From Mycolicibacterium sp. YH-1 (GTDB lineage Bacteria > Actinomycetota > Actinomycetes > Mycobacteriales > Mycobacteriaceae), in contig NZ_CP092915.1 in the NCBI RefSeq assembly GCF_022557175.1, positions 4,588,001 through 4,652,000 of the forward strand: 64,000 bases of DNA. The letters run 5' to 3'. This document shows positions 1 through 64,000 of this stretch, in pieces. The translations under genes were made by a program, and so were the position numbers. The notes below the pieces were generated by a model. It saw only the letters and a program-made list of their open reading frames with translations. It was not told the origin of the DNA and did no database searches. Position 1 is the first letter of the stretch; every line of letters begins with the position of its first letter.

Positions 1-2369
<2,369 letters not shown>

Positions 2370-2453
2370 CTACGAACTGTCGTATTTCGTGCCGTCGCGT
2401 CGATCGACGACGCCTAACCGACTGCGATGTCGCTGAATGTTACCGTCGGCGAC

Positions 2454-3554
2454 GTGCAGTTATTCCGACGCCGGACGGGTTTGATCGCCGCGACGGCCGC
2501 TGTCGCGACGGCCGTCACGATCACACTGGTGAGTGGCTGCGGCGGCGCCGAAGGTGACCAGAATCCACCCACGCTCAACGCCGCCGACGCACCCGTCACC
2601 AGCACCACCAGAATCGCGGGCGCCAACGTCCTGGGCAACCAGCGCAGGCCCGACGAGTCCTGCGCACCCGACCCCGCGCCGCTGGACGACGGGCCCGACC
2701 GGCGCGAGGTCCGGCATGCGGCGGGTAGTACCGAGGTCCCCGCTGACCCCCAGCGCATCGTCGTGCTGTCCGGCGACCAACTCGACGCCCTGTGCGCGCT
2801 GGGGTTGCAGTCGCGCATCGTGGCTGCCGCCGTGCCCGACGGGACACAGAGCCAACCGTCCTACCTGGGCACCGTCGTCCACGAGGTGCCCGCCGTGGGT
2901 GAGCGCACCGCGCCCGACCTGGACGCGATCAGGGCCGCGACACCCGATCTCATCCTGGGTTCCGAGTCGCTGACCCCGCAGGGCTTCGGTCCGCTGTCGG
3001 AGATCGCACCGACGGTGTTCACCGGCCCGCCAGGTTCGGCGTGGCGGGACACGCTGCGGACGGTGGCCGAGGCCACCGGGCGTGGCGGCGCGGCGAGTCG
3101 CCTGATCGAGGGCTTCGACACCGCCGCCACCGACACGGGCAACCAGAACGACGCCACCCATTTCCAGGCGTCGGTGGTGCGACTCACCGACAAGACGCTG
3201 CAGGTCTATGGCCGAGAGGACTTCGCGGGCAGCGTGCTGACCGCGGCGGGCGCCGATCGCCCCGCTGCCCAGCGGTTCACCGACAAGCCGTACCTCGAGA
3301 TCTCCGTCTCCGATCTTTCCGACGCCGACTTCTCGGCCGCCGACGGCGACATCGTCTATCTGTCGTTCGACTCCCCCACCGCGCGGGCTCACGCGCCCGA
3401 GGTGCTCGAGAGTGACGCTTGGCGACGGTTGTCGGCGGCCAACGACAACCGCGTGTTCGCCGTCAACGACGAGGTGTGGCATACCGGCCAGGGCATCATC
3501 GCGGCCCGCGGGATACTCGACGACCTTCGGTCGCTCAACACACCGATCAACTAG
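2454..3554 (+). CDS. fecB: Iron-siderophore ABC transporter substrate-binding lipoprotein FecB
   Basis: This is a periplasmic-binding-protein-fold lipoprotein of the FecB/TroA type, about 366 residues, that binds ferri-siderophore or heme at the outer face of the membrane. A signal peptide with an Arg-rich start (QLFRRRTG), a hydrophobic stretch and the lipobox LVSGC (Cys29) are visible. The mature part includes VVLSGDQLDALCALGLQSRI, FQASVVRLT and DNRVFAVNDEVWHTGQG, closely matching Rv3044. I preferred the GTG at 2454 because it gives a normal-length signal peptide; an in-frame ATG at 2427 would add nine residues. No strong ribosome site marks either start. In M. tuberculosis adhC follows directly; here about 17.8 kb intervenes. 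Confidence 0.9.
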   Translation: MQLFRRRTGLIAATAAVATAVTITLVSGCGGAEGDQNPPTLNAADAPVTSTTRIAGANVLGNQRRPDESCAPDPAPLDDGPDRREVRHAAGSTEVPADPQRIVVLSGDQLDALCALGLQSRIVAAAVPDGTQSQPSYLGTVVHEVPAVGERTAPDLDAIRAATPDLILGSESLTPQGFGPLSEIAPTVFTGPPGSAWRDTLRTVAEATGRGGAASRLIEGFDTAATDTGNQNDATHFQASVVRLTDKTLQVYGREDFAGSVLTAAGADRPAAQRFTDKPYLEISVSDLSDADFSAADGDIVYLSFDSPTARAHAPEVLESDAWRRLSAANDNRVFAVNDEVWHTGQGIIAARGILDDLRSLNTPIN

Positions 3555-3649
3555 TACCCGGCTTCACCTAGGACCCGGCTCAGCGATGAGTCTGGCGGCG
3601 CCCGCAGGTCTATCTTCCGACCGGAACCACCAATACCTCGGGAGTGGGC

Positions 3650-4297
3650 ATGGGCCTCATCCACATCGAACTGTTCGCAACCCTCGACCTCGTCGGGCAG
3701 GCGCCCGGCGGCCCCGACGAGGACCCCGTGGGGTTCCCGTTCGGCGGCTGGCAGGCACCCCTGATTGACGAGGTCGCCGGGGCGCAGATCGGCGCCGCGT
3801 ATGAGGGCACCGACGCCCTGCTGCTCGGCAGGCGGACCTATGACATCTTCGCCGCCTACTGGCCACACCAACAGGCAGACGGTGAGGACGGGGCGATCGC
3901 CACCCTCTTCAACAGCGTCCCGAAGTACGTGGCATCCCGCGGCAGACCCGACCTGTCGTGGTCCGGGTCCTCGCAGCTCGGCCCGGATCTCGCCGACGCG
4001 GTGCGCGAGATCGGTGACCGACACGAGCATGTGAAGGTCGTCGGGAGCCTGAACCTGGTGCAGACCCTGCTGCGCGAGAGGCTCTTCGACCGTCTCGACC
4101 TCTGGGTGCACCCGATCGTGCTCGGCGTCGGCAAGAAGGTGTTCGACGGTGGCGAGGTGCCCACCAACCTCACACTCCTCGAGCCGCCGGCAGCCAGCCC
4201 CAAGGGCACGGTGTACCTGCGCTACGGGCTCGCCGATGGCACGCCGGGGACGGGAGACATGAGCGCACCCGATCGCGGCGCGAGGTCCGATGACTGA
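3650..4297 (+). CDS. Dihydrofolate reductase-like (RibD C-terminal domain) protein
   Basis: About 215 residues of the dihydrofolate reductase/RibD-C fold seen in YwjB- and YyaP-like proteins. Typical features are the N-terminal strand HIELFATLDLVGQ, the loop DALLLGRRTYDIFAAYWP, the nucleotide-site segment HVKVVGSLNLVQTLL, and a late DLWVHPIVLGVGKKVF strand. Such proteins are mostly NADPH-dependent reductases of unknown substrate, so no specific reaction is claimed. The ATG at 3650 has GGGAG five to six bases upstream; an in-frame GTG two codons earlier overlaps that site. The gene is convergent with the 2OG-oxygenase operon, separated by only 6 bp, and looks independent of it. Confidence 0.8.
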   Translation: MGLIHIELFATLDLVGQAPGGPDEDPVGFPFGGWQAPLIDEVAGAQIGAAYEGTDALLLGRRTYDIFAAYWPHQQADGEDGAIATLFNSVPKYVASRGRPDLSWSGSSQLGPDLADAVREIGDRHEHVKVVGSLNLVQTLLRERLFDRLDLWVHPIVLGVGKKVFDGGEVPTNLTLLEPPAASPKGTVYLRYGLADGTPGTGDMSAPDRGARSDD

Positions 4298-4303
4298 GGC
4301 CGT

Positions 4304-5350
4304 CTAGCCGCCGTGCCCGACCTCGTGCAGCGCCTGCTGGCCGAACTGGCCGAGCGCCAGCGCATCCTCTGGCAGCACCAGATCACCACTGTCGATGCGA
4401 TTGCGCAGGTAGGCGAAGGTCTGCGCGGTCTGCGCGAAGAGGTGCTCGCCAGCGCGCAGCGTGGGACGCTGCGCGCCGTCGGACGTCGCGAACTGAGGTA
4501 GCGGCTTGACCTCGGTGTCGTAGTCGACGTTGAAGAACAGCGGAAACGAGTACCGCTCCTCGCGCACCCTGCGCACGCGATGGCTGGTGGCGACGAAAGC
4601 GCCGTTGGTCCACAGTTCGAGCAGGTCTCCGATGTTGACGACGAGGGTTCCGTCCACTGGGGGCACGTCGATCCACTCCCCCTCGCCGTTCATCACCTCC
4701 AGACCGGGCGCGGTCGGCTTCAAGAGCGTGAAGCACTCGTAGTCGGTGTGGGCACCGATGCCCAGGCCGTCGGTGGCATCGGGGTTGTACGGATAGTGCA
4801 CGAGGCGCAACTGACTCGGTGTCTTGGATGCATGTCGGGAGAACACATCGGGGTCCTCGCCAAGCGCGACCGCGAACGCCCACAGCAGTTGCTGCCCCAC
4901 CTCGAGAACCGCGCCGTAATACGCCGTGACCGCGGTGGCGAAGCCCGGCAGGTCCGGCCACGCATTCGGGCCGAGCATCGGGTTGCCTGCAACGTAGTCG
5001 GGGTCGTCCTCGGGCAGGTCCAACGCCGTGTCGAACGCCTCCTTGAAGTCGGGCGGGCCGGTCTCCATACCCTCCTCCCCGACCGGTACGTAGCCGCGGT
5101 GACAGCGCGATAACCCGATGTAGGTGCGCATCTTCTCCTCGACCGGCAGCGCGAAGAAGGCCTTGGTGGCCTCGAGCAAGCGATCGAACAGTGACTCGTC
5201 GATACCGGTGCCGCTGATGTAGAGGAAGCCGACATCGCGTGCCGCCCGGCCGATCTCGGCGGCGACGCGTTCGCGCTCGGCCCGGTCCTGTGACCGAAGC
5301 CCGCTGATGTCGACGATCGGCACGGATGTGAATGCTGTTGTGCCACTCAT
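4304..5350 (-). CDS. 2-oxoglutarate/Fe(II)-dependent oxygenase (isopenicillin N synthase family)
   Basis: A 348-residue cytoplasmic oxygenase with both family domains: the N-terminal non-haem dioxygenase segment (PIVDISGL, RDVGFLYISGTGID) and the C-terminal double-stranded beta helix. The iron facial triad is visible as His201 and Asp203 (GAHTDYE) and His257 (TSHRVRR). Arg266-x-Ser268 (ERYSF) is the expected 2-oxoglutarate carboxylate site. It is the last gene of a leftward eight-gene operon, and its ATG overlaps the previous stop as ATGA. The substrate is not known. Relatives oxidise amino acids and similar small molecules, and some 2OG enzymes release guanidine from guanidino amino acids. 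That role would fit the neighbouring guanidine-degradation operon, but it is inference only. Confidence 0.88.
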   Translation of the reverse strand: MSGTTAFTSVPIVDISGLRSQDRAERERVAAEIGRAARDVGFLYISGTGIDESLFDRLLEATKAFFALPVEEKMRTYIGLSRCHRGYVPVGEEGMETGPPDFKEAFDTALDLPEDDPDYVAGNPMLGPNAWPDLPGFATAVTAYYGAVLEVGQQLLWAFAVALGEDPDVFSRHASKTPSQLRLVHYPYNPDATDGLGIGAHTDYECFTLLKPTAPGLEVMNGEGEWIDVPPVDGTLVVNIGDLLELWTNGAFVATSHRVRRVREERYSFPLFFNVDYDTEVKPLPQFATSDGAQRPTLRAGEHLFAQTAQTFAYLRNRIDSGDLVLPEDALALGQFGQQALHEVGHGG

Positions 5351-5880
5351 GTATCGATGTCTCCTTCAGTTCGGTCGATCGCCCACCGCGCACCGTTGGC
5401 CTGGACCTGATTCTCAAAGCACCCGATGCCGAGGGCCTGCCATCTCGCCCCGCCCACCGTGTCGATCACCACCACACCGCCGCCGGCCCAGCCGAAGAGC
5501 GTGCCCACCCGGACCAGTAGCCCAGGGGAACCATCGGGTGCGCGCAGAAACCTGGCGCCGCACGGTGACGACGGTCCGCCGTCGCGGACCCAGTGCTCGA
5601 CGTAGTTCTCGTGTATGCCCGTCTCCACCAAAGTGTCACCGTCCCAGGCCATCCTGCCCGCGTCGGGAAGCGGGCCCTGCGGTTCGAGATCGATATCGCG
5701 GTGCCATTCGAAGACGTCGCCACCCACACCCAGCGTGCCCGCGAAACCACGCGAGTCGACGTAAGCGGTTGGGCCCTGCAACCAGGTGACGTCGGTTCCC
5801 GTGTCGCGGGAGCCATCGACGTTCACCAGAAGCGTCCGCCGCCACAAGCCCGCGTAGTCGGCTGCCACCAGAACCGTCAC
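5347..5880 (-). CDS. Uncharacterised protein of the 2OG-oxygenase operon
   Basis: I do not recognise this 177-residue protein with certainty. It is soluble, without a signal peptide or membrane segment. It is rich in short beta-strand-like stretches separated by Gly/Asp turns (LLVNVDGSRDTGTDV, WLQGPTAYVDSR, DVFEWHRDIDLEP, GRMAWDGDTLVE), which suggests a small beta-barrel of lipocalin type. Conserved-looking Trp, His and Glu residues in EWHRD and ENYVEHW could line a pocket. I chose the GTG at 5880 because it overlaps the upstream stop as GTGA; a longer frame would run back into the metallo-hydrolase gene. Its 3' end overlaps the oxygenase start as ATGA. Strict coupling to both neighbours implies a role in the same pathway, perhaps binding or processing the oxygenase product. 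Confidence 0.72.
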   Translation of the reverse strand: MTVLVAADYAGLWRRTLLVNVDGSRDTGTDVTWLQGPTAYVDSRGFAGTLGVGGDVFEWHRDIDLEPQGPLPDAGRMAWDGDTLVETGIHENYVEHWVRDGGPSSPCGARFLRAPDGSPGLLVRVGTLFGWAGGGVVVIDTVGGARWQALGIGCFENQVQANGARWAIDRTEGDIDT

Positions 5881-6719
5881 GGGTTTGCGAACCGATCGTG
5901 GAAGTGCTGTGTCAGCTCCGGCCACACGTGCGGGTCGTGGCCCGGGATCAACTGATAGCCCTTGTCACTAGCCAACTTCTTGAGTCTGCGGATCGGCTCT
6001 ATCGTCTCCTCGGGCTCAACGTCGATGAACCCACCGATCGCCAGTTCCTGTTCGATGTTCTCGGTCAGATCCGCTGCGTCGAAAGCGAACACATACCCTT
6101 CCACGCCCTCGCCGCCGGTAACCGACTCATCGAGTTCGACCACGAAGCTCTGGTGGCCCGGGGTGTGGCCGTACGTCGGCACCGCCGTGATACCCGGCGC
6201 GACCTGCGCCTCCCCGTCGGCGAGGCGCCACTCGATGTTCGGGTCATCGAAGTCGACCCGGACTATGGCGTTGCGCTCCGGCTCGGGGTGGTTGGACAGC
6301 CCGTACTCGAGTTCGCGGCGCTGAGCGTGCACCGGCACCTTGCCCGCGAACAGCTTCAGTCCGCCGGCATGGTCGTGGTGCAGATGGCTGACCGCGACGG
6401 TGTGAATATCGTCGAAGTCGACCCCGACCTCGGCCAACCGCTGCTCGATGGGTTCGCCGGGACCGGGCAGCACCGGCCGGTACTCAACGGTCGGGAAGAA
6501 CCGCCGATACAGCGCGGGATCCCGTACCAGCGCGGTGTTGAACCCGGTGTCGAGCAGCACCCAACCGCCGTCGGTCTGCAGCAGCACACCCGGCACCGGC
6601 TCGCGCATACGCTCCTCGGCCGGCGCCCCGTACACCGACACCGACTTCGGCAGTTCCTCCCAGCCCAGCGTCAGCAGGATGATCCTGCGGACACCGCTGC
6701 GGCGGATGAGTGTCGCCAT
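5877..6719 (-). CDS. Metallo-beta-lactamase-fold hydrolase, N-acyl homoserine lactonase-like
   Basis: A 280-residue cytoplasmic metallo-hydrolase. The zinc motif HxHxDH is complete at His112–His117 (SHLHHDHAGG), followed by a third-ligand region TYGHTPGHQS and a late GHDPHVW. The spacing and the LLDTGFN strand resemble the AttM/AiiB lactonase branch, which opens lactone rings; homologues also act on other esters and amides. Nothing in the context suggests quorum sensing. The gene sits between an ABC-importer binding protein and an unrecognised protein, sharing one base with the first (TGATG) and four with the second (GTGA). I read it as a catabolic hydrolase of the imported compound; the true substrate is unknown. 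Confidence 0.85.
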   Translation of the reverse strand: MATLIRRSGVRRIILLTLGWEELPKSVSVYGAPAEERMREPVPGVLLQTDGGWVLLDTGFNTALVRDPALYRRFFPTVEYRPVLPGPGEPIEQRLAEVGVDFDDIHTVAVSHLHHDHAGGLKLFAGKVPVHAQRRELEYGLSNHPEPERNAIVRVDFDDPNIEWRLADGEAQVAPGITAVPTYGHTPGHQSFVVELDESVTGGEGVEGYVFAFDAADLTENIEQELAIGGFIDVEPEETIEPIRRLKKLASDKGYQLIPGHDPHVWPELTQHFHDRFANP

Positions 6720-8308
6720 CAGCCCACCGACAGGTTGAACAGTCGCAGCGAGTTCGGGTTCGTCACGACGTGCGCCTGCTCCACGCCCTTCAGCCAGGGT
6801 TGGGCGACCATGAAGTCATCGACGTCGGCCATGTTGAGCCAGCAACCCGTCTTGATCGCCTCCTCTGCGGCGGTCGAGAATGGTTGTGGTGCACCACTGT
6901 TCAAACCCTCTGCCAGAGCTGCCGTGATGGGCGGTGCGGAGCACCCCAGATAGTTCAGCCCGCCGTCGGGGTCGAATGTGATGTGTCCCCACGTGTACGG
7001 CGAGGGGGCGTCCGGCCATGCGGTGGCCGAGAAGATCTCCGGGGCTGACTGCCCGTCGGTGCCGATCCAGCCGTAGATCTCCGAGGTCGGATAGCTCTGC
7101 ACCTTCGCGGTCAGCCCTGCCGCGGCGAGCTGAGTCTGAATCAGGTTGCTGATCAGCTGGTTGTCCGGGTTCGACGAGTCGTACCCGATGGTGATCGACT
7201 TCTGGTCGGCGGGCAGGCTCGCCGCGATGTTGGTCAGTATCGACGGATCGTGCGTCACGGACTGCTTGGCGAACTCCGGTGCCATCATGTTCGGCGGGTA
7301 GACCTGCTCGGCCTTCTTGCCGCGGCCGAAGTAGGTCTGCTTGACCAGGGCGTCGACGTCGATCGCCGCCACCACTGCGTTTCGGTTCGCGACGTCGGTG
7401 AACATCCCCTTGCGCGGGTTCAGGTAGAGGTAGTTCGACATCATCGAGGGCAGCGAGTAGTGCGCGTAGGTGTCGTCGTCGAGATACTGCTCGACGGCCG
7501 ATGACGGCAGGTCGTGCATGATCGCGGCGATCTGACCGTTGTTGAACTGCAGCTGTTGCGCCGAGACGTCGGTGATGACGGGGATCTCGACCTTCTCGAA
7601 ATACGGCTTCTCGCCCCAGTATTCGGGATAGGCGGCCAGCGCGTAACGGGACCCGACCTCCGCGGCGGTCAGCGTGTACGGGCCGGTGCCCAGATCGTGG
7701 TTGGTGAGGTAGGTCTGTGCGTTGTCACCGCCGGCGTTCTTCGCCAAGCCCTCGGGGCTGACCATGCGGGGCCCGTAGGGCGACGCGAGATAGTCGAGGA
7801 ATGCCGAGTTGGGCGCCTTGAGGGTGATGGTGGCGGCGTAATCACCCTGTGTCGTCACCGATTCAACGTCCTTGACCATGTAGGCCGGGCCCTGGTTCAC
7901 CGCCGCGCGCCGGTCGAACGACGCCTTGATGGCCGCTGACGTGAACGGGGTCCCGTCATGGAACGTGACACCCTCGCGCAGCTTGAAGGTGAAAACTCTG
8001 TGGTCGGGTGACTCGGTCCACTCGGTCGCGAGCAGCGGCTCGATCTCGGGCTTGGCTGTGCCGCCCTTGTACTGCAGCAGGCCCTCGTAGGTGTTCGTGG
8101 TCAGGAGCAAACCCTGACTGGCGTAGAAGATGTCGGGGTCCGGCGGCTGGCCGGGGTCCTGCAGGAACGACACGTGCAGCACCTTGTCGGTCGGCGCGGC
8201 GCTCGGAGTGCCACCACCGGAGTCCGAACCCCCGCATCCGCTCAGTGCCAGCACGGCTGCGAAGCCGAGTGCCGAGAGGGCGCGAAAACTCATACGCTTC
8301 AACGTCAT
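6719..8308 (-). CDS. ABC transporter substrate-binding lipoprotein (peptide/nickel/opine family 5)
   Basis: A 529-residue family-5 extracellular solute-binding protein. The signal peptide has a basic start, a hydrophobic core and the lipobox ALSGC (Cys25), followed by a Gly/Ser linker, so the protein is anchored outside the membrane. The segments GLLTTNTYEGLLQYKG, FTFKLREGVTFHDGTPF and DLGTGPYTLT are typical of DppA/OppA relatives. The ligand class (dipeptide, opine, guanidino compound, other) cannot be read from sequence. It overlaps the upstream hydrolase gene as ATGA and the downstream hydrolase gene by one base. With the two permeases and the fused ATPase it completes an ABC importer, though the binding-protein gene is separated from the permeases by the cysteine hydrolase. 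Confidence 0.9.
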   Translation of the reverse strand: MTLKRMSFRALSALGFAAVLALSGCGGSDSGGGTPSAAPTDKVLHVSFLQDPGQPPDPDIFYASQGLLLTTNTYEGLLQYKGGTAKPEIEPLLATEWTESPDHRVFTFKLREGVTFHDGTPFTSAAIKASFDRRAAVNQGPAYMVKDVESVTTQGDYAATITLKAPNSAFLDYLASPYGPRMVSPEGLAKNAGGDNAQTYLTNHDLGTGPYTLTAAEVGSRYALAAYPEYWGEKPYFEKVEIPVITDVSAQQLQFNNGQIAAIMHDLPSSAVEQYLDDDTYAHYSLPSMMSNYLYLNPRKGMFTDVANRNAVVAAIDVDALVKQTYFGRGKKAEQVYPPNMMAPEFAKQSVTHDPSILTNIAASLPADQKSITIGYDSSNPDNQLISNLIQTQLAAAGLTAKVQSYPTSEIYGWIGTDGQSAPEIFSATAWPDAPSPYTWGHITFDPDGGLNYLGCSAPPITAALAEGLNSGAPQPFSTAAEEAIKTGCWLNMADVDDFMVAQPWLKGVEQAHVVTNPNSLRLFNLSVG

Positions 8309-8952
8309 CGGGTGGCTCCTTCGAGAACGGGGGTGGTCGGGTGCAGCGTCGCGAACGCGTCCAGGATCTCCTCAGTGCTGCGCACAGCACCTGCCTGCAG
8401 GTACTCCATCGCGTCGAGCGCGGCGTCGTGGCGGTACTGCGACGAGCCACCCACGCAGTCGGCGACCACCCTGACGTGGAAGTCGCGCTGATGGGCGTCG
8501 GCGAACGTGTAGTGGACGCACACGTCGGTGAGACCGCCCACCAGGATCAGCGTGGAGGCCTTCAAACCTGACAGCACGATCTCGAACTCGGTGCCGATGA
8601 AGCCCGAGTAGCGACGCTTGACGATGTGGAACTCCAGGTTCGGTCCGTCCAGATCGGGTAGCAGTGACGGGTGCAACGCCGTGCCGGGTCTGCCGTCGAC
8701 GCAGTGCACACCCTCGGTGCCGTCCAGTTCGCGACCGAAGTCGATTCCGCTGGGGCGGTGGACTTCCTGAAAGAACACGATCGGAATGCTGGCGGCCCGC
8801 GCCGCGGCGATCAGGCGCTGTGCACGTTCGATTCGGCCGTCGTAGCCGGGCATGTGGGCGATACCCACCTCGTCGGCCGGCATGTCACCGGCCTCCTGCA
8901 TGTCGACGACGACCAGAACGGGGTTGTCCACGATGAGTGGCTGTTTCGGCAC
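8305..8952 (-). CDS. Isochorismatase-family cysteine hydrolase
   Basis: A 215-residue cysteine hydrolase of the nicotinamidase/isochorismatase fold. The catalytic triad is visible as Asp17 (VVVDMQ), Lys112 (HIVKRRYSGF) and Cys145 (LTDVCVHYT), with the usual cis-peptide GGLTD before the cysteine. Family members cleave C–N bonds in amides such as nicotinamide, biuret, ureidoacrylate and N-carbamoyl compounds. Lying between ABC-importer genes, and near an allophanate and guanidine pathway, an amide or carbamoyl substrate is plausible. The GTG at 8952 follows AGGAGG, which itself overlaps the stop of the permease gene. Its stop overlaps the next start as ATGA. Confidence 0.86.
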   Translation of the reverse strand: MPKQPLIVDNPVLVVVDMQEAGDMPADEVGIAHMPGYDGRIERAQRLIAAARAASIPIVFFQEVHRPSGIDFGRELDGTEGVHCVDGRPGTALHPSLLPDLDGPNLEFHIVKRRYSGFIGTEFEIVLSGLKASTLILVGGLTDVCVHYTFADAHQRDFHVRVVADCVGGSSQYRHDAALDAMEYLQAGAVRSTEEILDAFATLHPTTPVLEGATR

Positions 8953-9957
8953 CTATCCTCCTGTGATTGCGATACGTGGGTCGGCGGCCGCCTGGAGTAG
9001 GTCCACGGCGGTGTTGATGAAGACGTAGATGGCGCCGAGCATGATGGTGACGCCGGCGATCGCCGGGAAGTCGGCGACCGGAATGCTCTGCGCGATGTAC
9101 TGGCCGATGCCGGGCCACCCGAAGACCTGCTCGACGACGAGAACGCCCGAGAACATCAGGCCCACCTGCAGACCTGTCATCGAGAGCGCGGCACCAACGG
9201 AGTTCCGCAGCACGTGTCGTGCCATGATTGCGCCCTCCGAGAGTCCCTTGGCGCGCGCGGTTCTGGCGTAGTCGCTGTCGATGTCGCCGAGCAGGCTGCT
9301 GCGCAGCACCCGGCCAATCGCCACGGCAGGTCCGATCGCGATGACGAGAGCGGGCAGGATCAGATGGTGCAGTGCGTCGGCCACGACGTCGAACCGTGCG
9401 TGCAGCAGGCCGTCGACCGTCAGCAGGCCGGTGGGCCCGTCGGGCGGGTTCGGCAACCCGCTGCGCCCGTTGGCCGGAAGCCAGCCGAAGCTCTGATAGA
9501 AGACGATGAGCCCGAGGATCCCGAGCAGGAACATCGGCGCCGATGATCCGGTGAACAGCACCGCGCGCAGCAGGCTCGCACCGCGCCACCGCAGTGTCGT
9601 GCTGAAGGCCAGCAGCACCGCGAGCAGGATCGCGATGGCCAGTCCGAACATCGCCAGTTCCAGTGTGGCGGGCAGAAAGTCCCCGAGATCGGACAGCACC
9701 GGGTGACGGGTGCGGTAGGACGTACCGAGGTCGCCGCTCGCCGCGCCGGTGAGGTAGTGCCAGAACTGCACCAGCACGGGCTCGTTGAGTCCAAGTGCTT
9801 CCCGGCGGGCGGCCACGGCGTCGGCCGAGGCCTGCGCACCCAGCTGCGCCTTGACGGGGTCCAGCGGCGAGATGTGTTGCAGGATGAACATCACTCCCGT
9901 GAGTGCGACCAAGATCGCGATCATCGCGCCCAGCCGGGCCGCCACGAATGTCTTCAC
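8953..9957 (-). CDS. ABC transporter permease, DppB/OppB type
   Basis: A 334-residue inner-membrane permease with about six transmembrane segments. It has the binding-protein-dependent transport signature near the C-terminal third (YARTARAKGLSEGAIMARHV), the coupling loop that contacts the ATPase, and a family-typical N-terminal segment FILQHISPLDPV with LGLNEPVLVQFWHYL. It starts with GTG preceded by GAGAAAGG and lies 28 bp after the partner permease. With the 292-residue permease it forms the membrane channel of a family-5 importer. The stop codon overlaps the ribosome site of the hydrolase gene that follows immediately. Confidence 0.9.
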   Translation of the reverse strand: MKTFVAARLGAMIAILVALTGVMFILQHISPLDPVKAQLGAQASADAVAARREALGLNEPVLVQFWHYLTGAASGDLGTSYRTRHPVLSDLGDFLPATLELAMFGLAIAILLAVLLAFSTTLRWRGASLLRAVLFTGSSAPMFLLGILGLIVFYQSFGWLPANGRSGLPNPPDGPTGLLTVDGLLHARFDVVADALHHLILPALVIAIGPAVAIGRVLRSSLLGDIDSDYARTARAKGLSEGAIMARHVLRNSVGAALSMTGLQVGLMFSGVLVVEQVFGWPGIGQYIAQSIPVADFPAIAGVTIMLGAIYVFINTAVDLLQAAADPRIAITGG

Positions 9958-9985
9958 TCAGGCGCCTTTCTCTTCGCGCAAGCGC

Positions 9986-10864
9986 TCATCGGCCGCCGCC
10001 GACCTTCATCAGATTGCGCAGACAGTCCCCGGCGATGTTTCCCACCAGCGCCAGAACGAGCACACCGAGACCGGGCATCACCGGAATCCACCACTGCTGC
10101 AGGAAGTAACTGAGGTTGCGAGCGGAGTCGGCGCCCAACTCCGGTGCGGGAGCGGATTGCCCCAGCCCCAGGAACGACAGTGCTGCCAGCGTGAGGATCA
10201 GCGTCCCGATGTCCAGGCTGGCAGCCACAATCGCGTTGGGCACCGCACCGGGAAGGAGGTGCCTTCCCGCGAGCCGAAATGGGCTCACGCCAGCGAGTTT
10301 CGCGGCCTCGACGTGCGGGCGCGCGGCCAGCCTGGCCACCTCGCCTCGCACCAGCCGTGCATAGAACGGCCACCACACAATGGACACGGCGATCAGCGTG
10401 TGGGCGAACCCGGGTCCGAGAGCGGCCACCACAGCGATCGCCAGCACCGGTGCGGGTAGCGACAGGAACGCGTCGGTGACGCGCATCAGCACCGTGTCCA
10501 CCCAGCCCCCGGTCGCGCCGGCGATCAGACCGACCAGGCCACCGATGAACAACCCGACGGCGACCACCACCAGTGCGGCGAACCAGCTCGAGCGGGCCCC
10601 GTAGAGCACTCGGGACAGGATGTCGCGTCCGATGCTGTCGGTGCCGAGCAGGAAGCCGTTCTTCCCGGGCGACTGCAGCGGCATCCCGACCGGTGTCAAC
10701 GGGTCGTATGGCGCAAGAATCGGCACCGCCAGGACTATCAGCGTCACGACGATGACGAGTGAGAAGCCGATCCAGTTCACCACCATCGGGTTGACCCGTG
10801 GCAGTGCCGGGATCCGGTGCCCGGGCTGACGCGCCAGAGGCACATCGGACAGTGCAATCGCCAT
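9986..10864 (-). CDS. ABC transporter permease, DppC/OppC type
   Basis: A 292-residue second permease of the family-5 importer. The DppC signature is visible: an N-terminal membrane segment, the linker HLLGTDSIGRD-like region (FLLGTDSIGRDILSRVLYGA), and the EAA coupling loop (HVEAAKLAGVSPFRLAGRHL). The ATG at 10864 was chosen over longer frames because it overlaps the stop of the ATPase gene as TGATG, the coupling pattern used throughout the operon. The additional upstream residues would lie in the ATPase gene and are low-complexity. It pairs with the DppB-type gene 28 bp downstream. Confidence 0.9.
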   Translation of the reverse strand: MAIALSDVPLARQPGHRIPALPRVNPMVVNWIGFSLVIVVTLIVLAVPILAPYDPLTPVGMPLQSPGKNGFLLGTDSIGRDILSRVLYGARSSWFAALVVVAVGLFIGGLVGLIAGATGGWVDTVLMRVTDAFLSLPAPVLAIAVVAALGPGFAHTLIAVSIVWWPFYARLVRGEVARLAARPHVEAAKLAGVSPFRLAGRHLLPGAVPNAIVAASLDIGTLILTLAALSFLGLGQSAPAPELGADSARNLSYFLQQWWIPVMPGLGVLVLALVGNIAGDCLRNLMKVGGGR

Positions 10865-12897
10865 CAGAGCGCCCGCCTCTCGATACATGCCACCTGATGC
10901 GGATTGCCCGGTATGCCCTCGAGGCGGACGTCGAGTTCGGCGCCGTTGCACGCGTCGATGGCGATCGGGCAGCGCGGATGGAATGCGCAGCCGGCAGGAG
11001 GTGACAACGGGCTCGCGGGTTCACCTGCCAGCGCCCGGGATTCACGACCGAGATCCGGGATCGAGTCGACGAGCGCCTGCGTGTAGGGATGAGCGGGGTC
11101 CCGTATCACCCTGTCCGCAGGTCCGATCTCGACGATGCGACCGAGGTACATCACCGCGATCCGGTCGGCGACCACGCGGGCCACAGACAGGTCGTGGGTC
11201 ACGAACACCACTGACATGTCCAGGCTTCGACGAAGGTCACCGATGAGGTTGAGCACCGAGGCCGCCAGCGACACGTCGAGCGCACTGGTCGGCTCGTCGC
11301 ACAGCAGGACGGACGGGGGGACGACGGTGGCCCGTGCCAACGACACTCGCTGGCGCTGACCACCCGACAGCTGGCCGGCACGCGACTTCGCGACGTCGGC
11401 GGGCAGCCCGACGCGCGTCAGCACCTCGGTCACCGCGTCCCGGCGCTGCGCACGCGACATGGACGTGCCGCGCAGACGTTCGGCGATGAGCTCGCCCACC
11501 GACAGCCACGGGGTCAGCGAGGCGCCGGCATCCTGGAACACCATCTGCGGCCTGCGACCTGCCAGCTCGACCGAACCGGACGTGGCCGTCTCGAGTCCTG
11601 CGATCACCCGCAGCAGCGTCGACTTGCCCGACCCGCTCTCACCCACCAGTGCCACCGACTCGCCGTGCCCAACCGTCAACGAGACTCCGCGCAGCGCATG
11701 CAGTTTGCCGTGGTCGCCCGGGGAGCGGTCCAGCCAGCGCCTGGCCACCGTGAACGTCTTGGTCACGCCATGGCACACCACTGACGGCGGTTGCGCGGCG
11801 CGGTCGGAGGATGGCGCGGCGAACGGCTCAGGCGTATCCGTCGAGGGCGCTGCGGCCGGGGTCGCTTCGAGGTGCTCGGCGACGGCGACACCGTCGGCGT
11901 GGCCGAGCGCCACGATGCACGCGCTGACCCGATCCGGCGCGATCGCGACGGGTTCCGGTGGCGTTTGCCCGCAGGCGTCGGTGGCGATCGTGCAGCGCGG
12001 CACGAACGCGCATCCCGGTAGCGGGTCGGTCGGGCTGGGCACCGAGCCGGCGAGCGCGGTGAGCCGTCGGTCCCTCGGTGTGTCCAGCGTCAGTCGCGAG
12101 CGCAGCAAGCCGTGGGTGTAGGGATGACTCGGTGCGCCGAGCACGTCGGCGGTCGGACCGATCTCGGCGATGCGACCCGCGTACAGGACGGCGATGCGGT
12201 CGGAGATCGCAGCGGCCACTCCGAGGTCGTGGGTGATCAGCACAATGCTGCAGCCGATCTCGTCGCGCAGCCGCTGGAGCAGCCGCAGAACCTGGGCCTG
12301 CACCGTGACATCGAGTGCGGTTGTCGGTTCATCGGCGATGATCAGTTCGGGATCACCCGCGATGGCCATCGCGATCATGACGCGCTGGCGCAGTCCGCCG
12401 GAGAGTTCGTGGGGAAACGCGCGCATCCGGCGCTTGGGCTCCGGTATGCCGACTGCGGTGAGCAGGCGAAGGGCCTCCGCGTCGCTGCCCGCGGCCTCGG
12501 CGACCTGCTTTCCGATGCGCATGGTGGGGTTCAGCGACGTCATCGGGTCCTGGAACACCGCACCGAGATCGAGCCGTCTGACCTTTCGCAGCACCTTCGC
12601 GTCACCGGAGACCATGTCCGAACCGGTCACGGAGGCAGTGCCGTCGATCTTCGCGTGCTTGGGCAGCAGACCCAGCAGGGTGAAACCCAACACGCTCTTG
12701 CCGGAACCCGACTCGCCGACCAGCCCGAGAATCTCACCGGGGGCGATCGCCAGCGACACACCGCGGAGCGCACACACGTCACGGCCGTTGCGGCGGAACG
12801 TGACCCGAAGGCCGTCGACCGTCGCGACGGGATCCGCCGTCGGCGGGACCGCAGCACGCACGGCAGGCGCGTCGACTGTGGAGACGGCGATTCCCAT
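10864..12897 (-). CDS. Fused dual ATPase of the Dpp-type ABC importer (DppD–DppF fusion)
   Basis: A 677-residue protein with two complete ABC nucleotide-binding domains. Domain 1 (about residues 25–330) has the Walker A GLVGESGSGKSVLG, signature LSGGLRQRVMIA and Walker B ELIIADEPTTALDV. Domain 2 (about 375–675) has ALVGESGSGKSTLL, LSGGQRQRVSLA and VLLCDEPTSALDV. Each is followed by the oligopeptide-ATPase C-terminal module with its CxF-PRC cysteine cluster (GCAFVPRCTIA, GCAFHPRCPIA). This replaces the usual separate DppD and DppF genes. It is the first gene of the leftward operon; the ATG has GGGAG upstream, and two copies of the shared inverted repeat lie 59 and 153 bp before it. The linker between domains is Ala/Pro-rich. 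Confidence 0.92.
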   Translation of the reverse strand: MGIAVSTVDAPAVRAAVPPTADPVATVDGLRVTFRRNGRDVCALRGVSLAIAPGEILGLVGESGSGKSVLGFTLLGLLPKHAKIDGTASVTGSDMVSGDAKVLRKVRRLDLGAVFQDPMTSLNPTMRIGKQVAEAAGSDAEALRLLTAVGIPEPKRRMRAFPHELSGGLRQRVMIAMAIAGDPELIIADEPTTALDVTVQAQVLRLLQRLRDEIGCSIVLITHDLGVAAAISDRIAVLYAGRIAEIGPTADVLGAPSHPYTHGLLRSRLTLDTPRDRRLTALAGSVPSPTDPLPGCAFVPRCTIATDACGQTPPEPVAIAPDRVSACIVALGHADGVAVAEHLEATPAAAPSTDTPEPFAAPSSDRAAQPPSVVCHGVTKTFTVARRWLDRSPGDHGKLHALRGVSLTVGHGESVALVGESGSGKSTLLRVIAGLETATSGSVELAGRRPQMVFQDAGASLTPWLSVGELIAERLRGTSMSRAQRRDAVTEVLTRVGLPADVAKSRAGQLSGGQRQRVSLARATVVPPSVLLCDEPTSALDVSLAASVLNLIGDLRRSLDMSVVFVTHDLSVARVVADRIAVMYLGRIVEIGPADRVIRDPAHPYTQALVDSIPDLGRESRALAGEPASPLSPPAGCAFHPRCPIAIDACNGAELDVRLEGIPGNPHQVACIERRAL

Positions 12898-12955
12898 CGA
12901 AGCACTCCCGGTGTGAGGCGGTTGGTTGGCTGCGGCACCACGTCGTGCTGCTGGC

Positions 12956-12969
12956 CTGTCAGTTGACAG
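12956..12969. promoter_or_regulatory. Operator copy 1 of the guanidine/ABC regulon (inverted repeat)
   Basis: The 14-mer CTGTCAGTTGACAG is an inverted repeat with perfect six-base arms (CTGTCA/TGACAG). It lies 59 bp from the start of the ABC-importer operon and is followed by TTTTC. The same motif plus TTTTC recurs at 20825 in front of the carboxylase operon. I infer a binding site for the TetR regulator encoded alongside. Confidence 0.7.
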
Positions 12970-13049
12970 TTTTCACGGCGCGTGACCCCGACGGGTGTCG
13001 CTGGCGTAACCAATTGACGCCGTACGTAACCGCTGCGTATCGCGCGTTT

Positions 13050-13063
13050 CTATCGTGTGACAG
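13050..13063. promoter_or_regulatory. Operator copy 2 of the guanidine/ABC regulon (inverted repeat)
   Basis: CTATCGTGTGACAG matches the regulon motif CTGTC-R-NN-TGACAG with one change. It lies 31 bp before the TetR start, 94 bp centre-to-centre from copy 1. The core TCGTGTGACAG is identical to copy 4 at 20920. Its position suggests autoregulation of the TetR gene. Confidence 0.65.
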
Positions 13064-13093
13064 AATTCGGAGGGCTACCGAAGGTGGTCCCCC

Positions 13094-13837
13094 ATGGTCC
13101 ACCATGGGGGCATGCCACTCGCCAAGGCCGGACGCCCACGCCTGCATGACCAGCGGCGTCCAGGAACCACCGCGCGTGACGAAATCCTCGATGCCGCAGG
13201 TGAATTGTTCACCACCATGGGCTACACCGGCACGTCGACCAGGACCATCGCCGACTCGGTCGGCATCCGCCAGGCATCGCTCTACCACTACTTCAAGACC
13301 AAGGACGACATTCTCTGTGCGCTGTTGAGCCAGACCGTCGCACCAACGCTGGGCTTCATCCCGAGCCTCCTCGGTGCCGATCCAGCACTCACAGCCGCTG
13401 AACACCTGCATGCGCTGGCCGCGTTCGACGGCAACCAATTACTCAGCGGCCGTTGGAATCTGGGTGCGCTGTACCTGCTGCCAGAGCTTCGTGACGCCAG
13501 GCTGGAGCCGTTCTGGTCGGACCGCGAACGGCTACGACTTCACTACTTGGCGCTCAGCCGTGCGGTGATCGATCAGACCGGCGTCCACGAGGCCGCCGCG
13601 GACCTGCCATTCCGACTCGTCGAATCGCTGGTCAACATGTGGTCGGTGCCCGCAGGACCAGAGCGTGCGGAGCTGCCCGTCCACGTCGCCGACGCCTGCT
13701 TGCGGGTTTTGGGCATCCCCGACGTCGCGGCGACGGGGATACGGGCACGCAGCCTCGACGAGATGGAGCGCTACACCCGCGCCGCGTCCGACGGCGACGA
13801 CGTTGACGGCGACGTGGCGTCGACGTACCCCAGGTAG
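13094..13837 (+). CDS. TetR-family regulator of the guanidine/ABC regulon
   Basis: A 247-residue TetR/AcrR repressor. The DNA-binding helix-turn-helix is near residues 28–74 (ARDEILDAAGELFTTMGY, then SVGIRQASLYHYFKTKDDIL); the C-terminal ligand domain is not assignable to a known ligand class. The ATG at 13094 has AAGGTGG six bases upstream; a second ATG at 13112 is crowded by its upstream G-run, so I kept the first. It diverges from the ABC-importer operon and is convergent with atzF, overlapping that gene's 3' end by 67 bp. Placement between two operons whose promoters share its putative operator makes it the likely local regulator, sensing guanidine or a related metabolite by inference. 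Confidence 0.85.
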   Translation: MVHHGGMPLAKAGRPRLHDQRRPGTTARDEILDAAGELFTTMGYTGTSTRTIADSVGIRQASLYHYFKTKDDILCALLSQTVAPTLGFIPSLLGADPALTAAEHLHALAAFDGNQLLSGRWNLGALYLLPELRDARLEPFWSDRERLRLHYLALSRAVIDQTGVHEAAADLPFRLVESLVNMWSVPAGPERAELPVHVADACLRVLGIPDVAATGIRARSLDEMERYTRAASDGDDVDGDVASTYPR

Positions 13838-15576
13838 GTCGGCCAGTCGCCGTGGCGCGATATGTCCTCGCCTTCACGCCATGCCTGCAGGGCACAGCCG
13901 AACCCGACCACCTCGGTGCCGTCGGCGAGCGTGACGGCACCGAGTGACATCGGGGCGGGCAGCGCAGCCAGGAAGTCACCCAACATGGCCGTGCCGATGA
14001 GCCACAGCTCGCCGCCTATCGCGGTGCCGTCTTGGTGGCCCACGCGCGCCAGCCCAGGCTTGGGCGGTGTGGTGTCCAGCGCCGCGAGTCGGTACAGCGG
14101 CGCGGTGCGGGCCGGCCCGATCCAGCGCGCACCGCGGTCGGTCAGCTGCCACGCCAGTGGTTGACCGCGCAGGTGCGCGCCCACCACGAGAAGCTTTACC
14201 GCAGTCAATCCGGCGCTCGTCGGCCAGGGCGGCGGTGCAGCGGCTGGTGCGAGGGCAGCGGCTGGTGCGAGTGCGGTGCCCGGAGCGGCCACCGACTCCG
14301 GCTGCTCGATGACCAGCCGCGCGATATCGAGGGCGACGGCGTCGGCACCGGGCCGCGCGATGACCGACACCCCGAACTGGTCCTCCCCCGCGGTGCCCGA
14401 CGGCACGGCGACGGCGCACAGATCCATCAGGTTGCAGAAATTGGTGTAGGTGCCCAGCCGCGCGTTCACGGTGACCGGTTCTGCGGTGACCTCGGCGATC
14501 GTCGGATGCTCCGTGGTGGTCGGGATCAGCAGCGCATCGCAGCCCTCGAGTTCTGCCATCGCCGTTGCCGTCAGCGTCGCGAGGCGGGCACGGTCGGCAA
14601 GCAGGGTGCTCGCGGTGACCTCACCGGCCGCCGCCACGATCGCGCCGACGGTGGGGTCGACCTCGTCGCGGTGGGCGTCGACGAATGCGCCGACGGCCTC
14701 GTGTCGTTCGGCAACTAGCCCGCCGTCGTACAGCAGCCTCGCGGCGGACAGGAACGGGCCCAGGTCGATCTCCTTCAGTGTCACACCGCGATTGGCGAGC
14801 CGCTCGCACGCCGCCCGGAATGCGGCCTGCCACTGGACGGACAGCGCCGGAAGCTCCCGCGGCACCGCCACGACCGGGGCGTCGGGGGCGGCAAGCGGCG
14901 CGTCGGGCGGGAACGGCCGTGCACCGCTCGTCTCGTCCGGGCCGGCCATCACACCCATCGCGGCAGAGGCCGTGTCGAGGTCACGCGCGAAGACCGTCAC
15001 GCAGTCATAGGACCGACAGGCCGGCACGACGCCGTCGGTCGGCACCACACCGTAGGTGGGCTTGATGCCGACGATCCCCTGCAGTGCTGCGGGCACCCGC
15101 CCCGATCCCGCCGTGTCCGTGCCGACCGCCACGTCGACGAGGCCAAGGGCCACCGCGACAGCGGATCCCGCGCTGGACCCACCCGATATGCGGTCGGGCC
15201 TGCGGGCATCGCGGACGGCGCCGTGCGGGCTGCGCGTTCCGACCAGACCGGTGGCGAACTGATCGAGGTTGGTTGCGCCGATCACGACCGCACCCGCCGC
15301 TCGCAGACGAGCGACCGCGGCCGCGTCCTTTGTCGCGGGCGTCGACGAGTAGGTCGGACAGCCCGCGGTGGTGGGCAGGCCGGCGACGTCGACGTTGTTC
15401 TTGACCGCCGCCACCAGTCCAGCCAGTGGGAGTTCAGCACCCCCGGCGACCAAGACGTCGACCGCCTCGGCATCGGCAAGCGATTCCGCCATGGGGCGCA
15501 GGAAGATCCAGACTTCGGGACGTTGCCCGGCTTCGATCGCGGCGTACGCCGCGCGAACCCGCTCGACCGCCGTCAT
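13771..15576 (-). CDS. atzF: Allophanate hydrolase (AtzF type)
   Basis: A 601-residue amidase-signature enzyme that splits allophanate into ammonia and CO2, the last step of the urea/guanidine carboxylation route. The Ser–cisSer–Lys triad is visible with family spacing: Lys59 (AAVKNNVDVAG), Ser134 (SGGSSAGSA) and Ser158 (GTDTAGSGRVPA). Beyond about residue 470 is the AtzF-specific C-terminal domain (PLYRLAALDTTPPKPGLARVG and GFGCALQAWREGEDISRHG), so the protein is full length. The ATG at 15576 overlaps the carboxylase stop as ATGA; longer frames run into that gene. It is the last gene of its operon, and its final 67 bp overlap the convergent TetR gene. Confidence 0.93.
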   Translation of the reverse strand: MTAVERVRAAYAAIEAGQRPEVWIFLRPMAESLADAEAVDVLVAGGAELPLAGLVAAVKNNVDVAGLPTTAGCPTYSSTPATKDAAAVARLRAAGAVVIGATNLDQFATGLVGTRSPHGAVRDARRPDRISGGSSAGSAVAVALGLVDVAVGTDTAGSGRVPAALQGIVGIKPTYGVVPTDGVVPACRSYDCVTVFARDLDTASAAMGVMAGPDETSGARPFPPDAPLAAPDAPVVAVPRELPALSVQWQAAFRAACERLANRGVTLKEIDLGPFLSAARLLYDGGLVAERHEAVGAFVDAHRDEVDPTVGAIVAAAGEVTASTLLADRARLATLTATAMAELEGCDALLIPTTTEHPTIAEVTAEPVTVNARLGTYTNFCNLMDLCAVAVPSGTAGEDQFGVSVIARPGADAVALDIARLVIEQPESVAAPGTALAPAAALAPAAAPPPWPTSAGLTAVKLLVVGAHLRGQPLAWQLTDRGARWIGPARTAPLYRLAALDTTPPKPGLARVGHQDGTAIGGELWLIGTAMLGDFLAALPAPMSLGAVTLADGTEVVGFGCALQAWREGEDISRHGDWPTYLGYVDATSPSTSSPSDAARV

Positions 15577-18500
15577 GCCGGGATGCCCGCCGCGTCGCGT
15601 CCCGCCGAGGGCGGACCGACCACCACCAACGGCGCACCCGGGTCCACCTGATGGCCCGCCTGCACCAGGATCTGCGTCACGATGCCGTCGGTCGGCGCCC
15701 TCAACACGGTCTCCATCTTCATCGCCTCCAATGCCAGCAGCGACTGTCCGGCCACCACACACTCACCCACCTCGACGTCGACCTTCCACACACTCGATGC
15801 GAACGGCGCATCGACCCGTTGTTCACCGTCATCGAGGACGAGATCGGCGGTCGGCGGCTCGGCGTGCGACTCCGCCCTTTCGGCACGGTCGAACTCGCCG
15901 GCCGCGGCCCATGCGGCACGTTCGGTGGCGAATGCCGCACCCTGGCGCTCACGGAAGTCCGCGATCGACGCCGCGTGCTCGTCCAGGAACCGTTCGTGTT
16001 CGGCCAGCGAGAAGGTGCCCTCGGTGATATCGATCGAACCCCGCCCAGCCGCGAGATCGGCACGCATGTCGAGCAGCTCGTCGGGCGACACCGGGTACCA
16101 GGAGATGCGGTCGAAGAAGCGCAGTAGCCAGGGGCTGCCCGGCTCGAACGGTGTCGTGTGCCGATAGCGGCTCCAGACCTGCGTGGTGCGTCCCACGAAC
16201 TGGTAGCCGCCGGGACCCTCCATGCCGTAGATGCACAGATAGGCGCCGCCGATGCCGACGGAGTTCTCCGCAGTCCATGTGCGGGCCGGGTTGTACTTGG
16301 TGGTGACCAGCCGATGTCGGGGATCCAGTGGGGTGGCGACGGGTGCCCCCAGGTACACGTCCCCGAGTCCGAGTGTCAGGTACTCCGCCGAGAAGACGAC
16401 GTCCATGACGTCGGCCTGCGATGCCAGACCGTTGACACGGCGGATGAACTCGATGTTCGACGGGCACCACGGCGCGTCGTCGCGCACGCCGGAGGTGTAG
16501 CGGGCGATGGCCTCCCGCGTCGCCGGGTCATCCCATGACAGGGGCAGCCGCACCGAACGGCTGGGCACGACGAGCTCCGATGTCCCGGGGAGATCGTCCT
16601 CCAACTCGAACAGCAGGCCAAGCAGGCGGTCGATCGGTAGCACGTCGGGGTCGACGTGCACCTGCAGCGACCGGATGCCCGGCGTCAGGTCGACGATGCC
16701 GTGCACGGATCCGCCCGCGATCTCCGCCTGAAGCCGGCCGTGCAGCGCGTGCACGCGCGCCCGCAGCGCGAGATCGAGAACCATGTCGCCATACTCGACG
16801 AGCACGTTGTCATCCCCGTTGCGGCGGTAGGTGACGCTCGGCGCGCCGTCGTCCGCACGCCGGGCCAGCACGCCGTCATCCCCGTCGCCGCCGGTCCGCA
16901 CCACCGATGACGTTGCACCACGGGTGATTCCGAGGTCACTGCGGGACGGCGCCTCCGCTGCGCGGATGGGCACGAACCGCACGGTGTCACCGGGGCGCAG
17001 CTGGCCGAGCTTCCATCTGTCGGCGGTGACGACGGTCACCGGGCACACGAAGCCGCCCAGGCTGGGCCCGTCGGGTCCGAGCAGGATCGGGGTGTCTCCG
17101 GTGAAGTCCAGGGCACCGATGGAGTACGCGGTGTCGTGGATGTTGGACGGGTGCAGTCCCGCGTTCCCGCCGTCGGGTCGGGCCCACTGCGGCCGTGGTC
17201 CCTCGAGTCGGACCCCTGTGCGCGCCGAGTTGAAGTGCACGCGGTAACTGGCGTCGAATAGTGTCTGGATATCGGCGCGGGTGAAGAACTCCGGTGCGCC
17301 GTGCGGACCCTCGGTGACCGCGAGGTCCCAGTCCGACGGAATCGCAGGGCGCACCTCGGGTCCGATCGGTCCCGTTGGTTCGGCGTCTCGCGACCGCGGC
17401 GCAGCGCGCAGGACATCACCGACGACCAGTTGGCGGCCGCCGTGGCCACCGAACCGTCCCAGCGTGAACGTCGATGCGCTGCCCAGATATTCGGGCACAT
17501 CCAAACCACCCGCGACGAGCAGGTAGGTTCGCAGTCCGGTCGTCTCGGCCGCGCCGATGTCGAGGAGTGCGCCTGCTGCGACCTCGACCGGCTCCCACAT
17601 CGGGACAGCCGAACCGTCGACGGTCACGGCGCATTCGGCGCCCGTGACACACACCGTGGTCGGGTGAGTGACGCGCAGCGCCGGACCCGAGGCGGTGCAC
17701 TCCAGGCCGGGTGCCCCCTCGGCGTTGCCCAACGCCAGGTTGCCGAGCCGAAACGACAGATCGTCCATCGGCCCGCTGGGCGGAACCCCGACGCCCCAGA
17801 GCCCGAGCCGGCCGGGCAGATCCTGCACCGTCGTCAATAGGCCCGGCCGTTCGACGGTTATCCGCGGCCGTGGATCGGCGACCTCGGCGAGGGTGGACGT
17901 ACTGTGCGCGGCTGCCCGTACGTCGGAACTGTCCACGGCCGCGCGGAGCAGTCCTACGTTGACCTCGATACCGTGCAGGACCGTCCCCTCCAACGCACGA
18001 CCCAACCGATCGAGCGCCTCGTTGCGGTCGGCGCCTGCGGTGATCACCTTGGCCAGCAGCGGATCATACGATGCCGAGACCTCGGTGCCCTGCTCGATCC
18101 AGGCGTCAACGCGCACGTCGTCACCGGTCGGGAGGGTCACGGCGGTCAGGGTTCCCGTGCTCGGGCGGTAGTCACGCGAGGGGTCCTCGGCGTATACCCG
18201 CGCCTCGACGGCGTGTCCCCGAACGGTCACCTCGCCGCTGGTCACTCCCGGGCGCAGGTACGGGGCAAGGACGTCACCCTCACCGCGCGCCAGCCGAAAC
18301 ATCCAGCCCGCCAGGTCAACTCCCGTCACGGCCTCGGTGACGGGATGCTCGACCTGCAGACGCGCGTTGACCTCGAGAAAGGACGCCTCCTGCCGCCGCG
18401 GATCGTAGACGAACTCGACGGTGCCCGCGGACCGGTAGTCAACCGACCCCGCCAACCTCCGAGACGACGAATGCAGTTGGCTTCGAATAGCATCGGGCAA

Positions 18501-19301
18501 CGCGGGCGCCGGCGCCTCCTCCATCACCTTCTGGTTGCGGCGTTGCAGCGAGCAGTCGCGGTCACCGAGGGAGACGACGCCACCCGCACCGTCGCCGAAG
18601 ATCTGGACTTCGACGTGGCGCGCGTGTTCGACGAACCGCTCGACGAAGACACCTGCCGCTCCGAAGCTTCGGGCGGCGAGGCGTGTCACGCGGTCGAAGG
18701 CCGCGCGCATGTCGTCAGCGCTGTGACAGACCTGCATGCCTATCCCACCACCGCCACCGGTGGCCTTGAGCATCACCGGATAGCCGATCGTCTCCGCTGC
18801 GGCGACGGCCTCGTCCGCGGAGTCGAGCAGACCGGATCCGGGGAACACCGGAACACCCGCGGCGACGGCCGCCGACCGTGCGGTGTGCTTGGTGCCGAAG
18901 ACGCGTAGTTGATGCGGCGTCGGACCCACGAACACCAGGCCCGCGCGTTCGACCGCCTCGGCGAATTCGGCGTCCTCGGAGAGGAAGCCGTATCCGGGGT
19001 GCACCATGTCGGCGCCATTCGCCAGTGCGGCAGCGACGATGGCATCCGCCCGCAGGTAGCTCTCGCTCGGCGCGGCCGGGCCCAGCAGCACGGCCTCGTC
19101 GGCGAGACGGACGTGCGGTGCGCCACGGTCGGCCTCGGAGAACACCGCCACGGTGCGAAGACCGAGGGTTTGTGCGGCACGCAACAACCTGACGGCGATC
19201 TCACCGCGGTTGGCGATCAGGACAGTCTCGATGCGCGATCCCGCTTCGCTTCTCGCTCGGTCGATGCGCGATCCCGCTTCGCTTCTCGCTGTCTCGCTCA
19301 T
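15573..19301 (-). CDS. Biotin-dependent urea/guanidine carboxylase
   Basis: A 1,242-residue biotin enzyme. Residues about 25–470 are a biotin carboxylase (TVLIANRGEIAVRLLRAAQ, MVHPGYGFLSED, and the ATP-grasp loop KATGGGGGIGM near 180). About 500–800 is the KipA-like half (RPGLLTTVQDLPGRLG) and 850–1050 the KipI-like half of the carboxyltransferase. The C-terminus is a biotinyl domain with the biotin lysine at about 1195 (LEAMKMET). Such enzymes carboxylate urea or guanidine. The two DUF1989 partners encoded just upstream favour guanidine, because homologous pairs act as carboxyguanidine deiminase. The ATG at 19301 overlaps the preceding stop as ATGA. The first 24 residues carry an in-frame duplication (SEAGSRI twice) from a 30-bp direct repeat. 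Confidence 0.92.
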   Translation of the reverse strand: MSETARSEAGSRIDRARSEAGSRIETVLIANRGEIAVRLLRAAQTLGLRTVAVFSEADRGAPHVRLADEAVLLGPAAPSESYLRADAIVAAALANGADMVHPGYGFLSEDAEFAEAVERAGLVFVGPTPHQLRVFGTKHTARSAAVAAGVPVFPGSGLLDSADEAVAAAETIGYPVMLKATGGGGGIGMQVCHSADDMRAAFDRVTRLAARSFGAAGVFVERFVEHARHVEVQIFGDGAGGVVSLGDRDCSLQRRNQKVMEEAPAPALPDAIRSQLHSSSRRLAGSVDYRSAGTVEFVYDPRRQEASFLEVNARLQVEHPVTEAVTGVDLAGWMFRLARGEGDVLAPYLRPGVTSGEVTVRGHAVEARVYAEDPSRDYRPSTGTLTAVTLPTGDDVRVDAWIEQGTEVSASYDPLLAKVITAGADRNEALDRLGRALEGTVLHGIEVNVGLLRAAVDSSDVRAAAHSTSTLAEVADPRPRITVERPGLLTTVQDLPGRLGLWGVGVPPSGPMDDLSFRLGNLALGNAEGAPGLECTASGPALRVTHPTTVCVTGAECAVTVDGSAVPMWEPVEVAAGALLDIGAAETTGLRTYLLVAGGLDVPEYLGSASTFTLGRFGGHGGRQLVVGDVLRAAPRSRDAEPTGPIGPEVRPAIPSDWDLAVTEGPHGAPEFFTRADIQTLFDASYRVHFNSARTGVRLEGPRPQWARPDGGNAGLHPSNIHDTAYSIGALDFTGDTPILLGPDGPSLGGFVCPVTVVTADRWKLGQLRPGDTVRFVPIRAAEAPSRSDLGITRGATSSVVRTGGDGDDGVLARRADDGAPSVTYRRNGDDNVLVEYGDMVLDLALRARVHALHGRLQAEIAGGSVHGIVDLTPGIRSLQVHVDPDVLPIDRLLGLLFELEDDLPGTSELVVPSRSVRLPLSWDDPATREAIARYTSGVRDDAPWCPSNIEFIRRVNGLASQADVMDVVFSAEYLTLGLGDVYLGAPVATPLDPRHRLVTTKYNPARTWTAENSVGIGGAYLCIYGMEGPGGYQFVGRTTQVWSRYRHTTPFEPGSPWLLRFFDRISWYPVSPDELLDMRADLAAGRGSIDITEGTFSLAEHERFLDEHAASIADFRERQGAAFATERAAWAAAGEFDRAERAESHAEPPTADLVLDDGEQRVDAPFASSVWKVDVEVGECVVAGQSLLALEAMKMETVLRAPTDGIVTQILVQAGHQVDPGAPLVVVGPPSAGRDAAGIPA
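19228..19290. repeat. 30-bp direct repeat, two copies, inside the start of the carboxylase gene
   Basis: Bases 19228–19257 and 19261–19290 are identical over 30 bp and are offset by 33 bp, so the duplication stays in frame. On the coding strand each copy reads AGCGAGAAGCGAAGCGGGAT and onward, and encodes SEAGSRI plus flanking residues. It lies immediately after the ATGA junction. The duplicated stretch precedes the biotin carboxylase fold and is probably tolerated as a disordered leader. Confidence 0.85.
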
Positions 19302-19939
19302 GCGACTCCCTCCGGCCGGGTGACGATCATGCGCACGGGGGTCGGGTCGAAGGCATTGCACGGGTTGTTGATCTGCGGGCAGTTGGACACCAGGACGAGG
19401 GTGTCGACCTCGGCCCGCAGCGCCACGCGCTTACCCGGTGCGGACAAGCCGTCGACGATTCCCAACGCGCCATCGGGATCGACCGGCACGTTCATGAACC
19501 AGTTGATGTTGCTGGCCAGATCGCGTGCACCGAGCCCGTATCTGGCGCCCTCGATGAGGAAGTTCTCTATACATCCGTGTTGTGCGCGGGTGTGTTGCCC
19601 GTAGCGCAGTGTGTTCGACTCCTTCGAACAGGCGCCGCCGAGGGTGTCGTGCACGCCGACCTCGTCGTCGACGACCGTCATGAGCGCCGCGCCGGTGTCG
19701 GCACGCAGGACCGACCCGGTGCTCAGGGCGATCCTGCCCTGCCGCGCAACCGTTTCCGATGCCGAGTAGCGCACTGTGGTGTCGGAGGCGTCATACAGCA
19801 GGCAGTCGACAGCCTGGTTTCCGGCCAGATCGACGATCGTGAGAACGTCACCGGCGGCAACGACGGCCGACCAGGGGCCACGCGCGGCGACGCCCTGATC
19901 GAGCACGACCGTGCCGGGGACGAGGGCGGTGATGCTCAC
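19298..19939 (-). CDS. DUF1989 protein, UAAP2 type (putative carboxyguanidine deiminase subunit)
   Basis: A 213-residue DUF1989/urea-carboxylase-associated protein. Family hallmarks are IVDLAGNQAVDCLLYDA, the cysteine-containing CSKESNTLRYGQHTRAQHGC, and the late NCPQINNPCN motif, which look like metal or catalytic sites. Pairs of such proteins next to carboxylases (CgdA/CgdB) have been shown in other bacteria to deiminate carboxyguanidine to allophanate. Assignment to this step is by family and context. It starts with GTG, overlapping the upstream partner as GTGA, and ends overlapping the carboxylase start as ATGA. Confidence 0.87.
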   Translation of the reverse strand: MSITALVPGTVVLDQGVAARGPWSAVVAAGDVLTIVDLAGNQAVDCLLYDASDTTVRYSASETVARQGRIALSTGSVLRADTGAALMTVVDDEVGVHDTLGGACSKESNTLRYGQHTRAQHGCIENFLIEGARYGLGARDLASNINWFMNVPVDPDGALGIVDGLSAPGKRVALRAEVDTLVLVSNCPQINNPCNAFDPTPVRMIVTRPEGVA

Positions 19940-20784
19940 AGGACTCCTCTGGCGTGAAGATCGGCGTCGGTGTTGGCGATTGCCTGGCGGTGTTCCGGTC
20001 CGAGCGGGCCGACGAGCTCACCCGCAACCAGTCGGTCGAGATCGCCGGTGGCGGGCCAGGCGTGCACGAGCAGCGGCGAGCAGGTGAAGTCGGGTCTCGG
20101 GTCCAGGGGATGCGCGGTGTTCGCGAGGAGGACTATCGCGTCGACGTGCAGCAGGACATCGACGGTGGCGCCAGGGCCCGCCGATCCCCGCCACTGCAGG
20201 GAGCCGTCATGGGCGACCCGGACACCCTTGAAGAACGACACCGATGGCGGCAGATCACGTTGCCCGAGACCGTGTTTGAGCGCTCCCAGCAGCAGCAGAT
20301 CTCGTCCCGCAGGCGATGCGGACTCCGGTGCCGACGCACCGTACTTCGCGTCGTTGCCGGCCCGCGTCGTGGTGCCGGTGAGCGCGTCGTGGGCCGTCGA
20401 CGTGTCGGCGACCACGGTCGCGAGCACGCGGCCGAAACCGCTCAGCAGCGGATGGCCCACGCCGAGGTATGCCTGCCACGGCACCTTGACGGTGTCGGCG
20501 ACGTTGAGCCGCTCGTGCGGTCCGTCGGCGCGGTGCAGCATTAGGTGCGCGCACGCGTCACCGTCGGGGTCGGCGAGGCGGATGCGCGTGCCGCGGGCCA
20601 TCACCGCGGCCGTGTATCCGCCTGGTGCAATGGTTTCCGACCACACCAGGCGGTCGGTCGAGACGTCCTCGGGTGCCGTCGAGCTGCTCGATGCTGGCAC
20701 GTGGCGCATGAAGTCGGTGGCGCGCCCGTGCTGTGCGCGGGCGTGGGCCTTGGCCCCCGCGGTGGTGGCGGTGTCGCTCGTCAC
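19936..20784 (-). CDS. DUF1989 protein, UAAP1 type (putative carboxyguanidine deiminase subunit)
   Basis: A 282-residue DUF1989 protein, longer than its partner because of an Ala/Ser-rich N-terminal extension of about 45 residues. The domain is seen in DGDACAHLMLHRADGPHERLN, AKYGASAPESAS, LPPSVSFFKGVRVAHDG and the late NTAHPLDPRPDFTCSP. With the 213-residue protein it would form the two-subunit deiminase that turns carboxyguanidine into allophanate and ammonia. This is the first gene of the four-gene leftward operon. The GTG start has GGGGAGAG upstream, and the shared operators lie 41 and 136 bp before it. Confidence 0.87.
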   Translation of the reverse strand: MTSDTATTAGAKAHARAQHGRATDFMRHVPASSSSTAPEDVSTDRLVWSETIAPGGYTAAVMARGTRIRLADPDGDACAHLMLHRADGPHERLNVADTVKVPWQAYLGVGHPLLSGFGRVLATVVADTSTAHDALTGTTTRAGNDAKYGASAPESASPAGRDLLLLGALKHGLGQRDLPPSVSFFKGVRVAHDGSLQWRGSAGPGATVDVLLHVDAIVLLANTAHPLDPRPDFTCSPLLVHAWPATGDLDRLVAGELVGPLGPEHRQAIANTDADLHARGVL

Positions 20785-20824
20785 AACTCTCCCCGGTATC
20801 GCGATATCGCTTCAGCGAATATTT

Positions 20825-20838
20825 CTGTCGATTGACAG
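20825..20838. promoter_or_regulatory. Operator copy 3 of the guanidine/ABC regulon (inverted repeat)
   Basis: CTGTCGATTGACAG, followed by TTTTC, is the counterpart of copy 1 and lies 41 bp from the start of the DUF1989–carboxylase–atzF operon. The arms CTGTC and GACAG pair exactly. Confidence 0.7.
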
Positions 20839-20919
20839 TTTTCGGGAGAACGCGGGGTCCGTGGTTGCCCCGGTGTAACCGATCACGGGGCGTTCGTTAA
20901 CAACACGCGTCGCATGTGT

Positions 20920-20933
20920 CTGTCGTGTGACAG
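20920..20933. promoter_or_regulatory. Operator copy 4 of the guanidine/ABC regulon (inverted repeat)
   Basis: CTGTCGTGTGACAG lies 95 bp from copy 3 and shares TCGTGTGACAG with copy 2. It is 36 bp before the rightward YciI gene, so it could also affect that gene. GTAACC occurs 45 bp before this site, and 44 bp before copy 2 in the other promoter. Confidence 0.68.
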
Positions 20934-20969
20934 GTATCGCACCAACGGTGGTGCCGTAGTCTTCGTGGC

Positions 20970-21245
20970 GTGTTTCACGTCCTCACGCTGACCTACGTGC
21001 AGCCCCTCGATGTCGTCGACCAGACGCGCCCCGCCCACCTCGAGTGGATCACCCGCGAGGTGGCCGCAGGCCGCCTGATCTTGGCCGGGCGCCAGGAATC
21101 GCAGAAGGGCGGCGTGCTGGTGACCGGTGATATCAGCACCGAGGACGCCGAGGACCTCATCGCCACCGACCCCTATCAGGTGGCCGGACTCGTGAGCTAC
21201 GAGCGCGTCGGCTTCAATGCCGGTTTCCGCGCGCCAGGTCTGTAG
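20970..21245 (+). CDS. YciI family protein
   Basis: A 91-residue single-domain YciI-like protein (ferredoxin-like alpha/beta fold). Typical features are the start FHVLTLTYVQPLDVVDQTRPAHLEW with the catalytic-type His in RPAHLEW, then AGRLILAGRQES and the closing DPYQVAGLVSYERVGF. The biochemical role is unknown for most members; some resemble chlorothalonil hydrolases or muconolactone-like enzymes. It starts with GTG and diverges from the DUF1989 operon, with operator copy 4 just upstream, so it may belong to the same regulon, but nothing else ties it to guanidine use. Confidence 0.82.
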   Translation: MFHVLTLTYVQPLDVVDQTRPAHLEWITREVAAGRLILAGRQESQKGGVLVTGDISTEDAEDLIATDPYQVAGLVSYERVGFNAGFRAPGL

Positions 21246-21264
21246 ATCCGCGCGATCATGTATC

Positions 21265-21282
21265 CGCGGGACTAAACCCGCG
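21265..21282. promoter_or_regulatory. Inverted repeat with a DosR-like half site upstream of adhC
   Basis: CGCGGGACTAAACCCGCG has six-base arms around ACTAAA. The stretch GGGACTAAA matches one half of the mycobacterial DosR box (GGGACTWWAGTCCC), but the second half is not preserved. It lies 117 bp before adhC and could equally be a small hairpin ending the YciI transcript. Confidence 0.3.
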
Positions 21283-21398
21283 CCGACGACCGTTGAACTA
21301 GGTCGCAGGGCCCGCTGCTGCGCCCGATTCCGTTACCTTCGCTAAGCTTTTTGGTGGGGGTTTGAATTGCAACACGATATGAAGAGGCAGTTAGAGCT

Positions 21399-22445
21399 AT
21401 GACCACGACCGTTACCGCCTACGCCGCGACGTCGGCCACCGAACCACTCACCAAGACCACCATCGAGCGCCGTGATGTCGGCCCGCACGATGTCGCGTTC
21501 GACATTGCGTTCGCGGGCATCTGCCACTCCGACCTGCACACCGTGCGCGAGGAGTGGGGCAACGTGACGTTCCCGCTGGTACCGGGCCACGAGATCGCGG
21601 GCGTCGTCACCGAGGTCGGCTCGGAGGTGACCAAGTACAAGGTCGGCGACCGCGTCGGCGTCGGCTGTTTCGTCGACTCCTGTCGCGAGTGCGACAACTG
21701 CCGCGCCGGTGAGGAGCAGTACTGCACCAAACCGGGCATGGTCGGCACCTACAACGGCAAGGGCCGCGACGGCAAGCCCACCCAGGGCGGATACAGCCAG
21801 GCCATCGTCGTCGACGAGAACTATGTGCTGCGCATCCCCGACGCCATTCCGCTGGACAAGGCCGCACCTCTGCTGTGTGCCGGCATCACCACCTACTCAC
21901 CGCTGCGGCACTGGAATGCGGGCCCGGGCAAGCGTGTCGCCGTCATCGGACTGGGCGGCCTCGGCCACCTCGCCGTGAAGCTGGCCGTCGCGATGGGCGC
22001 AGAGGTCGCCGTGCTGAGCCAGTCGCTCAAGAAGATGGAGGACGGGCTGCGGCTCGGCGCAGGCGAGTACTACGCCACGAGCGACCCCGATACCTTCAAG
22101 AAGCTGCGGGGCAGCTTCGACCTGATCATCAACACGGTGTCGGCGAACCTCGACATGGCCGCCTACCTCGGGCTACTGAACCTCGACGGCACGCTGGTCG
22201 AACTCGGCATGCCCGAGAACCCGATGCCGATCCCGGCCGGGGCACTGATCTTCGGGCGCAAGAGCATCTCTGGCTCGTTGATCGGCGGCATTCGCGAGAC
22301 CCAGGAGATGCTGGACTTCTGCGCCGAACACGACGTGACCCCCGACATCGAGGTCATCGAGGCGTCCTACGTCAACGAGGCCTACGAGCGGATGCTCGCG
22401 AGCGACGTGCGGTACCGCTTCGTCATCGACAACTCGACGCTGTAG
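21399..22445 (+). CDS. adhC: NADP-dependent zinc alcohol dehydrogenase AdhC
   Basis: A 348-residue medium-chain alcohol dehydrogenase of the cinnamyl-alcohol/YahK-type branch. Catalytic zinc ligands are in [10 protein letters not shown] and GHEIAGVV, with the distal Cys in LCAGIT. The structural zinc cysteine cluster is [20 protein letters not shown]. The Rossmann motif is [11 protein letters not shown]. The C-terminus [11 protein letters not shown] matches M. tuberculosis AdhC (Rv3045). Products of this group reduce a range of aldehydes in the cytoplasm. In M. tuberculosis it directly follows fecB, so its separation here marks the right edge of the accessory block. The ATG is preceded by GAGG about ten bases upstream. 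Confidence 0.94.
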
Positions 22446-22457
22446 TCGATCCCGATC

Positions 22458-22877
22458 TCACGCGGGCGGGGTCCCCTCGGGGGCCTCGCCCGTTTTCGTG
22501 TCGCCCGTTTTCGTGTCTGCAGCAGACGTCTCCGCGGCAGCCGGGGCGGTGTCTTCCTCTGCCGCCTCGAAACCCTCCACCGACCATCCCGCCGCGGCGA
22601 GCTTGGCCGCCACCCGCTCGACGTTCTCCGGGCCTGCGTCGTGCTGGGTCACCTCGGAGATGAAGGTCTCGATCTCATCGGTGTTGATCGCGCCGTCCAC
22701 GATCGCGGGCGAGTCCGCGGCGGTGATGTTGCGGATGACCTCTCTGACCTGCTCCTCGGTCAGTGGCGTGGCCCGCAGCAGCGCCAGCAGCGGCACACGG
22801 TCGGGTCCCGGCACTCCCTCGGGGTAGCCGGCGCGCAGCCAGTCGATGACGGACGCGAAGAGCGTCTTGGCGTTCAT
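22458..22877 (-). CDS. DUF3349 family protein (Rv3046c-like)
   Basis: A 139-residue protein. The first 90 residues are the compact helical DUF3349 domain (VIDWLRAGYPEGVPGPDRVPLL, LTEEQVREVI and EIETFISEVTQ), followed by a segment ENVERVAAKLAAAGW and an Ala/Thr/Glu-rich tail with a short duplication (DTKTG twice). DUF3349 proteins are mycobacterial and nocardial and their role is unknown. The ATG at 22877 gives the family start NAKTLFASVIDWL. It is convergent with adhC across 12 bp, as in M. tuberculosis. The low-complexity tail coincides with the adhC terminator hairpin and may exist partly because of it. Confidence 0.85.
   Translation of the reverse strand: MNAKTLFASVIDWLRAGYPEGVPGPDRVPLLALLRATPLTEEQVREVIRNITAADSPAIVDGAINTDEIETFISEVTQHDAGPENVERVAAKLAAAGWSVEGFEAAEEDTAPAAAETSAADTKTGDTKTGEAPEGTPPA
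22464..22496 (+). terminator. Intrinsic terminator of adhC, inside the 3' end of the DUF3349 gene
   Basis: A GC-rich hairpin (arms GGGCGGGGTCCCC and GGGGGCCTCGCCC) followed by GTTTTC lies about 20 bp after the adhC stop. It sits entirely within the last codons of the convergent DUF3349 gene, so the coding sequence there doubles as a terminator. Confidence 0.6.
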
Positions 22878-22955
22878 CCGACCAGTGTGGCGGCACGGTA
22901 TCGGGCACGCCAGCACGACCCGGCCTCACGGTCGAATTCGAGACCTCAGCCGGCC

Positions 22956-23738
22956 TCATCCACCGAGGGAGTTACCGCCATCGATCACCAGGGTGGTGCC
23001 GGTGACGTATGAGGCACCCGGTGCAGCGAGGAAGGCGACACCGGCAGCGACCTCGGCCGCCGTCGCCGACCGGCCTATCGGAGTCGCGTTGCCCGCCTCG
23101 ACCTCGGAGGGATACTGGGCAGCCGTGGCGATCCAGCCGGGTATCACGAGGTTGATCGTCACCCCGTCCTTGGCGAAGTCGACGGCGACAGACCGCGTCA
23201 TCCCCAACATTGCGGCCTTGGCGGTGTGATATCCGACATCACCGGTGTAGGCGGTGAGCACCCCGGCGGTCGAGCCCACGTTGATGATCCGGCCGTAACC
23301 ACGTTCGGCCATCCCGGGCAGCGCCGCCCGGGTGACGAAGAAGGCACTGTCCAGGTTGCGTCGCAGCGCGAGCGCCCACTCGTCGTCGGTCATGACGGTG
23401 ACGAGGTTGGGCCGTTCGGGGATGTTGACTGACGCCAGCCCGGCGTTGTTGACCACGATGTCGACCTTGCCGAAGGCCGCCTCGGTGGCCGCCACCAGTC
23501 CTCGCGCGGCATCGGGGTCCATCAGGTCGGCGATATGGGCTGTCGCGGCGATGCCCTCGGCGCGCAACTCGTCGGCGCGTTCGGATGCACGGCCGGTGGT
23601 CCCGGTGACCATCACTGACGCACCCAGCTGACCCAACAGTCGGGCTGAGGCGAACCCGATACCGCGCTCGCTGCTCGATCCGGTGACGAGTGCCACCTGA
23701 CCGGTCAGATCGAACGCTGCGGGCAGCACTGGAGACAT
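22956..23738 (-). CDS. Short-chain dehydrogenase/reductase
   Basis: A 260-residue classical SDR. The cofactor motif is slightly enlarged (ALVTGSSSERGIG rather than TGxxxGIG), a variant known in some SDRs. NNAG is present, the catalytic Ser is in NVGSTAGVLTAY, and the YxxxK pair is in VGYHTAKAAM. The C-terminal TLVIDGGNSLGG is typical of fatty-acyl or 3-oxoacyl reductase-like SDRs. The substrate is not deducible. It is transcribed leftward and independently, about 140 bp from nrdF. No M. tuberculosis backbone gene is expected at this exact place, so it is probably accessory. Confidence 0.86.
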   Translation of the reverse strand: MSPVLPAAFDLTGQVALVTGSSSERGIGFASARLLGQLGASVMVTGTTGRASERADELRAEGIAATAHIADLMDPDAARGLVAATEAAFGKVDIVVNNAGLASVNIPERPNLVTVMTDDEWALALRRNLDSAFFVTRAALPGMAERGYGRIINVGSTAGVLTAYTGDVGYHTAKAAMLGMTRSVAVDFAKDGVTINLVIPGWIATAAQYPSEVEAGNATPIGRSATAAEVAAGVAFLAAPGASYVTGTTLVIDGGNSLGG

Positions 23739-23880
23739 TGTGTTTCTTCCGTTCGCATTTGAGCCCTCAGCCGATTGCGGAGGTGCTCCTCGCGAACAGA
23801 TTAGGGCGCAGTGGTGTGCGTTTCCAGGAGCGGGGACCGATTACAACGAAAGCGCCTGGGCCACTTCTGATCCGGTGACT

Positions 23881-24954
<1,074 letters not shown>

Positions 24955-24971
24955 TGGCGTGTCGTGGAGTG

Positions 24972-26474
24972 TCATCGTAGAACGTCATATTCCGACCTTC
25001 GAAATCGTCGTGTCGACAGCCAGTACTGCCAGGTCATTCCGCTCCACAGGGTGCGGTTGACACCGTGCTCGTCGAGGTACCAGCTGCGGCATCCGCCGGT
25101 GTTCCACACCGTGTCCGCAAGTTCATCCTGCAAGCCGCGATTGAACTCGTCCTGCGCGGCCCTGCTCGGCGCCAGCGCCTTCGCCCTGGCCCTGTCGACC
25201 GCGGCGATCGCCTTGGCGACGTAGCGGATCTGCGACTCGATCATGAACACCACCGAGTTGTGGCCGAGCGCGGTGTTGGGGCCCAGGAGGAAGAAGAGGT
25301 TGGGCATGCCAGCCACGGCGATGCCGCGGTGCGCCTGGATGCCCTCGCGGCTCCAGCGGTCCACCAGATCCTCACCGCCTGCGCCCTTGATGTCGACGTA
25401 GGTGTAGGAGTCGGTGACGTGGAACCCGGTCGCGAAGACCACCACGTCCACCGGGTGTTCGACGCCGTCGGCGGTCACGATGCCGGTGGGTGTCATCCGC
25501 GCGATGCCGTCGGTGATGACCTTGGTCCTGGGATCGGCGATAGCGCGGTAGTAGGTGTTGGAGTTGAGGATTCGTTTGCACCCCGCGCGGTAGTTCGGGG
25601 TGAGCTTGCGACGCAGTTCGCGGTCCTTCACGCTGTGCCGAATGTTCCACGTGCCCAGCAGGTCGCCGATCTTGAGCAGTCGGGGCTGCTTGGTCATCGC
25701 GAAGCCGACCGCCTCGTGCAGCCAGTAGATCCCGGCCCGCATCAGTGCTCGGGTGCCCGGCACGTTGCTGAACATATCGCGCATCCACTCCGGGAAGGCG
25801 TTGTTGACGCGCGGCATCACCCAGGGCGGAGTCCGTTGGTAGACCTGCAGTTCCGTGACGTCGCCGACGATCTCCGGGACGATCTGGATGGCGCTGGCAC
25901 CGGTTCCGATGACCGCCACGCGCCTGCCGGTGATGTCGACGGAGTGGTCCCACTGGGCGGAGTGGAACGTCGCGCCCTCGAAGGTGTCGATGCCCTCGAT
26001 ATCGGGAATCGACGGGATGTGCAGGCCACCGGCCCCCGAGATCAGAAACTGCGCAACGTACTCCTGGCCGGTGGTGGTGAAGACGTGCCAGCACTTCTCC
26101 TCGTCATCCCAGTGGGCGCGGTCCACGCAGGAGCCGAAGCGCACGTGGCGCCGCAACCCGTACTTGTCCGCCACTCCCTTGAGGTAGTCGAAGATCTCCG
26201 GCTGGTAGGACCACATGTGCCGCCAGTCGGGCTTCGGCTCGAAGGAGAACGAGTACATGTGCGACGGGATGTCGCAGGCGCAGCCGGGGTAGGTGTTGTC
26301 CCGCCAGGTGCCGCCTATCTCGTCGGCCTTCTCCAGGATGAGGAAGTCGACGCCCTGGCGCTGCAGGGCAATGGCCATGCCGAGCCCGGAGAACCCCGAG
26401 CCGATGATCAACGCTCGGGTCCGGACGGGGGCGCTGTGGAGGACGGCGTCGTCGGCCTGTTCGGCAATCGTCAT
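24972..26474 (-). CDS. Flavin-containing / Baeyer–Villiger type monooxygenase (Rv3049c-like)
   Basis: A 500-residue FAD/NADPH monooxygenase. The FAD motif is IIGSGFSGLGMA at residues about 22–33, the NADPH motif is VIGTGASAIQIVP, and between them is the Baeyer–Villiger fingerprint FEGATFHSAQW (FxGxxxHxxxW). It resembles Rv3049c, the neighbour of nrdF2 in M. tuberculosis. Such enzymes insert oxygen into ketones or sulfides; substrates could be steroid or alkyl ketones, or thioether drugs, but none is shown here. The ATG at 26474 gives the expected short N-terminus; longer frames add low-quality sequence. It is followed by nrdF after 116 bp and preceded by the HD-GYP/LuxR gene 40 bp away. Confidence 0.92.
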   Translation of the reverse strand: MTIAEQADDAVLHSAPVRTRALIIGSGFSGLGMAIALQRQGVDFLILEKADEIGGTWRDNTYPGCACDIPSHMYSFSFEPKPDWRHMWSYQPEIFDYLKGVADKYGLRRHVRFGSCVDRAHWDDEEKCWHVFTTTGQEYVAQFLISGAGGLHIPSIPDIEGIDTFEGATFHSAQWDHSVDITGRRVAVIGTGASAIQIVPEIVGDVTELQVYQRTPPWVMPRVNNAFPEWMRDMFSNVPGTRALMRAGIYWLHEAVGFAMTKQPRLLKIGDLLGTWNIRHSVKDRELRRKLTPNYRAGCKRILNSNTYYRAIADPRTKVITDGIARMTPTGIVTADGVEHPVDVVVFATGFHVTDSYTYVDIKGAGGEDLVDRWSREGIQAHRGIAVAGMPNLFFLLGPNTALGHNSVVFMIESQIRYVAKAIAAVDRARAKALAPSRAAQDEFNRGLQDELADTVWNTGGCRSWYLDEHGVNRTLWSGMTWQYWLSTRRFRRSEYDVLR

Positions 26475-26514
26475 GACATCAACGATACCTGGGAACGCTG
26501 GTACCGGGTTCTGC

Positions 26515-28110
26515 TCAGGGCGTGACGGGGTGAGCCAACCCGTGGTCCAGCGCATACATGCTCGCGCCGATCCGGTTCGAGACGCCGATCTTCGCGTAGA
26601 TCCGCTCGACATGATTGCGGGCCGTCTTCTCCGAGATCACCAGCCTCGCGGCGATCTCCTTGTTCGACGCCCCGCGGGCCACCAGCCCCAATACCTCGAC
26701 CTCGCGGGGAGACAGCTTGTCCGGCCGCGCCGCCCTTCGCCCCGTGGGATGCCCCGCCGCATGCAGGACCGCATCGACGGCGACGGGGTCGAGCGTGCCC
26801 GCCCGGACCCGGTCACGCAGACGGTGCGCGGCGGCATCGGCGGACAGCGCCTCTCGGTACGGCCTGGGCTCACGTGCCGACTGGTAGGCCACCGCGGCGG
26901 CGAGCACGCGGTCGGCCAGCGTAAGGCCTGTGCCTGCCAGGCCGCGCGGATATCCTGAGCCGTCGATGCACTCGTGGTGGTTGCCCGCGAGTTCGGCCAC
27001 CCTCTCCAGTCCGGCGACCTGGGACAGGATGCGCACCGTCAAGTACGGGTGCAGCCGCACGCGTTCGGTCTCGGCCGACGTCAAACTGCCTGGCTTGGAC
27101 CAGATCTGGTTCGAGACGCCGATCCGGCCAAGGTCATGGACGTGACCGGCCCGACGGACCGTCGTGACGGAGTCGGCATCGAGGCCGGCGGCAGTTGCGG
27201 CGTCGGCGGCCAGCGCCGCGACGGCCTGAGAGTGCCCGAGGGTGAAGGGACACTTCAGGTCGACGAAGTCACCGAGCGCGACGAGCAACACGTCCAGTTC
27301 GGACGGCCCGAGCGGCTCTCGGCGGTCCGGCGCCTCGCCAAGCGCGGCCGCCCAGGTGTCACCGCCTGGCGGGCTCGCCAGGATCTGCTGTGCGTCGTCG
27401 ACGAACGCGTCCACGACTTCGGGATCGAACTGCCCGCCGCGTCGGCTCTTGGCCATGACGAGGGCACCGTCCACACCGTAGGACCGCGCGTGCACCTCCA
27501 CCATCTCGGCGAGCTGGGCAACCCGCATCGCGATCGGGATGGCCTCACCGCTCACCCCGCCAGGTAGACCGCCGCCGTCGAAACGCTCGAACGCGTACGC
27601 CAGTGCGTCGCGCACCGCGCCGTCGACACCAAGCCGGTCGGCGAGCGCGCCCGCCGACGTGCAGTGCGAATGAATGAGCGCAGACAGCTGGCCACGCGCG
27701 TTCGCGACCAGCGCCGCCATCGCGTTGACGCGGGCCAGCAGCGGTCGCCCGCGACCCACGTTGCCCATCAGGAAGCGCAGGTACGGAAGCCCCGACCAGT
27801 CGACCAGGTACGAGTCGTGCCGAACCGCGATGTCGTCACCGAACCACTGCGCGTACTCGTGCGAGTCGGCGTGACAGCCGATCCACATGATGAGCGTCGT
27901 GTAGTACGCGGTGTCGCGGCCCGCACGACTGAGCCCGAGCCGATCGGCGATGCGGGTGGCGATGAGCGCCGACCGCAGCATGTGCTCGGCAGGCTGGCCC
28001 AGCCCCAGGTCCACCGCCACCGACAAGGCGGCCAGTATCTCGGCGCGGCTGGGCGTCGCAGGCCGGGCGGCGAGCGGGACCATCAGCCGATTGTGACTGG
28101 TAGTGCGCAT
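26515..28110 (-). CDS. Tandem HD-GYP domain protein with LuxR-type DNA-binding domain
   Basis: A 531-residue regulator. Residues about 270–455 form an HD-GYP-type phosphohydrolase module with His-Asp residues intact ([46 protein letters not shown]). Residues about 25–245 look like a second, degenerate copy: [18 protein letters not shown] is kept but [10 protein letters not shown] replaces the HD pair. Residues 465–525 are a LuxR/GerE helix-turn-helix ([34 protein letters not shown]). HD-GYP enzymes hydrolyse cyclic dinucleotides or other phosphodiesters; here such a signal may be coupled directly to DNA binding. It follows a hypothetical gene by 13 bp, so the two are probably cotranscribed. 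Confidence 0.85.
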
Positions 28111-28123
28111 CGACTCAGCCCGA

Positions 28124-28867
28124 TCAGCCCAACTCGACTGTGCGCTCAGAACTCCGGTGGCGGTCCGGGTCGAAGTTCTCGAAGTGCCCGTTGGCGACCA
28201 CCGCGATCCCCCGCTGGGGTAGCCGGAAGTCCCCCAACCGCGCCTGAGTCTGAAGCGGTCCGGTGGGACCGAGCGGCTCGCCCCGCAGCGTCGCGTGGGA
28301 CGCCGTCACGGCCCACACCGTCCGCGGCGCGACCATGAAGGACTGGCCGTTGGAGGCCGCCCCTGCCAGGCGCATCTCACCGACGCCGAGGGCGCGGCCC
28401 GCGACCCGGCTGATGACACCGAGGGCCGTGCGGTTGGTCCACGCCCGCTCCGGCAGGCGTCGCCCCACTCGGCTGATCAACCGGGTGGCCGGGGTCTCGC
28501 CGAGCTGAACGGTCCAGTCCAACAATCCGTCGATGCGGATGCGAAGGTCCCACGCAGTCACCCAGGTGACGTCGATGTCGCACTGCACCGCGTCGGTCGA
28601 TGTCGAGGAACTGAAGTACCGCGCGCAGCTCTGCTGACCCGGCGTCGTCGCATAGAACGTCCAGGTGCCGGCGGGGTCGCGGTGCCACACCGAGGCGTAG
28701 GCGGGAGCGAACGTCGCGGTCGGGAACTGGCGCAAACCCAGGTAGTGGCCATTGGCGAAGGGCAGCCCCATGATGCCGAATCCGGCGAAACGTTCGTCTG
28801 CGCCCGCGGGGAGTTCAGGTTGTTCGTTGAGTGCCGCGACGATGGCGGCGGGTGTTGTGTTTGTCAT
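28124..28867 (-). CDS. Uncharacterised protein upstream of the HD-GYP/LuxR gene
   Basis: I do not recognise this 247-residue protein. It has no signal peptide or membrane segment. It consists of alternating hydrophobic strands with many aromatic residues ([46 protein letters not shown]), suggesting a beta-rich, lipocalin-like fold that could bind a lipid or cofactor. It ends 13 bp before the HD-GYP/LuxR gene on the same strand, so it probably shares its transcript and may provide or sense the signal. Its codon choice looks the same as its neighbours. Start ATG at 28867 is the only good candidate. Confidence 0.7.
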
Positions 28868-28967
28868 ACTCCGATGCTCGCCGGGGCACCGTGGTCACCG
28901 CATGAGGCGAACGCCTCAAATAGCGAGTGCGCAGTCGCGAGTCAGCGGGTCAAGCGCAGCGAGCGGG

Positions 28968-29708
28968 TCAAGCAACGGACTCGCGGCGGCGGACACCCTC
29001 GTGCACTGGCAGCTCGGGATCGATCTTGATGCCCAGCAGCTCGCAGGTGCTCTTGATCGCGCCGAGCATGATCGTCGTCATGTAGCCGATGAACTCCTCG
29101 GCGGGCATCCGACGGGGGCTGTCGACTTCGGGGCCCAGCCACCAGTCCGTCGCGGCCGCGGCCGAACCGTATGTGGTGAACGCGGCGAGTTCGATGGCGG
29201 CGCGATCGAGTTCCATCTCGCGCAGTTCATTGCTGAACATGGCGGCCAGCGCCAGCGTGACGCCGCGACCCTCGTTGAGCGCGCGCATGGTCGACTCGCT
29301 CTGCTCGGCGAACCGGCCCTGAATCAGGAAGCGGCAGACGTTGGGATGCTGGTCGACCAGCAGGACGTACTGCTCGACGCTGCGGCGGATCACCTCGCGT
29401 GCCGAATCCGAGGCGAGGTCGATCTGCGGGAAGATGGCCGCTCCGAGCATGTCGCGCAACCGCTCGCCGATCGCCTGGAACAGGTCCGACTTGTCCGTGA
29501 AGTGCCGGTAGATCTTCGGCTTGGCGGTGCCGGCCTCCTCGGCGATCTCACGCAGGCTCAGCTCGGGCCCGAGGCGGTCGATCGCACGGAAAGCGGCGTC
29601 CACGATCTCGCTGCGGACCTTCTTGCGGTGCTCACGCCACCGCTCGCTGCGCGCATCGACCTTCACACCGGGTTGGGCACCCGGACGAGGGATCGACGGT
29701 CGACGCAC
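28968..29708 (-). CDS. TetR-family regulator (Rv3050c-like)
   Basis: A TetR repressor of about 246 residues. The helix-turn-helix is LSLREIAEEAGTAKPKIYRH; the segment WREHRKKVRSEIVDAAFRA precedes it and matches the mycobacterial Rv3050c group. I chose the GTG at 29708 because the preceding RRPSIPRPGAQPGVK stretch is conserved in that group as I recall it; a shorter start (GTG at 29666) is possible, and longer frames enter the divergent promoter. It diverges from the geranylgeranyl-reductase-like gene, with inverted repeats in between. The sequence just downstream of its 3' end contains GCGGGTCAAGC twice. Confidence 0.86.
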   Translation of the reverse strand: MRRPSIPRPGAQPGVKVDARSERWREHRKKVRSEIVDAAFRAIDRLGPELSLREIAEEAGTAKPKIYRHFTDKSDLFQAIGERLRDMLGAAIFPQIDLASDSAREVIRRSVEQYVLLVDQHPNVCRFLIQGRFAEQSESTMRALNEGRGVTLALAAMFSNELREMELDRAAIELAAFTTYGSAAAATDWWLGPEVDSPRRMPAEEFIGYMTTIMLGAIKSTCELLGIKIDPELPVHEGVRRRESVA

Positions 29709-29717
29709 GCGTTTACT

Positions 29718-29731
29718 GTACCCGCTGGTAC
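29718..29731. promoter_or_regulatory. Candidate TetR operator (GTACC-N4-GGTAC)
   Basis: A 14-bp inverted repeat with five-base arms lies ten bases upstream of the TetR start, in the divergent region shared with the reductase gene. The position fits autorepression. Confidence 0.45.
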
Positions 29732-29769
29732 CGCCTGACCTGCCAAGACCGCGCCGCTCGCCCGGACCC

Positions 29770-29798
29770 GGATCAATACCGCCGAGTAACATTGATCC
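29770..29798. promoter_or_regulatory. Inverted repeat GGATCAAT-N13-ATTGATCC
   Basis: Eight-base perfect arms separated by 13 bp lie 29 bp before the reductase start. This may be a regulator site or a small hairpin in its 5' leader; the two cannot be told apart by eye. Confidence 0.45.
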
Positions 29799-29826
29799 AG
29801 GGCCGACGAGCAAAAGAGAGAGGCGC

Positions 29827-31005
29827 ATGACCCAGCGATACGACCTGGTAATCGCCGGCGGAGGGCCTTCTGGCTCTGCCGCGGCGTGGCAGGCGGCGCG
29901 AACCGGTGCGAAGGTGATCGTCCTGGACAAGGCCGAGTTCCCTCGGGACAAGCCCTGTGGCGACGGGCTCACCGCACGCGCAGTGAGTTACCTGCAGAAG
30001 ATGGGGTTGGCCGACGAGGTCGCCACCTATCACCGGGTTAACCGGGTGACGGTGTTCAGCCCCAGCGCCTGGGAGCTGTCATTCCCGAAGCGCCCCGGTA
30101 TGCCCGATCACGGGCACACCGTGAGCCGCACGCACCTGGACGCCGTGCTGCTCAAGCACGCCGAGTCCGCAGGTGCCGAGGTCCGCCAGGGAGCGGAGGT
30201 CGCCGGCCCGGAGTTCGACGCGAGCGGTCGCGTGATCGGCGTCGTGCTCAAGAGCGGCGAGAAGATCCACGGCGATGCGGTCATCGCCGCCGACGGTGCC
30301 TACTCCCCCATCAAGCGAGCCCTGAAGGTCGACTCGGAGTACAACGGCTACTCGGCGATCGCGATCCGCTCGGAGATGCACGCCAACCGGGCCGACTCCG
30401 ATTCCCTGGACATCTATCTGAAGCTCGTCTTCGAGGGTGACCAGTTGCCCGGCTACGGCTGGGTGTTCCCGATGGGCAACGGGCTGTTCAACATTGGCCT
30501 GGGCTACGTCAACAGCTACAAGAACTGGCAGTCGATCAACGCCACGCAGTTCCTCGGCGAGTTTCTGCGCTCGCTGCCGCGCGACTGGGAGCTGCCCGCC
30601 ATCGAGGAACTCAAGAAGAACAAGAGCGTGCGGGCGTGGCGTCTGCCGATGGGCTTCACCGCATGGCCGCCGTGGCGCCCGGGTGTGCTGTTCACCGGTG
30701 ACGCGTTGGGCGCAGGCAAGCCGGCGTCGGGCGCGGGCATCTCCAAGGCACTCGAATCCGGGCTGGCCGCAGGCGAATGCGCGATCGCGGCGCTGACCAA
30801 CGGTGGTCCCAACGACTTCACGAACTACGCGCAGCGGATGGAGGCGGCGTGGGGCCGGGAGTACCGGCGCGGCCGCTACATGCACAAGCTGATCGGGCAG
30901 CCGACGCTGGCCAGAGCCGGCGTGAAGCTGATCGACAACGCCGCGTTCCGTGACCGGCTGCTGCGGGCGATGTACAAGAAGGAACAGGGCCCGCAGCACA
31001 CCTAG
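29827..31005 (+). CDS. Geranylgeranyl-reductase-family flavoprotein (MenJ-like)
   Basis: A 392-residue FAD-dependent oxidoreductase. The N-terminal Rossmann motif is VIAGGGPSGSAAA; the family signature FPRDKPCGDGLTARA follows at about residue 40. Also present are GYGWVFPMGNGLFNIGLGY and the second FAD contact LFTGDALGAGKPASGAGI. Relatives saturate isoprenoid double bonds, for example in menaquinone or phytyl chains; some act on other substrates. The catalytic Cys in the PCGDG motif is intact. It is divergent from the Rv3050c-like TetR and probably regulated by it. The ATG at 29827 has GAGAGG upstream; the open frame extends further but would run through the TetR promoter. Confidence 0.88.
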   Translation: MTQRYDLVIAGGGPSGSAAAWQAARTGAKVIVLDKAEFPRDKPCGDGLTARAVSYLQKMGLADEVATYHRVNRVTVFSPSAWELSFPKRPGMPDHGHTVSRTHLDAVLLKHAESAGAEVRQGAEVAGPEFDASGRVIGVVLKSGEKIHGDAVIAADGAYSPIKRALKVDSEYNGYSAIAIRSEMHANRADSDSLDIYLKLVFEGDQLPGYGWVFPMGNGLFNIGLGYVNSYKNWQSINATQFLGEFLRSLPRDWELPAIEELKKNKSVRAWRLPMGFTAWPPWRPGVLFTGDALGAGKPASGAGISKALESGLAAGECAIAALTNGGPNDFTNYAQRMEAAWGREYRRGRYMHKLIGQPTLARAGVKLIDNAAFRDRLLRAMYKKEQGPQHT

Positions 31006-31024
31006 CCGAGTTCGGCTCGCCGAG

Positions 31025-31072
31025 TGTGAATCTGACGACGCAAAGCACGGCTGGGACGTCGCCAGATTCACA
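31025..31072. repeat. Long palindrome after the reductase gene (REP-like or terminator)
   Basis: Arms TGTGAATCTG and CAGATTCACA are perfect, and the adjacent GACG/CGTC bases also pair inside them. The hairpin starts about 20 bp after the stop codon, with no T-run. It may end the transcript, or it may be a dispersed mycobacterial palindrome. Confidence 0.55.
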
Positions 31073-31327
31073 ATCGGCACCGCCTGACATTGGGCTCGGC
31101 CCGACATCGCAAGAGTCTCCTCCCGTCGTCCGAAGGCGATTTCCCGAGAGCGCCAATCATGAGGCCGACGCAGAATCAACTGGCGAATTTCTCCGTCGAG
31201 CCAACGTCAACCCAGGTGCCACAAGCGACCTAAGTCACTAATTCGCGTGTCGATTCGCAAACAGCAAACATCACGATCAGGTAAATTAACGCTGCCTTAA
31301 ATTTTTGGACACGTGAAAAGGACCGCT
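31073..31327. other. Intergenic region, less GC-rich, before the secreted protein gene
   Basis: Together with the palindrome this is a gap of about 320 bp. The last 70 bases are A/T-rich for this genome (GGTAAATTAA, TTAAATTTTTGG) and probably hold the promoter of the secreted CDGP-type protein. A 71-codon rightward frame crosses it but lacks a ribosome site and familiar composition, so I do not call it a gene. Confidence 0.5.
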
Positions 31328-31768
31328 ATGACCGTCAACGGCACCGGCCGTACGCTTCTCTTGCTCGGACTAGGAACCGTCATCGGCGCGGCGACCATCC
31401 TCGCGCCCGCTGCCAATGCCGAGATGCCGGCGAACTGCGAGAGCCGTCCGTGGGGCTTCCTGGGCTCGGAGAACCGTTTTATCTGCGACGACCCGATCCG
31501 AGCGGACGGGTCGTGGACGCGCCGCCGGGTCATCGGGGTTCCCCGCCACTATAAGAACGCAACCAGCAGCTGCTCCGACTCCTATTGGGGCACCAACTGC
31601 ACGTACTACCCGGGCGGCTGGGTCGACGACAAGATCACGAGTCTGGACACGTACGAGGTGCGCGCGGACACCGTTCTCCCCGACGAGCCAGGGCACATGC
31701 CGGATCCGGCACCGGCACCGCCGGCTCCAGCGGAACTGCCAGCCCCACCGGCGCCCCCAGCGCCATAG
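31328..31768 (+). CDS. Small secreted protein (mycobacterial CDGP-domain type)
   Basis: A 146-residue exported protein. The signal peptide runs to about residue 31 (TLLLLGLGTVIGAATILAP, then ANAEMPA as a likely cleavage site). The mature part has four to five cysteines in an ordered pattern (NCESRPWGFLGSENRFICDD, SSCSDSYWGTNCTYYPGGW), suggesting disulfides, and ends in a Pro/Ala-rich tail. This matches the small secreted mycobacterial family annotated with a CDGP domain; the function is unknown. The ATG at 31328 has AAGGA five bases upstream; a GTG five codons earlier would overlap that site. It stands alone with its own promoter. Confidence 0.82.
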   Translation: MTVNGTGRTLLLLGLGTVIGAATILAPAANAEMPANCESRPWGFLGSENRFICDDPIRADGSWTRRRVIGVPRHYKNATSSCSDSYWGTNCTYYPGGWVDDKITSLDTYEVRADTVLPDEPGHMPDPAPAPPAPAELPAPPAPPAP

Positions 31769-31792
31769 CGCTGACGCCTGACCCGGGAAACG

Positions 31793-32146
31793 TCAGCCTT
31801 CCGGGTAGAAGAGGAACAACACGCAACCCTCCGTGGACTGCGGTACGTGCCACGATCCGGCCGGCGCGTGCAGGAACGTGCCTGCGGCGTAGTCGTTGAC
31901 GCCGTCGTTGAGCACACCGGAGACCACGTAGACCTCTTCGGGGCCTGGGTCATGGAGGTCTTCGCCGACCCAGACCGCGCCTGGAGAGATCGTTGTGACA
32001 GCGGCATGGGCACCGTTGGCGCCCTTCCAGAGCGGTTGGACGGTGATTCCGGGAAACACTTCGATCGGTTCGACGTCTGCGGTCGACTTCCACACATATC
32101 CAGGCGCGTTAGGACCGAAGGACGCAACATCACCACCAGTTGTCAT
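31793..32146 (-). CDS. Cupin domain protein
   Basis: A 117-residue single-cupin protein. Metal-ligand motifs are incomplete relative to the classical pattern: the first motif region reads GEDLHDPGPEEVYVVSGVL and the second GTFLHAPAGSWHVPQST, retaining His and Glu residues. It resembles the ChrR-like cupins that bind zinc or act as small isomerases or dioxygenases. No catalytic role is clear. It is convergent with the secreted-protein gene (24 bp apart) and upstream of the LysR effector-domain gene on the same strand, separated by 85 bp. Confidence 0.82.
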   Translation of the reverse strand: MTTGGDVASFGPNAPGYVWKSTADVEPIEVFPGITVQPLWKGANGAHAAVTTISPGAVWVGEDLHDPGPEEVYVVSGVLNDGVNDYAAGTFLHAPAGSWHVPQSTEGCVLFLFYPEG

Positions 32147-32231
32147 ATGTGCACGAACCGTGCGCGCAGGCCCGCAATTCCCGAATCGTCCGGTGCGCCA
32201 GCTAGACGCACTCCGCTACCGCGTCGTTGCG

Positions 32232-32945
32232 TTAGCGTCGACCGCGTTTGGCCGGACCCGGCTTGCGGGCGACCTTGCCGGCGGCGGCGCGGGCGGCCTG
32301 CTTCGCGAGCGTCTTCTCCCGTGCCGTGCGTTTCGGCACCGGCTCGGCATGACCACGCGACGAACTCGGTTTGCGGCCCCGCACGATCCCGATGAACTCC
32401 TCGACCAGTTCCGCCTGCGGCCCGTCCGGGAAGGCGAGCGCCACAGAGCAGGTGGGCGCATCGGTGATCGGGCGGTACGTGAGGTCCTTGCGGTGATACA
32501 GCCGCGCCAGCGACTGCGGGACGACGAGCGCACCGATCCCCGCGGCAGCGAGTTCTATTGCGTCCTCGGTGGTCTCGGGCCGATGATCGACCGGAGTGCC
32601 GCGAGCGCCCACCCAGTCGACGACGTCGTCGAGTGGGCGCAGCATCGGCTCGCCGTCGAGATCTGCGGCGGCGATCTCGTCGACAGCGGTGAGAATGTGA
32701 TCGGCCGGCACCACGGCCACCGTCGTCTCCTCATAGAGCGGGATGACGGCCAGCCCGGACGTGTCAGCCGGCAAGCGGAGCAACGCCACGTCGACGGTGC
32801 CGGCCCGCACGGCGTCGGCAGCGTCTGCCGCGGCGATGGCCCGCAACTGCAGCGGCACCGCAGGGTGGCGCTCCGCCCAGGTCCGAGCCCACTTCGCGGG
32901 TGTCACGCCGGGTACGTACCCGACGGTGAGGCGGAGCGAGGTCAC
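32232..32945 (-). CDS. LysR-type effector-binding domain without HTH, with a basic C-terminal tail
   Basis: A 237-residue protein. Residues 1–185 correspond to the LysR substrate-binding domain (LRLTVGYVPGVTPAKWARTW, VDVALLRLPADT, ETTVAVVPADHIL, LAAAGIGALVVPQSLARLY). The N-terminal helix-turn-helix of LysR proteins is absent. Instead the last 45 residues are Lys/Arg/Ala-rich (KRTAREKTLAKQAARAAAGK, then KPGPAKRGRR), like nucleic-acid-binding tails of HupB or Lsr2-type proteins. It diverges from a DUF5997 gene across only 28 bp, a pairing seen in other actinobacteria. I infer a ligand sensor that contacts DNA, or another protein, through the tail. Confidence 0.8.
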   Translation of the reverse strand: MTSLRLTVGYVPGVTPAKWARTWAERHPAVPLQLRAIAAADAADAVRAGTVDVALLRLPADTSGLAVIPLYEETTVAVVPADHILTAVDEIAAADLDGEPMLRPLDDVVDWVGARGTPVDHRPETTEDAIELAAAGIGALVVPQSLARLYHRKDLTYRPITDAPTCSVALAFPDGPQAELVEEFIGIVRGRKPSSSRGHAEPVPKRTAREKTLAKQAARAAAGKVARKPGPAKRGRR

Positions 32946-32951
32946 TGCATC

Positions 32952-32967
32952 AGGCTACCGATACGCT
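32952..32967. promoter_or_regulatory. Back-to-back −10 elements for two leaderless genes
   Basis: TAGCCT on the minus strand (32957–32952) and TACGCT on the plus strand (32962–32967) each lie six bases before a start codon (GTG at 32945 and ATG at 32974). This spacing predicts leaderless transcripts in both directions; each −35 would fall in the other gene's first codons. Confidence 0.5.
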
Positions 32968-32973
32968 TGTGCC

Positions 32974-33360
32974 ATGAGCAGGCCTAACGCGCAGTCCATG
33001 AAACCCGCCACAGCGGCGAAGAAGCTGGACGTGTACTTGCCGGCGACGCCTGCCGAGTTCCAGGAGAACCCGATCACCCGCGCCGAGCTCGCCGCCCTGC
33101 AGGCGGACCCGCCGCAGTGGCTCAAGGACCTCCGCAAGAACGGGCCGCACCCGAAGAACCTGGTGGCAGCCAAGCTCGGCGTCTCGATCGCCGGGCTCGC
33201 GCGCAGCGGAGTCACAGATGCGCTCACCACCGAGCAGATCAATGCGCTGCTCGAGGAGAAGCCCGAGTGGCTCGTCGCGGAACGCGAGAGCTTCCAAGAG
33301 GTGCTGCGCGAGGAGCGCCGCCTGAAGTCGCTGCGTGCGGAGCAGACTCGCGAGAACTGA
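32974..33360 (+). CDS. DUF5997 family protein
   Basis: A 128-residue, highly charged cytoplasmic protein. Conserved-looking features of the DUF5997 group are PATAAKKLDVYLPATPAEFQ, ITRAELAALQADPPQWLKDL and RKNGPHPKNLVAAKLGVS, followed by a helical Lys/Arg/Glu-rich end. Function is unknown; the segment VAAKLGVSIAGLARSGV resembles a helix-turn-helix, so DNA binding is possible. It diverges from the LysR effector-domain gene with overlapping promoters, which suggests that the two work together. ATG at 32974 with a −10-like TACGCT six bases upstream implies a leaderless message. Confidence 0.85.
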   Translation: MSRPNAQSMKPATAAKKLDVYLPATPAEFQENPITRAELAALQADPPQWLKDLRKNGPHPKNLVAAKLGVSIAGLARSGVTDALTTEQINALLEEKPEWLVAERESFQEVLREERRLKSLRAEQTREN

Positions 33361-33399
33361 TTCTGCACCGCACGCAGCTGCACGAAAGCAGGCGTGACG

Positions 33400-33564
33400 C
33401 TACCGGTCGAACATGTCGCTAACGCGATCGAAGAAGCGATCGATGCGCCGCTCCAGTCGAGTGCCTTTGACCCACGTCTCCCACACGTAGATCAAGCCGA
33501 ACATCGCGACAACGATGCCGAGGACCAGAGCGGTGATGAGGATCGCCTCAACAGTCGTCGACAT
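33400..33564 (-). CDS. Predicted 54-residue single-pass membrane protein behind nrdE
   Basis: A short frame with strong protein-like character. It starts STTVEAILITALVLGIVVAM, continues with a hydrophobic helix and an aromatic belt (FGLIYVWETW), and ends in a basic amphipathic stretch (VKGTRLERRIDRFFDRVSDM). That is the pattern of a small inner-membrane protein with its C-terminus in the cytoplasm. It begins 29 bp after the nrdE stop on the same strand, so it would lie at the end of the nrdHIE transcript. A weak GGAG precedes the ATG by about seven bases. I do not recognise a family. It could be a membrane anchor or an unrelated small protein. Confidence 0.6.
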   Translation of the reverse strand: MSTTVEAILITALVLGIVVAMFGLIYVWETWVKGTRLERRIDRFFDRVSDMFDR

Positions 33565-33593
33565 CGGAGATCTCCGCGGTCAGCGACCAGTCG

Positions 33594-35762
33594 TCACAGC
33601 ATGCAGCTGACGCAGCCCTCGACCTCGGTGCCCTCGAGCGCCATCTGGCGCAACCGGATGTAGTACAGCGTCTTGATGCCCTTGCGCCAGGCGTAGATCT
33701 GCGCCTTGTTGACGTCGCGCGTGCTGGCGGTGTCCTTGAAGAACAGCGTCAGGCTCAAGCCCTGATCCACGTGCTGGGTGGCCGCGGCGTAGGTATCGAT
33801 GATCTTCTCGAAGCCGATCTCGTACGCGTCCTGGTAGTAGTCCAGGTTGTCGTTCGTCAGGTACGGCGCCGGGTAGTAGACGCGGCCGATCTTGCCTTCC
33901 TTGCGGATCTCGATCTTCGACGCCACCGGGTGAATCGAGCTGGTCGAGTGGTTGATGTAGCTGATCGACCCCGTCGGCGGGACAGCCTGCAGGTTCTGGT
34001 TGTAGATGCCGTGCTTCTGCACCGACTCCTTCAACCGCACCCAATCCTCTTGCGTCGGAATGTGAATGCCCGCATTGTCGAACAGCTCGCGCACCCGCGG
34101 GGTAGCCGGCTCCCACACCTGATCGGTGTACTTGTCGAAGAACTCGCCCGACTTGTACTTCGACCGCTCGAAGCCACCGAAGGCCTTGCCGCGCTCGATC
34201 GCGATGTTGTTGCTCGCCTGCAGCGCGTGAAAGAGCACTGTGTAGAAGTAAATGTTGGTGAAGTCGATGCCCTCTTCGGAGCCGTAGTGGATCCGCTCGC
34301 GAGCCAGGTAGCCGTGCAGGTTCATCTGCCCCAGCCCGATGGCGTGAGAGTCGTTGTTGCCCTGCTCGATTGACGGCACCGACCAGATGTGCGTCTGATC
34401 GCTCACCGCGGTCAACGCGCGGATGGACACCTCGATGGTCTGGGCGAAGTCCGGCGAGTCCATCGCCTTGGCGATGTTCAGCGAGCCGAGGTTGCACGAG
34501 ATGTCCTTGCCAACCTTGGCGTAGGTGAGGTCCTCGTTGAACAGCGACGGCGTCGACACCTGCAGGATCTCCGAGCACAGGTTGCTGTGCGTGATCTTGC
34601 CCTCGATCGGGTTCGACCGGTTCACCGTGTCCTCGTACATGATGTACGGGTAGCCGGACTCGAACTGCAGCTCGGCCAGCGTCTGGAAGAACTCGCGCGC
34701 CTTGATCTTGGTCTTGCGGATCTGCGCGTTGTCGACCATCTCGTAGTACTTCTCGGTGATCGAGATGTCGGCGAAGGCCACGCCGTAGACCTTCTCGACG
34801 TCGTACGGCGAGAACAGGTACATGTCCTCGTTGCGCTTCGCGAGTTCGAAGGTGATGTCCGGGATGACCACGCCCAGCGAGAGCGTCTTGATGCGGATCT
34901 TCTCGTCGGCGTTCTCGCGCTTGGTGTCGAGGAACCGGTAGATGTCGGGGTGATGCGCCTGCAGGTACACCGCGCCGGCACCCTGGCGGGCCCCGAGCTG
35001 ATTGGCGTAGGAGAACGAGTCCTCCAGCAGCTTCATGATCGGGATGACACCCGAACTCTGGTTCTCGATGTTCTTGATCGGTGCGCCATGCTCGCGAATG
35101 TTGCTCAGCAGCAATGCGACTCCACCGCCACGCTTGGACAGCTGCAGCGCGGAGTTGATGGAGCGACCGATGGACTCCATGTTGTCCTCGATGCGCAACA
35201 GGAAGCACGACACGGGCTCGCCGCGTTGCTTCTTGCCCGAGTTGAGGAACGTCGGGGTGGCCGGCTGGAACCGGCCGTCGATGATCTCGTCGACGAGCTT
35301 CTCGGCCAGCTCGGTGTCGCCGGCGGCCAGCGTGAGGGCGACCATGACGACACGGTCCTCGAAGCGCTCCAGGTAGCGCTTCCCGTCGAACGTCTTCAGC
35401 GTGTAGGAGGTGTAGTACTTGAACGCGCCCAGGAACGTCGGGAACCGGAACTTCTTGGCGTACGCGCGATCCAGGAGCGACTTGACGAAGTTGCGCGAGT
35501 ACTGGTCGAGGACCTCGCGCTCGTAGTAGTCCTTCTGGACGAGGTAGTCGAGCTTCTCGTCCTGGTTGTGGAAGAACACCGTGTTCTGGTTGACGTGCTG
35601 CAGGAAGTACTGATTCGCAGCTTCCCGGTCCTTGTCGAACTGAATGTTGCCGTCCGCGTCGTACAGGTTCAGCATCGCGTTGAGGGCGTGATAGTCCGTC
35701 TCGCCCGGCAACGCGTGAGCCCCGGTGGTTACAGGCTCTGCAGCTGTGACGGTTGGTGGCAT
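33594..35762 (-). CDS. nrdE: Class Ib ribonucleotide reductase, alpha subunit NrdE
   Basis: A 722-residue catalytic subunit. Recognisable stretches are the redox-active cysteine in [20 protein letters not shown], the finger loop [13 protein letters not shown] with the radical cysteine region, [14 protein letters not shown], and the C-terminal CVSCML pair that exchanges electrons with NrdH. There is no N-terminal ATP cone, as expected for class Ib. The ATG at 35762 has GGAAGGA six bases upstream. It overlaps the nrdI 3' end by 34 bp, and the order nrdH–nrdI–nrdE on the minus strand matches M. tuberculosis. Its partner nrdF is transcribed separately about 9 kb away. Confidence 0.96.
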
Positions 35763-36175
35763 GTCTGGTCCTTCCAGAAGTCGGCGAGACCCGCGCGGAC
35801 GGCTTCCACGTCGTCCGGGGTTCCCATCAGTTCGAATCGGTAGAGGTAAGGCACGCCGCACTTACGGGAGACCACTTCACCCGCGTAGGCGAACTCGGCG
35901 CCGAAGTTGTTGTTGCCCGCAGCGATGACACCGCGAATCAGCGACCGGTTGTGTTTGTTGTTGAGGAATGCGATGACCTGTTTGGGGACGTAGCCCCCGG
36001 CGTCTGGATCGGGCTCGTTCGCATGCCCGCCGCCGTAGGTGGGCAGGATCAGGACGAAGGGCTCGGCGACCTCGATGCGCTCGCGGAGCGGGATGCGGAT
36101 GGCGGGCAGACCCAGCTTCTCGACGAACCGGTGAGTGTTCTCCGAGACGCTCGAGAAGTAGACGAGATTGCTCAC
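35729..36175 (-). CDS. nrdI: NrdI flavodoxin-like protein
   Basis: A 148-residue flavodoxin-fold protein that supplies oxidant for building the dimanganese-tyrosyl radical in NrdF. Motifs are [18 protein letters not shown] at the FMN phosphate site, [13 protein letters not shown], and [20 protein letters not shown]. The GTG at 36175 has AAGGGAG upstream and gives the short N-terminus usual for NrdI; longer frames would overlap nrdH. Its 3' end runs 34 bp into nrdE, so translation is probably coupled. Confidence 0.94.
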
Positions 36176-36236
36176 GAGATCGCTCCCTTCTACCGCCGTG
36201 ATGACTGCCCTCTGCGCTCCGTGGTGTGCGCGTCCG

Positions 36237-36491
36237 CTAGGCCGTGACCGCGTCCGATGCCGCGGCCGCACCGGCCAGGGCCTTGATGCGATCCGGGCGG
36301 AAGCCCGACCAGTGCTCGGCACCTGCGACCACGACGGGCGCCTGGAGGTAACCCAGCGCCATGACGTAGTCACGGGCCTCGGTGTCCAGGGTGATATCGA
36401 CCAGCTCGTAGGCGATGCCTTGCTTGTCGAGCGCCTTGTAGGTGGCGTTGCACTGCACACATGCCGGCTTGGTGTACACGGTGACGGTCAT
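36237..36491 (-). CDS. nrdH: Glutaredoxin-like electron donor NrdH
   Basis: An 84-residue NrdH redoxin with the CxxC active site near the N-terminus ([17 protein letters not shown]). It also has NrdH features such as the [18 protein letters not shown] stretch and [11 protein letters not shown]. It reduces NrdE with electrons from thioredoxin reductase. It is the first gene of the nrdH–nrdI–nrdE operon. Its start is the ATG at 36491. The upstream leader is long, with an NrdR-like box about 250 bp away. Confidence 0.95.
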
Positions 36492-36930
36492 CTCGGTACG
36501 GCTCCTCTGTGGAATCTGGGACGCGGAACTGCGACGTGATCTGAACTTGGACTGGCAACTGACCCGGGAACTGCATCTCACTGAGTTTCAGCGAGCCGCG
36601 GACCCTCGAAATTCCCACGATCCCAGCCGTCGGAGACTGCGAATCCGGCTGGGTCTGGGACCAGACGCAGCCGGATCGTGAGCCTCCGGCTGGCCCTGAA
36701 ACGCTTCGAAACTGTGGGGGCCTGTCGGTGGTCAAGACACTACACCTAGTGTCCGACAATCAGAAGACATACAAGATGTTCTGAACAACATTGATGGAAT
36801 TCCCAGGTCGCACACGCCGCGACGCGGTTTTCCTCCGGCGTGTCGCACGTCACACCGCCCTCGTGTGTCCGATCATGACCACAGGTCTATCACCGGGCAC
36901 TGACAACTACACGATTGCGCGCCCGACAGC
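36492..36930. other. Long intergenic region upstream of nrdH
   Basis: About 440 bp without a convincing gene. It contains an NrdR-like box at 36737–36752 and several short hairpins, for example CCCAGCCG at about 36622 with CGGCTGGG at about 36646. Such hairpins would be in the nrdH leader if transcription starts near the box. I looked for a cobalamin-riboswitch core, which some reductase genes carry, and did not see one. Frames on the plus strand are not protein-like. Confidence 0.55.
36737..36752. promoter_or_regulatory. NrdR-like box upstream of nrdHIE
   Basis: ACACTACACCTAGTGT has perfect arms ACACTA/TAGTGT, a better NrdR match than those before nrdF. A weaker partner, ACAT-N5-ATGT, begins 30 bp away at 36767. 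The site is about 245 bp from nrdH. Confidence 0.7.
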
Positions 36931-36973
36931 AAAGCCGCCGACGTGTCCCTTTTGGGCGTGTCGGCGGCCTTTG
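36931..36973 (-). terminator. Terminator after the flavin reductase gene
   Basis: Arms GCCGCCGAC and TCGGCGGC, with an inner CCC/GGG pair around a TTTT loop, form a strong hairpin that ends 24 bp after the reductase stop and is followed on the minus strand by TTTGCTG. It separates that gene from the nrd promoter. Confidence 0.6.
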
Positions 36974-36996
36974 AGTTGCTGCGAGTTGCTGCGGTG

Positions 36997-37548
36997 TCAG
37001 CCGACCTCGGCGGCCAGCTTCGCGACGACGTCACGAAGGTCGGCGGCCACGTCGGCGTTCTCTCGCGGGTGTTTGCCATCTAGCGCCTTGAACGGCACGG
37101 AGAGCTTCAGGTCCTCGATCACCCGCGGTCCGGCGATGGCGAATGACTTGCGCGCCTCGTCGTGCGCCCACACCCCGCCGTACTGGCCGTATGCCCCGCC
37201 GACGACTGCCGCGGGCTTGCCCTTCAGCGCGCTGTTGCCGAACGGTCTCGACAGCCAGTCGATCGCGTTCTTCAGCACGCCCGGAATGGTCCCGTTGTAC
37301 TCCGGGGTCACGACCAGTGCGGCGTCAGCGTCGGCCGCAATGGCCCGCAGGGCCTGCACCGGCTCGGCGACGTCGTCACCGTCGATGTCCTCGTTGTAGT
37401 GCGGAAGCTCACCCAGGCGGTCAAAGAACTCCAGGGTGACGCCCGGGGGCGCGACCTCGGTGGCGAGTTCGACGAGCTGCCGATTGACCGACTCCCGCCG
37501 CAGACTCCCCAGCAGTACCAAGACCTTGACGTCGCTGCCTTCAGACAT
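36997..37548 (-). CDS. NADPH-dependent FMN reductase (Rv3054c-like)
   Basis: A 183-residue flavodoxin-like reductase. The FMN phosphate loop is LLGSLRRESVNRQLVELA, and the family motif TPEYNGTIPGVLKNAIDW is intact, followed by GKPAAVVGGAYGQYGG. Such proteins reduce FMN, quinones or azo compounds and protect against electrophiles. It corresponds in position and type to Rv3054c. It diverges from a TetR gene (Rv3055-like), with a 14-bp palindrome between them that is probably its operator. Confidence 0.9.
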   Translation of the reverse strand: MSEGSDVKVLVLLGSLRRESVNRQLVELATEVAPPGVTLEFFDRLGELPHYNEDIDGDDVAEPVQALRAIAADADAALVVTPEYNGTIPGVLKNAIDWLSRPFGNSALKGKPAAVVGGAYGQYGGVWAHDEARKSFAIAGPRVIEDLKLSVPFKALDGKHPRENADVAADLRDVVAKLAAEVG

Positions 37549-37597
37549 GTCCCCAGATTCCTCTCATTTGGCCACTGCGATGCTCGCACAGCCCAAC

Positions 37598-37611
37598 CGG
37601 ACCGCGGTCCG
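37598..37611. promoter_or_regulatory. Perfect 14-bp palindrome CGGACCGCGGTCCG, candidate TetR operator
   Basis: It lies between the divergent flavin reductase (49 bp away) and the TetR gene (29 bp away). Its symmetry and position fit a TetR operator controlling both genes. Confidence 0.55.
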
Positions 37612-37640
37612 AATTATTCCGGCTGAGTTAAAGTGCGAAC

Positions 37641-38258
37641 GTGAGTGCCATCGACGAGTCGGCCGGATTCACCAACCTGCCGGTCACTGACGCAGCGCCG
37701 ACCGAGCGGGGTGACGCCGCCCGTAATCGCACTCTGCTCCTGGACGCCGCCCGCCGCCTCGTCGCCGAACGCGGTGCCGATGCCGTCACCATGGACGATG
37801 TTGCGACGGCCGCGGGAGTCGGCAAGGGCACCCTGTTCCGGCGTTTCGGCAGCCGCTCCGGGCTCATGCTCGTACTACTCGACGAGGACGAGCAGGCCGA
37901 GCAGCGGGCCTTCATGTTCGGGCCCCCGCCGCTGGGCCCGGACGCGCCGCCGCTGGACCGCCTGATCGCCTACGGGCGCGAGCGGCTGCAGTTCGTGTGG
38001 AACCATTTCGCACTGCTGTCCGACGTCAGCCGCGATCCCGCGATGCGGTTCAACTCCCCCGCCACCCTGCATCGCACGCACGTGAGAATGCTGCTGGGCA
38101 AGGCGGGCACCACGGGCGATCTCGACGCGCAGGCCGACGCGCTGATGGCCCTCCTCGACGCCGACTACGTCGCCCATCAAATCACCGACCTCGACCGCGA
38201 CCTGGACCTGCAGGCCGATGCGTGGGAGGACCTGGCCCGCAAGCTGTGCGGCCGATGA
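37641..38258 (+). CDS. TetR-family regulator (Rv3055-like)
   Basis: A 205-residue TetR protein starting with GTG. The helix-turn-helix is TMDDVATAAGVGKGTLFRRF, within a DNA-binding domain at residues about 25–75 (RNRTLLLDAARRLVAERGAD). The C-terminal domain is of the type found with flavin reductases. Divergent orientation and a palindrome at 37598 suggest that it represses the reductase and itself. Its stop codon is part of an ATGA that starts the first of two duplicated 11-codon mini-ORFs leading into dinB2. Confidence 0.88.
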   Translation: MSAIDESAGFTNLPVTDAAPTERGDAARNRTLLLDAARRLVAERGADAVTMDDVATAAGVGKGTLFRRFGSRSGLMLVLLDEDEQAEQRAFMFGPPPLGPDAPPLDRLIAYGRERLQFVWNHFALLSDVSRDPAMRFNSPATLHRTHVRMLLGKAGTTGDLDAQADALMALLDADYVAHQITDLDRDLDLQADAWEDLARKLCGR

Positions 38259-38316
38259 GCGCTCGCGCGAAGAGCAACGGGCTCCGATGAGCGCTCGCGC
38301 GAAGAGCAATGGGCTC
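38253..38316. repeat. 32-bp tandem repeat forming coupled mini-ORFs between tetR and dinB2
   Basis: Units 38253–38284 and 38285–38316 differ at one base and are followed by the start of a third unit (CGATGAGCAA). Each unit begins CGATGAGCGCTCGCGCGAAG. Each contains an ATG whose frame reads MSARAKSNGLR and ends in a TGA that overlaps the next ATG. The chain is TetR stop, mini-ORF 38255–38290, mini-ORF 38287–38322, dinB2 start at 38319, all joined by ATGA. Confidence 0.85.
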
Positions 38317-38318
38317 CG

Positions 38319-39413
38319 ATGAGCAAGTGGGTCCTGCACGTCGATCTCGACCAGTTTCTGGCGTCGGTGGAACTGCGTCGCCATCCCGAGCTGGTGGGCC
38401 TGCCTGTCATCGTGGGCGGCAGCGGCGACCCGACCGAGCCCCGAAAGGTCGTCACGTGCGCGTCGTATGAGGCACGCGAGTTTGGGGTTCACGCAGGCAT
38501 GCCGTTGCGCATCGCGGCCCGCAAGTGTCCCGACGCCACGTTCCTGCCGTCCGACTCGGCCGCCTACGACGAGGCGTCCGAGGAGGTCATGGGGCTGCTG
38601 CGCGATCTCGGCCATCCGGTCGAGGTGTGGGGCTGGGACGAGGCCTATCTCGGGCTGGACTCTTCTGACGACGCCGGTGCCGACACCGATCCCTTCGACC
38701 TCGCCGAGCGGATCCGCACGGTGATATCGGCCGAGACGGGCCTGTCCTGCTCGGTGGGCATCAGCGATAACAAGCAGCGGGCCAAGGTGGCAACGGGGTT
38801 CGGCAAGCCCGCAGGCATCTTCGCGCTCACCGACGAGAACTGGATGACGGTGATGGGCGACCGCGGCGTCGACGCCCTGTGGGGTGTCGGCCCCAAAACT
38901 GCCAAACGCCTTGAGGGACTTGGCATCACCACCGTCGCCGATCTCGCCGCCACCGACCCCACCCTGCTGACGTCGACGTTCGGTCCGTCCACCGGCCTGG
39001 GCATCCTGCTGCTGGCCAAGGGCGGCGGTGACACGACGGTCAGCGCTGCACCGTGGGTCCCGCGGTCACGCAGCCACGTCGTGACGTTCCCCGCCGACCT
39101 GACCGACCGCGCCGAGATGGACTCCGCGATAAGGCAGCTGGCCATCCAGACGCTCGCCGAGATCGTCGAACAGGGCCGCATCGTGACCCGAGTCGCCGTG
39201 ACGGTGCGGACCAAGACCTTCTTCACCCGGACCAAGATCCGCAAGCTCGCGGCGCCGACCACCGACGGGCCGACGATCGTGGACACCGCACTGGCGGTGT
39301 TCGACCAGTTCGACCTCGATCGACCGGTGCGCCTGCTCGGGGTTCGGCTGGAACTCGCAATGCCCGACGCCTCTGAGTCACCCGACGCCCCTGAGTCACC
39401 CAGCGATGTCTGA
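38319..39413 (+). CDS. dinB2: Y-family DNA polymerase DinB2 (DinP)
   Basis: A 364-residue translesion polymerase of the DinB family. Palm carboxylates are in HVDLDQFLASVE (Asp9) and WGWDEAYLGLD (Asp107, Glu108). The helix-hairpin-helix GVGPKTAKRLEGLGI and the little-finger domain follow (TKTFFTRTKIRKL). The residue at the sugar steric-gate position is Leu14, where most family members have Phe or Tyr. This is the known feature of mycobacterial DinB2, which incorporates ribonucleotides readily. The C-terminus lacks a clear clamp-binding motif and carries a short repeat (ESPDAPESP). ATG at 38319 overlaps the preceding mini-ORF stop. It corresponds to Rv3056. Confidence 0.92.
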   Translation: MSKWVLHVDLDQFLASVELRRHPELVGLPVIVGGSGDPTEPRKVVTCASYEAREFGVHAGMPLRIAARKCPDATFLPSDSAAYDEASEEVMGLLRDLGHPVEVWGWDEAYLGLDSSDDAGADTDPFDLAERIRTVISAETGLSCSVGISDNKQRAKVATGFGKPAGIFALTDENWMTVMGDRGVDALWGVGPKTAKRLEGLGITTVADLAATDPTLLTSTFGPSTGLGILLLAKGGGDTTVSAAPWVPRSRSHVVTFPADLTDRAEMDSAIRQLAIQTLAEIVEQGRIVTRVAVTVRTKTFFTRTKIRKLAAPTTDGPTIVDTALAVFDQFDLDRPVRLLGVRLELAMPDASESPDAPESPSDV

Positions 39414-39434
39414 GCAGCCAACTACGGTGCAGTA

Positions 39435-40595
39435 GTGCTCCACACCGTCGCCGTACGCGGTTACCGCTCACTTCGCGAGGTCGTCATCCCCCTGGCCGGT
39501 CTCACAGTCGTCACCGGCGCCAACGGCACCGGCAAGTCCTCGGTGTACCGGTCGTTGCGTCTGCTCGCCGACTGCGCCCGCAATGAGGTGATCGGCTCTC
39601 TGGCGCGCGAAGGCGGCCTCGAGTCGGTGCTGTGGGCGGGGCCCGAGGGCCTCGGCGGCGCCCGCCGCACGGGTAGCGCGCAGGGCACCACCCGAACCCG
39701 CCCCGTCGCACTGGAACTCGGCTTCGCCTCCGACGACTTCGGCTATCTGATCGACCTCGGGTTGCCGCAGTTCGCCGGCCCCGGTTCCTCGTTCGCGCGC
39801 GACCCCGAGATCAAGCGCGAGGTGGTGTTCGCCGGTCCGCGGCTGCGGCCAAGCGCGACGTTGGTCAGCCGCGGCCGGGACTACGCGGAGGCCGCCTCGG
39901 AGTCGGGCCGCGGCTTCGAGGAGATCACGCGCTCGCTGCCCGCCTACCGCAGCGTGCTCGCCGAGTACGCCCACCCCGGGGCGCTACCCGAACTCGCGGC
40001 CGTCCGGGACCGGTTGCGCGGCTGGCGGTTCTACGACGGTTTCCGGGTCGACGCCGACGCGCCCGCCCGACAGCCGCGGATCGGTACCCGGACACCGGTG
40101 CTGAGCGATGACGGTGCCGACCTCGCGGCCGCCGTGCAGACCATCATCGAAGCCGGGTTCGACGACCTGGCTCGGGCTGTCGCCGACGCGTTCGACGACG
40201 CCACGGTGTCGGTCGCGGTCACCGACGGGCTGTTCGAGCTGCAGTTGCACCAGAAGGGGATGCTGCGGCCGTTGCGGACGGCCGAATTGTCTGACGGCAC
40301 ACTGCGATTCCTGCTGTGGGGCGCTGCCCTGCTGAGCCCGGCTCCGCCGTCGCTCATGGTGCTCAACGAGCCCGAGACCTCGCTGCATCCCGATCTCGTC
40401 GGACCGCTGGCGGCGATGATCCGCGCGGCGGCCGCCAACACTCAGGTCGTGGTGGTCACCCACTCGGCCGCGATGCGCAAGCACCTCGCCGACGACGGCT
40501 CCACCGAGATCGAACTGCACAAGGACTGGGGCGAGACGCGGATCACCGGTCAGACCAACCTCAGCGCACCGCCGTGGGATTGGGGCAAGCGGTGA
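39435..40595 (+). CDS. AAA-family ATPase (RecF/SMC-like, single protein)
   Basis: A 386-residue ABC-type ATPase of the RecF/OLD-like superfamily. Walker A is VTGANGTGKSSVYRSL, the signature-like region is LSDGTLRFLLWGAALLSP, and Walker B with D-loop is SLMVLNEPETSLHPDLV; a His switch is in VVVVTHSAAMRKHLA. No nuclease or coiled-coil arm is evident. Similar ATPases occur beside DNA repair and defence genes. It starts GTG 21 bp after dinB2 on the same strand, so the two may be cotranscribed. A role in DNA metabolism is likely but unproven. Confidence 0.83.
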   Translation: MLHTVAVRGYRSLREVVIPLAGLTVVTGANGTGKSSVYRSLRLLADCARNEVIGSLAREGGLESVLWAGPEGLGGARRTGSAQGTTRTRPVALELGFASDDFGYLIDLGLPQFAGPGSSFARDPEIKREVVFAGPRLRPSATLVSRGRDYAEAASESGRGFEEITRSLPAYRSVLAEYAHPGALPELAAVRDRLRGWRFYDGFRVDADAPARQPRIGTRTPVLSDDGADLAAAVQTIIEAGFDDLARAVADAFDDATVSVAVTDGLFELQLHQKGMLRPLRTAELSDGTLRFLLWGAALLSPAPPSLMVLNEPETSLHPDLVGPLAAMIRAAAANTQVVVVTHSAAMRKHLADDGSTEIELHKDWGETRITGQTNLSAPPWDWGKR

Positions 40596-40598
40596 GGG

Positions 40599-41453
40599 CT
40601 AGCCGGCCCGCGGGGGCCGTAGTGCGCGGGTGAAGATGACGTTGACCCGACGCATCACGACGCTGTAGGGCCACCACGCGAACCGCTTGAAGGCGTACAG
40701 CGCGCGGATGTCAGACGATGTGTAGATCAGGTAGCGGTTGCGCGCGACGCCCGCCAGGATCTTGTCGGCCGCGCGCTCGGGCGAGACGGCGTGCCCGCCG
40801 AACCGGTCGACCCACTTCGCCACCTGCGGGTGGTCACGGTCCACACCTGCGATCTCGACGGTCTGCACCAGCGGCGTCTTCACGGCGCCGGGCACCACGA
40901 CAGACACCCCGATCCGGTGCCGTGCGAGGTCGAAGCGCAGGACTTCGCTCAGGCCGCGCAGGCCGTACTTGCTGGCGCTGTAGGCCGCGTGCCATGGCAG
41001 CGCGACAATTCCCGCCGCCGAGGACACGTTCACCAGGCTGCCGCCGCGGCCGGCCGCGACCATCGGCGGCACGAACGCCTCGATGACGTGGATCGGCCCC
41101 ATCAGGTTGACCGACACCATCTGCTCCCAGTGGCGGTGACTCAAGTGGCTCACCGTGCCCCACGCCGAGATCCCGGCGATGTTCATCACGACGTCCATGC
41201 TCTGGTTCGCCGCGTGGATGTCCGCGGCGAACGCCGACACCTGGTCGTTGTCGGAGATGTCGAGGGCCCGGTGTGCACTGACCTGTCCGCCGAGGGCACG
41301 GGCATCGGCGACGGTCTCGGCGAGCCCCTCCTCGTTGCGGTCGGTGAGGAACAACTCGGCACCTTCAGCGGCGAGTTTGAGTGCCGTCGCCCGCCCAATG
41401 CCGCTCGCGGCCCCCGTCAGGAAGCACCGTTTACCTGCAAACTTCGCCGTCAT
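40599..41453 (-). CDS. Short-chain dehydrogenase/reductase (Rv3057c-like)
   Basis: A 284-residue SDR. The cofactor motif is CFLTGAASGIGRATALKLA, NIAG replaces NNAG, the active site Ser is in NVSSAAGIVAL, and YxxxK is in AAYSASKYGLRGL. A C-terminal extension with basic and aromatic residues (FKRFAWWPYSVVMRRVNVIF) suggests association with the membrane or a lipid substrate. Position and type match Rv3057c, next to a TetR gene and cyp136. It is convergent with the AAA ATPase, 3 bp apart, and is transcribed after the TetR gene. Confidence 0.88.
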   Translation of the reverse strand: MTAKFAGKRCFLTGAASGIGRATALKLAAEGAELFLTDRNEEGLAETVADARALGGQVSAHRALDISDNDQVSAFAADIHAANQSMDVVMNIAGISAWGTVSHLSHRHWEQMVSVNLMGPIHVIEAFVPPMVAAGRGGSLVNVSSAAGIVALPWHAAYSASKYGLRGLSEVLRFDLARHRIGVSVVVPGAVKTPLVQTVEIAGVDRDHPQVAKWVDRFGGHAVSPERAADKILAGVARNRYLIYTSSDIRALYAFKRFAWWPYSVVMRRVNVIFTRALRPPRAG

Positions 41454-41473
41454 GGCGCAGACGATACCGGCGG

Positions 41474-42109
41474 TTACGGGTGGGAATGCTCGTTACCGCC
41501 CCAGAGTGCGTTGAGCCAGAGCCGCTCGACCACGTCGATGGCCCGCACAGGATCGGTCCCCCGCCCGACGAAACCGCTGTCGTGCGACAGCGTCATGGCG
41601 GTCGCCGCGGTGAGCATGCGAACCAGCGCGGGCAGATCGTCGGTGATGGGGCGCGCACCTGAGTCCTGGCGGACCAGTCCGACGATCTTGTCGATCACCG
41701 TGTCCTCGAAGTCGTTCATGATCTCGCGGATCTGGGCGTCGGTGTTCTGGGCCAACGTGCAGGCCTGCATGATCGGATCGTTGCTCGCGAACACCGCCGC
41801 GGCGCTTCCCACCATGCGCTTGGCGAACTCGGCGGGGGTCTCCCCGGGTTCGCGTGGCGCGAAGTCGTGGGTGAGCTTGTCGAGTTCGTCCAGGGCGTCG
41901 GCCACGATCACCGCGAGCACCGCGTACTTCGAGTCGAAGTAGAAGTAGAAACCCGACCGCGCGACACCCGCGCGCTCGCTGATCATGCTGACCGAGAGGT
42001 CGGCGAACGCCTTCACCTCAAGCAGCTCGCGCACAGCCGACATGATCGCGTCACGCTGCCGGTCACCACGGCTGCGACGCGCCTCGCCGGGTACGGATTC
42101 GACACTCAT
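41474..42109 (-). CDS. TetR-family regulator (Rv3058c-like)
   Basis: A 211-residue TetR repressor with the DNA-binding segment RQRDAIMSAVRELLEVKAF and the helix-turn-helix SVSMISERAGVARSGFYFYF. The ATG at 42109 gives the normal start SVESVPGEARRSRGDRQ; longer frames run into the promoter. It diverges from cyp136 with the inverted repeat ACTTGAC-N4-GTCAAGT between them, and is followed by the SDR gene. The trio TetR/SDR/cyp136 suggests a shared lipid or xenobiotic substrate. Confidence 0.9.
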   Translation of the reverse strand: MSVESVPGEARRSRGDRQRDAIMSAVRELLEVKAFADLSVSMISERAGVARSGFYFYFDSKYAVLAVIVADALDELDKLTHDFAPREPGETPAEFAKRMVGSAAAVFASNDPIMQACTLAQNTDAQIREIMNDFEDTVIDKIVGLVRQDSGARPITDDLPALVRMLTAATAMTLSHDSGFVGRGTDPVRAIDVVERLWLNALWGGNEHSHP

Positions 42110-42146
42110 CCCGTCAACCTTCGCACCCGCGACGCGCCAGCTCAAA

Positions 42147-42164
42147 ACTTGACATGCGTCAAGT
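42147..42164. promoter_or_regulatory. Inverted repeat ACTTGAC-N4-GTCAAGT between tetR and cyp136
   Basis: Seven-base perfect arms lie 37 bp from the TetR start and 86 bp from the cyp136 start. This is the most symmetrical element in the divergent region and a likely operator for both directions. Confidence 0.6.
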
Positions 42165-42250
42165 GTGACGGTCAGGATGGGCTTAGTTCGCAGGTTCAGT
42201 GAGATCGACCACAGCCCGGCCACCCAGCCCACAGACGCGCAGGAGCTTTC

Positions 42251-43732
42251 ATGGCGACCATCAACACCCCGGAGTATCTCCTCGGCGAGGCGAAACGACG
42301 GCTCACACCGTCGATCAACAACCTCCCCGGAATGGGTGCGGTCGAGAAGCGCCTCCGCAAACGCGAGTGGCCGCAGTTCGAACTCGCCAAGCCGCCGGCA
42401 GGCAGCGACCTCAAGCCCGTGATGGGCGACGCCGGCTTACCGGTGCTCGGCCACATGATCGAGACGTTCCGCAGCGGCCCCGACTACATGCTGCAGGTCT
42501 ACCGCGAGCACGGCCCGGTGCACTACGCACACTCGCCCGCCCTGCCGTCGATCCTGGCCCTGGGTCCGGACGCCACGCAGACGGTGTTCTCCAATCGCAA
42601 CAAGGACTACAGCCAGGGTGGCTGGCATCCGGTGATCGGCCCGTTCTTCAACCGCGGCCTGATGCTGCTCGACTTCGACGAGCACATGTACCACCGCCGC
42701 ATCATGCAGGAGGCGTTCACGCGCAGCAGGCTGACGGGCTACGTCGAGCACATCGACCGCGTGGCCTCGGACGTCGTCGCCAACGACTGGGTCGCCAACG
42801 ACCCGCGTTTCCTGTTCCATCCGGCCGTCAAGGAGTTGACGCTCGACATCGCCTCGGTGGTGTTCATGGGTCACGAACACGGCGGTGACACGGAGTTGGT
42901 GACCAAGGTCAACCACGCGTTCACCACCACCACGCGCGCGGGCGGGGCGATCATCCGCACGGGCCTACCGCCCTTCAAGTGGTGGCGCGGGCTTCAGGCA
43001 CGCAAGGTGCTGGACGACTACTTCGCCGCTCGCGTGAAGGAGAAGCGCGGGTCCGACGGCACCGACATGCTGACGGTGCTCTGTCAGACCGAGGACGAGG
43101 ACGGCAACAGCTTCTCCGACCAGGACATCGTCAACCACATGATCTTCGTGATGATGGCCGCGCACGACACCTCGACATCCACGCTGACGACCATGGCCTA
43201 CTACCTGGCCGCCAACCAGGAGTGGCAGGACCGGGTCCGCGACGAGTCCGACCGCCTGGGTGACGGACCGCTCGACATCGAGGCGCTCGACAAACTCGAG
43301 ACACTCGACCTTGTCATCAACGAGTCGCTGCGCCTGGTCACGCCACTACCGTTCAATGTGCGCTCCACCGTGCGCGACACCGAGCTGTGCGGTCACCACG
43401 TCCCGGCCAACACGACGGTGGTGACGTGGCCGTCGATGAATCACCACCTCCCCGAGCTGTGGACGGATCCGGAGAAGTTCGACCCGGCCCGGTTCGCCGA
43501 ACCCCGCAACGAGCACAAGCAGCACCGGTATGCGTTCGCCCCGTTCGGCGGTGGCGCGCACAAGTGCATCGGCATGGTCTTCGGCCAGCTGGAGATCAAG
43601 ACCGTCATGCACCGGCTGTTGCGCAAGTACCGCCTCGAGCTGGCTCGCCCCGGCTACAAGGCGCACTGGGACTACGGCGGCATGCCGATCCCGATGGACG
43701 GCATGCCGATAGTCCTTCGCCCGCTGCACTGA
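42251..43732 (+). CDS. cyp136: Cytochrome P450 of the CYP136 family
   Basis: A 493-residue P450. The oxygen-binding I-helix motif is MMAAHDTSTSTL, the ExxR motif is NESLRLV, and the heme loop is FAPFGGGAHKCIG with the axial Cys at about 439. The N-terminal PPAGSDLKPVMGDAGLPVLG resembles the proline-rich membrane-proximal region of CYP51/CYP136 relatives. Substrates of CYP136 are not established; sterol- or lipid-like molecules are possible. It is divergent from a TetR gene and matches Rv3059 in position. ATG at 42251 has GGAG about seven bases upstream. Confidence 0.92.
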   Translation: MATINTPEYLLGEAKRRLTPSINNLPGMGAVEKRLRKREWPQFELAKPPAGSDLKPVMGDAGLPVLGHMIETFRSGPDYMLQVYREHGPVHYAHSPALPSILALGPDATQTVFSNRNKDYSQGGWHPVIGPFFNRGLMLLDFDEHMYHRRIMQEAFTRSRLTGYVEHIDRVASDVVANDWVANDPRFLFHPAVKELTLDIASVVFMGHEHGGDTELVTKVNHAFTTTTRAGGAIIRTGLPPFKWWRGLQARKVLDDYFAARVKEKRGSDGTDMLTVLCQTEDEDGNSFSDQDIVNHMIFVMMAAHDTSTSTLTTMAYYLAANQEWQDRVRDESDRLGDGPLDIEALDKLETLDLVINESLRLVTPLPFNVRSTVRDTELCGHHVPANTTVVTWPSMNHHLPELWTDPEKFDPARFAEPRNEHKQHRYAFAPFGGGAHKCIGMVFGQLEIKTVMHRLLRKYRLELARPGYKAHWDYGGMPIPMDGMPIVLRPLH

Positions 43733-43733
43733 C

Positions 43734-44369
43734 TCACGCTGCCGGATGTACTGACGGCACCGCGGTGGTGGGGTTGTGTCCCGCGGCGACAACGGAAATC
43801 ACGAACCCGGCGACATCCTCGAGTTGACGGGCGTGATCGAGTCCGCCGATCACAGCGGCGGACGCCCCCAGGTCCCCGATGAGGGCCGACGTGGTGTCCA
43901 GTGACCGCTGATCGTCACCGCAGATCGCCACAGTTCTCGGCTGGCTGACGTGCGGGTCGAGCCAGCTCTGCCCGGCGTACAGGTGCAGCGCCTTGACGAC
44001 GTGTGCACCCGTGGCGACATGGGAGATGTGTTGTGCCGCTGAGCCTGTCGAGAGGATCAGCAGCCCGGTGGTGAAGTCGAGCGCGTTGGTGCAGTCGATG
44101 ACGGTCTTGCCGGCGAACGCGCCCTCGGGGGCCTGCGCGACCGTGAGTGCGTTGTCCAGACCCTCCCACGCCACTGCGATCACGATGACGTCCGATTGCG
44201 CGGCGAGATCCTCGGCAGCCAAGGCTCGCGCCTGATCACCAATCACATTGGCGGTCAGTTCAGCCCGTGCTTGCGACCGGCCGGCGATGATCACGTGATG
44301 ACCGGAACGTGCCCATGCCTGCCCAAGTGTGGCGGCCAAGTCGCCCGTTCCCAGAATTCCGATGCGCAT
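43734..44369 (-). CDS. NADPH-dependent F420 reductase-like oxidoreductase
   Basis: A 211-residue Rossmann protein of the NADP-binding 2/F420-dependent reductase family. The dinucleotide motif is IGILGTGDLAATLGQAW followed by the phosphate-binding IIAGRSQAR; conserved segments VIVIAVAWEGL, KTVIDCTNAL and GAHVVKALHLYAGQSW follow. It may move hydride between NADPH and a deazaflavin or another acceptor. It is divergent from an HxlR-type regulator, with a perfect 24-bp palindrome between the genes. It is convergent with cyp136 and one base away from it. Confidence 0.86.
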   Translation of the reverse strand: MRIGILGTGDLAATLGQAWARSGHHVIIAGRSQARAELTANVIGDQARALAAEDLAAQSDVIVIAVAWEGLDNALTVAQAPEGAFAGKTVIDCTNALDFTTGLLILSTGSAAQHISHVATGAHVVKALHLYAGQSWLDPHVSQPRTVAICGDDQRSLDTTSALIGDLGASAAVIGGLDHARQLEDVAGFVISVVAAGHNPTTAVPSVHPAA

Positions 44370-44425
44370 GGTGCCGATCTCCTATCGTGGCTGCGATGAC
44401 GTTGCGCGAACTACGCTAGGGACCG

Positions 44426-44449
44426 CTCGCCTACCAATTGGTAGGCGAG
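44426..44449. promoter_or_regulatory. Perfect 24-bp palindrome between reductase and HxlR genes
   Basis: The half CTCGCCTACCAA is followed directly by its exact complement TTGGTAGGCGAG, with the core TACCAATTGGTA. It lies 57 bp from the reductase start and 36 bp from the regulator start, and is the probable HxlR operator. Confidence 0.72.
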
Positions 44450-44484
44450 AACCGCGGCTGCACGACGGGAGCGGACGAACGATC

Positions 44485-44856
44485 GTGGACAGTCACTGTG
44501 AACCCTTCGTGGCGGACTGCCAGCTCCGTCTGGCGACCGATCTCGTCGCCCACGCCTGGGACCCGGTTGTGTTGTCCGCGTTGCGCTCCGGCCCTCGTCG
44601 ACGTCGGGACCTGCTGGCCGGCATCGGAGGCATCAGCGACAAGGTGCTCAGTCAGGCCATCACACGACTGGCGATGAGCGGTTTGATCGATCGGGCGACC
44701 GTCCCGGGCACCCGCGGCGTCGAGTACCGACTCTCGGAGCTGGGCGCCTCCCTTGCCGACGGTCCGCTGACGGCCCTTGCGCAATGGGTGGCGCAGTACG
44801 GAGGCGCCGTTCGAGAGGCACAGGAGCGGAACGCAGCGCAGGCTGCGGGCGGCTAG
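44485..44856 (+). CDS. HxlR-family winged-helix regulator
   Basis: A 123-residue HxlR protein. The Cys of the family is in VADCQLRLATDLVAHAWDPV; the winged helix follows with GGISDKVLSQAITRLAMSGL and the wing PGTRGVEYRLSELGASL. HxlR proteins often sense electrophiles or reactive species through that cysteine. I chose the GTG at 44485 because it begins the recognisable domain; longer frames cross the palindromic operator. It diverges from the F420-reductase-like gene and probably represses it. The last four bases overlap the convergent LeuA-domain gene. Confidence 0.84.
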   Translation: MDSHCEPFVADCQLRLATDLVAHAWDPVVLSALRSGPRRRRDLLAGIGGISDKVLSQAITRLAMSGLIDRATVPGTRGVEYRLSELGASLADGPLTALAQWVAQYGGAVREAQERNAAQAAGG

Positions 44857-45347
44857 TCCTGCAGCCGGTTGGCGCAGGCGACGAGCGCGCGCAACGCCGA
44901 CTGAATCGGGTCATCTGACAGCCCCATCGCCCAGGCGTCGTGGCTGCCGTCGGTGCCGCGGATGAACGTCGCGACGCCACCGTCGGCATGCAGTTGATGA
45001 AACTTCAGCATCTCGACGGCAATACCGCGCTGGTGCAGCATCTCGGTCAGCGCCGCGACGGGTCCCGAGGCGGTCGCCGTCGACGTGCCCATGCGCTCGC
45101 CGACGCAGATGGTGGCCTCATAGTGACGGGCCTGTGGCCCCAGATGGGTGCCACCACGCTCGGCATCGGTGCACTGCCAGTGGCCGAGCCGCACGGGTCC
45201 AGACGTCGGGGCGTAGGTGGTTTGAAAGGCCTCTGTGGTCATCGTTCGAGCCTCCTCGCGCAGGTCCGGGGGCAGCGGCGCGTCGAACTGCGCCGCGAAC
45301 AGAGGGGCTGCGCTGGTTGCGGTGTGTGTCGATGAGGTGGAGTACAT
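44853..45347 (-). CDS. Free-standing LeuA regulatory (dimerisation) domain protein
   Basis: A 164-residue protein whose residues about 50–164 match the C-terminal allosteric domain of 2-isopropylmalate synthase: WQCTDAERGGTHLGPQARHY, then TATASGPVAALTEMLHQRGI and SALRALVACANRL at the end. The TIM-barrel catalytic domain is absent. A 35–50-residue N-terminal part (FDAPLPPDLREEA) is of unknown type. The leader upstream resembles a leuA attenuator, with a 13-residue peptide and a long hairpin, so the gene may respond to branched-chain amino acids. Possible roles are a leucine sensor, or a subunit that modulates LeuA. It could also be a relic of a leuA duplication. Confidence 0.78.
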   Translation of the reverse strand: MYSTSSTHTATSAAPLFAAQFDAPLPPDLREEARTMTTEAFQTTYAPTSGPVRLGHWQCTDAERGGTHLGPQARHYEATICVGERMGTSTATASGPVAALTEMLHQRGIAVEMLKFHQLHADGGVATFIRGTDGSHDAWAMGLSDDPIQSALRALVACANRLQD

Positions 45348-45382
45348 GTGCCGGTCTTCTCTTGCCAGAGGAAACGACCGAC

Positions 45383-45446
45383 GAAGTAGCGACCACCCAC
45401 AGCGGGGGGTCGGTCTGGATCAGACCCCGCTGCGGGTTGCTACTAC
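45383..45446 (-). promoter_or_regulatory. Attenuator-like hairpin in the leader of the LeuA-domain gene
   Basis: On the minus strand, GTAGTAGCAACCCGCAGCGG pairs with a downstream complementary arm (CCGCTGTGGGTGGTCGCTAC). Inside it, GGTCTG-ATC-CAGACC forms a second, alternative hairpin. The first arm overlaps the leader-peptide codons, as expected for translation-controlled attenuation. Confidence 0.65.
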
Positions 45447-45461
45447 GAGTCGCTTCGGCAC
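45420..45461 (-). CDS. Leader peptide MPKRLVVATRSGV
   Basis: A 13-codon frame (GTG to TGA) that reads MPKRLVVATRSGV, containing Leu and three Val codons (CTC, GTA, GTA, GTC), inside the attenuator hairpin. A −10-like TAGCAT ends seven bases before the GTG, so the peptide would be translated from a leaderless message. The arrangement resembles actinobacterial leuA leaders. It is too short to judge by composition; the evidence is its position relative to promoter and hairpin. Confidence 0.62.
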   Translation of the reverse strand: MPKRLVVATRSGV

Positions 45462-45468
45462 GTTCGCG

Positions 45469-45498
45469 ATGCTAGGCGCTCGCCGACCGACGACGCAA
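45469..45498 (-). promoter_or_regulatory. Promoter of the leader peptide and LeuA-domain gene
   Basis: On the minus strand TTGCGT (45498–45493) and TAGCAT (45474–45469) are separated by 18 bp, matching a primary sigma-type promoter. Transcription would start at or next to the leader GTG. Confidence 0.6.
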
Positions 45499-45539
45499 CC
45501 GGATTTCGGACGTGCGTGCCGTTTCCCGCGACTGTCCCA

Positions 45540-45568
45540 TATAGTGGATTGATATTTCGTTCAATCCA
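45540..45568. promoter_or_regulatory. −10 element and overlapping operator of the ArsR–sulP operon
   Basis: TATAGT (45540–45545) is a good −10. It overlaps an inverted repeat TGGATTGA-N8-TCAATCCA (45545–45568) whose far end is 20 bp before the ArsR start. Binding there would block transcription, the usual ArsR autorepression layout. Confidence 0.65.
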
Positions 45569-45588
45569 TCATACGAAGGATCTGGGTC

Positions 45589-45963
45589 GTGCCCTTTCCC
45601 ACCGGTGCAGAGCAGCCGCTGTACGAGATCAAGGCCAACCTGTTCAAGGCACTGGCCCACCCGGCGCGAATACGGGTGCTGGAGATCTTGTCCGCTGCGA
45701 CTGAACCGACCCCGGTCAGCGAGATCCTGGCGGTCACCGACATCGAACCGACCCTGCTGTCACAGCACCTCGCGGTGTTGCGCCGGCATCATGTCGTCAC
45801 GGCCGAACGAAACGGCAACGCTGTCTTCTACCGCCTCGCACACCCCAAGATCTTCGAGCTGCTGCAGATCGCGCGGACGTTCCTCACCGACACCCTCGCC
45901 GCCAGCCGTGACCACCTCGACGCTGTGCAGTCGCTACCGCCCATCGGAACAACCTCTCGATGA
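45589..45963 (+). CDS. ArsR-family winged-helix regulator
   Basis: A 124-residue ArsR/SmtB-type repressor. The core is NLFKALAHPARIRVLEILS, then EPTLLSQHLAVLRRHHVVTA as recognition helix and RNGNAVFYRLAHP as wing. No cysteine metal site (CxC) is present, so it probably does not sense arsenic or cadmium in the classical way. Its stop overlaps the sulP start as ATGA, and an inverted repeat overlaps its promoter. It therefore likely controls itself and the anion transporter. Confidence 0.9.
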   Translation: MPFPTGAEQPLYEIKANLFKALAHPARIRVLEILSAATEPTPVSEILAVTDIEPTLLSQHLAVLRRHHVVTAERNGNAVFYRLAHPKIFELLQIARTFLTDTLAASRDHLDAVQSLPPIGTTSR

Positions 45964-47612
45964 TCACGGCGCGGCGCGCCGCACGCCTGCTACCGCAGCG
46001 GTCGGATTACGCCGATGTCGGCAGGTCGTGGCGACGCGATGCGCTGGCAGGGGTCACCGTGGGCGTGGTGGCCATGCCACTGGCCCTGGCGTTCGGTATC
46101 AGTTCGGGCGTCGGAGCGGCCGCCGGGCTGGTGACAGCCGTTGTCGCCGGAGTGGTGGCAGCCGTGTTCGGTGGCTCCCACGTCCAGGTCTCCGGGCCCA
46201 CCGGAGCCATGGCCGTTGTGCTCGCACCGATCGTGGCTGCGTACGGGATCGGCAGCGTCGCACTGGTGACGGTGCTGGCTGGGCTGATCGTGCTGGCGGC
46301 CGGCATCACTGGCTTGGGTCGCGCCGTGACATTCATCCCCTGGCCCGTGATCGAGGGGTTCACCCTCGGGATCGCCACGATCATCTTCCTGCAGCAGGTG
46401 CCCGCCGCCTTTGGGCAGACAGGCCAGGAGGGTCAGCGGCCGCTCATCGCGGCGTGGCGTGTCGCGACGTCCCCGGACTGGTCGACTGCCGGATGGTCGC
46501 TTGGGGTGGTCGCATTGGCGGCCGCGCTGATGATCGGGCTGCCCCGCCTGCATCGATCGATCCCTGGATCACTCATCGCCGTGGTGGCGGCAACAATCCT
46601 GGTCGGGGTCCTGGCAGTGCCGGTGGCACGGATCGGCGCGCTGCCGTCGCACCTGCCGACGCCCGTGCTTCCCCATGCCGACCTGGGGGCGATACAACCC
46701 CTTCTCGGGGCGGCCCTGGCGATCGCCGCATTGGCTGCCATCGAATCGTTGCTGTCGGCACGGGTCGCCGCGACCATGTCACCAACCGGCCCCTACGACC
46801 CGGACCGGGAGCTGGTCGGCCAGGGACTGGCGTCGGTCGCCTCGGGCGTCTTCGGCGGCATGCCGGCCACCGGGGCCATCGCGCGCACAGCGGTCAACGT
46901 GCGATCGGGTGCGCGCACCCGCCTGGCGTCGATCGTGCACTCGGTGCTGCTTCTCGGCGTGGTCTACCTCGCGACCGGGCCGGTATCGGCCATTCCCCTG
47001 GCGGCGCTGTCGGCCGTGCTGATGGTGACGTCGTTTCGCATGATCTCGGCCGGCACCATCTCCAAGATCATGCGGTCCACGCGGTCGGATGCGCTGACCT
47101 TCGTGCTCACCGCAGTCGTGACGGTGTGCTTCGACCTAGTCGAGGCGGTCGAGATAGGCGTGCTGGTGGCGGCGTTCTTCGCGCTCCGTACCGTGGCTCG
47201 ACGCAGCAGCGTGCACCGAGAGGAACTCCCCGCGCCACCGCAGCCGGGCGATCAGCACATCGCGCTGCTGCGACTGGACGGCGCGATGTTCTTCGGTGCG
47301 GCAGAACGGATCTCGAACGTGATCACCGACGCCGACCACCACGACATACGGGTGGTGGTGATTCGGATGTCGCAGCTGGGGATGCTCGACGCCACAGGCG
47401 CGCACACACTCGCCCGGATAGTGGACGATCTCGAGGCGCGCGGGATCACGGTGATCGTCAAGGGCGTGCAGCCCGACCATCTGCCGTTGCTGACTGCCGT
47501 CGGCGTCCTTGAGTCCCTGCGTCACGAGAACCATCTGATCGATTCCCTCGACGACGCCGTCGCGCACGCGCGCGCTCATGCCGTTGCGCCGCCTCGCGCC
47601 ACCCGCAACTGA
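45960..47612 (+). CDS. SulP-family anion transporter with STAS domain
   Basis: A 550-residue inner-membrane protein. The first 400 residues hold 10–12 hydrophobic segments with SulP motifs (AGVTVGVVAMPLALAFGISS, GGSHVQVSGPTGAMAVVLAP, FGGMPATGAIARTAVNVRSG). The last 120 form the cytoplasmic STAS domain (IALLRLDGAMFFGAAERIS, MSQLGMLDATGAHTL). Substrates in this family include sulfate, bicarbonate and dicarboxylates. Neighbouring ArsR and TauE/SafE genes suggest sulfur oxyanions. It is translationally coupled to the regulator by ATGA. Confidence 0.93.
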   Translation: MITARRAARLLPQRSDYADVGRSWRRDALAGVTVGVVAMPLALAFGISSGVGAAAGLVTAVVAGVVAAVFGGSHVQVSGPTGAMAVVLAPIVAAYGIGSVALVTVLAGLIVLAAGITGLGRAVTFIPWPVIEGFTLGIATIIFLQQVPAAFGQTGQEGQRPLIAAWRVATSPDWSTAGWSLGVVALAAALMIGLPRLHRSIPGSLIAVVAATILVGVLAVPVARIGALPSHLPTPVLPHADLGAIQPLLGAALAIAALAAIESLLSARVAATMSPTGPYDPDRELVGQGLASVASGVFGGMPATGAIARTAVNVRSGARTRLASIVHSVLLLGVVYLATGPVSAIPLAALSAVLMVTSFRMISAGTISKIMRSTRSDALTFVLTAVVTVCFDLVEAVEIGVLVAAFFALRTVARRSSVHREELPAPPQPGDQHIALLRLDGAMFFGAAERISNVITDADHHDIRVVVIRMSQLGMLDATGAHTLARIVDDLEARGITVIVKGVQPDHLPLLTAVGVLESLRHENHLIDSLDDAVAHARAHAVAPPRATRN

Positions 47613-47632
47613 TCGCCTAGTGTTCATCGCCA

Positions 47633-48394
47633 ATGGCGGCGCTGAGTTGGTGGGACGTGATACTCCTGGCGCTCGCCGGCATCGGCGGCGGTCTTGCCGG
47701 CAGTATCGCCGGCCTGGCCTCGGTGTCGACATATCCCGCTCTCCTGTTGGTGGGCCTGCCCCCTGTGACGGCCAACGTCACGAACACCGTCGCGCTGGTG
47801 TTCAACGGTGTCGGCTCGGTGTCGGGATCACTGCCCGAACTCGAGGGTCAGGGCGCACGGCTCAAGAAGGTGGTGCCCACCGCTCTGGCAGGGGGCGCGG
47901 CGGGCGCTGTGCTTCTGCTTTCGATTCCCTCGGAGGGGTTCGAGAGAGCTGTGCCGGTGCTGCTCGCCGGCGCCGCGATTGTGATCGCGCTGCCTCGTCG
48001 TCGCACCGTGCGAACCGGACCCCGCAGCACGGGTCGCACCGTCCTGCTCGGCGCGACGATCCTGACGATCTGCGTCTACGGCGGCTTCTTCGGGGCCGCC
48101 GCGGGCGTGCTGCTGCTCGCGCTCTTTCTGGCCATGGGCAGCGAGTCGCTGGCGCGTGCCAACGCCACCAAGAACGTGGTCCTCGGCACCGCCAACGGTG
48201 CTGCGGCGCTGGTGTTCCTGGTGTTCGGTCCGGTCAGCTGGGCGGCCGTCGTCCCGCTCGGCATTGGCTGCCTGATCGGCTCGCGGCTCGGACCGGTGGT
48301 CGTACGTCGCGCCCCCGCAACACCGCTACGCCTGCTCATCGCGATGGCCGGTCTGGCACTTGCCGTCAAACTCGGATTCGACGCGTACCGCTGA
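47633..48394 (+). CDS. TauE/SafE-family anion exporter
   Basis: A 253-residue membrane protein with about seven transmembrane segments and the TauE/SafE (DUF81) repeats: GIGGGLAGSIAGLASVSTYP and LLVGLPPVTANVTNTVAL in the first half, and LTICVYGGFFGAAAGVLLLA with ATKNVVLGTANGAAALVF in the second. Members export sulfite, sulfoacetate or related anions. It lies 20 bp after sulP in the same direction, so the two probably form an import/export pair under the ArsR regulator. Confidence 0.9.
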   Translation: MAALSWWDVILLALAGIGGGLAGSIAGLASVSTYPALLLVGLPPVTANVTNTVALVFNGVGSVSGSLPELEGQGARLKKVVPTALAGGAAGAVLLLSIPSEGFERAVPVLLAGAAIVIALPRRRTVRTGPRSTGRTVLLGATILTICVYGGFFGAAAGVLLLALFLAMGSESLARANATKNVVLGTANGAAALVFLVFGPVSWAAVVPLGIGCLIGSRLGPVVVRRAPATPLRLLIAMAGLALAVKLGFDAYR

Positions 48395-48396
48395 GG

Positions 48397-49461
48397 TCAG
48401 GCGAACGGGTTGTCGCCCTTGGCCACCGCGATACCCAAATCGATGAGCGAGGCCGCCGAGGTGTGCAGCCGCTCCCCCGCGTCCCGACTCGCCCGCCCGG
48501 CCAGATAGCGCGACCAGGTGCCCTCGATGACGATGCCGAGTTTGAAGCACGCCAGCGCCTCATACCAGTCCAGGCGTGACGTGGGACGGCCGCCCGCGGC
48601 GGTGTAGGCGGCGAGTAGTTCGCTCCGATCAGCAAGCCCGCCCAGCGCCGACAGTTGCGAGCCCGCGTTGATGGTGTCGGGCTCGGTGGGCCAGCACACC
48701 ATCATCCAGCCGAGATCGAGCAGCGGATCTCCGATGGTGCACATCTCCCAGTCGATGAACGCGGCCAGCTCGGGTCGCTCCCGGTGCAGCAGCACGTTGT
48801 TGAGGTGGGCGTCGCCGTGCATGATGCCGGGCTCGCCATCATCGGGCCGGTTGCTCTCCAGCCAATCCGCCAGCTCGGTCACCGCGGGCAGTGACGCCGG
48901 GTCATACGATTCGTGGCGGTAGCTCTCCAGCAGCCCGAGAAACTGCGGAACCTGGCGCGCCAGAAACGATCCCGGACGGCGGATTGCGGCGAGGGGGCTG
49001 CCCGCCCAGGCCACGTTGCCCAACTCGGCGAGGCTGGCGGCGTACGCCAGCCCGACGTCGTGGCGCATCCGCGGGTCCTCGTAGGCCGGTGCCATCTCGT
49101 TGCCCGGGTTGAACCCGTCCACCTCCTCCATGAGGTAGAACACCACGCCCAGGACGTCGAGGTCCTCACAGCCGGCGATGAATCCCGGATGCGGCACCGA
49201 CGTTCCGGCGAGCGTGCGCAGGACGGCGATCTCGCGCAGCATCGTCTTGTCGCTCGTAGGACGGGGGTGCAGCGGTGGCCGGCGCAGCACCATCGGACGG
49301 TCATCGATCCGTAGCCGCACCACGATGTTCTGGGTTCCGCCTGCCAGCGGCGCCACATCGGTGACGCGGGATCCGAGGCCGGTTGCGCGCACCCAGCCCT
49401 GCAATGCGATTCGGTCGTCGTCGGTGAGCGTCGGTAGCACGTCATCGGCCATGGCTGACAT
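48397..49461 (-). CDS. Phosphotransferase family protein (APH / ACAD10-like kinase domain)
   Basis: A 354-residue kinase-fold protein of the aminoglycoside phosphotransferase superfamily, close to the kinase-like domain of ACAD10/11. Catalytic loop is GIMHGDAHLNNVLLH, and the metal-binding DFG-like motif is FIDWEMCTIGDPLLDLGWM. The N-lobe shows LAGGTQNIVVRLRI and the lysine-equivalent region VLRRPPL. Such proteins may phosphorylate 4-hydroxyacyl-CoA or small alcohols; antibiotic resistance is not implied. It is convergent with the TauE/SafE gene (2 bp apart). An alternative ATG lies three codons in. Confidence 0.87.
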   Translation of the reverse strand: MSAMADDVLPTLTDDDRIALQGWVRATGLGSRVTDVAPLAGGTQNIVVRLRIDDRPMVLRRPPLHPRPTSDKTMLREIAVLRTLAGTSVPHPGFIAGCEDLDVLGVVFYLMEEVDGFNPGNEMAPAYEDPRMRHDVGLAYAASLAELGNVAWAGSPLAAIRRPGSFLARQVPQFLGLLESYRHESYDPASLPAVTELADWLESNRPDDGEPGIMHGDAHLNNVLLHRERPELAAFIDWEMCTIGDPLLDLGWMMVCWPTEPDTINAGSQLSALGGLADRSELLAAYTAAGGRPTSRLDWYEALACFKLGIVIEGTWSRYLAGRASRDAGERLHTSAASLIDLGIAVAKGDNPFA

Positions 49462-49543
49462 CGTCGCGGTAGCGCGCCGCGCAGGTGGCCGGTTCGACGG
49501 AAGTCATCACAGGGCGCAGCGCGGGCTCTGTGATACTGAACCG

Positions 49544-49930
49544 ATGGCTGACCGCAACGTCCTGGGCGAACCACTGCAGCCCTGCGGTACCGACCCGCTC
49601 ACCGGCTTCTACCGCGACGGCTGCTGCTCCACGGGCCCCGAGGATGCCGGCAGCCACACCATCTGCGCCGTCGTCACCACGGAGTTCCTGGCCCACCAGC
49701 GCTCCATCGGCAACGACCTGTCGACGCCGCGACCCGAGTACCGATTCCCCGGGCTGAACCCCGGCGACCGGTGGTGCGTCACCGCGGTGAACTGGCTACG
49801 GGCGCATGCCGACGGCTATGCCGCCCCGGTGGTCCTGGCCGCCACGCACGAACGCGCGATCGACGTGGTGCCGCTCGAGATACTCCAACAACATGCCGTC
49901 GACGTACCCGACGATCTGGGCGGCCTCTGA
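49544..49930 (+). CDS. DUF2237 family protein
   Basis: A 128-residue soluble protein of the DUF2237 family. It begins RNVLGEPLQPCGTDPLTGFY and has the conserved CCSTGPEDAGSHTICAVVT and FPGLNPGDRWCVTAVNWL, ending in a VVPLEILQQHAVD helix. The cysteine pattern is conserved, but the function is unknown. The ATG at 49544 begins exactly at the family start. It diverges from the phosphotransferase gene by 82 bp and is convergent with the methyltransferase gene. Confidence 0.88.
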   Translation: MADRNVLGEPLQPCGTDPLTGFYRDGCCSTGPEDAGSHTICAVVTTEFLAHQRSIGNDLSTPRPEYRFPGLNPGDRWCVTAVNWLRAHADGYAAPVVLAATHERAIDVVPLEILQQHAVDVPDDLGGL

Positions 49931-49945
49931 TCGCCTGACCCGCCG

Positions 49946-50764
49946 TCAGCGTCGGTGGGCGGTCACCAACAGGTACTCCCACGGCATCGTCGACGTACCG
50001 TTGCGCGTCCGGTCTCCGAGGGCGGCGATATCGGCGTCGAGCGCCGCGACACGTTGCGGGTCGTCGCCGATGGCCCGGTAGGCCGTGATGGTCGGTCCGT
50101 ACACCGCTTTGAAGTAGTCCCGGAACTCCGCCCCGTCGGCGAACGCGGTGACCATAAGCTCACCGCGCGTCACCTCGACGTCGGTTACCCTGTCCCCCAG
50201 CAGTTCTCGCACGTGCTCCTCATCGCCCCACAGCGGTGGCGGCGAGACACCCGGCGGCGGTGGCGGGACATGGGGCTTCATCGCCGCGAAGAGCTGGCCG
50301 ATGTGCCCCTGAGGCGTCCAGCTGAGCAATCCCACCGTCCCGCCCGGCCGGCACACGCGTACCAGTTCGTCGGCGGCGGCCTGGTGGTGCGGTGCGAACA
50401 TCACACCGATGCACGACATCACGACGTCGAACTCGCCGTCGCCGAACGGCAGCGCCTCGGCGTTGGCCTCCCGCCACTCCAACTCCAGGCCACGCTCTTG
50501 CGCCAGCGTCCGGCCGTGCGCCAGCAGGTCGGACACCAGGTCGCTGGCGACGACGCTGGCACCCATCGCAGCCGCCGGTATCGACGCGTTACCGGTACCG
50601 GCGGCGACATCGAGTACCCGATCATCCGGACCGATGCCGCAGGCCTCGACCAGGATGGGCCCCAGCGGCGAGACCAGTTCGGCGGCGAGCTTCGGATAGT
50701 CCCCCGTCGCCCAGATGGCGCGGTGTTTGGCCTCCAGCGCCCGATCGTCAACAGGTGCGGACAT
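49946..50764 (-). CDS. Class I SAM-dependent methyltransferase
   Basis: A 272-residue methyltransferase. Motif I is VLDVAAGTGNASIPAAAMG, the acidic residue after strand 2 is in VVASDLVSDLL, and motif IV is FGDGEFDVVMSCIGVMFAP. The closing LVRVCRPGGTVGLLSW is typical of the UbiE/COQ5-like group. Small-molecule methylation is likely, but the acceptor is unknown. The ATG at 50764 is preceded by a GGGGG stretch; longer frames run through the divergent promoter. It diverges from an HxlR–SCP2 regulator that probably controls it. Confidence 0.88.
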   Translation of the reverse strand: MSAPVDDRALEAKHRAIWATGDYPKLAAELVSPLGPILVEACGIGPDDRVLDVAAGTGNASIPAAAMGASVVASDLVSDLLAHGRTLAQERGLELEWREANAEALPFGDGEFDVVMSCIGVMFAPHHQAAADELVRVCRPGGTVGLLSWTPQGHIGQLFAAMKPHVPPPPPGVSPPPLWGDEEHVRELLGDRVTDVEVTRGELMVTAFADGAEFRDYFKAVYGPTITAYRAIGDDPQRVAALDADIAALGDRTRNGTSTMPWEYLLVTAHRR

Positions 50765-50841
50765 GTTTGACCCCCTTCGTCCTTCGATTCCCGCTTCCCT
50801 CCATACGCAAGGGTCGCGCCGATCGATGTGGCGATCTAGTA

Positions 50842-50876
50842 CCAAATCTGTAGCGGTGCTGGTTCCATATCTGTAC
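50842..50876. promoter_or_regulatory. Direct repeats before the HxlR–SCP2 regulator
   Basis: CCAAATCTGTAG (50842) and CCATATCTGTAC (50865) are near-identical 12-mers 23 bp apart, in the region between the divergent methyltransferase and regulator genes. They may be paired regulator sites on one DNA face. Confidence 0.5.
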
Positions 50877-50901
50877 GCCGATGTTCTCGGAGGTGATGAA
50901 C

Positions 50902-51576
50902 GTGTCCGGATACGGCCAGTTCTGCCCGGTGTCGAAGGCGATGGAGCTGCTCGACGAGCGATGGACAATCCTCGTCGTGCGCGAGCTTCTGCTCGGAAGC
51001 AGACATTTCAACGATCTGCGGCGCGGGCTGCCCAAGATGTCGCCGGCCCTGCTGTCGAAGCGACTGAAGTCTCTGACCAGGGCCGGGGTGGTGGAACGCA
51101 CCGAGGTCGACGGGCGGACCGCGTACGCACTGACGCAGTGCGGCCTCGAACTCGGCGAGGTGGTGGACGCGCTGGGCACCTGGGGCACGCGCTGGATCGG
51201 CCAACTAGGTGAGGAGGACCTCGACCCGCACCTGCTGATGTGGGACATTCACCGGTCTGTCCCGATCGACGCCTGGCCCCGGTCACGCACCACCATCGCG
51301 TTCCAATTCGACGGCGTCACACCGAAGGCGTCACGGTGGTGGCTGGTGGTCGCCGAGGGCGACACCGATGTGTGCGACTTCGACCCGGGCTATGACGTGA
51401 CGGCCACGGTCGCAACGAGTCTTCGCACGCTGACTCGCATCTGGCGCGGTGACGTCGGCTGGCCGCAAGCTCTGCTCGACGGCAGCGTCTCCGTCTCGGG
51501 GCCGGCCGACGTCCGGCGCGCGATCCCCGCGTGGATCGGCCAGGGCGCCAAGGCCGCGGTACCGCGACCCGCCTAG
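50902..51576 (+). CDS. HxlR winged-helix regulator fused to an SCP2-like domain
   Basis: About 224 residues. Residues 1–95 are an HxlR domain (GYGQFCPVSKAMELLDERWT, MSPALLSKRLKSLTRAGVVE) with the family cysteine in QFCPV. Residues about 115–220 resemble an SCP2 sterol-carrier-like domain (TTIAFQFDGVTPKASRWWLV, RIWRGDVGWPQALLDGSVSV), probably the ligand sensor. I chose the GTG at 50902, which has GGAGG eight bases upstream; an ATG at 50881 and another at 50896 are alternatives. It is divergent from a methyltransferase gene and likely its repressor. Confidence 0.86.
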   Translation: MSGYGQFCPVSKAMELLDERWTILVVRELLLGSRHFNDLRRGLPKMSPALLSKRLKSLTRAGVVERTEVDGRTAYALTQCGLELGEVVDALGTWGTRWIGQLGEEDLDPHLLMWDIHRSVPIDAWPRSRTTIAFQFDGVTPKASRWWLVVAEGDTDVCDFDPGYDVTATVATSLRTLTRIWRGDVGWPQALLDGSVSVSGPADVRRAIPAWIGQGAKAAVPRPA

Positions 51577-51595
51577 CTGTCGGCGGCTGCCGGGG

Positions 51596-53332
51596 TCAGT
51601 CCAGCAACCGGCGCGCCACATTGGTCGAGACCAGGTCGAGCAGCTCATCCGCGCGCCCGGCCAGGATGGTCCGAATCGCGTACAGCGAGAACCCCTTCGC
51701 CTGCTCGGCGGTGATGGCAGGCGGGATGGAGAGTTCCTGGCGGGCGGTCACCACGTCCACGATGGCGGGACCATCGTGCGCAAACGCCTCGCTCATCGCG
51801 GCCTCGAGTTCACCGGGATGCTCGACCCGACGGCCGAAAAGACCCATCGAGCGGGCGACCGCAGCGAAGTCCGGGTTGACCAGATCAGTGCCGAAGTTGA
51901 CGATGCCCGCGGCCTTCATCTCCAGCTCGACGAAGTTCAATGACGAGTTGTTGAACACGACGAGCTTCACCGGCAGCCGGTTCTGAATGAGGGTGATGAG
52001 TTCACCGAACAGCATGGTCAGTCCACCGTCGCCTGCCAGCGCCACGATCTGCCGTCCGGGGAACGCCGTCTGCGCGCCGATCGCGTGGGGCAGCGCGCAC
52101 GCCATGGTGCCGTGGTTGAAGGATCCGACCAGACGCCGCTTTCCGTTCATGGAGAGATAGCGCGCCGCCCAGACGACGGGCGATCCGACATCGACGGTGA
52201 ACACCGCATCGTCGGAGGCCAGCCGATCCACCAGTCCCGCAACGTATTCCGGTCGGATCGGGGCCTTGTCCCGGTCATTGACCGCGAGTGCGTCCAGGTT
52301 CTGACGGGTCTTGCGGTAGTGCCGCAGCGAGCGGTCGAGGTGCTCACGGGCGGACTTCTGCACCAGCAGCGGCTGCAGCGCCTCCAGCGTGTCGGCGACC
52401 GTGCCGACCAGTCCGAGGTCGATGGGGGTGCGCCGACCGAGATGGCGCCCCCTCGTGTCGACCTGGATCACGCGCGCCTGGTCGGGATAGAACTGCTGAT
52501 ACGGGAAGTCCGTGCCGAGCATCAGGAGGGTGTCGGCCTCCTTGATTGCCTTGTAACCAGACGAGAACCCGAGCAGACCCGTCATGCCGACGTCGAACGG
52601 ATTGTCGTACTCCACGAACTCCTTGCCTCGCAATGCATGCACGACCGGCGCGTTGAGCGTGCCCGCGATTCGGATCAACGCGTCATGGGCGCCGGCCACG
52701 CCCGCTCCACCGAGGATCGTGACGTTCTGCGCTGAGTTCAGGATGTCGGCGGCGCGGCGCAGCGAGTCGTCATCCGGCCGGGTCACCGAGCTGGTCGGCA
52801 CTATCGCGCGAGTCAGCCAATGGGAGTCCGGCGCCGGGGCCAGGAATATCTCGCCGGGGATGACGACGACGGCGACACCGTTCTCCTCGACGGCGGCGCG
52901 CATGGCCATCTCGATGATTCGCGGCGCCATCTCCGGCGTGCTGACCAGCTCGCAGTAGACGCTGCACTCGCGGAAGAGGTCCTGCGGGTGCGTTTCCTGG
53001 AAGTAGTCCGAGCCGATTTCGTTTCTCGGGATGTGCGCTGCGATGGCCAGCACGGGCACGCGGCTGCGCTGCGCGTCGAACAGCCCGTTGATGAGGTGCA
53101 GATTGCCAGGTCCGCAGCTACCCGCGCAGACGGCCAGGCCTCCGGTCAGTGCGGCGTCGGCCGCCGCGGCGAACGCCGCCGTCTCCTCGTGCCGGACGTG
53201 TTCCCACGTGACGTCTCCGGAACGGCGGATCGCGTCGGTGAAGCCGTTGAGGCTGTCCCCCGGCAGTCCGTAGACGCGGCGCACACCGCTGTTGTGCAAG
53301 GCGGCGATGACCTTGGCCGCAACGGTTGCCAT
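51596..53332 (-). CDS. Thiamine-diphosphate pyruvate oxidase/dehydrogenase PoxB-like
   Basis: A 578-residue ThDP enzyme with all three domains. The N-terminal catalytic Glu is in VRHEETAAFAAAADA, the central FAD domain has ILGGAGVAGAHDALI, and the C-terminal ThDP motif is VALAGDGGLTMLFGELI followed by VVFNNSSLNFVELEM. It resembles E. coli PoxB, which oxidatively decarboxylates pyruvate to acetate and passes electrons to quinone at the membrane. The C-terminal region is rich in Leu/Arg, which fits membrane association. It is transcribed leftward alone, with a long palindrome upstream. Confidence 0.9.
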   Translation of the reverse strand: MATVAAKVIAALHNSGVRRVYGLPGDSLNGFTDAIRRSGDVTWEHVRHEETAAFAAAADAALTGGLAVCAGSCGPGNLHLINGLFDAQRSRVPVLAIAAHIPRNEIGSDYFQETHPQDLFRECSVYCELVSTPEMAPRIIEMAMRAAVEENGVAVVVIPGEIFLAPAPDSHWLTRAIVPTSSVTRPDDDSLRRAADILNSAQNVTILGGAGVAGAHDALIRIAGTLNAPVVHALRGKEFVEYDNPFDVGMTGLLGFSSGYKAIKEADTLLMLGTDFPYQQFYPDQARVIQVDTRGRHLGRRTPIDLGLVGTVADTLEALQPLLVQKSAREHLDRSLRHYRKTRQNLDALAVNDRDKAPIRPEYVAGLVDRLASDDAVFTVDVGSPVVWAARYLSMNGKRRLVGSFNHGTMACALPHAIGAQTAFPGRQIVALAGDGGLTMLFGELITLIQNRLPVKLVVFNNSSLNFVELEMKAAGIVNFGTDLVNPDFAAVARSMGLFGRRVEHPGELEAAMSEAFAHDGPAIVDVVTARQELSIPPAITAEQAKGFSLYAIRTILAGRADELLDLVSTNVARRLLD

Positions 53333-53355
53333 CGAGACACCCCTTCTCCTGCGAT

Positions 53356-53398
53356 TTCGGCGCGCTTTCGTTCGCTGAGCGATCGAAAGCGCGCCGAA
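53356..53398. repeat. 15-bp-stem palindrome between the SDR and poxB genes
   Basis: TTCGGCGCGCTTTCG and CGAAAGCGCGCCGAA pair perfectly around a 13-base loop. It lies 23 bp after the SDR stop (leftward) and 24 bp before the poxB start. There is no T-run. It may end the SDR transcript or be a dispersed repeat. Confidence 0.65.
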
Positions 53399-53421
53399 GT
53401 CACATTACTTGGGGCGAGGGT

Positions 53422-54189
53422 CTACTTGGGGGCGAAGCGCTGGCCCGCATCCAGACGCAGGCACTGGCCGTTGAGCATCGGGTTGTCGACGATCGCGACC
53501 GCGAGCTTGGCGTACTCCTCGGGCTTGCCGAGCCGCTTCGGGAAGGCCGCATCCTTGGTCAACGCGGAGGCGAACTCGTCGGGGATGCCCTGGGTCAGGC
53601 CGGTGGCGAAAAGGCTCGGGGCGATGGCCAGCACCCGGATGCCCAGGCTGCCCAGGTCGCGCGCCATCGTGAGGCACATGCCCGCGATACCCGCCTTGGA
53701 CGCGGTGTAGGCGACCTGACCGATCTGGCCCTCAAATGCCGCAATGGACGCCGTGTTGATGATGACGCCGCGCTCCTCGGCGTCGTCGTCGACGGGTTCC
53801 TGCTTGCTCATGTGGAACGCCGCGAGCCGGCTGATGTTGAAGGTGCCGACGAGGTTGAGGTCAATCGACTGACGGAACGACTCCAGGCTGTGCGGCCCGT
53901 CCTTCTTGATGGTGCGCTCGCCGATGCCGCCGCCCGCGGTGGTCACGATGATGTGCAGGGCACCGAGTTCGTCGACGGCGTCGGCGAGCACCTGCTCGGT
54001 GCCGTCGAAGTCCGTCACGTCGACCTCGTGGAAGGTGCCACCGATCGCGGCGGCCACCTCCTTGCCGTTCGACTGTGGACGGTCCAGGATCGCCACGCTC
54101 GCGCCACGCTGGGCGAGCGCCTCGGCGGTGGCCTTGCCAAAGCCCGATGCCCCACCGACGACGATGGCCTTCTTCCCGGATATCTCCAT
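53422..54189 (-). CDS. SDR, 3-hydroxyacyl-CoA dehydrogenase type II-like
   Basis: A 255-residue SDR. The cofactor motif is AIVVGGASGFGKATAEALA and the Asp that selects NAD is in VAILDRPQSN. The active site shows INTASIAAFEGQIGQVAYTA and ASKAG (Ser, Tyr, Lys). The C-terminus NGQCLRLDAGQRFAPK is like human HSD17B10-type 3-hydroxyacyl-CoA dehydrogenases, so fatty-acid or branched-acyl oxidation is a reasonable guess. It diverges from the molybdopterin oxidoreductase gene, with a CCTTACGGTAAGG palindrome in between. Confidence 0.88.
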   Translation of the reverse strand: MEISGKKAIVVGGASGFGKATAEALAQRGASVAILDRPQSNGKEVAAAIGGTFHEVDVTDFDGTEQVLADAVDELGALHIIVTTAGGGIGERTIKKDGPHSLESFRQSIDLNLVGTFNISRLAAFHMSKQEPVDDDAEERGVIINTASIAAFEGQIGQVAYTASKAGIAGMCLTMARDLGSLGIRVLAIAPSLFATGLTQGIPDEFASALTKDAAFPKRLGKPEEYAKLAVAIVDNPMLNGQCLRLDAGQRFAPK

Positions 54190-54240
54190 CTAGCTACCTT
54201 TCCAAAAAGTGGTCAGTTTGTAATGCGACTGGCATGGTCA

Positions 54241-54253
54241 CCTTACGGTAAGG
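54241..54253. promoter_or_regulatory. Palindrome CCTTAC-G-GTAAGG upstream of the SDR and Mo-oxidoreductase genes
   Basis: Six-base perfect arms around one central base lie 52 bp from the SDR start and 34 bp from the oxidoreductase start. It is a candidate operator for an unlinked regulator; no regulator gene is adjacent. Confidence 0.45.
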
Positions 54254-54286
54254 CCCACGGGTCACCGATTGGGTACCTTGGCTCAC

Positions 54287-55858
54287 ATGGCCGATCGGGC
54301 ATTTGCTCGCCCGCGGGCGCTGGCCGGTGTCGCCGCCGCCGCGGTCGCACTGGGCGTCACCGCGCTGACTGCTGCACTGGTGGGTCCGGAGGCCGACTCG
54401 CGTACGGCCGTCGGGTCGGCCGTCATCGATCTCACACCCGGACCCGTCAAGGAATGGGCGATCCAGACGTTCGGCACCGCCGACAAGCTGATGCTGATGG
54501 TGTTGATCCTGATCACCATCGCGGTGCTCGCCGGGATCACCGCCAAGCTCGAGACGCGACGAGTGCCGTTGGGCAGCATCACCATCGCGCTAGCGGGTGT
54601 CGCCGGATGCGCCGCGGTGCTGTCGCGGGCCGGGGCGACACCCATCGCCGTGCTGCCCACCGTGATCGGCACGGTGTGCGGCATCGCGGTCCTGCGCCTG
54701 CTCGTATCGGGCAGGTTCAGCGACGGCAAACCTGCCGAGCCCGGCCCGCGCGACGGCGAGTTCGGCGCCGCACCCGACCCAGGGCGACGGTTGTCGCTGG
54801 TGACGCTCGGCTTCCTGGCCGCTGGAACCCTGACCGGCGTCCTGGGTGCGGTGCTCACTCGCGCGCGTTCGTCGGTCGCCGGTGACCGCAATGCATTCGC
54901 GCTGCCCAAGCCGGCCGTGCCCGCACCCGCCGTACCCGCCGCCGTGCAGCCCGTCGGCGTCGACCTGCCACCCTTCATCACACCCAACGCCGACTTCTAC
55001 CGAATCGACACCGCACTGTCGGTACCCCAGCTCAGCAGACCCGACTGGAAGCTGAGGATCCACGGCATGGTCGACCGCGAGGTCACTCTCGAGTTCGAAG
55101 ACCTCGATCAGTTCGAGGTCATCGACAAGGTGGCGACACTGACCTGTGTGTCCAATCCGGTGGGTGGTGACCTCATCTCGACCGCGAAGTGGACGGGTTA
55201 CCGCGTCCGGGACCTGTTGGCGCGGGCCGGTGTTCACACGGACGCGGACATGGTGCTGTCCACGTCGATCGACGGATTCACCGCAGGAACACCCGTCGAG
55301 GCGCTGACAGATGCCCGCGACTCATTGTTGGCCATCGGCATGAACGACGCTCCGCTGCCCACCGAGCACGGCTACCCGGCGCGCCTCGTGGTGCCCGGCC
55401 TTTACGGCTACGTGTCGGCGACCAAGTGGGTCGTCGACCTCGAGGTCACCAAATTCAACCTCGCGCAGGCGTATTGGACCAAGCTGGGATGGTCCGAACG
55501 TGGCCCCATCAAGACCCAGTCGCGCATCGACGTCCCCCGCAGCGGGCAGGACGTGGCCCGCGGCCCGGTGACGTTCGGCGGTGTTGCGTGGGCGCAGAAC
55601 CGCGGCGTGCGTGCAGTGGAGGTACGCGTCGACGGCCCGAACGGACAGGGCCAGTGGCAGAACGCGGAGTTGGGCGAGGCCTACTCGAATCAGACCTGGC
55701 GACTGTGGAGCTTCCGCTGGCAGGCGGATGCGCCGGGGCCCCACGAGATAAGTGTCCGAGCCACCGACGGCACCGGTGCGGTACAGACCTCCCAGCCTGC
55801 CGACGTTGTGCCCGACGGTGCATCGGGTTGGCACACCGTGTCATTCGCAGTGGAGTAG
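54287..55858 (+). CDS. Membrane-anchored molybdopterin-dependent oxidoreductase (sulfite-oxidase fold)
   Basis: A 523-residue protein. The first 200 residues contain four or five hydrophobic segments (LAGVAAAAVALGVTALTAAL, LMLMVLILITIAVLAGITA and others). From about 240 comes the molybdopterin oxidoreductase domain with the Mo-ligand Cys in KVATLTCVSNPVGGD, then TKWVVDLEVTKFN. A Mo-co dimerisation domain follows at the end (VTFGGVAWAQNRGVRAVEVR). It is related to the YedY/sulfite-oxidase group but carries its own membrane anchor. The substrate is unknown. I chose the ATG at 54287 over an in-frame TTG six codons earlier. Confidence 0.88.
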   Translation: MADRAFARPRALAGVAAAAVALGVTALTAALVGPEADSRTAVGSAVIDLTPGPVKEWAIQTFGTADKLMLMVLILITIAVLAGITAKLETRRVPLGSITIALAGVAGCAAVLSRAGATPIAVLPTVIGTVCGIAVLRLLVSGRFSDGKPAEPGPRDGEFGAAPDPGRRLSLVTLGFLAAGTLTGVLGAVLTRARSSVAGDRNAFALPKPAVPAPAVPAAVQPVGVDLPPFITPNADFYRIDTALSVPQLSRPDWKLRIHGMVDREVTLEFEDLDQFEVIDKVATLTCVSNPVGGDLISTAKWTGYRVRDLLARAGVHTDADMVLSTSIDGFTAGTPVEALTDARDSLLAIGMNDAPLPTEHGYPARLVVPGLYGYVSATKWVVDLEVTKFNLAQAYWTKLGWSERGPIKTQSRIDVPRSGQDVARGPVTFGGVAWAQNRGVRAVEVRVDGPNGQGQWQNAELGEAYSNQTWRLWSFRWQADAPGPHEISVRATDGTGAVQTSQPADVVPDGASGWHTVSFAVE

Positions 55859-56023
55859 TGCGCTAAGCCCAGTGCGCGCCAGACGTCGACAGCGGCGGTC
55901 AGGAGGGAACGGCTGCTGTTCGACCCCACCGGCCACTACGCCCGACCCGATGTATTCGACGTCACGGTGGACCGCCGCCGCAAGGACTCCGCCCGCTTCA
56001 TCGACGAGGCAGCGCGACGTTGA
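55859..56023 (+). pseudogene. C-terminal remnant resembling a nitrilase/carbon-nitrogen hydrolase
   Basis: Directly after the oxidoreductase stop, the frame ending at 56023 reads RERLLFDPTGHYARPDVF and then DVTVDRRRKDSARFIDEAAR before TGA. The segment LLFDPTGHYARPDV looks like the C-terminal end of a nitrilase-family protein. No start codon with a ribosome site precedes it and the rest of the gene is missing. Its TGA overlaps the TTG of the next gene as TTGA, as if the remnant kept a translational junction. Family assignment is tentative. Confidence 0.4.
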
Positions 56024-56403
56024 ACATCCCGTTCCTGTCCTCGATCGCGTTGGTCATGCTCGCGGTCGCCGCGTGGTCGGGCTGGCTGCTCGAACTCAAT
56101 CACCGCAGACCCGCGTTCATGAGGAGGATCGGCATCACGCAGATCCGTCCGGTCCTGCAGATGCACATCGACTTCATTCTCACGAGTGTCACGATCATCG
56201 CCGTCGACTTCGTGGTGTCCGATCGGCCCGGCTGGATCACAGGCCTGCTGGCATATGGCGCCGTGATCAACCCACTGCTGTTCCTTCCGCTAGCCTTTGA
56301 GGGTCGAGGGCTCAACTCGGTTCCCCGACAGGCCGCGATGTTCAGCTCGTTCGGCGCGCTGAGCATCGGCTTCACAGCGCTCGCAATATATGCGCTGGCG
56401 TAG
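56020..56403 (+). CDS. Small integral membrane protein of unknown function
   Basis: A 127-residue protein with four predicted transmembrane segments (SSIALVMLAVAAWSGWLL, DFILTSVTIIAVDFVV, WITGLLAYGAVINPLLFLPL, FSSFGALSIGFTALAIYALA) and short polar loops. I do not recognise a family. The start is TTG, overlapping the TGA of the upstream hydrolase remnant as TTGA. Its expression may once have depended on that gene. It stands before the glutamate dehydrogenase gene with a 93-bp gap. Confidence 0.68.
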   Translation: MNIPFLSSIALVMLAVAAWSGWLLELNHRRPAFMRRIGITQIRPVLQMHIDFILTSVTIIAVDFVVSDRPGWITGLLAYGAVINPLLFLPLAFEGRGLNSVPRQAAMFSSFGALSIGFTALAIYALA

Positions 56404-56496
56404 CTGGCTGGCCGCACGAGCCCGTTACACAGTGTCCGCATTAGCCGTGATCGCGTGACACTGTGATCCGGCCCAGAGGCGTCCTGGAACGAGACG

Positions 56497-59400
56497 ATGG
56501 ACACACATCGGGCCGCACCTAAGGATGACTCTGTCTTGAATACCCACAGCGCCAGCATGTTTCAACGCCAACTCCCGGGAGGACATGCGCACCACCGCCC
56601 GGGTGCCGCCTCGCCCGTGGATTCCGGCCGTTTCGCGGCGCTCACGGCCGGCGGCATTGCCGTCGATATCATCCGGTCCGATGATGGCAGCAGCCAGCTG
56701 CTCTTCAGCCTCTACGCCAACGAGGCGGTGCCGCTGCGCCGGGTACTGCCCGCCCTGCAGAGCATGGATCTGGAGACGCTCAACGAGCACACCACAGAGC
56801 TGATCCAACCCGATGGAACACCTGGCTACATCTATGATTTCGTGCTGCAAGCGGGCGCTGACGCAGCCGTGGCCATCGCGCGTGAGGGCTCTGACGCCGA
56901 TCAGCACATCCACGACACCTTCCACGCCCTATGGGATGGGTTGGCCGACGTCGACGCCTTGAACACACTGGTCGTCAGCGCAGGGTTGACCTGGCAGCAG
57001 GTCAGCGTGTTGCGAAGCTACAGCTGCTACCTGCGCCAGACACAGTTGCCATACGGCCAGAACCGCATCGAGCGGGTACTCCTGGATCATCCCGGGGCAG
57101 CGCGCGCCACCGTCGACCTCTTCGAGGCCCGTTTCGGTTCACCGGGTGAACCCGTTGACCATCCGCGCCGGATCGCGGCCGTGGAGTCAGCCCAAACCGC
57201 ACTCAATGAGCAGATCGACCAGGTCGTCACGATCGACGCAGATCGGATACTGCAGGCCTTCCGGGGCGTCGTCACCGCCACGGTGCGAACGAACAGCTTC
57301 GCTCCCCGGGCCCTGAGTACGGACATGCCCTATCTGGCGCACAAGATCCGTGCGCAGGACGTCGCCGAACTTCCCGAGCCACGGCCTGTTTCGGAGATCT
57401 TCGTGTGCTCACCCACGGTGGAGGGCGTCCACTTGCGATTCGGCCTAGTGGCCCGCGGCGGGTTGCGCTGGTCGGAGCGCTTGGACGACTACCGGACAGA
57501 GGTACTCGGCCTGGCCAAGGCACAGGCGGTGAAGAACGCCGTGATCGTTCCAGCCGGGGCGAAGGGCGCCTTCGTCGTCAAGCGTGCACCCACATCGATC
57601 GGAGGCGTCGCAGCGGACCCAGAAACCGTTCGCGCGCACACCCTCGCCTGCTACCGGCAGTTCATCGCCGGCCTGCTCGACATGGCCGACAACGTCCCCG
57701 CCTCCGCGACAGCACCGCATTCGCCGGCGGACATCGTCTGCTACGACGGCGCGGATCCCTATCTGGTGGTGGCCGCCGACAAGGGCACGGCCACGTTCTC
57801 CGATACCGCCAACAGCATCGCGCTGGAGCGCAACTACTGGCTGGGCGACGCGTTCGCATCCGGAGGATCTGCGGGCTACGACCACAAGGCGATGGGAATC
57901 ACCGCGCGCGGCGCATGGGTTAGCGCGGACAGCCACCTGCGCGAACTCGGAATCGACACCGGTACAGATGAATTCACCGTGGTCGGCATCGGGGATATGA
58001 GCGGTGATGTGTTCGGCAACGGCATGCTGTTGCGCAACGGCATCAAACTCGTTGGCGCCTTCGACCATCGCCACATATTCATCGACCCGACACCGGTGGC
58101 CGAGACGGCCCACCAGGAGCGACGCCGCCTCTTTGATCTGCCCCGGTCTTCCTGGGCCGATTACGACCGATCCCTGTTGAGCGCAGGCGGCGGAGTCTGG
58201 CCGCGCTCCGCGAAGCGCATTCCCGTGTCCGCTCAGATGCGTGCCGCGCTGGGCATCGCCGACGGGTCTGACCAGCTGACGCCGACACAGCTCATCCGCT
58301 ACGTGCTGTCGGCACCGGTCGATCTGCTGTGGAACGGCGGAGTCGGCACCTACGTCAAGTCCAGCACCGAACAACACACCGATGTCGGCGACAAGGTGAA
58401 CGACGCGGTCCGCATCGACGCGTCGGACGTCAGGGCGAGGGTCATCGCCGAAGGTGGGAACCTCGGCATCTCGCCGCAGGCGCGAATCGACTTCTCCCGC
58501 AACGGCGGCCTGATCAACTCCGACGCCATCGACAACGCTGCCGGTGTCGACTGCTCTGACCACGAGGTCAACATCAAGATCCTGCTGGATTGCGCACCGG
58601 CAACGAGCGATCTCTCCTCCACCGACCGCGGTGCTCTTCTCGCCGAGATGACCGACGAAGTACGCGAACTCGTTCTGGCCAACAACCGCGCACACAACCG
58701 GTTGCTGAGCGACTCCCGTTTCAACGCGGCACCGATGGTCGACGTCCACGCCCGAATGACCACATCGCTCGAGGAACGCCGGGGACTGCACCGCGAGCGC
58801 GAACACCTGCCCAGCAAGAAGCAGTATGGCGAACTCTCGAAGAACGCCAGCGGGCTGACGACACCGCAGCTGGCGACCCTGATGGCCCACGTCAAGCTCG
58901 ATCTCAAGGCCGACCTGATCGCCGACGAGCAGTTTGACGACACTGCCTACTCCGACGTCCTCGAGGGCTACTTTCCCTCGACGCTTCAGGATCGACTCGG
59001 CAGCACGATCAATGGGCACCCCCTGCGTCGTGAGATCGTCGCCACCGCGCTCGTGAACAGGGTTGTCGGGACGTCGGGTATCACCTACGCGTTCCGTCTC
59101 GCCGACGAGATAGGCGCCACGACAGCCGATATCGTCCGCGCCCACACCATCGCGTCGCGCGTCTTCAACCTCGACGAACTGTGGACCGCAATCTACGATT
59201 CGCCCATTTCGGCGGCGACAACCAACGCACTCATCATCGAGAGCCGCCGGCTCCTCGACCGCGCCTCGCGCTGGCTGCTGCTCAACCGGCCACAACCACT
59301 GGCCATCGGCGCCGAGGTGGCCCGGTTCGCAGAACCGCTGGGCTCGCTGAGTGGCCAGGTCGGGTCCATGTTGCGTGGCGGCGAGAAGGCGGCGCTCGAT

Positions 59401-59877
59401 AACGCCTACGCCCGCCTCGTCGAGCAGGGTGTCGACGCATCGATCGCACAACGCATCAGCGAGGCACTGTACGTCTTCAGCCTCCTCGATATCGTCGAGG
59501 TCGCCGATGCCCACGACGGTGATCTCGCCATGCTGGCGCAGACCTACTTCGCGCTGTCCGATCATCTCGGTATCGACCGGCTTCTCATCGCCGTCTCCGC
59601 GCTTCCGCGTGGACGCCGCTGGCACGCGCTGTCGAGACTGGCGCTGCGCGAGGACCTCTACCGGGCTCTGCGGACCCTAGCCACCGACGTCGTCGCGTTC
59701 GTGGCGGATTCTCCAGGCGTGGCCGACGGCATCGAGGAATGGGAGCAGTTCAACCGGCCACGGCTCGCCCGAGCACGGGCGACCCTGCAGGAACTCCTGA
59801 GTTCCGGTGTTCCCGACCTTGCCGCGCTGTCCGTCGCGACCGCCCAGATCCGCAGGCTCACAGCGTCACCGGGATAA
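56497..59877 (+). CDS. Large-type NAD-dependent glutamate dehydrogenase, short form
   Basis: A 1,126-residue enzyme of the large NAD-GDH family that deaminates glutamate to 2-oxoglutarate. Family motifs are FGLVARGGLRWSERLDDYRTE, AVIVPAGAKGAFVVKR, GIGDMSGDVFGNGMLL, NGGVGTYVKSSTEQHTDVGD and EGGNLGISPQARIDF, so the catalytic and nucleotide domains are present. The mycobacterial GDH that is inhibited by GarA (Rv2476c) has about 1,620 residues; this protein lacks about 500 N-terminal residues. The start is in keeping with a natural shorter version rather than a broken gene, because no related sequence is seen upstream. It is convergent with an AraC gene. Confidence 0.9.
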   Translation: MDTHRAAPKDDSVLNTHSASMFQRQLPGGHAHHRPGAASPVDSGRFAALTAGGIAVDIIRSDDGSSQLLFSLYANEAVPLRRVLPALQSMDLETLNEHTTELIQPDGTPGYIYDFVLQAGADAAVAIAREGSDADQHIHDTFHALWDGLADVDALNTLVVSAGLTWQQVSVLRSYSCYLRQTQLPYGQNRIERVLLDHPGAARATVDLFEARFGSPGEPVDHPRRIAAVESAQTALNEQIDQVVTIDADRILQAFRGVVTATVRTNSFAPRALSTDMPYLAHKIRAQDVAELPEPRPVSEIFVCSPTVEGVHLRFGLVARGGLRWSERLDDYRTEVLGLAKAQAVKNAVIVPAGAKGAFVVKRAPTSIGGVAADPETVRAHTLACYRQFIAGLLDMADNVPASATAPHSPADIVCYDGADPYLVVAADKGTATFSDTANSIALERNYWLGDAFASGGSAGYDHKAMGITARGAWVSADSHLRELGIDTGTDEFTVVGIGDMSGDVFGNGMLLRNGIKLVGAFDHRHIFIDPTPVAETAHQERRRLFDLPRSSWADYDRSLLSAGGGVWPRSAKRIPVSAQMRAALGIADGSDQLTPTQLIRYVLSAPVDLLWNGGVGTYVKSSTEQHTDVGDKVNDAVRIDASDVRARVIAEGGNLGISPQARIDFSRNGGLINSDAIDNAAGVDCSDHEVNIKILLDCAPATSDLSSTDRGALLAEMTDEVRELVLANNRAHNRLLSDSRFNAAPMVDVHARMTTSLEERRGLHREREHLPSKKQYGELSKNASGLTTPQLATLMAHVKLDLKADLIADEQFDDTAYSDVLEGYFPSTLQDRLGSTINGHPLRREIVATALVNRVVGTSGITYAFRLADEIGATTADIVRAHTIASRVFNLDELWTAIYDSPISAATTNALIIESRRLLDRASRWLLLNRPQPLAIGAEVARFAEPLGSLSGQVGSMLRGGEKAALDNAYARLVEQGVDASIAQRISEALYVFSLLDIVEVADAHDGDLAMLAQTYFALSDHLGIDRLLIAVSALPRGRRWHALSRLALREDLYRALRTLATDVVAFVADSPGVADGIEEWEQFNRPRLARARATLQELLSSGVPDLAALSVATAQIRRLTASPG

Positions 59878-59889
59878 CCCGGCGTCGAA

Positions 59890-60921
59890 TCACCCACGGG
59901 GGGCGGACTGTCGGTAGGCAGTGGGTGTGGTGTTGAACCAGCGCTTGCAGGATCGGGTGAGCACGCTCTGTTCGGAGTAGCCGAGTTGAGCGCATATCTG
60001 GTGCAGGCTGAGGTCGGTGGTGAGCAGCAGGCGTTGGGCAGTGTCGCGGCGGCTCTGATCAACGAGTTCGGCAAAGGTGGTGTTCTCGGCGGCCAGTCGC
60101 CGTTGCAGTGTTTTGGGGTGTAGGCCGAACTGGCGGGCGGCCAGGTCCGCGGTGAGGTTTCCGGTGGGCAGCAGTTGGCGGATGACGCTGCGCAGGGTGT
60201 CGGCCAGTCCACGGCTGTGCTGGCCCTTGGTGCTGGACAGGTAGTTCAGGGCGACTTGGTGGGCGAGCACGTCGTGGCTGAGCGGCCGTTGCAGATCGGT
60301 GACGCGCACGCTGAATCCGGCGGTTGGCTCGTTGAAGTGCGGTGGGCAGCCGAAGTACCGGCGGTAGTCGATCTTGGCACCCAACGCGGGGTGAGGCAGA
60401 TGCACGGCCACCGGCCGGTAGGTGGTTCCCAGATACAGGTGCAGCACGCGCAGCGTGACTCCGAGAGCCAGTTCGATGGCCTGGGCCTGCGGGGGTGGCG
60501 GATTGAGTAGGAAATCGAATTCGAACCGGCCCAGGGCGGGATCCTGATGGTCGCTGATGCGCGTGGCGATACCGGGGCTGTAGGCGCTCATGTAGTTGTC
60601 CACGATCACGAAGGCATCGGCGACGGTGGCGGCGGTGCGAGCCGCGACCCCGACCGGGCCGAGGATGTCGATGCTCTGTCGCAACGCGAGTTGGCGGCCG
60701 AAGTCGGCCACGTTGAGCACCGCGGCCGCGTCCTCGACCGCGGCAATGGCGTTGCGCAGCGAGACGAACCGATCGCGCTGCCCGACATCGCCCGGGTCGA
60801 TTCTGGCCAGCTCCAGAAGCGCATCCGGGTCGCCGCCATGCGCGGTCACCAGCGGCGAAAAACCTGTCAGCGACGAACCCCGGATCAGCAGCATGTCCAC
60901 CACGGTCAAGAAGATGTCCAT
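59890..60921 (-). CDS. AraC-family transcriptional regulator
   Basis: A 343-residue AraC/XylS protein of the OruR/ArgR-like type. The N-terminal arabinose-binding-like domain covers residues about 20–210 (GDPDALLELARIDPGDVGQR, DRFVSLRNAIAAVEDAAAVL). The C-terminal double helix-turn-helix is LAARQFGLHPKTLQRRLAAE and LHQICAQLGYSEQSVLTRSC. I chose the ATG at 60921 because it gives the usual family length; longer frames extend into the divergent promoter. It diverges from a DUF1254 lipoprotein gene, which it probably controls, and is convergent with the GDH gene. Confidence 0.9.
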   Translation of the reverse strand: MDIFLTVVDMLLIRGSSLTGFSPLVTAHGGDPDALLELARIDPGDVGQRDRFVSLRNAIAAVEDAAAVLNVADFGRQLALRQSIDILGPVGVAARTAATVADAFVIVDNYMSAYSPGIATRISDHQDPALGRFEFDFLLNPPPPQAQAIELALGVTLRVLHLYLGTTYRPVAVHLPHPALGAKIDYRRYFGCPPHFNEPTAGFSVRVTDLQRPLSHDVLAHQVALNYLSSTKGQHSRGLADTLRSVIRQLLPTGNLTADLAARQFGLHPKTLQRRLAAENTTFAELVDQSRRDTAQRLLLTTDLSLHQICAQLGYSEQSVLTRSCKRWFNTTPTAYRQSAPRG

Positions 60922-60998
60922 AAATGTCAAGACGACGGCAGGGGTGTGCAGCAAAGATGGTCGGGACACCCAAGCGGTCCAGATGAAGGGGTACGTGG

Positions 60999-62438
60999 TT
61001 GAGCATTCACGGTTCGTGGAGGCGCTGGTCGAGTGTTGTTCTCGCAGTGGCATTGTCGGCGACGATGACGGCATGCGGCAGCAATGAGGAGTCGGCCGAT
61101 CGCGGCGCGGAGGGCGAGATGAGCGTCGAACAGGTCCGCGAGATCGCGAAACAGGCCTACATCTACGGGTATCCGATGGTCGACAACTACCGAGTACAGC
61201 ACTCGTATTTCGTCGATCAGGCCAGCCCGCAGTATCAGGGCGGCTGGAATGAGATCCACTCCACTGCCCGGGTGTACACGCCGGCCGACACCACCGTCCA
61301 AACCCCCAACTCTGATACCCCCTATTCAATGCTCGGCGCGGACCTGCGCGCCGAGCCGCTGGTGTTGACCGTCCCGCCGATCGACAAGGACCGCTACTTC
61401 TCGATCCAGTTCGTCGACGCCTACACCTACAACTTCGCCTACGCGGGCAGCCGCACCACCGGCAACGACGGCGGCACGTTCCTGCTTGCGGGTCCCGGAT
61501 GGACCGGTGACAAGCCCGCCGGTGTCGACGAGGTGCTGCACGCCGACAGCGATTTCGTGTTGGCGTTGTACCGGACGCAGTTGTTCGGTCCTGACGACAT
61601 CGACAACGTCAAGGCCATCCAGGCCGGCTACACAGTGCAGCCGTTGTCGGCGTTCCTGGGCCAGCAGCCACCGGCCGCCGCGCCGAAGGTCGACTTCGTC
61701 ACGCCACTGAGCGCCGATGAGCAGAAGAACTCCCCGAAGTTCTTCGAAGTCCTCGACTTCGTCCTGCGCTACGTGCCGGTGCTGGAGTCGGAGAAGGACC
61801 TGCGTGCCAAGTTCGCCTCCATCGGGATCGGCTCGGACGACGATTTCCACATCGACAAGCTCAGTTCCGAACAGCGCGACGCGTTCCAGGAGGCGATCAC
61901 CGACGCCTGGAAGGACTTCGACGGGCTGCAGACCAAGATCAACGACGGCACCGTCAGCTCAGGCGAGCTGTTCGGCACCCGGGAGACTCTCGGCGACAAC
62001 TACCTCTACCGGATGTCGGGTGCCGTCAACGGCATCTACGGCAACACCGAGGCCGAGGCGATGTATCCGATCTTCGACGCCGATGCGACCGGGGCGCCGC
62101 TGGACGGGGCCAACAACTACGTCTACCGGTTCGCTCCGGGGCAACTGCCACCGGTGCGCGCGTTCTGGTCACTGACCATGTACCGGATGCCGCAAAGCCT
62201 GCTCGTCGCCAACCCCATCAATCGGTACCTGATCAACTCTCCGATGCTGCCGAGCCTCACACAAGATCCCGACGGCGGCTACACCATCTACATTCAGAAC
62301 GCATCGCCCGGTCCGGACAAGGAATCCAATTGGCTGCCCGCGCCGGAGGGTCCTTTCCGGGTCGTCGAACGGTTGTACTGGCCCGAGGAAGCCGCGCTGA
62401 ACGGCACCTGGCAGACACCCAAACCAGAGAAGGTGTGA
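60999..62438 (+). CDS. DUF1254/DUF1214 lipoprotein
   Basis: A 479-residue exported lipoprotein. A signal peptide ends with the lipobox TMTAC (Cys near 26). The DUF1254 domain shows YIYGYPMVDNYRVQHSYF, NSDTPYSMLGADL and DKDRYFSIQFVDAYTYNFAY. The DUF1214 domain includes RAFWSLTMYRMPQSLLV and YTIYIQNASPGPDKESNWLP. Such proteins are common in mycobacteria and of unknown function; some are linked to hydrocarbon or toxin metabolism. It starts with TTG, with AAGGGG upstream. It is divergent from the AraC gene. Confidence 0.87.
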   Translation: MSIHGSWRRWSSVVLAVALSATMTACGSNEESADRGAEGEMSVEQVREIAKQAYIYGYPMVDNYRVQHSYFVDQASPQYQGGWNEIHSTARVYTPADTTVQTPNSDTPYSMLGADLRAEPLVLTVPPIDKDRYFSIQFVDAYTYNFAYAGSRTTGNDGGTFLLAGPGWTGDKPAGVDEVLHADSDFVLALYRTQLFGPDDIDNVKAIQAGYTVQPLSAFLGQQPPAAAPKVDFVTPLSADEQKNSPKFFEVLDFVLRYVPVLESEKDLRAKFASIGIGSDDDFHIDKLSSEQRDAFQEAITDAWKDFDGLQTKINDGTVSSGELFGTRETLGDNYLYRMSGAVNGIYGNTEAEAMYPIFDADATGAPLDGANNYVYRFAPGQLPPVRAFWSLTMYRMPQSLLVANPINRYLINSPMLPSLTQDPDGGYTIYIQNASPGPDKESNWLPAPEGPFRVVERLYWPEEAALNGTWQTPKPEKV

Positions 62439-62475
62439 CGCGCAGATCAAGCCGCCCGCCACCTAACCTGGGCTC

Positions 62476-62832
62476 ATGACCGAGCCCGCCACGCAATGGC
62501 GCGATGCCCTGCGCGCAAACCTGCTCACCGCCCGAAAGGAGCGCGACGCGGTACGCGTGTCGGCGCTGCGCAGTGCACTCAGCGCCATCGACAACGCCGA
62601 GACCCCTGACGGCCCTGTCCCCTCCGCCGGAGCCCTCTCCGACAGCGCGGTCGGTCCCGGTGCGGCCGAGGTGCCGCGCCGGGTGCTGTCCGACACCGAG
62701 ATTCGCGCGCTGCTGACCGCCGAGATCGACGAACGACGGGCTGCCGCCGCACAACTGACCGCGAACGGCGCCGACGAACGTGCCGGGACGGTACGTGCCG
62801 AGGCGGCGGTGCTGAGCGACCTTCTCGGTTGA
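62476..62832 (+). CDS. GatB/YqeY domain protein
   Basis: A 118-residue helical protein of the YqeY family, related to the tail domain of the GatB amidotransferase. It has [35 protein letters not shown] and [20 protein letters not shown], ending in [11 protein letters not shown]. The central part has an Ala/Pro/Ser-rich insertion of about 20 residues. Function is uncertain; a role in amide transfer to tRNA is only by analogy. It precedes ligB by about 50 bp on the same strand. Confidence 0.86.
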
Positions 62833-62884
62833 CGCTGGCGATGTCGGACGTCCGTGCCACGCTGGACGGGTGTTACCTCACGCC

Positions 62885-64000
62885 GTGTTACTGCATGACG
62901 TCGCGGCGGCCTCAGCCGACGTCGGGTCGGTGTCGGCGCGCTCGGCCAAGATCAGCCGGATCGCCGACCTTCTGACCGGCGCCGCCGCAGCCGGAGATCC
63001 GGCGATGGTCGCGGTCATCGTGGCGTGGCTGTCAGGTGAACTGCCGCAGCGCCAGATCGGCGTGGGATGGGCCGCACTGCGTTCACTCCCCCAGCCCGCC
63101 GACACCGCGACGCTGACGGTGCGGGGTGTTAATGCCGCGTTCAGCGATATCGGTGCCGTCGCAGGTAAGGGGTCGCAGTCCCGGCGCGCGGAATTGGTGA
63201 CGGCGTTGTTCGACGCAGCGACCGACGTTGAACAGACATTCCTGCGCCGCCTGCTCAGTGGCGAACTGCGCCAGGGTGCGCTGGTGGGAGTGATGGCCGA
63301 CGCGGTCGCCAAGGCGGCCGGTGCGCCGGCGCCCGCTGTCCGACGGGCGGCGATGCTCGGTGGCGACCTGCCTGCCGTGGCCGCCGCGGTTCTCACCGAG
63401 GGCTCGGATGCGCTGGGCCGGTTCACGCTGCAGGTGGGCCGACCGGTTGGGCCGATGCTGGCCCAGACCTCCACCGGCGTCGCCGATGCACTCGAACGTC
63501 TCGGCGGCACGGCGATGTTCGAGGCGAAGCTCGACGGCGCCCGTGTGCAGATCCATCGTGACGGCGACAGGGTGTCCATCTACACCCGCAGCCTCGACGA
63601 CGTGACCGACCGTCTGCCCGAGGTGGTCGAGGCGACGCTCGCACTGCCGGTGCGAAGCATGATCGCCGATGGTGAGGCGATCGCACTACGCCCCGACGGG
63701 CGGCCGCAGCGCTTCCAGGTGACGGCGTCACGGTTCGGCCGCACCGCCGATGTGGCATCCGCAAGGGCCGTGCAACCGCTGTCGGTGTTCTACTTCGACG
63801 TGCTGCACCTCGACGGCGTCGATCTGCTCGACGAACCAGCGGTCGACCGGCTCGCGGCCCTGGACTCGGTGGTCGGACCCGATGCCAGGGTGGACCGCCT
63901 CGTCACGTCATCGGCCGACGAGGCCGTCGTCTTCTCCGAGCGCATCCTGGCCGCCGGTCACGAGGGTGTGATGGCGAAGTCGCCCACCGCACCGTACGAG
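62885..64000 (+). CDS. ligB: ATP-dependent DNA ligase LigB, N-terminal part (runs off the window)
   Basis: The first 372 codons of an ATP-dependent DNA ligase. The N-terminal DNA-binding domain has [20 protein letters not shown] and [20 protein letters not shown]. The adenylation domain begins with catalytic Lys215 in [14 protein letters not shown], followed by [28 protein letters not shown] and [15 protein letters not shown] at the window edge. It resembles mycobacterial LigB (Rv3062), a nonessential ligase for nick sealing. I chose the GTG at 62885 as the start LLHDVA matches LigB; a GTG five codons upstream is also in frame. Confidence 0.95.

Follow-up and report, generated by a model that had tools for sequence, protein, structure and literature searches.

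A putative AmtR-controlled regulon for the assimilation of methylguanidine and guanidine in Mycolicibacterium sp. YH-1

Two neighbouring operons of Mycolicibacterium sp. YH-1 raise the question of whether they are controlled together and whether the product of one is the substrate of the other. They lie in a stretch of 64,000 nt (NZ_CP092915.1, 4,588,001-4,652,000 of the forward strand), hereafter the window, whose positions are used below. A sequence-only reading had proposed a guanidine-assimilation operon (A) and an import and processing operon (B) separated by a TetR gene; all are present at coordinates in agreement with that reading, and Pfam and the open reading frames bear out the content given for operon B (Dpp importer, cysteine hydrolase, metallo-hydrolase, 177-aa protein and oxygenase).

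20920..20933, strandless: candidate AmtR-type operator, operon A, distal, CTGTC-N4-GACAG, 95 bp from the proximal one
20864..20879, minus strand: GlnR-type box GTTAC-n6-GCAAC, midway between the operon A operators, exact match to Gn2AC-n6-GnAAC (PMC3662644)
20825..20838, strandless: candidate AmtR-type operator, operon A, proximal, CTGTC-N4-GACAG
19936..20784, minus strand: operon A, DUF1989 protein UAAP1, predicted carboxyguanidine deiminase subunit (CgdA/B type; Pfam PF09347, NCBIfam TIGR03425 above cut-off)
19298..19939, minus strand: operon A, DUF1989 protein UAAP2, predicted second carboxyguanidine deiminase subunit (Pfam PF09347, NCBIfam TIGR03424 above cut-off)
15573..19361, minus strand: operon A, predicted guanidine carboxylase (biotin carboxylase ORF; TIGR02712 above cut-off, 3va7 alignment)
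13771..15762, minus strand: operon A, AtzF allophanate hydrolase (domains Amidase and AH_C)
13094..13837, plus strand: AmtR-like TetR repressor between operons A and B (top solved relative 5e57)
13050..13063, strandless: candidate AmtR-type operator, operon B/amtR, one mismatch, 94 bp from its partner
12995..13010, minus strand: GlnR-like box GTTAC-n6-GACAC, midway between the operon B operators, one mismatch to the published motif
12956..12969, strandless: candidate AmtR-type operator, operon B, proximal, CTGTC-N4-GACAG
10864..12897, minus strand: operon B, fused DppD-DppF importer ATPase, DppDF (two ABC_tran and two oligo_HPY stretches)
9986..10951, minus strand: operon B, DppC/NikC-like permease (NCBIfam Opp2C/NikC matches below their cut-offs)
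8953..9957, minus strand: operon B, DppB-like permease (Pfam BPD_transp_1)
8305..8952, minus strand: operon B, isochorismatase-like cysteine hydrolase (PF00857)
6719..8308, minus strand: operon B, SBP_bac_5 solute-binding protein (PF00496)
5877..6719, minus strand: operon B, metallo-beta-lactamase-fold hydrolase, lactonase-like (PF00753)
5347..5880, minus strand: operon B, MgdL-like putative N-(hydroxymethyl)guanidine lyase, short form, 177 aa, GTG start
4304..5350, minus strand: operon B, MgdH-like putative 2OG/Fe(II) methylguanidine hydroxylase (PF14226 and PF03171)

Enzymes of the 2OG/Fe(II) class carry an HxD...H motif and a 2OG-binding Arg. The corresponding H201, D203, H257 and R266 are at least 98% conserved in 102 MgdH sequences, and mgdL lies directly beside the oxygenase gene in the window, so that this gene can be assigned as a putative mgdH. 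Its product is 57% identical to MgdH of Pseudomonas profundi, itself encoded beside a guanidine-riboswitch operon. By their sequences, the oxygenase and the 177-aa protein likely correspond to MgdH and MgdL, the pair described in 2025 as demethylating methylguanidine in Vreelandella (PMC12508155); likeness to the assayed V. boliviensis enzymes (MgdL A0A265DXW6) was judged through the P. profundi proteins as proxies. An arginine cleavage like that of the ethylene-forming enzyme was set aside, since the close relatives of the oxygenase accompany mgdL. In another reading, the oxygenase would act on a larger guanidino compound (arginine, homoarginine, guanidinoacetate, creatine) and free guanidine from it, like ethylene-forming enzyme or the plant clade-23 dioxygenases, and MgdL would split the resulting hemiaminal. 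The best solved relative, 9ovh, is labelled ethylene/succinate-forming enzyme, and the peptide-type importer, the cysteine hydrolase and the lactonase-like enzyme point to a substrate that exceeds methylguanidine in size; however, V. boliviensis MgdH was active, among the tested derivatives, only on methylguanidine and N,N-dimethylguanidine (PMC12508155), and across the 102 MgdH sequences, those of P. profundi and the window included, 86 columns reach 98% identity or more, which makes this explanation improbable.

The published MgdL has a beta-barrel fold, a catalytic D49/R51 pair, with Asp and Arg two residues apart, and a Glu/Asp and Trp that bind guanidinium (PMC12508155). The corresponding D57/R59 of the window protein (192-aa ORF numbering) are invariant in 76/76 aligned MgdL sequences, the P. 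profundi proxy included, as are R30, Y108 and the candidate guanidinium-pocket residues E101, E110, W48, W74 and W112. The window MgdL and the proxy are only 22% identical and measure 177 and 315 aa respectively, and their AlphaFold2 models are both mostly strand (pLDDT 93.4 for the window and 94.9 for P. profundi) and match 3rby and lipocalin-like barrels in VIA-align, in agreement with a predicted beta-barrel. Yeast YLR301w (HRI1 protein, PDB 3rby) is 11-12% identical to MgdL and is not among the 50 Foldseek matches listed; Pfam HRI1 matches MgdL only below its cut-off, and a common fold shows no function. At E 0.001, Foldseek returned no match for the window MgdL and only a sliding-clamp chain (TM 0.15) for that of P. 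profundi, and searching the PDB by sequence with MgdL produced no usable match.

The carboxylase of operon A is labelled urea carboxylase by NCBIfam (TIGR02712) and has the biotin site AMKM. It carries Asp752 where the urea carboxylase of K. lactis has Asn (GALDFTGD in the window vs GAINFTGD in 3va7), and the same Asp is found in 18 linked loci. We take this position to be the one meant in a published Asp/Asn rule: as worded in a passage of the review concerned, guanidine carboxylases differ from urea carboxylases by an active-site Asp in place of Asn (PMC12186494). Together with the DUF1989 pair and AtzF, the Asp argues for a guanidine carboxylase, as predicted from sequence. A nickel guanidinase near mgdHL was also considered and rejected, since tblastn with two arginase-family proteins gave matches in 10/10 control loci and 0/101 mgdHL loci (five other matches, to alcohol dehydrogenase genes and from the wrong reading frame, were not counted). 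Arginase-family genes occur elsewhere in five of the seven named proteobacterial genomes.

In the relatives, the MgdL gene lies no more than 5 kb from that of MgdH in 77 of the best 80 of 583 MgdH loci (Actinomycetota, Alpha- and Gammaproteobacteria), a proportion that does not describe the more distant oxygenases; 26 of these 80 have no carboxylase, Dpp importer or allantoinase-like gene in the retrieved stretch, and one locus (L109) has the importer and MgdH with no MgdL match. MgdH (E 1e-90) and MgdL (E 1e-3) matches occur in an identical set of 14 genomes out of 61, and DUF1989 occurs in 12 of these 14 vs 14 of the 47 others (Fisher p 0.0004, kinship uncorrected), but two genomes with MgdH/MgdL (G011, G019) lack DUF1989 as well as any carboxylase match at E 1e-150. 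A single cluster Cgd1-Cgd2-GCA-AtzF-MgdL-MgdH is found in L049-L056 and L032, and the mgdHL pairs of P. profundi (L116) and L159 lie next to a gca operon that has guanidine-I and -II riboswitches. A search of the order to which P. profundi belongs detected MgdL of the L116 type in 16 of 341 genomes, some by weak matches, and gave no recognisable Vreelandella operon.

On account of the MgdH/MgdL match, the P. profundi neighbourhood and the carboxylase Asp, operon B would most likely yield guanidine and formaldehyde, and operon A would consume the guanidine. The proposal that operon B supplies guanidine from a guanidine-bearing precursor thus gains support through MgdH/MgdL and fits methylguanidine. 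The Dpp-type importer may take up methylguanidine or a larger guanidino or ureido compound, and MgdH would hydroxylate the methyl group of methylguanidine using 2OG and O2. By homology, the biotin enzyme would then carboxylate guanidine, and deimination by the DUF1989 pair and hydrolysis by AtzF would lead to ammonia and CO2. Regarding the other enzymes of operon B, the metallo-hydrolase has the AHL lactonase AiiA as its nearest solved relative, NCBIfam lactonase models scoring far below cut-off. An isochorismatase-like hydrolase supplies the same guanidine pathway in Pseudomonas mendocina (guanylurea hydrolase and guanidine carboxylase, PMC9800807), whereas the window cysteine hydrolase is only distantly like the solved biuret hydrolases that are its nearest solved relatives (6xjm and 5bk6). 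Its assignment as a guanylurea or biuret hydrolase was set aside and no function is given to it, because in the three plasmid regions examined its relatives, at about 54% identity, come after varied kinds of ABC importer.

Operon B could instead serve an allantoin-type ureide, with urea reaching operon A; since ureidoglycolate is also a hemiaminal, the MgdL-like protein would be a ureidoglycolate-type lyase. This is a live rival because operon B occurs without the carboxylase in two genomes and an allantoinase-like gene is present in roughly half of the related importer operons: 18 of the 35 Dpp-type loci within the best 80 have it after the metallo-hydrolase gene and before mgdL. By Pfam, an allantoicase is accompanied by an amidohydrolase in L027 and by a racemase in L030, and strict tblastn on 101 loci found all three gene kinds in 8 and the allantoinase-like gene in 27. 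In contrast, operon B of the window has none of these inserts, with no allantoinase or allantoicase gene by Pfam and NCBIfam, and no allantoicase was found in this genome, while all five other genomes searched alongside were positive. MgdL/MgdH also accompany gca, without an allantoinase-like gene, in L049-L059 and L116. The invariant candidate pocket residues of MgdL, the carboxylase Asp and the presence of urease in this genome likewise argue against a ureide role, to which we give little credence.

As the sequence-only reading had noted, both promoters carry the same inverted repeat, CTGTC-N4-GACAG, twice (12956 and 13050, the latter with one mismatch; 20825 and 20920). The loose repeat is common by chance, with 18 matches in the window at up to two mismatches, a number reached by 17 of 100 shuffles, and, at up to one mismatch, 74 places in the whole genome vs 118 for a reversed control pattern. 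The exact form is rare: of five exact CTGTCRNNYGACAG in 7.27 Mb, three belong to the operon A and B promoters and two lie inside ORFs. Conservation of the operator is a stronger test than counts within one genome. At least one site was present in 36 of the 38 sources (window included; none in L074 and L100) in which the start of a DppDF, Cgd1 or AmtR match lies in the retrieved stretch, L022/L110 and L023/L104 being the same or nearly the same genomes. At up to one mismatch, these 38 sources hold 65 sites in 19.8 kb of promoter windows vs 16 in 794 kb elsewhere. In the 28 two-site promoters (27 distinct, L023 being equal to L104), to which the spacing refers to the exclusion of single-site ones such as those of Rhodococcus and Streptomyces, 94-96 bp separate the operators and a GlnR-type box, by a relaxed pattern picked after the sequences were viewed, lies halfway between them; this arrangement is kept upstream of both operon types.

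The TetR protein has 5e57, 'Transcription regulator AmtR', as best solved relative (E 7.3e-55). Among its top six solved relatives, 5e57, 5mqq and 6gy3 are named AmtR, and 5dy1, 5dxz and 5dy0, labelled only TetR family, are presumably AmtR of C. glutamicum. By these relatives the protein is AmtR-like, and it is tied to the conserved operator. The operator pair common to both operons and the AmtR-like gene between them support the claim of one regulon, and we hold it probable that operons A and B form an AmtR-repressed, nitrogen-controlled regulon assimilating methylguanidine and guanidine. That operon B takes up some unrelated compound, with only general nitrogen control in common with operon A and their products never meeting, is very unlikely: operon B does occur without operon A in two genomes and far from adhC in four relatives (G004, G009, G018, G024), but the common operator architecture is rare elsewhere in the same loci, DUF1989 is enriched in MgdH-positive genomes as given above, and relatives have gca and mgdHL joined in a single cluster. 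In the proposed regulon, AmtR dimers would occupy two in-phase operators flanking the GlnR-type box; under nitrogen limitation GlnR would activate, and AmtR would let go when a pathway compound is present.

Among the closest known systems, the gca-mgdH-mgdL operon of V. boliviensis also encodes MgdH, MgdL, guanidine carboxylase, a carboxyguanidine deiminase pair, AtzF and an ABC importer, but it is a single operon under riboswitch control (PMC12508155), whereas the window has two operons with AmtR operators, a Dpp-type importer, the cysteine hydrolase and the metallo-hydrolase. In M. smegmatis, the consulted sections of PMC4222082 report AmtR repression and GlnR binding at the msmeg_2184 promoter, ahead of a two-urf/carboxylase/amidase cluster (msmeg_2184-2189); these sections describe it as urea carboxylase/amidolyase, with amtR not co-located, and mention no MgdH/MgdL operon. 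The sequence-only reading had taken the combination of enzymes for an undescribed pathway, which is only partly right, the MgdH/MgdL step having appeared in print in October 2025 and the control of such a carboxylase cluster by AmtR already in 2013.

Sections of the same M. smegmatis study report no effect of urea or amino acids on DNA binding by AmtR (PMC4222082), and a review passage presents guanidine-binding transcription factors as still to be found (PMC12186494); we found no paper linking AmtR to guanidine. Searched with Rfam, the window showed no guanidine riboswitch at gathering score, nor any guanidine family up to E 5 within 12700-21200; these riboswitches were absent from 7/7 actinobacterial loci vs present, as guanidine-I and -II, in 2/7 gammaproteobacterial ones. 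Actinobacterial AmtR could tentatively be a protein that senses guanidine or methylguanidine, doing as a transcription factor what these riboswitches do as RNA, although we consider this somewhat doubtful. AmtR operators stand on the actinobacterial gca and mgdHL clusters where two examined gammaproteobacterial ones have guanidine riboswitches.

Taken together, these data would extend the methylguanidine pathway of 2025 beyond halophilic gammaproteobacteria, to mycobacteria, nocardias, rhodococci and alphaproteobacteria, add a second, compact form of the lyase MgdL and suggest a fold link between MgdL and yeast HRI1. A regulon described as one of urea metabolism would turn out to serve guanidine and methylguanidine, so that the missing effector of AmtR becomes open to direct testing.

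Scans of the ORFs against Pfam and NCBIfam confirmed the gene layout drawn in the sequence-only reading. Operon A (window 20784-13771, minus strand) encodes in order two DUF1989 proteins (UAAP1 and UAAP2), a TIGR02712 biotin carboxylase and AtzF. Operon B (12897-4304) encodes a Dpp/Nik-type importer, whose ATPase is fused and which includes an SBP_bac_5 protein, an isochorismatase-like cysteine hydrolase, a metallo-beta-lactamase-fold hydrolase and a DIOX_N/2OG-FeII_Oxy oxygenase (MgdH-like); the protein between the metallo-hydrolase and the oxygenase (MgdL-like) matched no family in either scan. The genome is one contig of 7.27 Mb, and its near relatives are, by name, Mycobacterium and Mycolicibacterium. 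The two operons most likely make up an AmtR-controlled regulon that assimilates guanidine and methylguanidine, its demethylation and guanidine steps being assigned by homology and context.

According to a passage of a review (PMC12186494), an aspartate marks guanidine carboxylases and an asparagine urea carboxylases. The window carboxylase reads GALDFTGD, with Asp752, versus GAINFTGD in the K. lactis urea carboxylase (3va7). Given this contrast, Asp752 is probably the residue meant in the review. The Asp was present in 18 of 18 readable loci, cut genes and genes missing the pattern being left out, and these included the riboswitch-linked loci L116 and L159; by homology and context the window carboxylase would act on guanidine, not urea. 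Urease was found in the window's genome. Three relatives' genomes (G021 C8:360964-362961, G020 C1:1792227-1794227, G016 C1:2663889-2665859) match the carboxylase query only over about residues 497-1165, across a TGA in two of them, and perhaps carry a split carboxylase; another (G033 C123:767-3889) shows a tandem of four DUF1989 domains.

At E 0.001, 376 homologues of the window MgdL-like protein were found; the 120 listed are all free of Pfam domains, and those with names come from mycobacteria. Among 61 relatives' genomes, 14 have an MgdL match, every one within the same genus; of 346 genomes taken from the phylum, 4 have one, a weak match in one case. MgdH matches at E 1e-90 occur in the same 14 of 61. 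An MgdH alignment run against genome contigs yielded 583 confirmed relatives. Of the best 80, on which the counts of neighbouring genes rest, 77 have an MgdL profile match no more than 5 kb from MgdH; of the remaining loci, L070 and L077 are truncated by nearby contig ends and L109 has no MgdL match. The main text of PMC12508155, which described the pair in Vreelandella, nowhere mentions mycobacteria, actinobacteria or AmtR, and a literature search judged by titles and abstract openings found no paper on this pathway among those naming methylguanidine and mycobacteria. In the relative G009 (C1:2971723-2972114; loci L013, L016) the mgdL match lies beside an mgdH as two pieces in different frames. 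Models of the window MgdL (5347-5880) and of the L116 MgdL (11020-11964) have yeast HRI1 (YLR301w, 3rby) as best VIA-align match; the PDB title of 3rby says uncharacterized protein, and no paper tying YLR301w/Hri1 to methylguanidine or MgdL was found in the literature search.

Among the best 80 MgdH loci, the carboxylase was found in 18, the Dpp importer in 35, an allantoinase-like gene in 19 and AmtR in 27; in 26 the first three are all absent from the fetched stretch. The order Cgd1-Cgd2-GCA-AtzF-MgdL-MgdH occurs in L049-L056 (Mycobacterium, Mycolicibacterium, Geodermatophilus) and L032, and in L032 and L049 the cluster is followed by an ORF of 502-523 aa, read as a symporter, then by AmtR. 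In L032 a single 833-aa frame (8044-10545) apparently fuses MgdL to the AtzF C-terminus. L067 has LysR, MgdL, an NMT1-like binding protein and MgdH in order (Pfam for all but MgdL), L061 has LysR, MgdL and MgdH, and more proteobacterial loci look alike. Downstream of mgdH, L023 (11667-14008), L080, L089 and L104 carry an extra copy of the binding protein and metallo-hydrolase, a duplication that suggests both work together.

Speaking against the main reading, in 18 of the 35 Dpp-type loci the metallo-hydrolase and mgdL are separated by an allantoinase-like gene. Pfam found allantoicase in each of the two loci scanned, with a racemase in one of them, and strict tblastn found allantoinase-like, allantoicase and racemase genes together in 8 of 101 loci. 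Ureidoglycolate and N-(hydroxymethyl)guanidine are both hemiaminals, so the short MgdL could act on ureidoglycolate at such loci. Such a role is unlikely in the window's genome, however, because allantoicase was not found there, while it was found in 5 of 5 other genomes searched alongside (one being the query's own). Allantoinase-like and allantoicase genes occupy this operon B gap in L027 (10038-13134), L030 (10001-13112) and also L021, L024, L028, L029 and L031, joined by a racemase in L028-L031.

DUF1989 is found in 12 of 14 MgdH-positive genomes versus 14 of 47 others (p 0.0004, relatedness uncorrected) and, within the genus, versus 7 of 23 others (p 0.002). Counting against the main reading, G011 and G019 have MgdH and MgdL with neither DUF1989 nor carboxylase; either the pair can do without operon A or these genomes are losing the pathway.

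The whole regulon (window 4304-20784) interrupts a gene order that is conserved among mycobacteria, lying between two genes named from our reading of the ORFs:
2427-3554, fecB-like gene
21399-22445, adhC-like gene
In the 30 adhC neighbourhoods fetched, from 38 relatives with a close adhC, fecB directly adjoins in 18, AmtR or Cgd1 in 7 (including the window) and neither in 5, which indicates that both operons, with amtR between them, fill a single site in an order that is otherwise conserved. At this site G011 and G019 carry operon B and amtR, without operon A. A small ORF upstream of operon A (20970-21245), read as YCII-like, adjoins adhC in relatives without the regulon too.

The best solved relative of the window TetR protein is 5e57, named AmtR (189 bits) and presumably the M. 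smegmatis protein; the next score 98-109 bits, 5mqq and 6gy3 among them also being named AmtR. AmtR and GlnR reportedly bind competitively, to go by the title of Petridis 2016. In 36 of 38 sources a predicted operator, CTGTC-N4-GACAG, precedes an operon of the Dpp or Cgd type; taken together, the sources have 65 operator-like sites in their promoter windows (19.8 kb) versus 16 in the other 794 kb. Loosely matched, the motif shows no genome-wide enrichment; the weight of the operator evidence lies in position and conservation, not in genome-wide frequency. Paired sites in 28 promoters are spaced by 94 bp in 14, 95 in 13 and 96 in 1, about nine helical turns. At their midpoint, the exact M. smegmatis GlnR motif (Gn2AC-n6-GnAAC, from a passage of PMC3662644) occurs in 9 of 28, all gca-type, and a relaxed form, picked after seeing the sequences, in 23 of 28, versus 0.24 and 0.59 of 28, respectively, in shuffled sequences. 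Passages of PMC4222082 report that in M. smegmatis AmtR binds upstream of msmeg_2184 and represses it, that nitrogen control of this gene requires GlnR, and that DNA binding by AmtR is unaffected by urea and amino acids; GlnR also binds the msmeg_2184 promoter, according to part of PMC3662644. Searches for guanidine riboswitches gave none in the window and none in 7 actinobacterial loci, and the literature search found no connection between AmtR and guanidine.

The regulon is a known pathway in varied form, with a control that is new, and reading it in this way renders the question of the AmtR effector testable.
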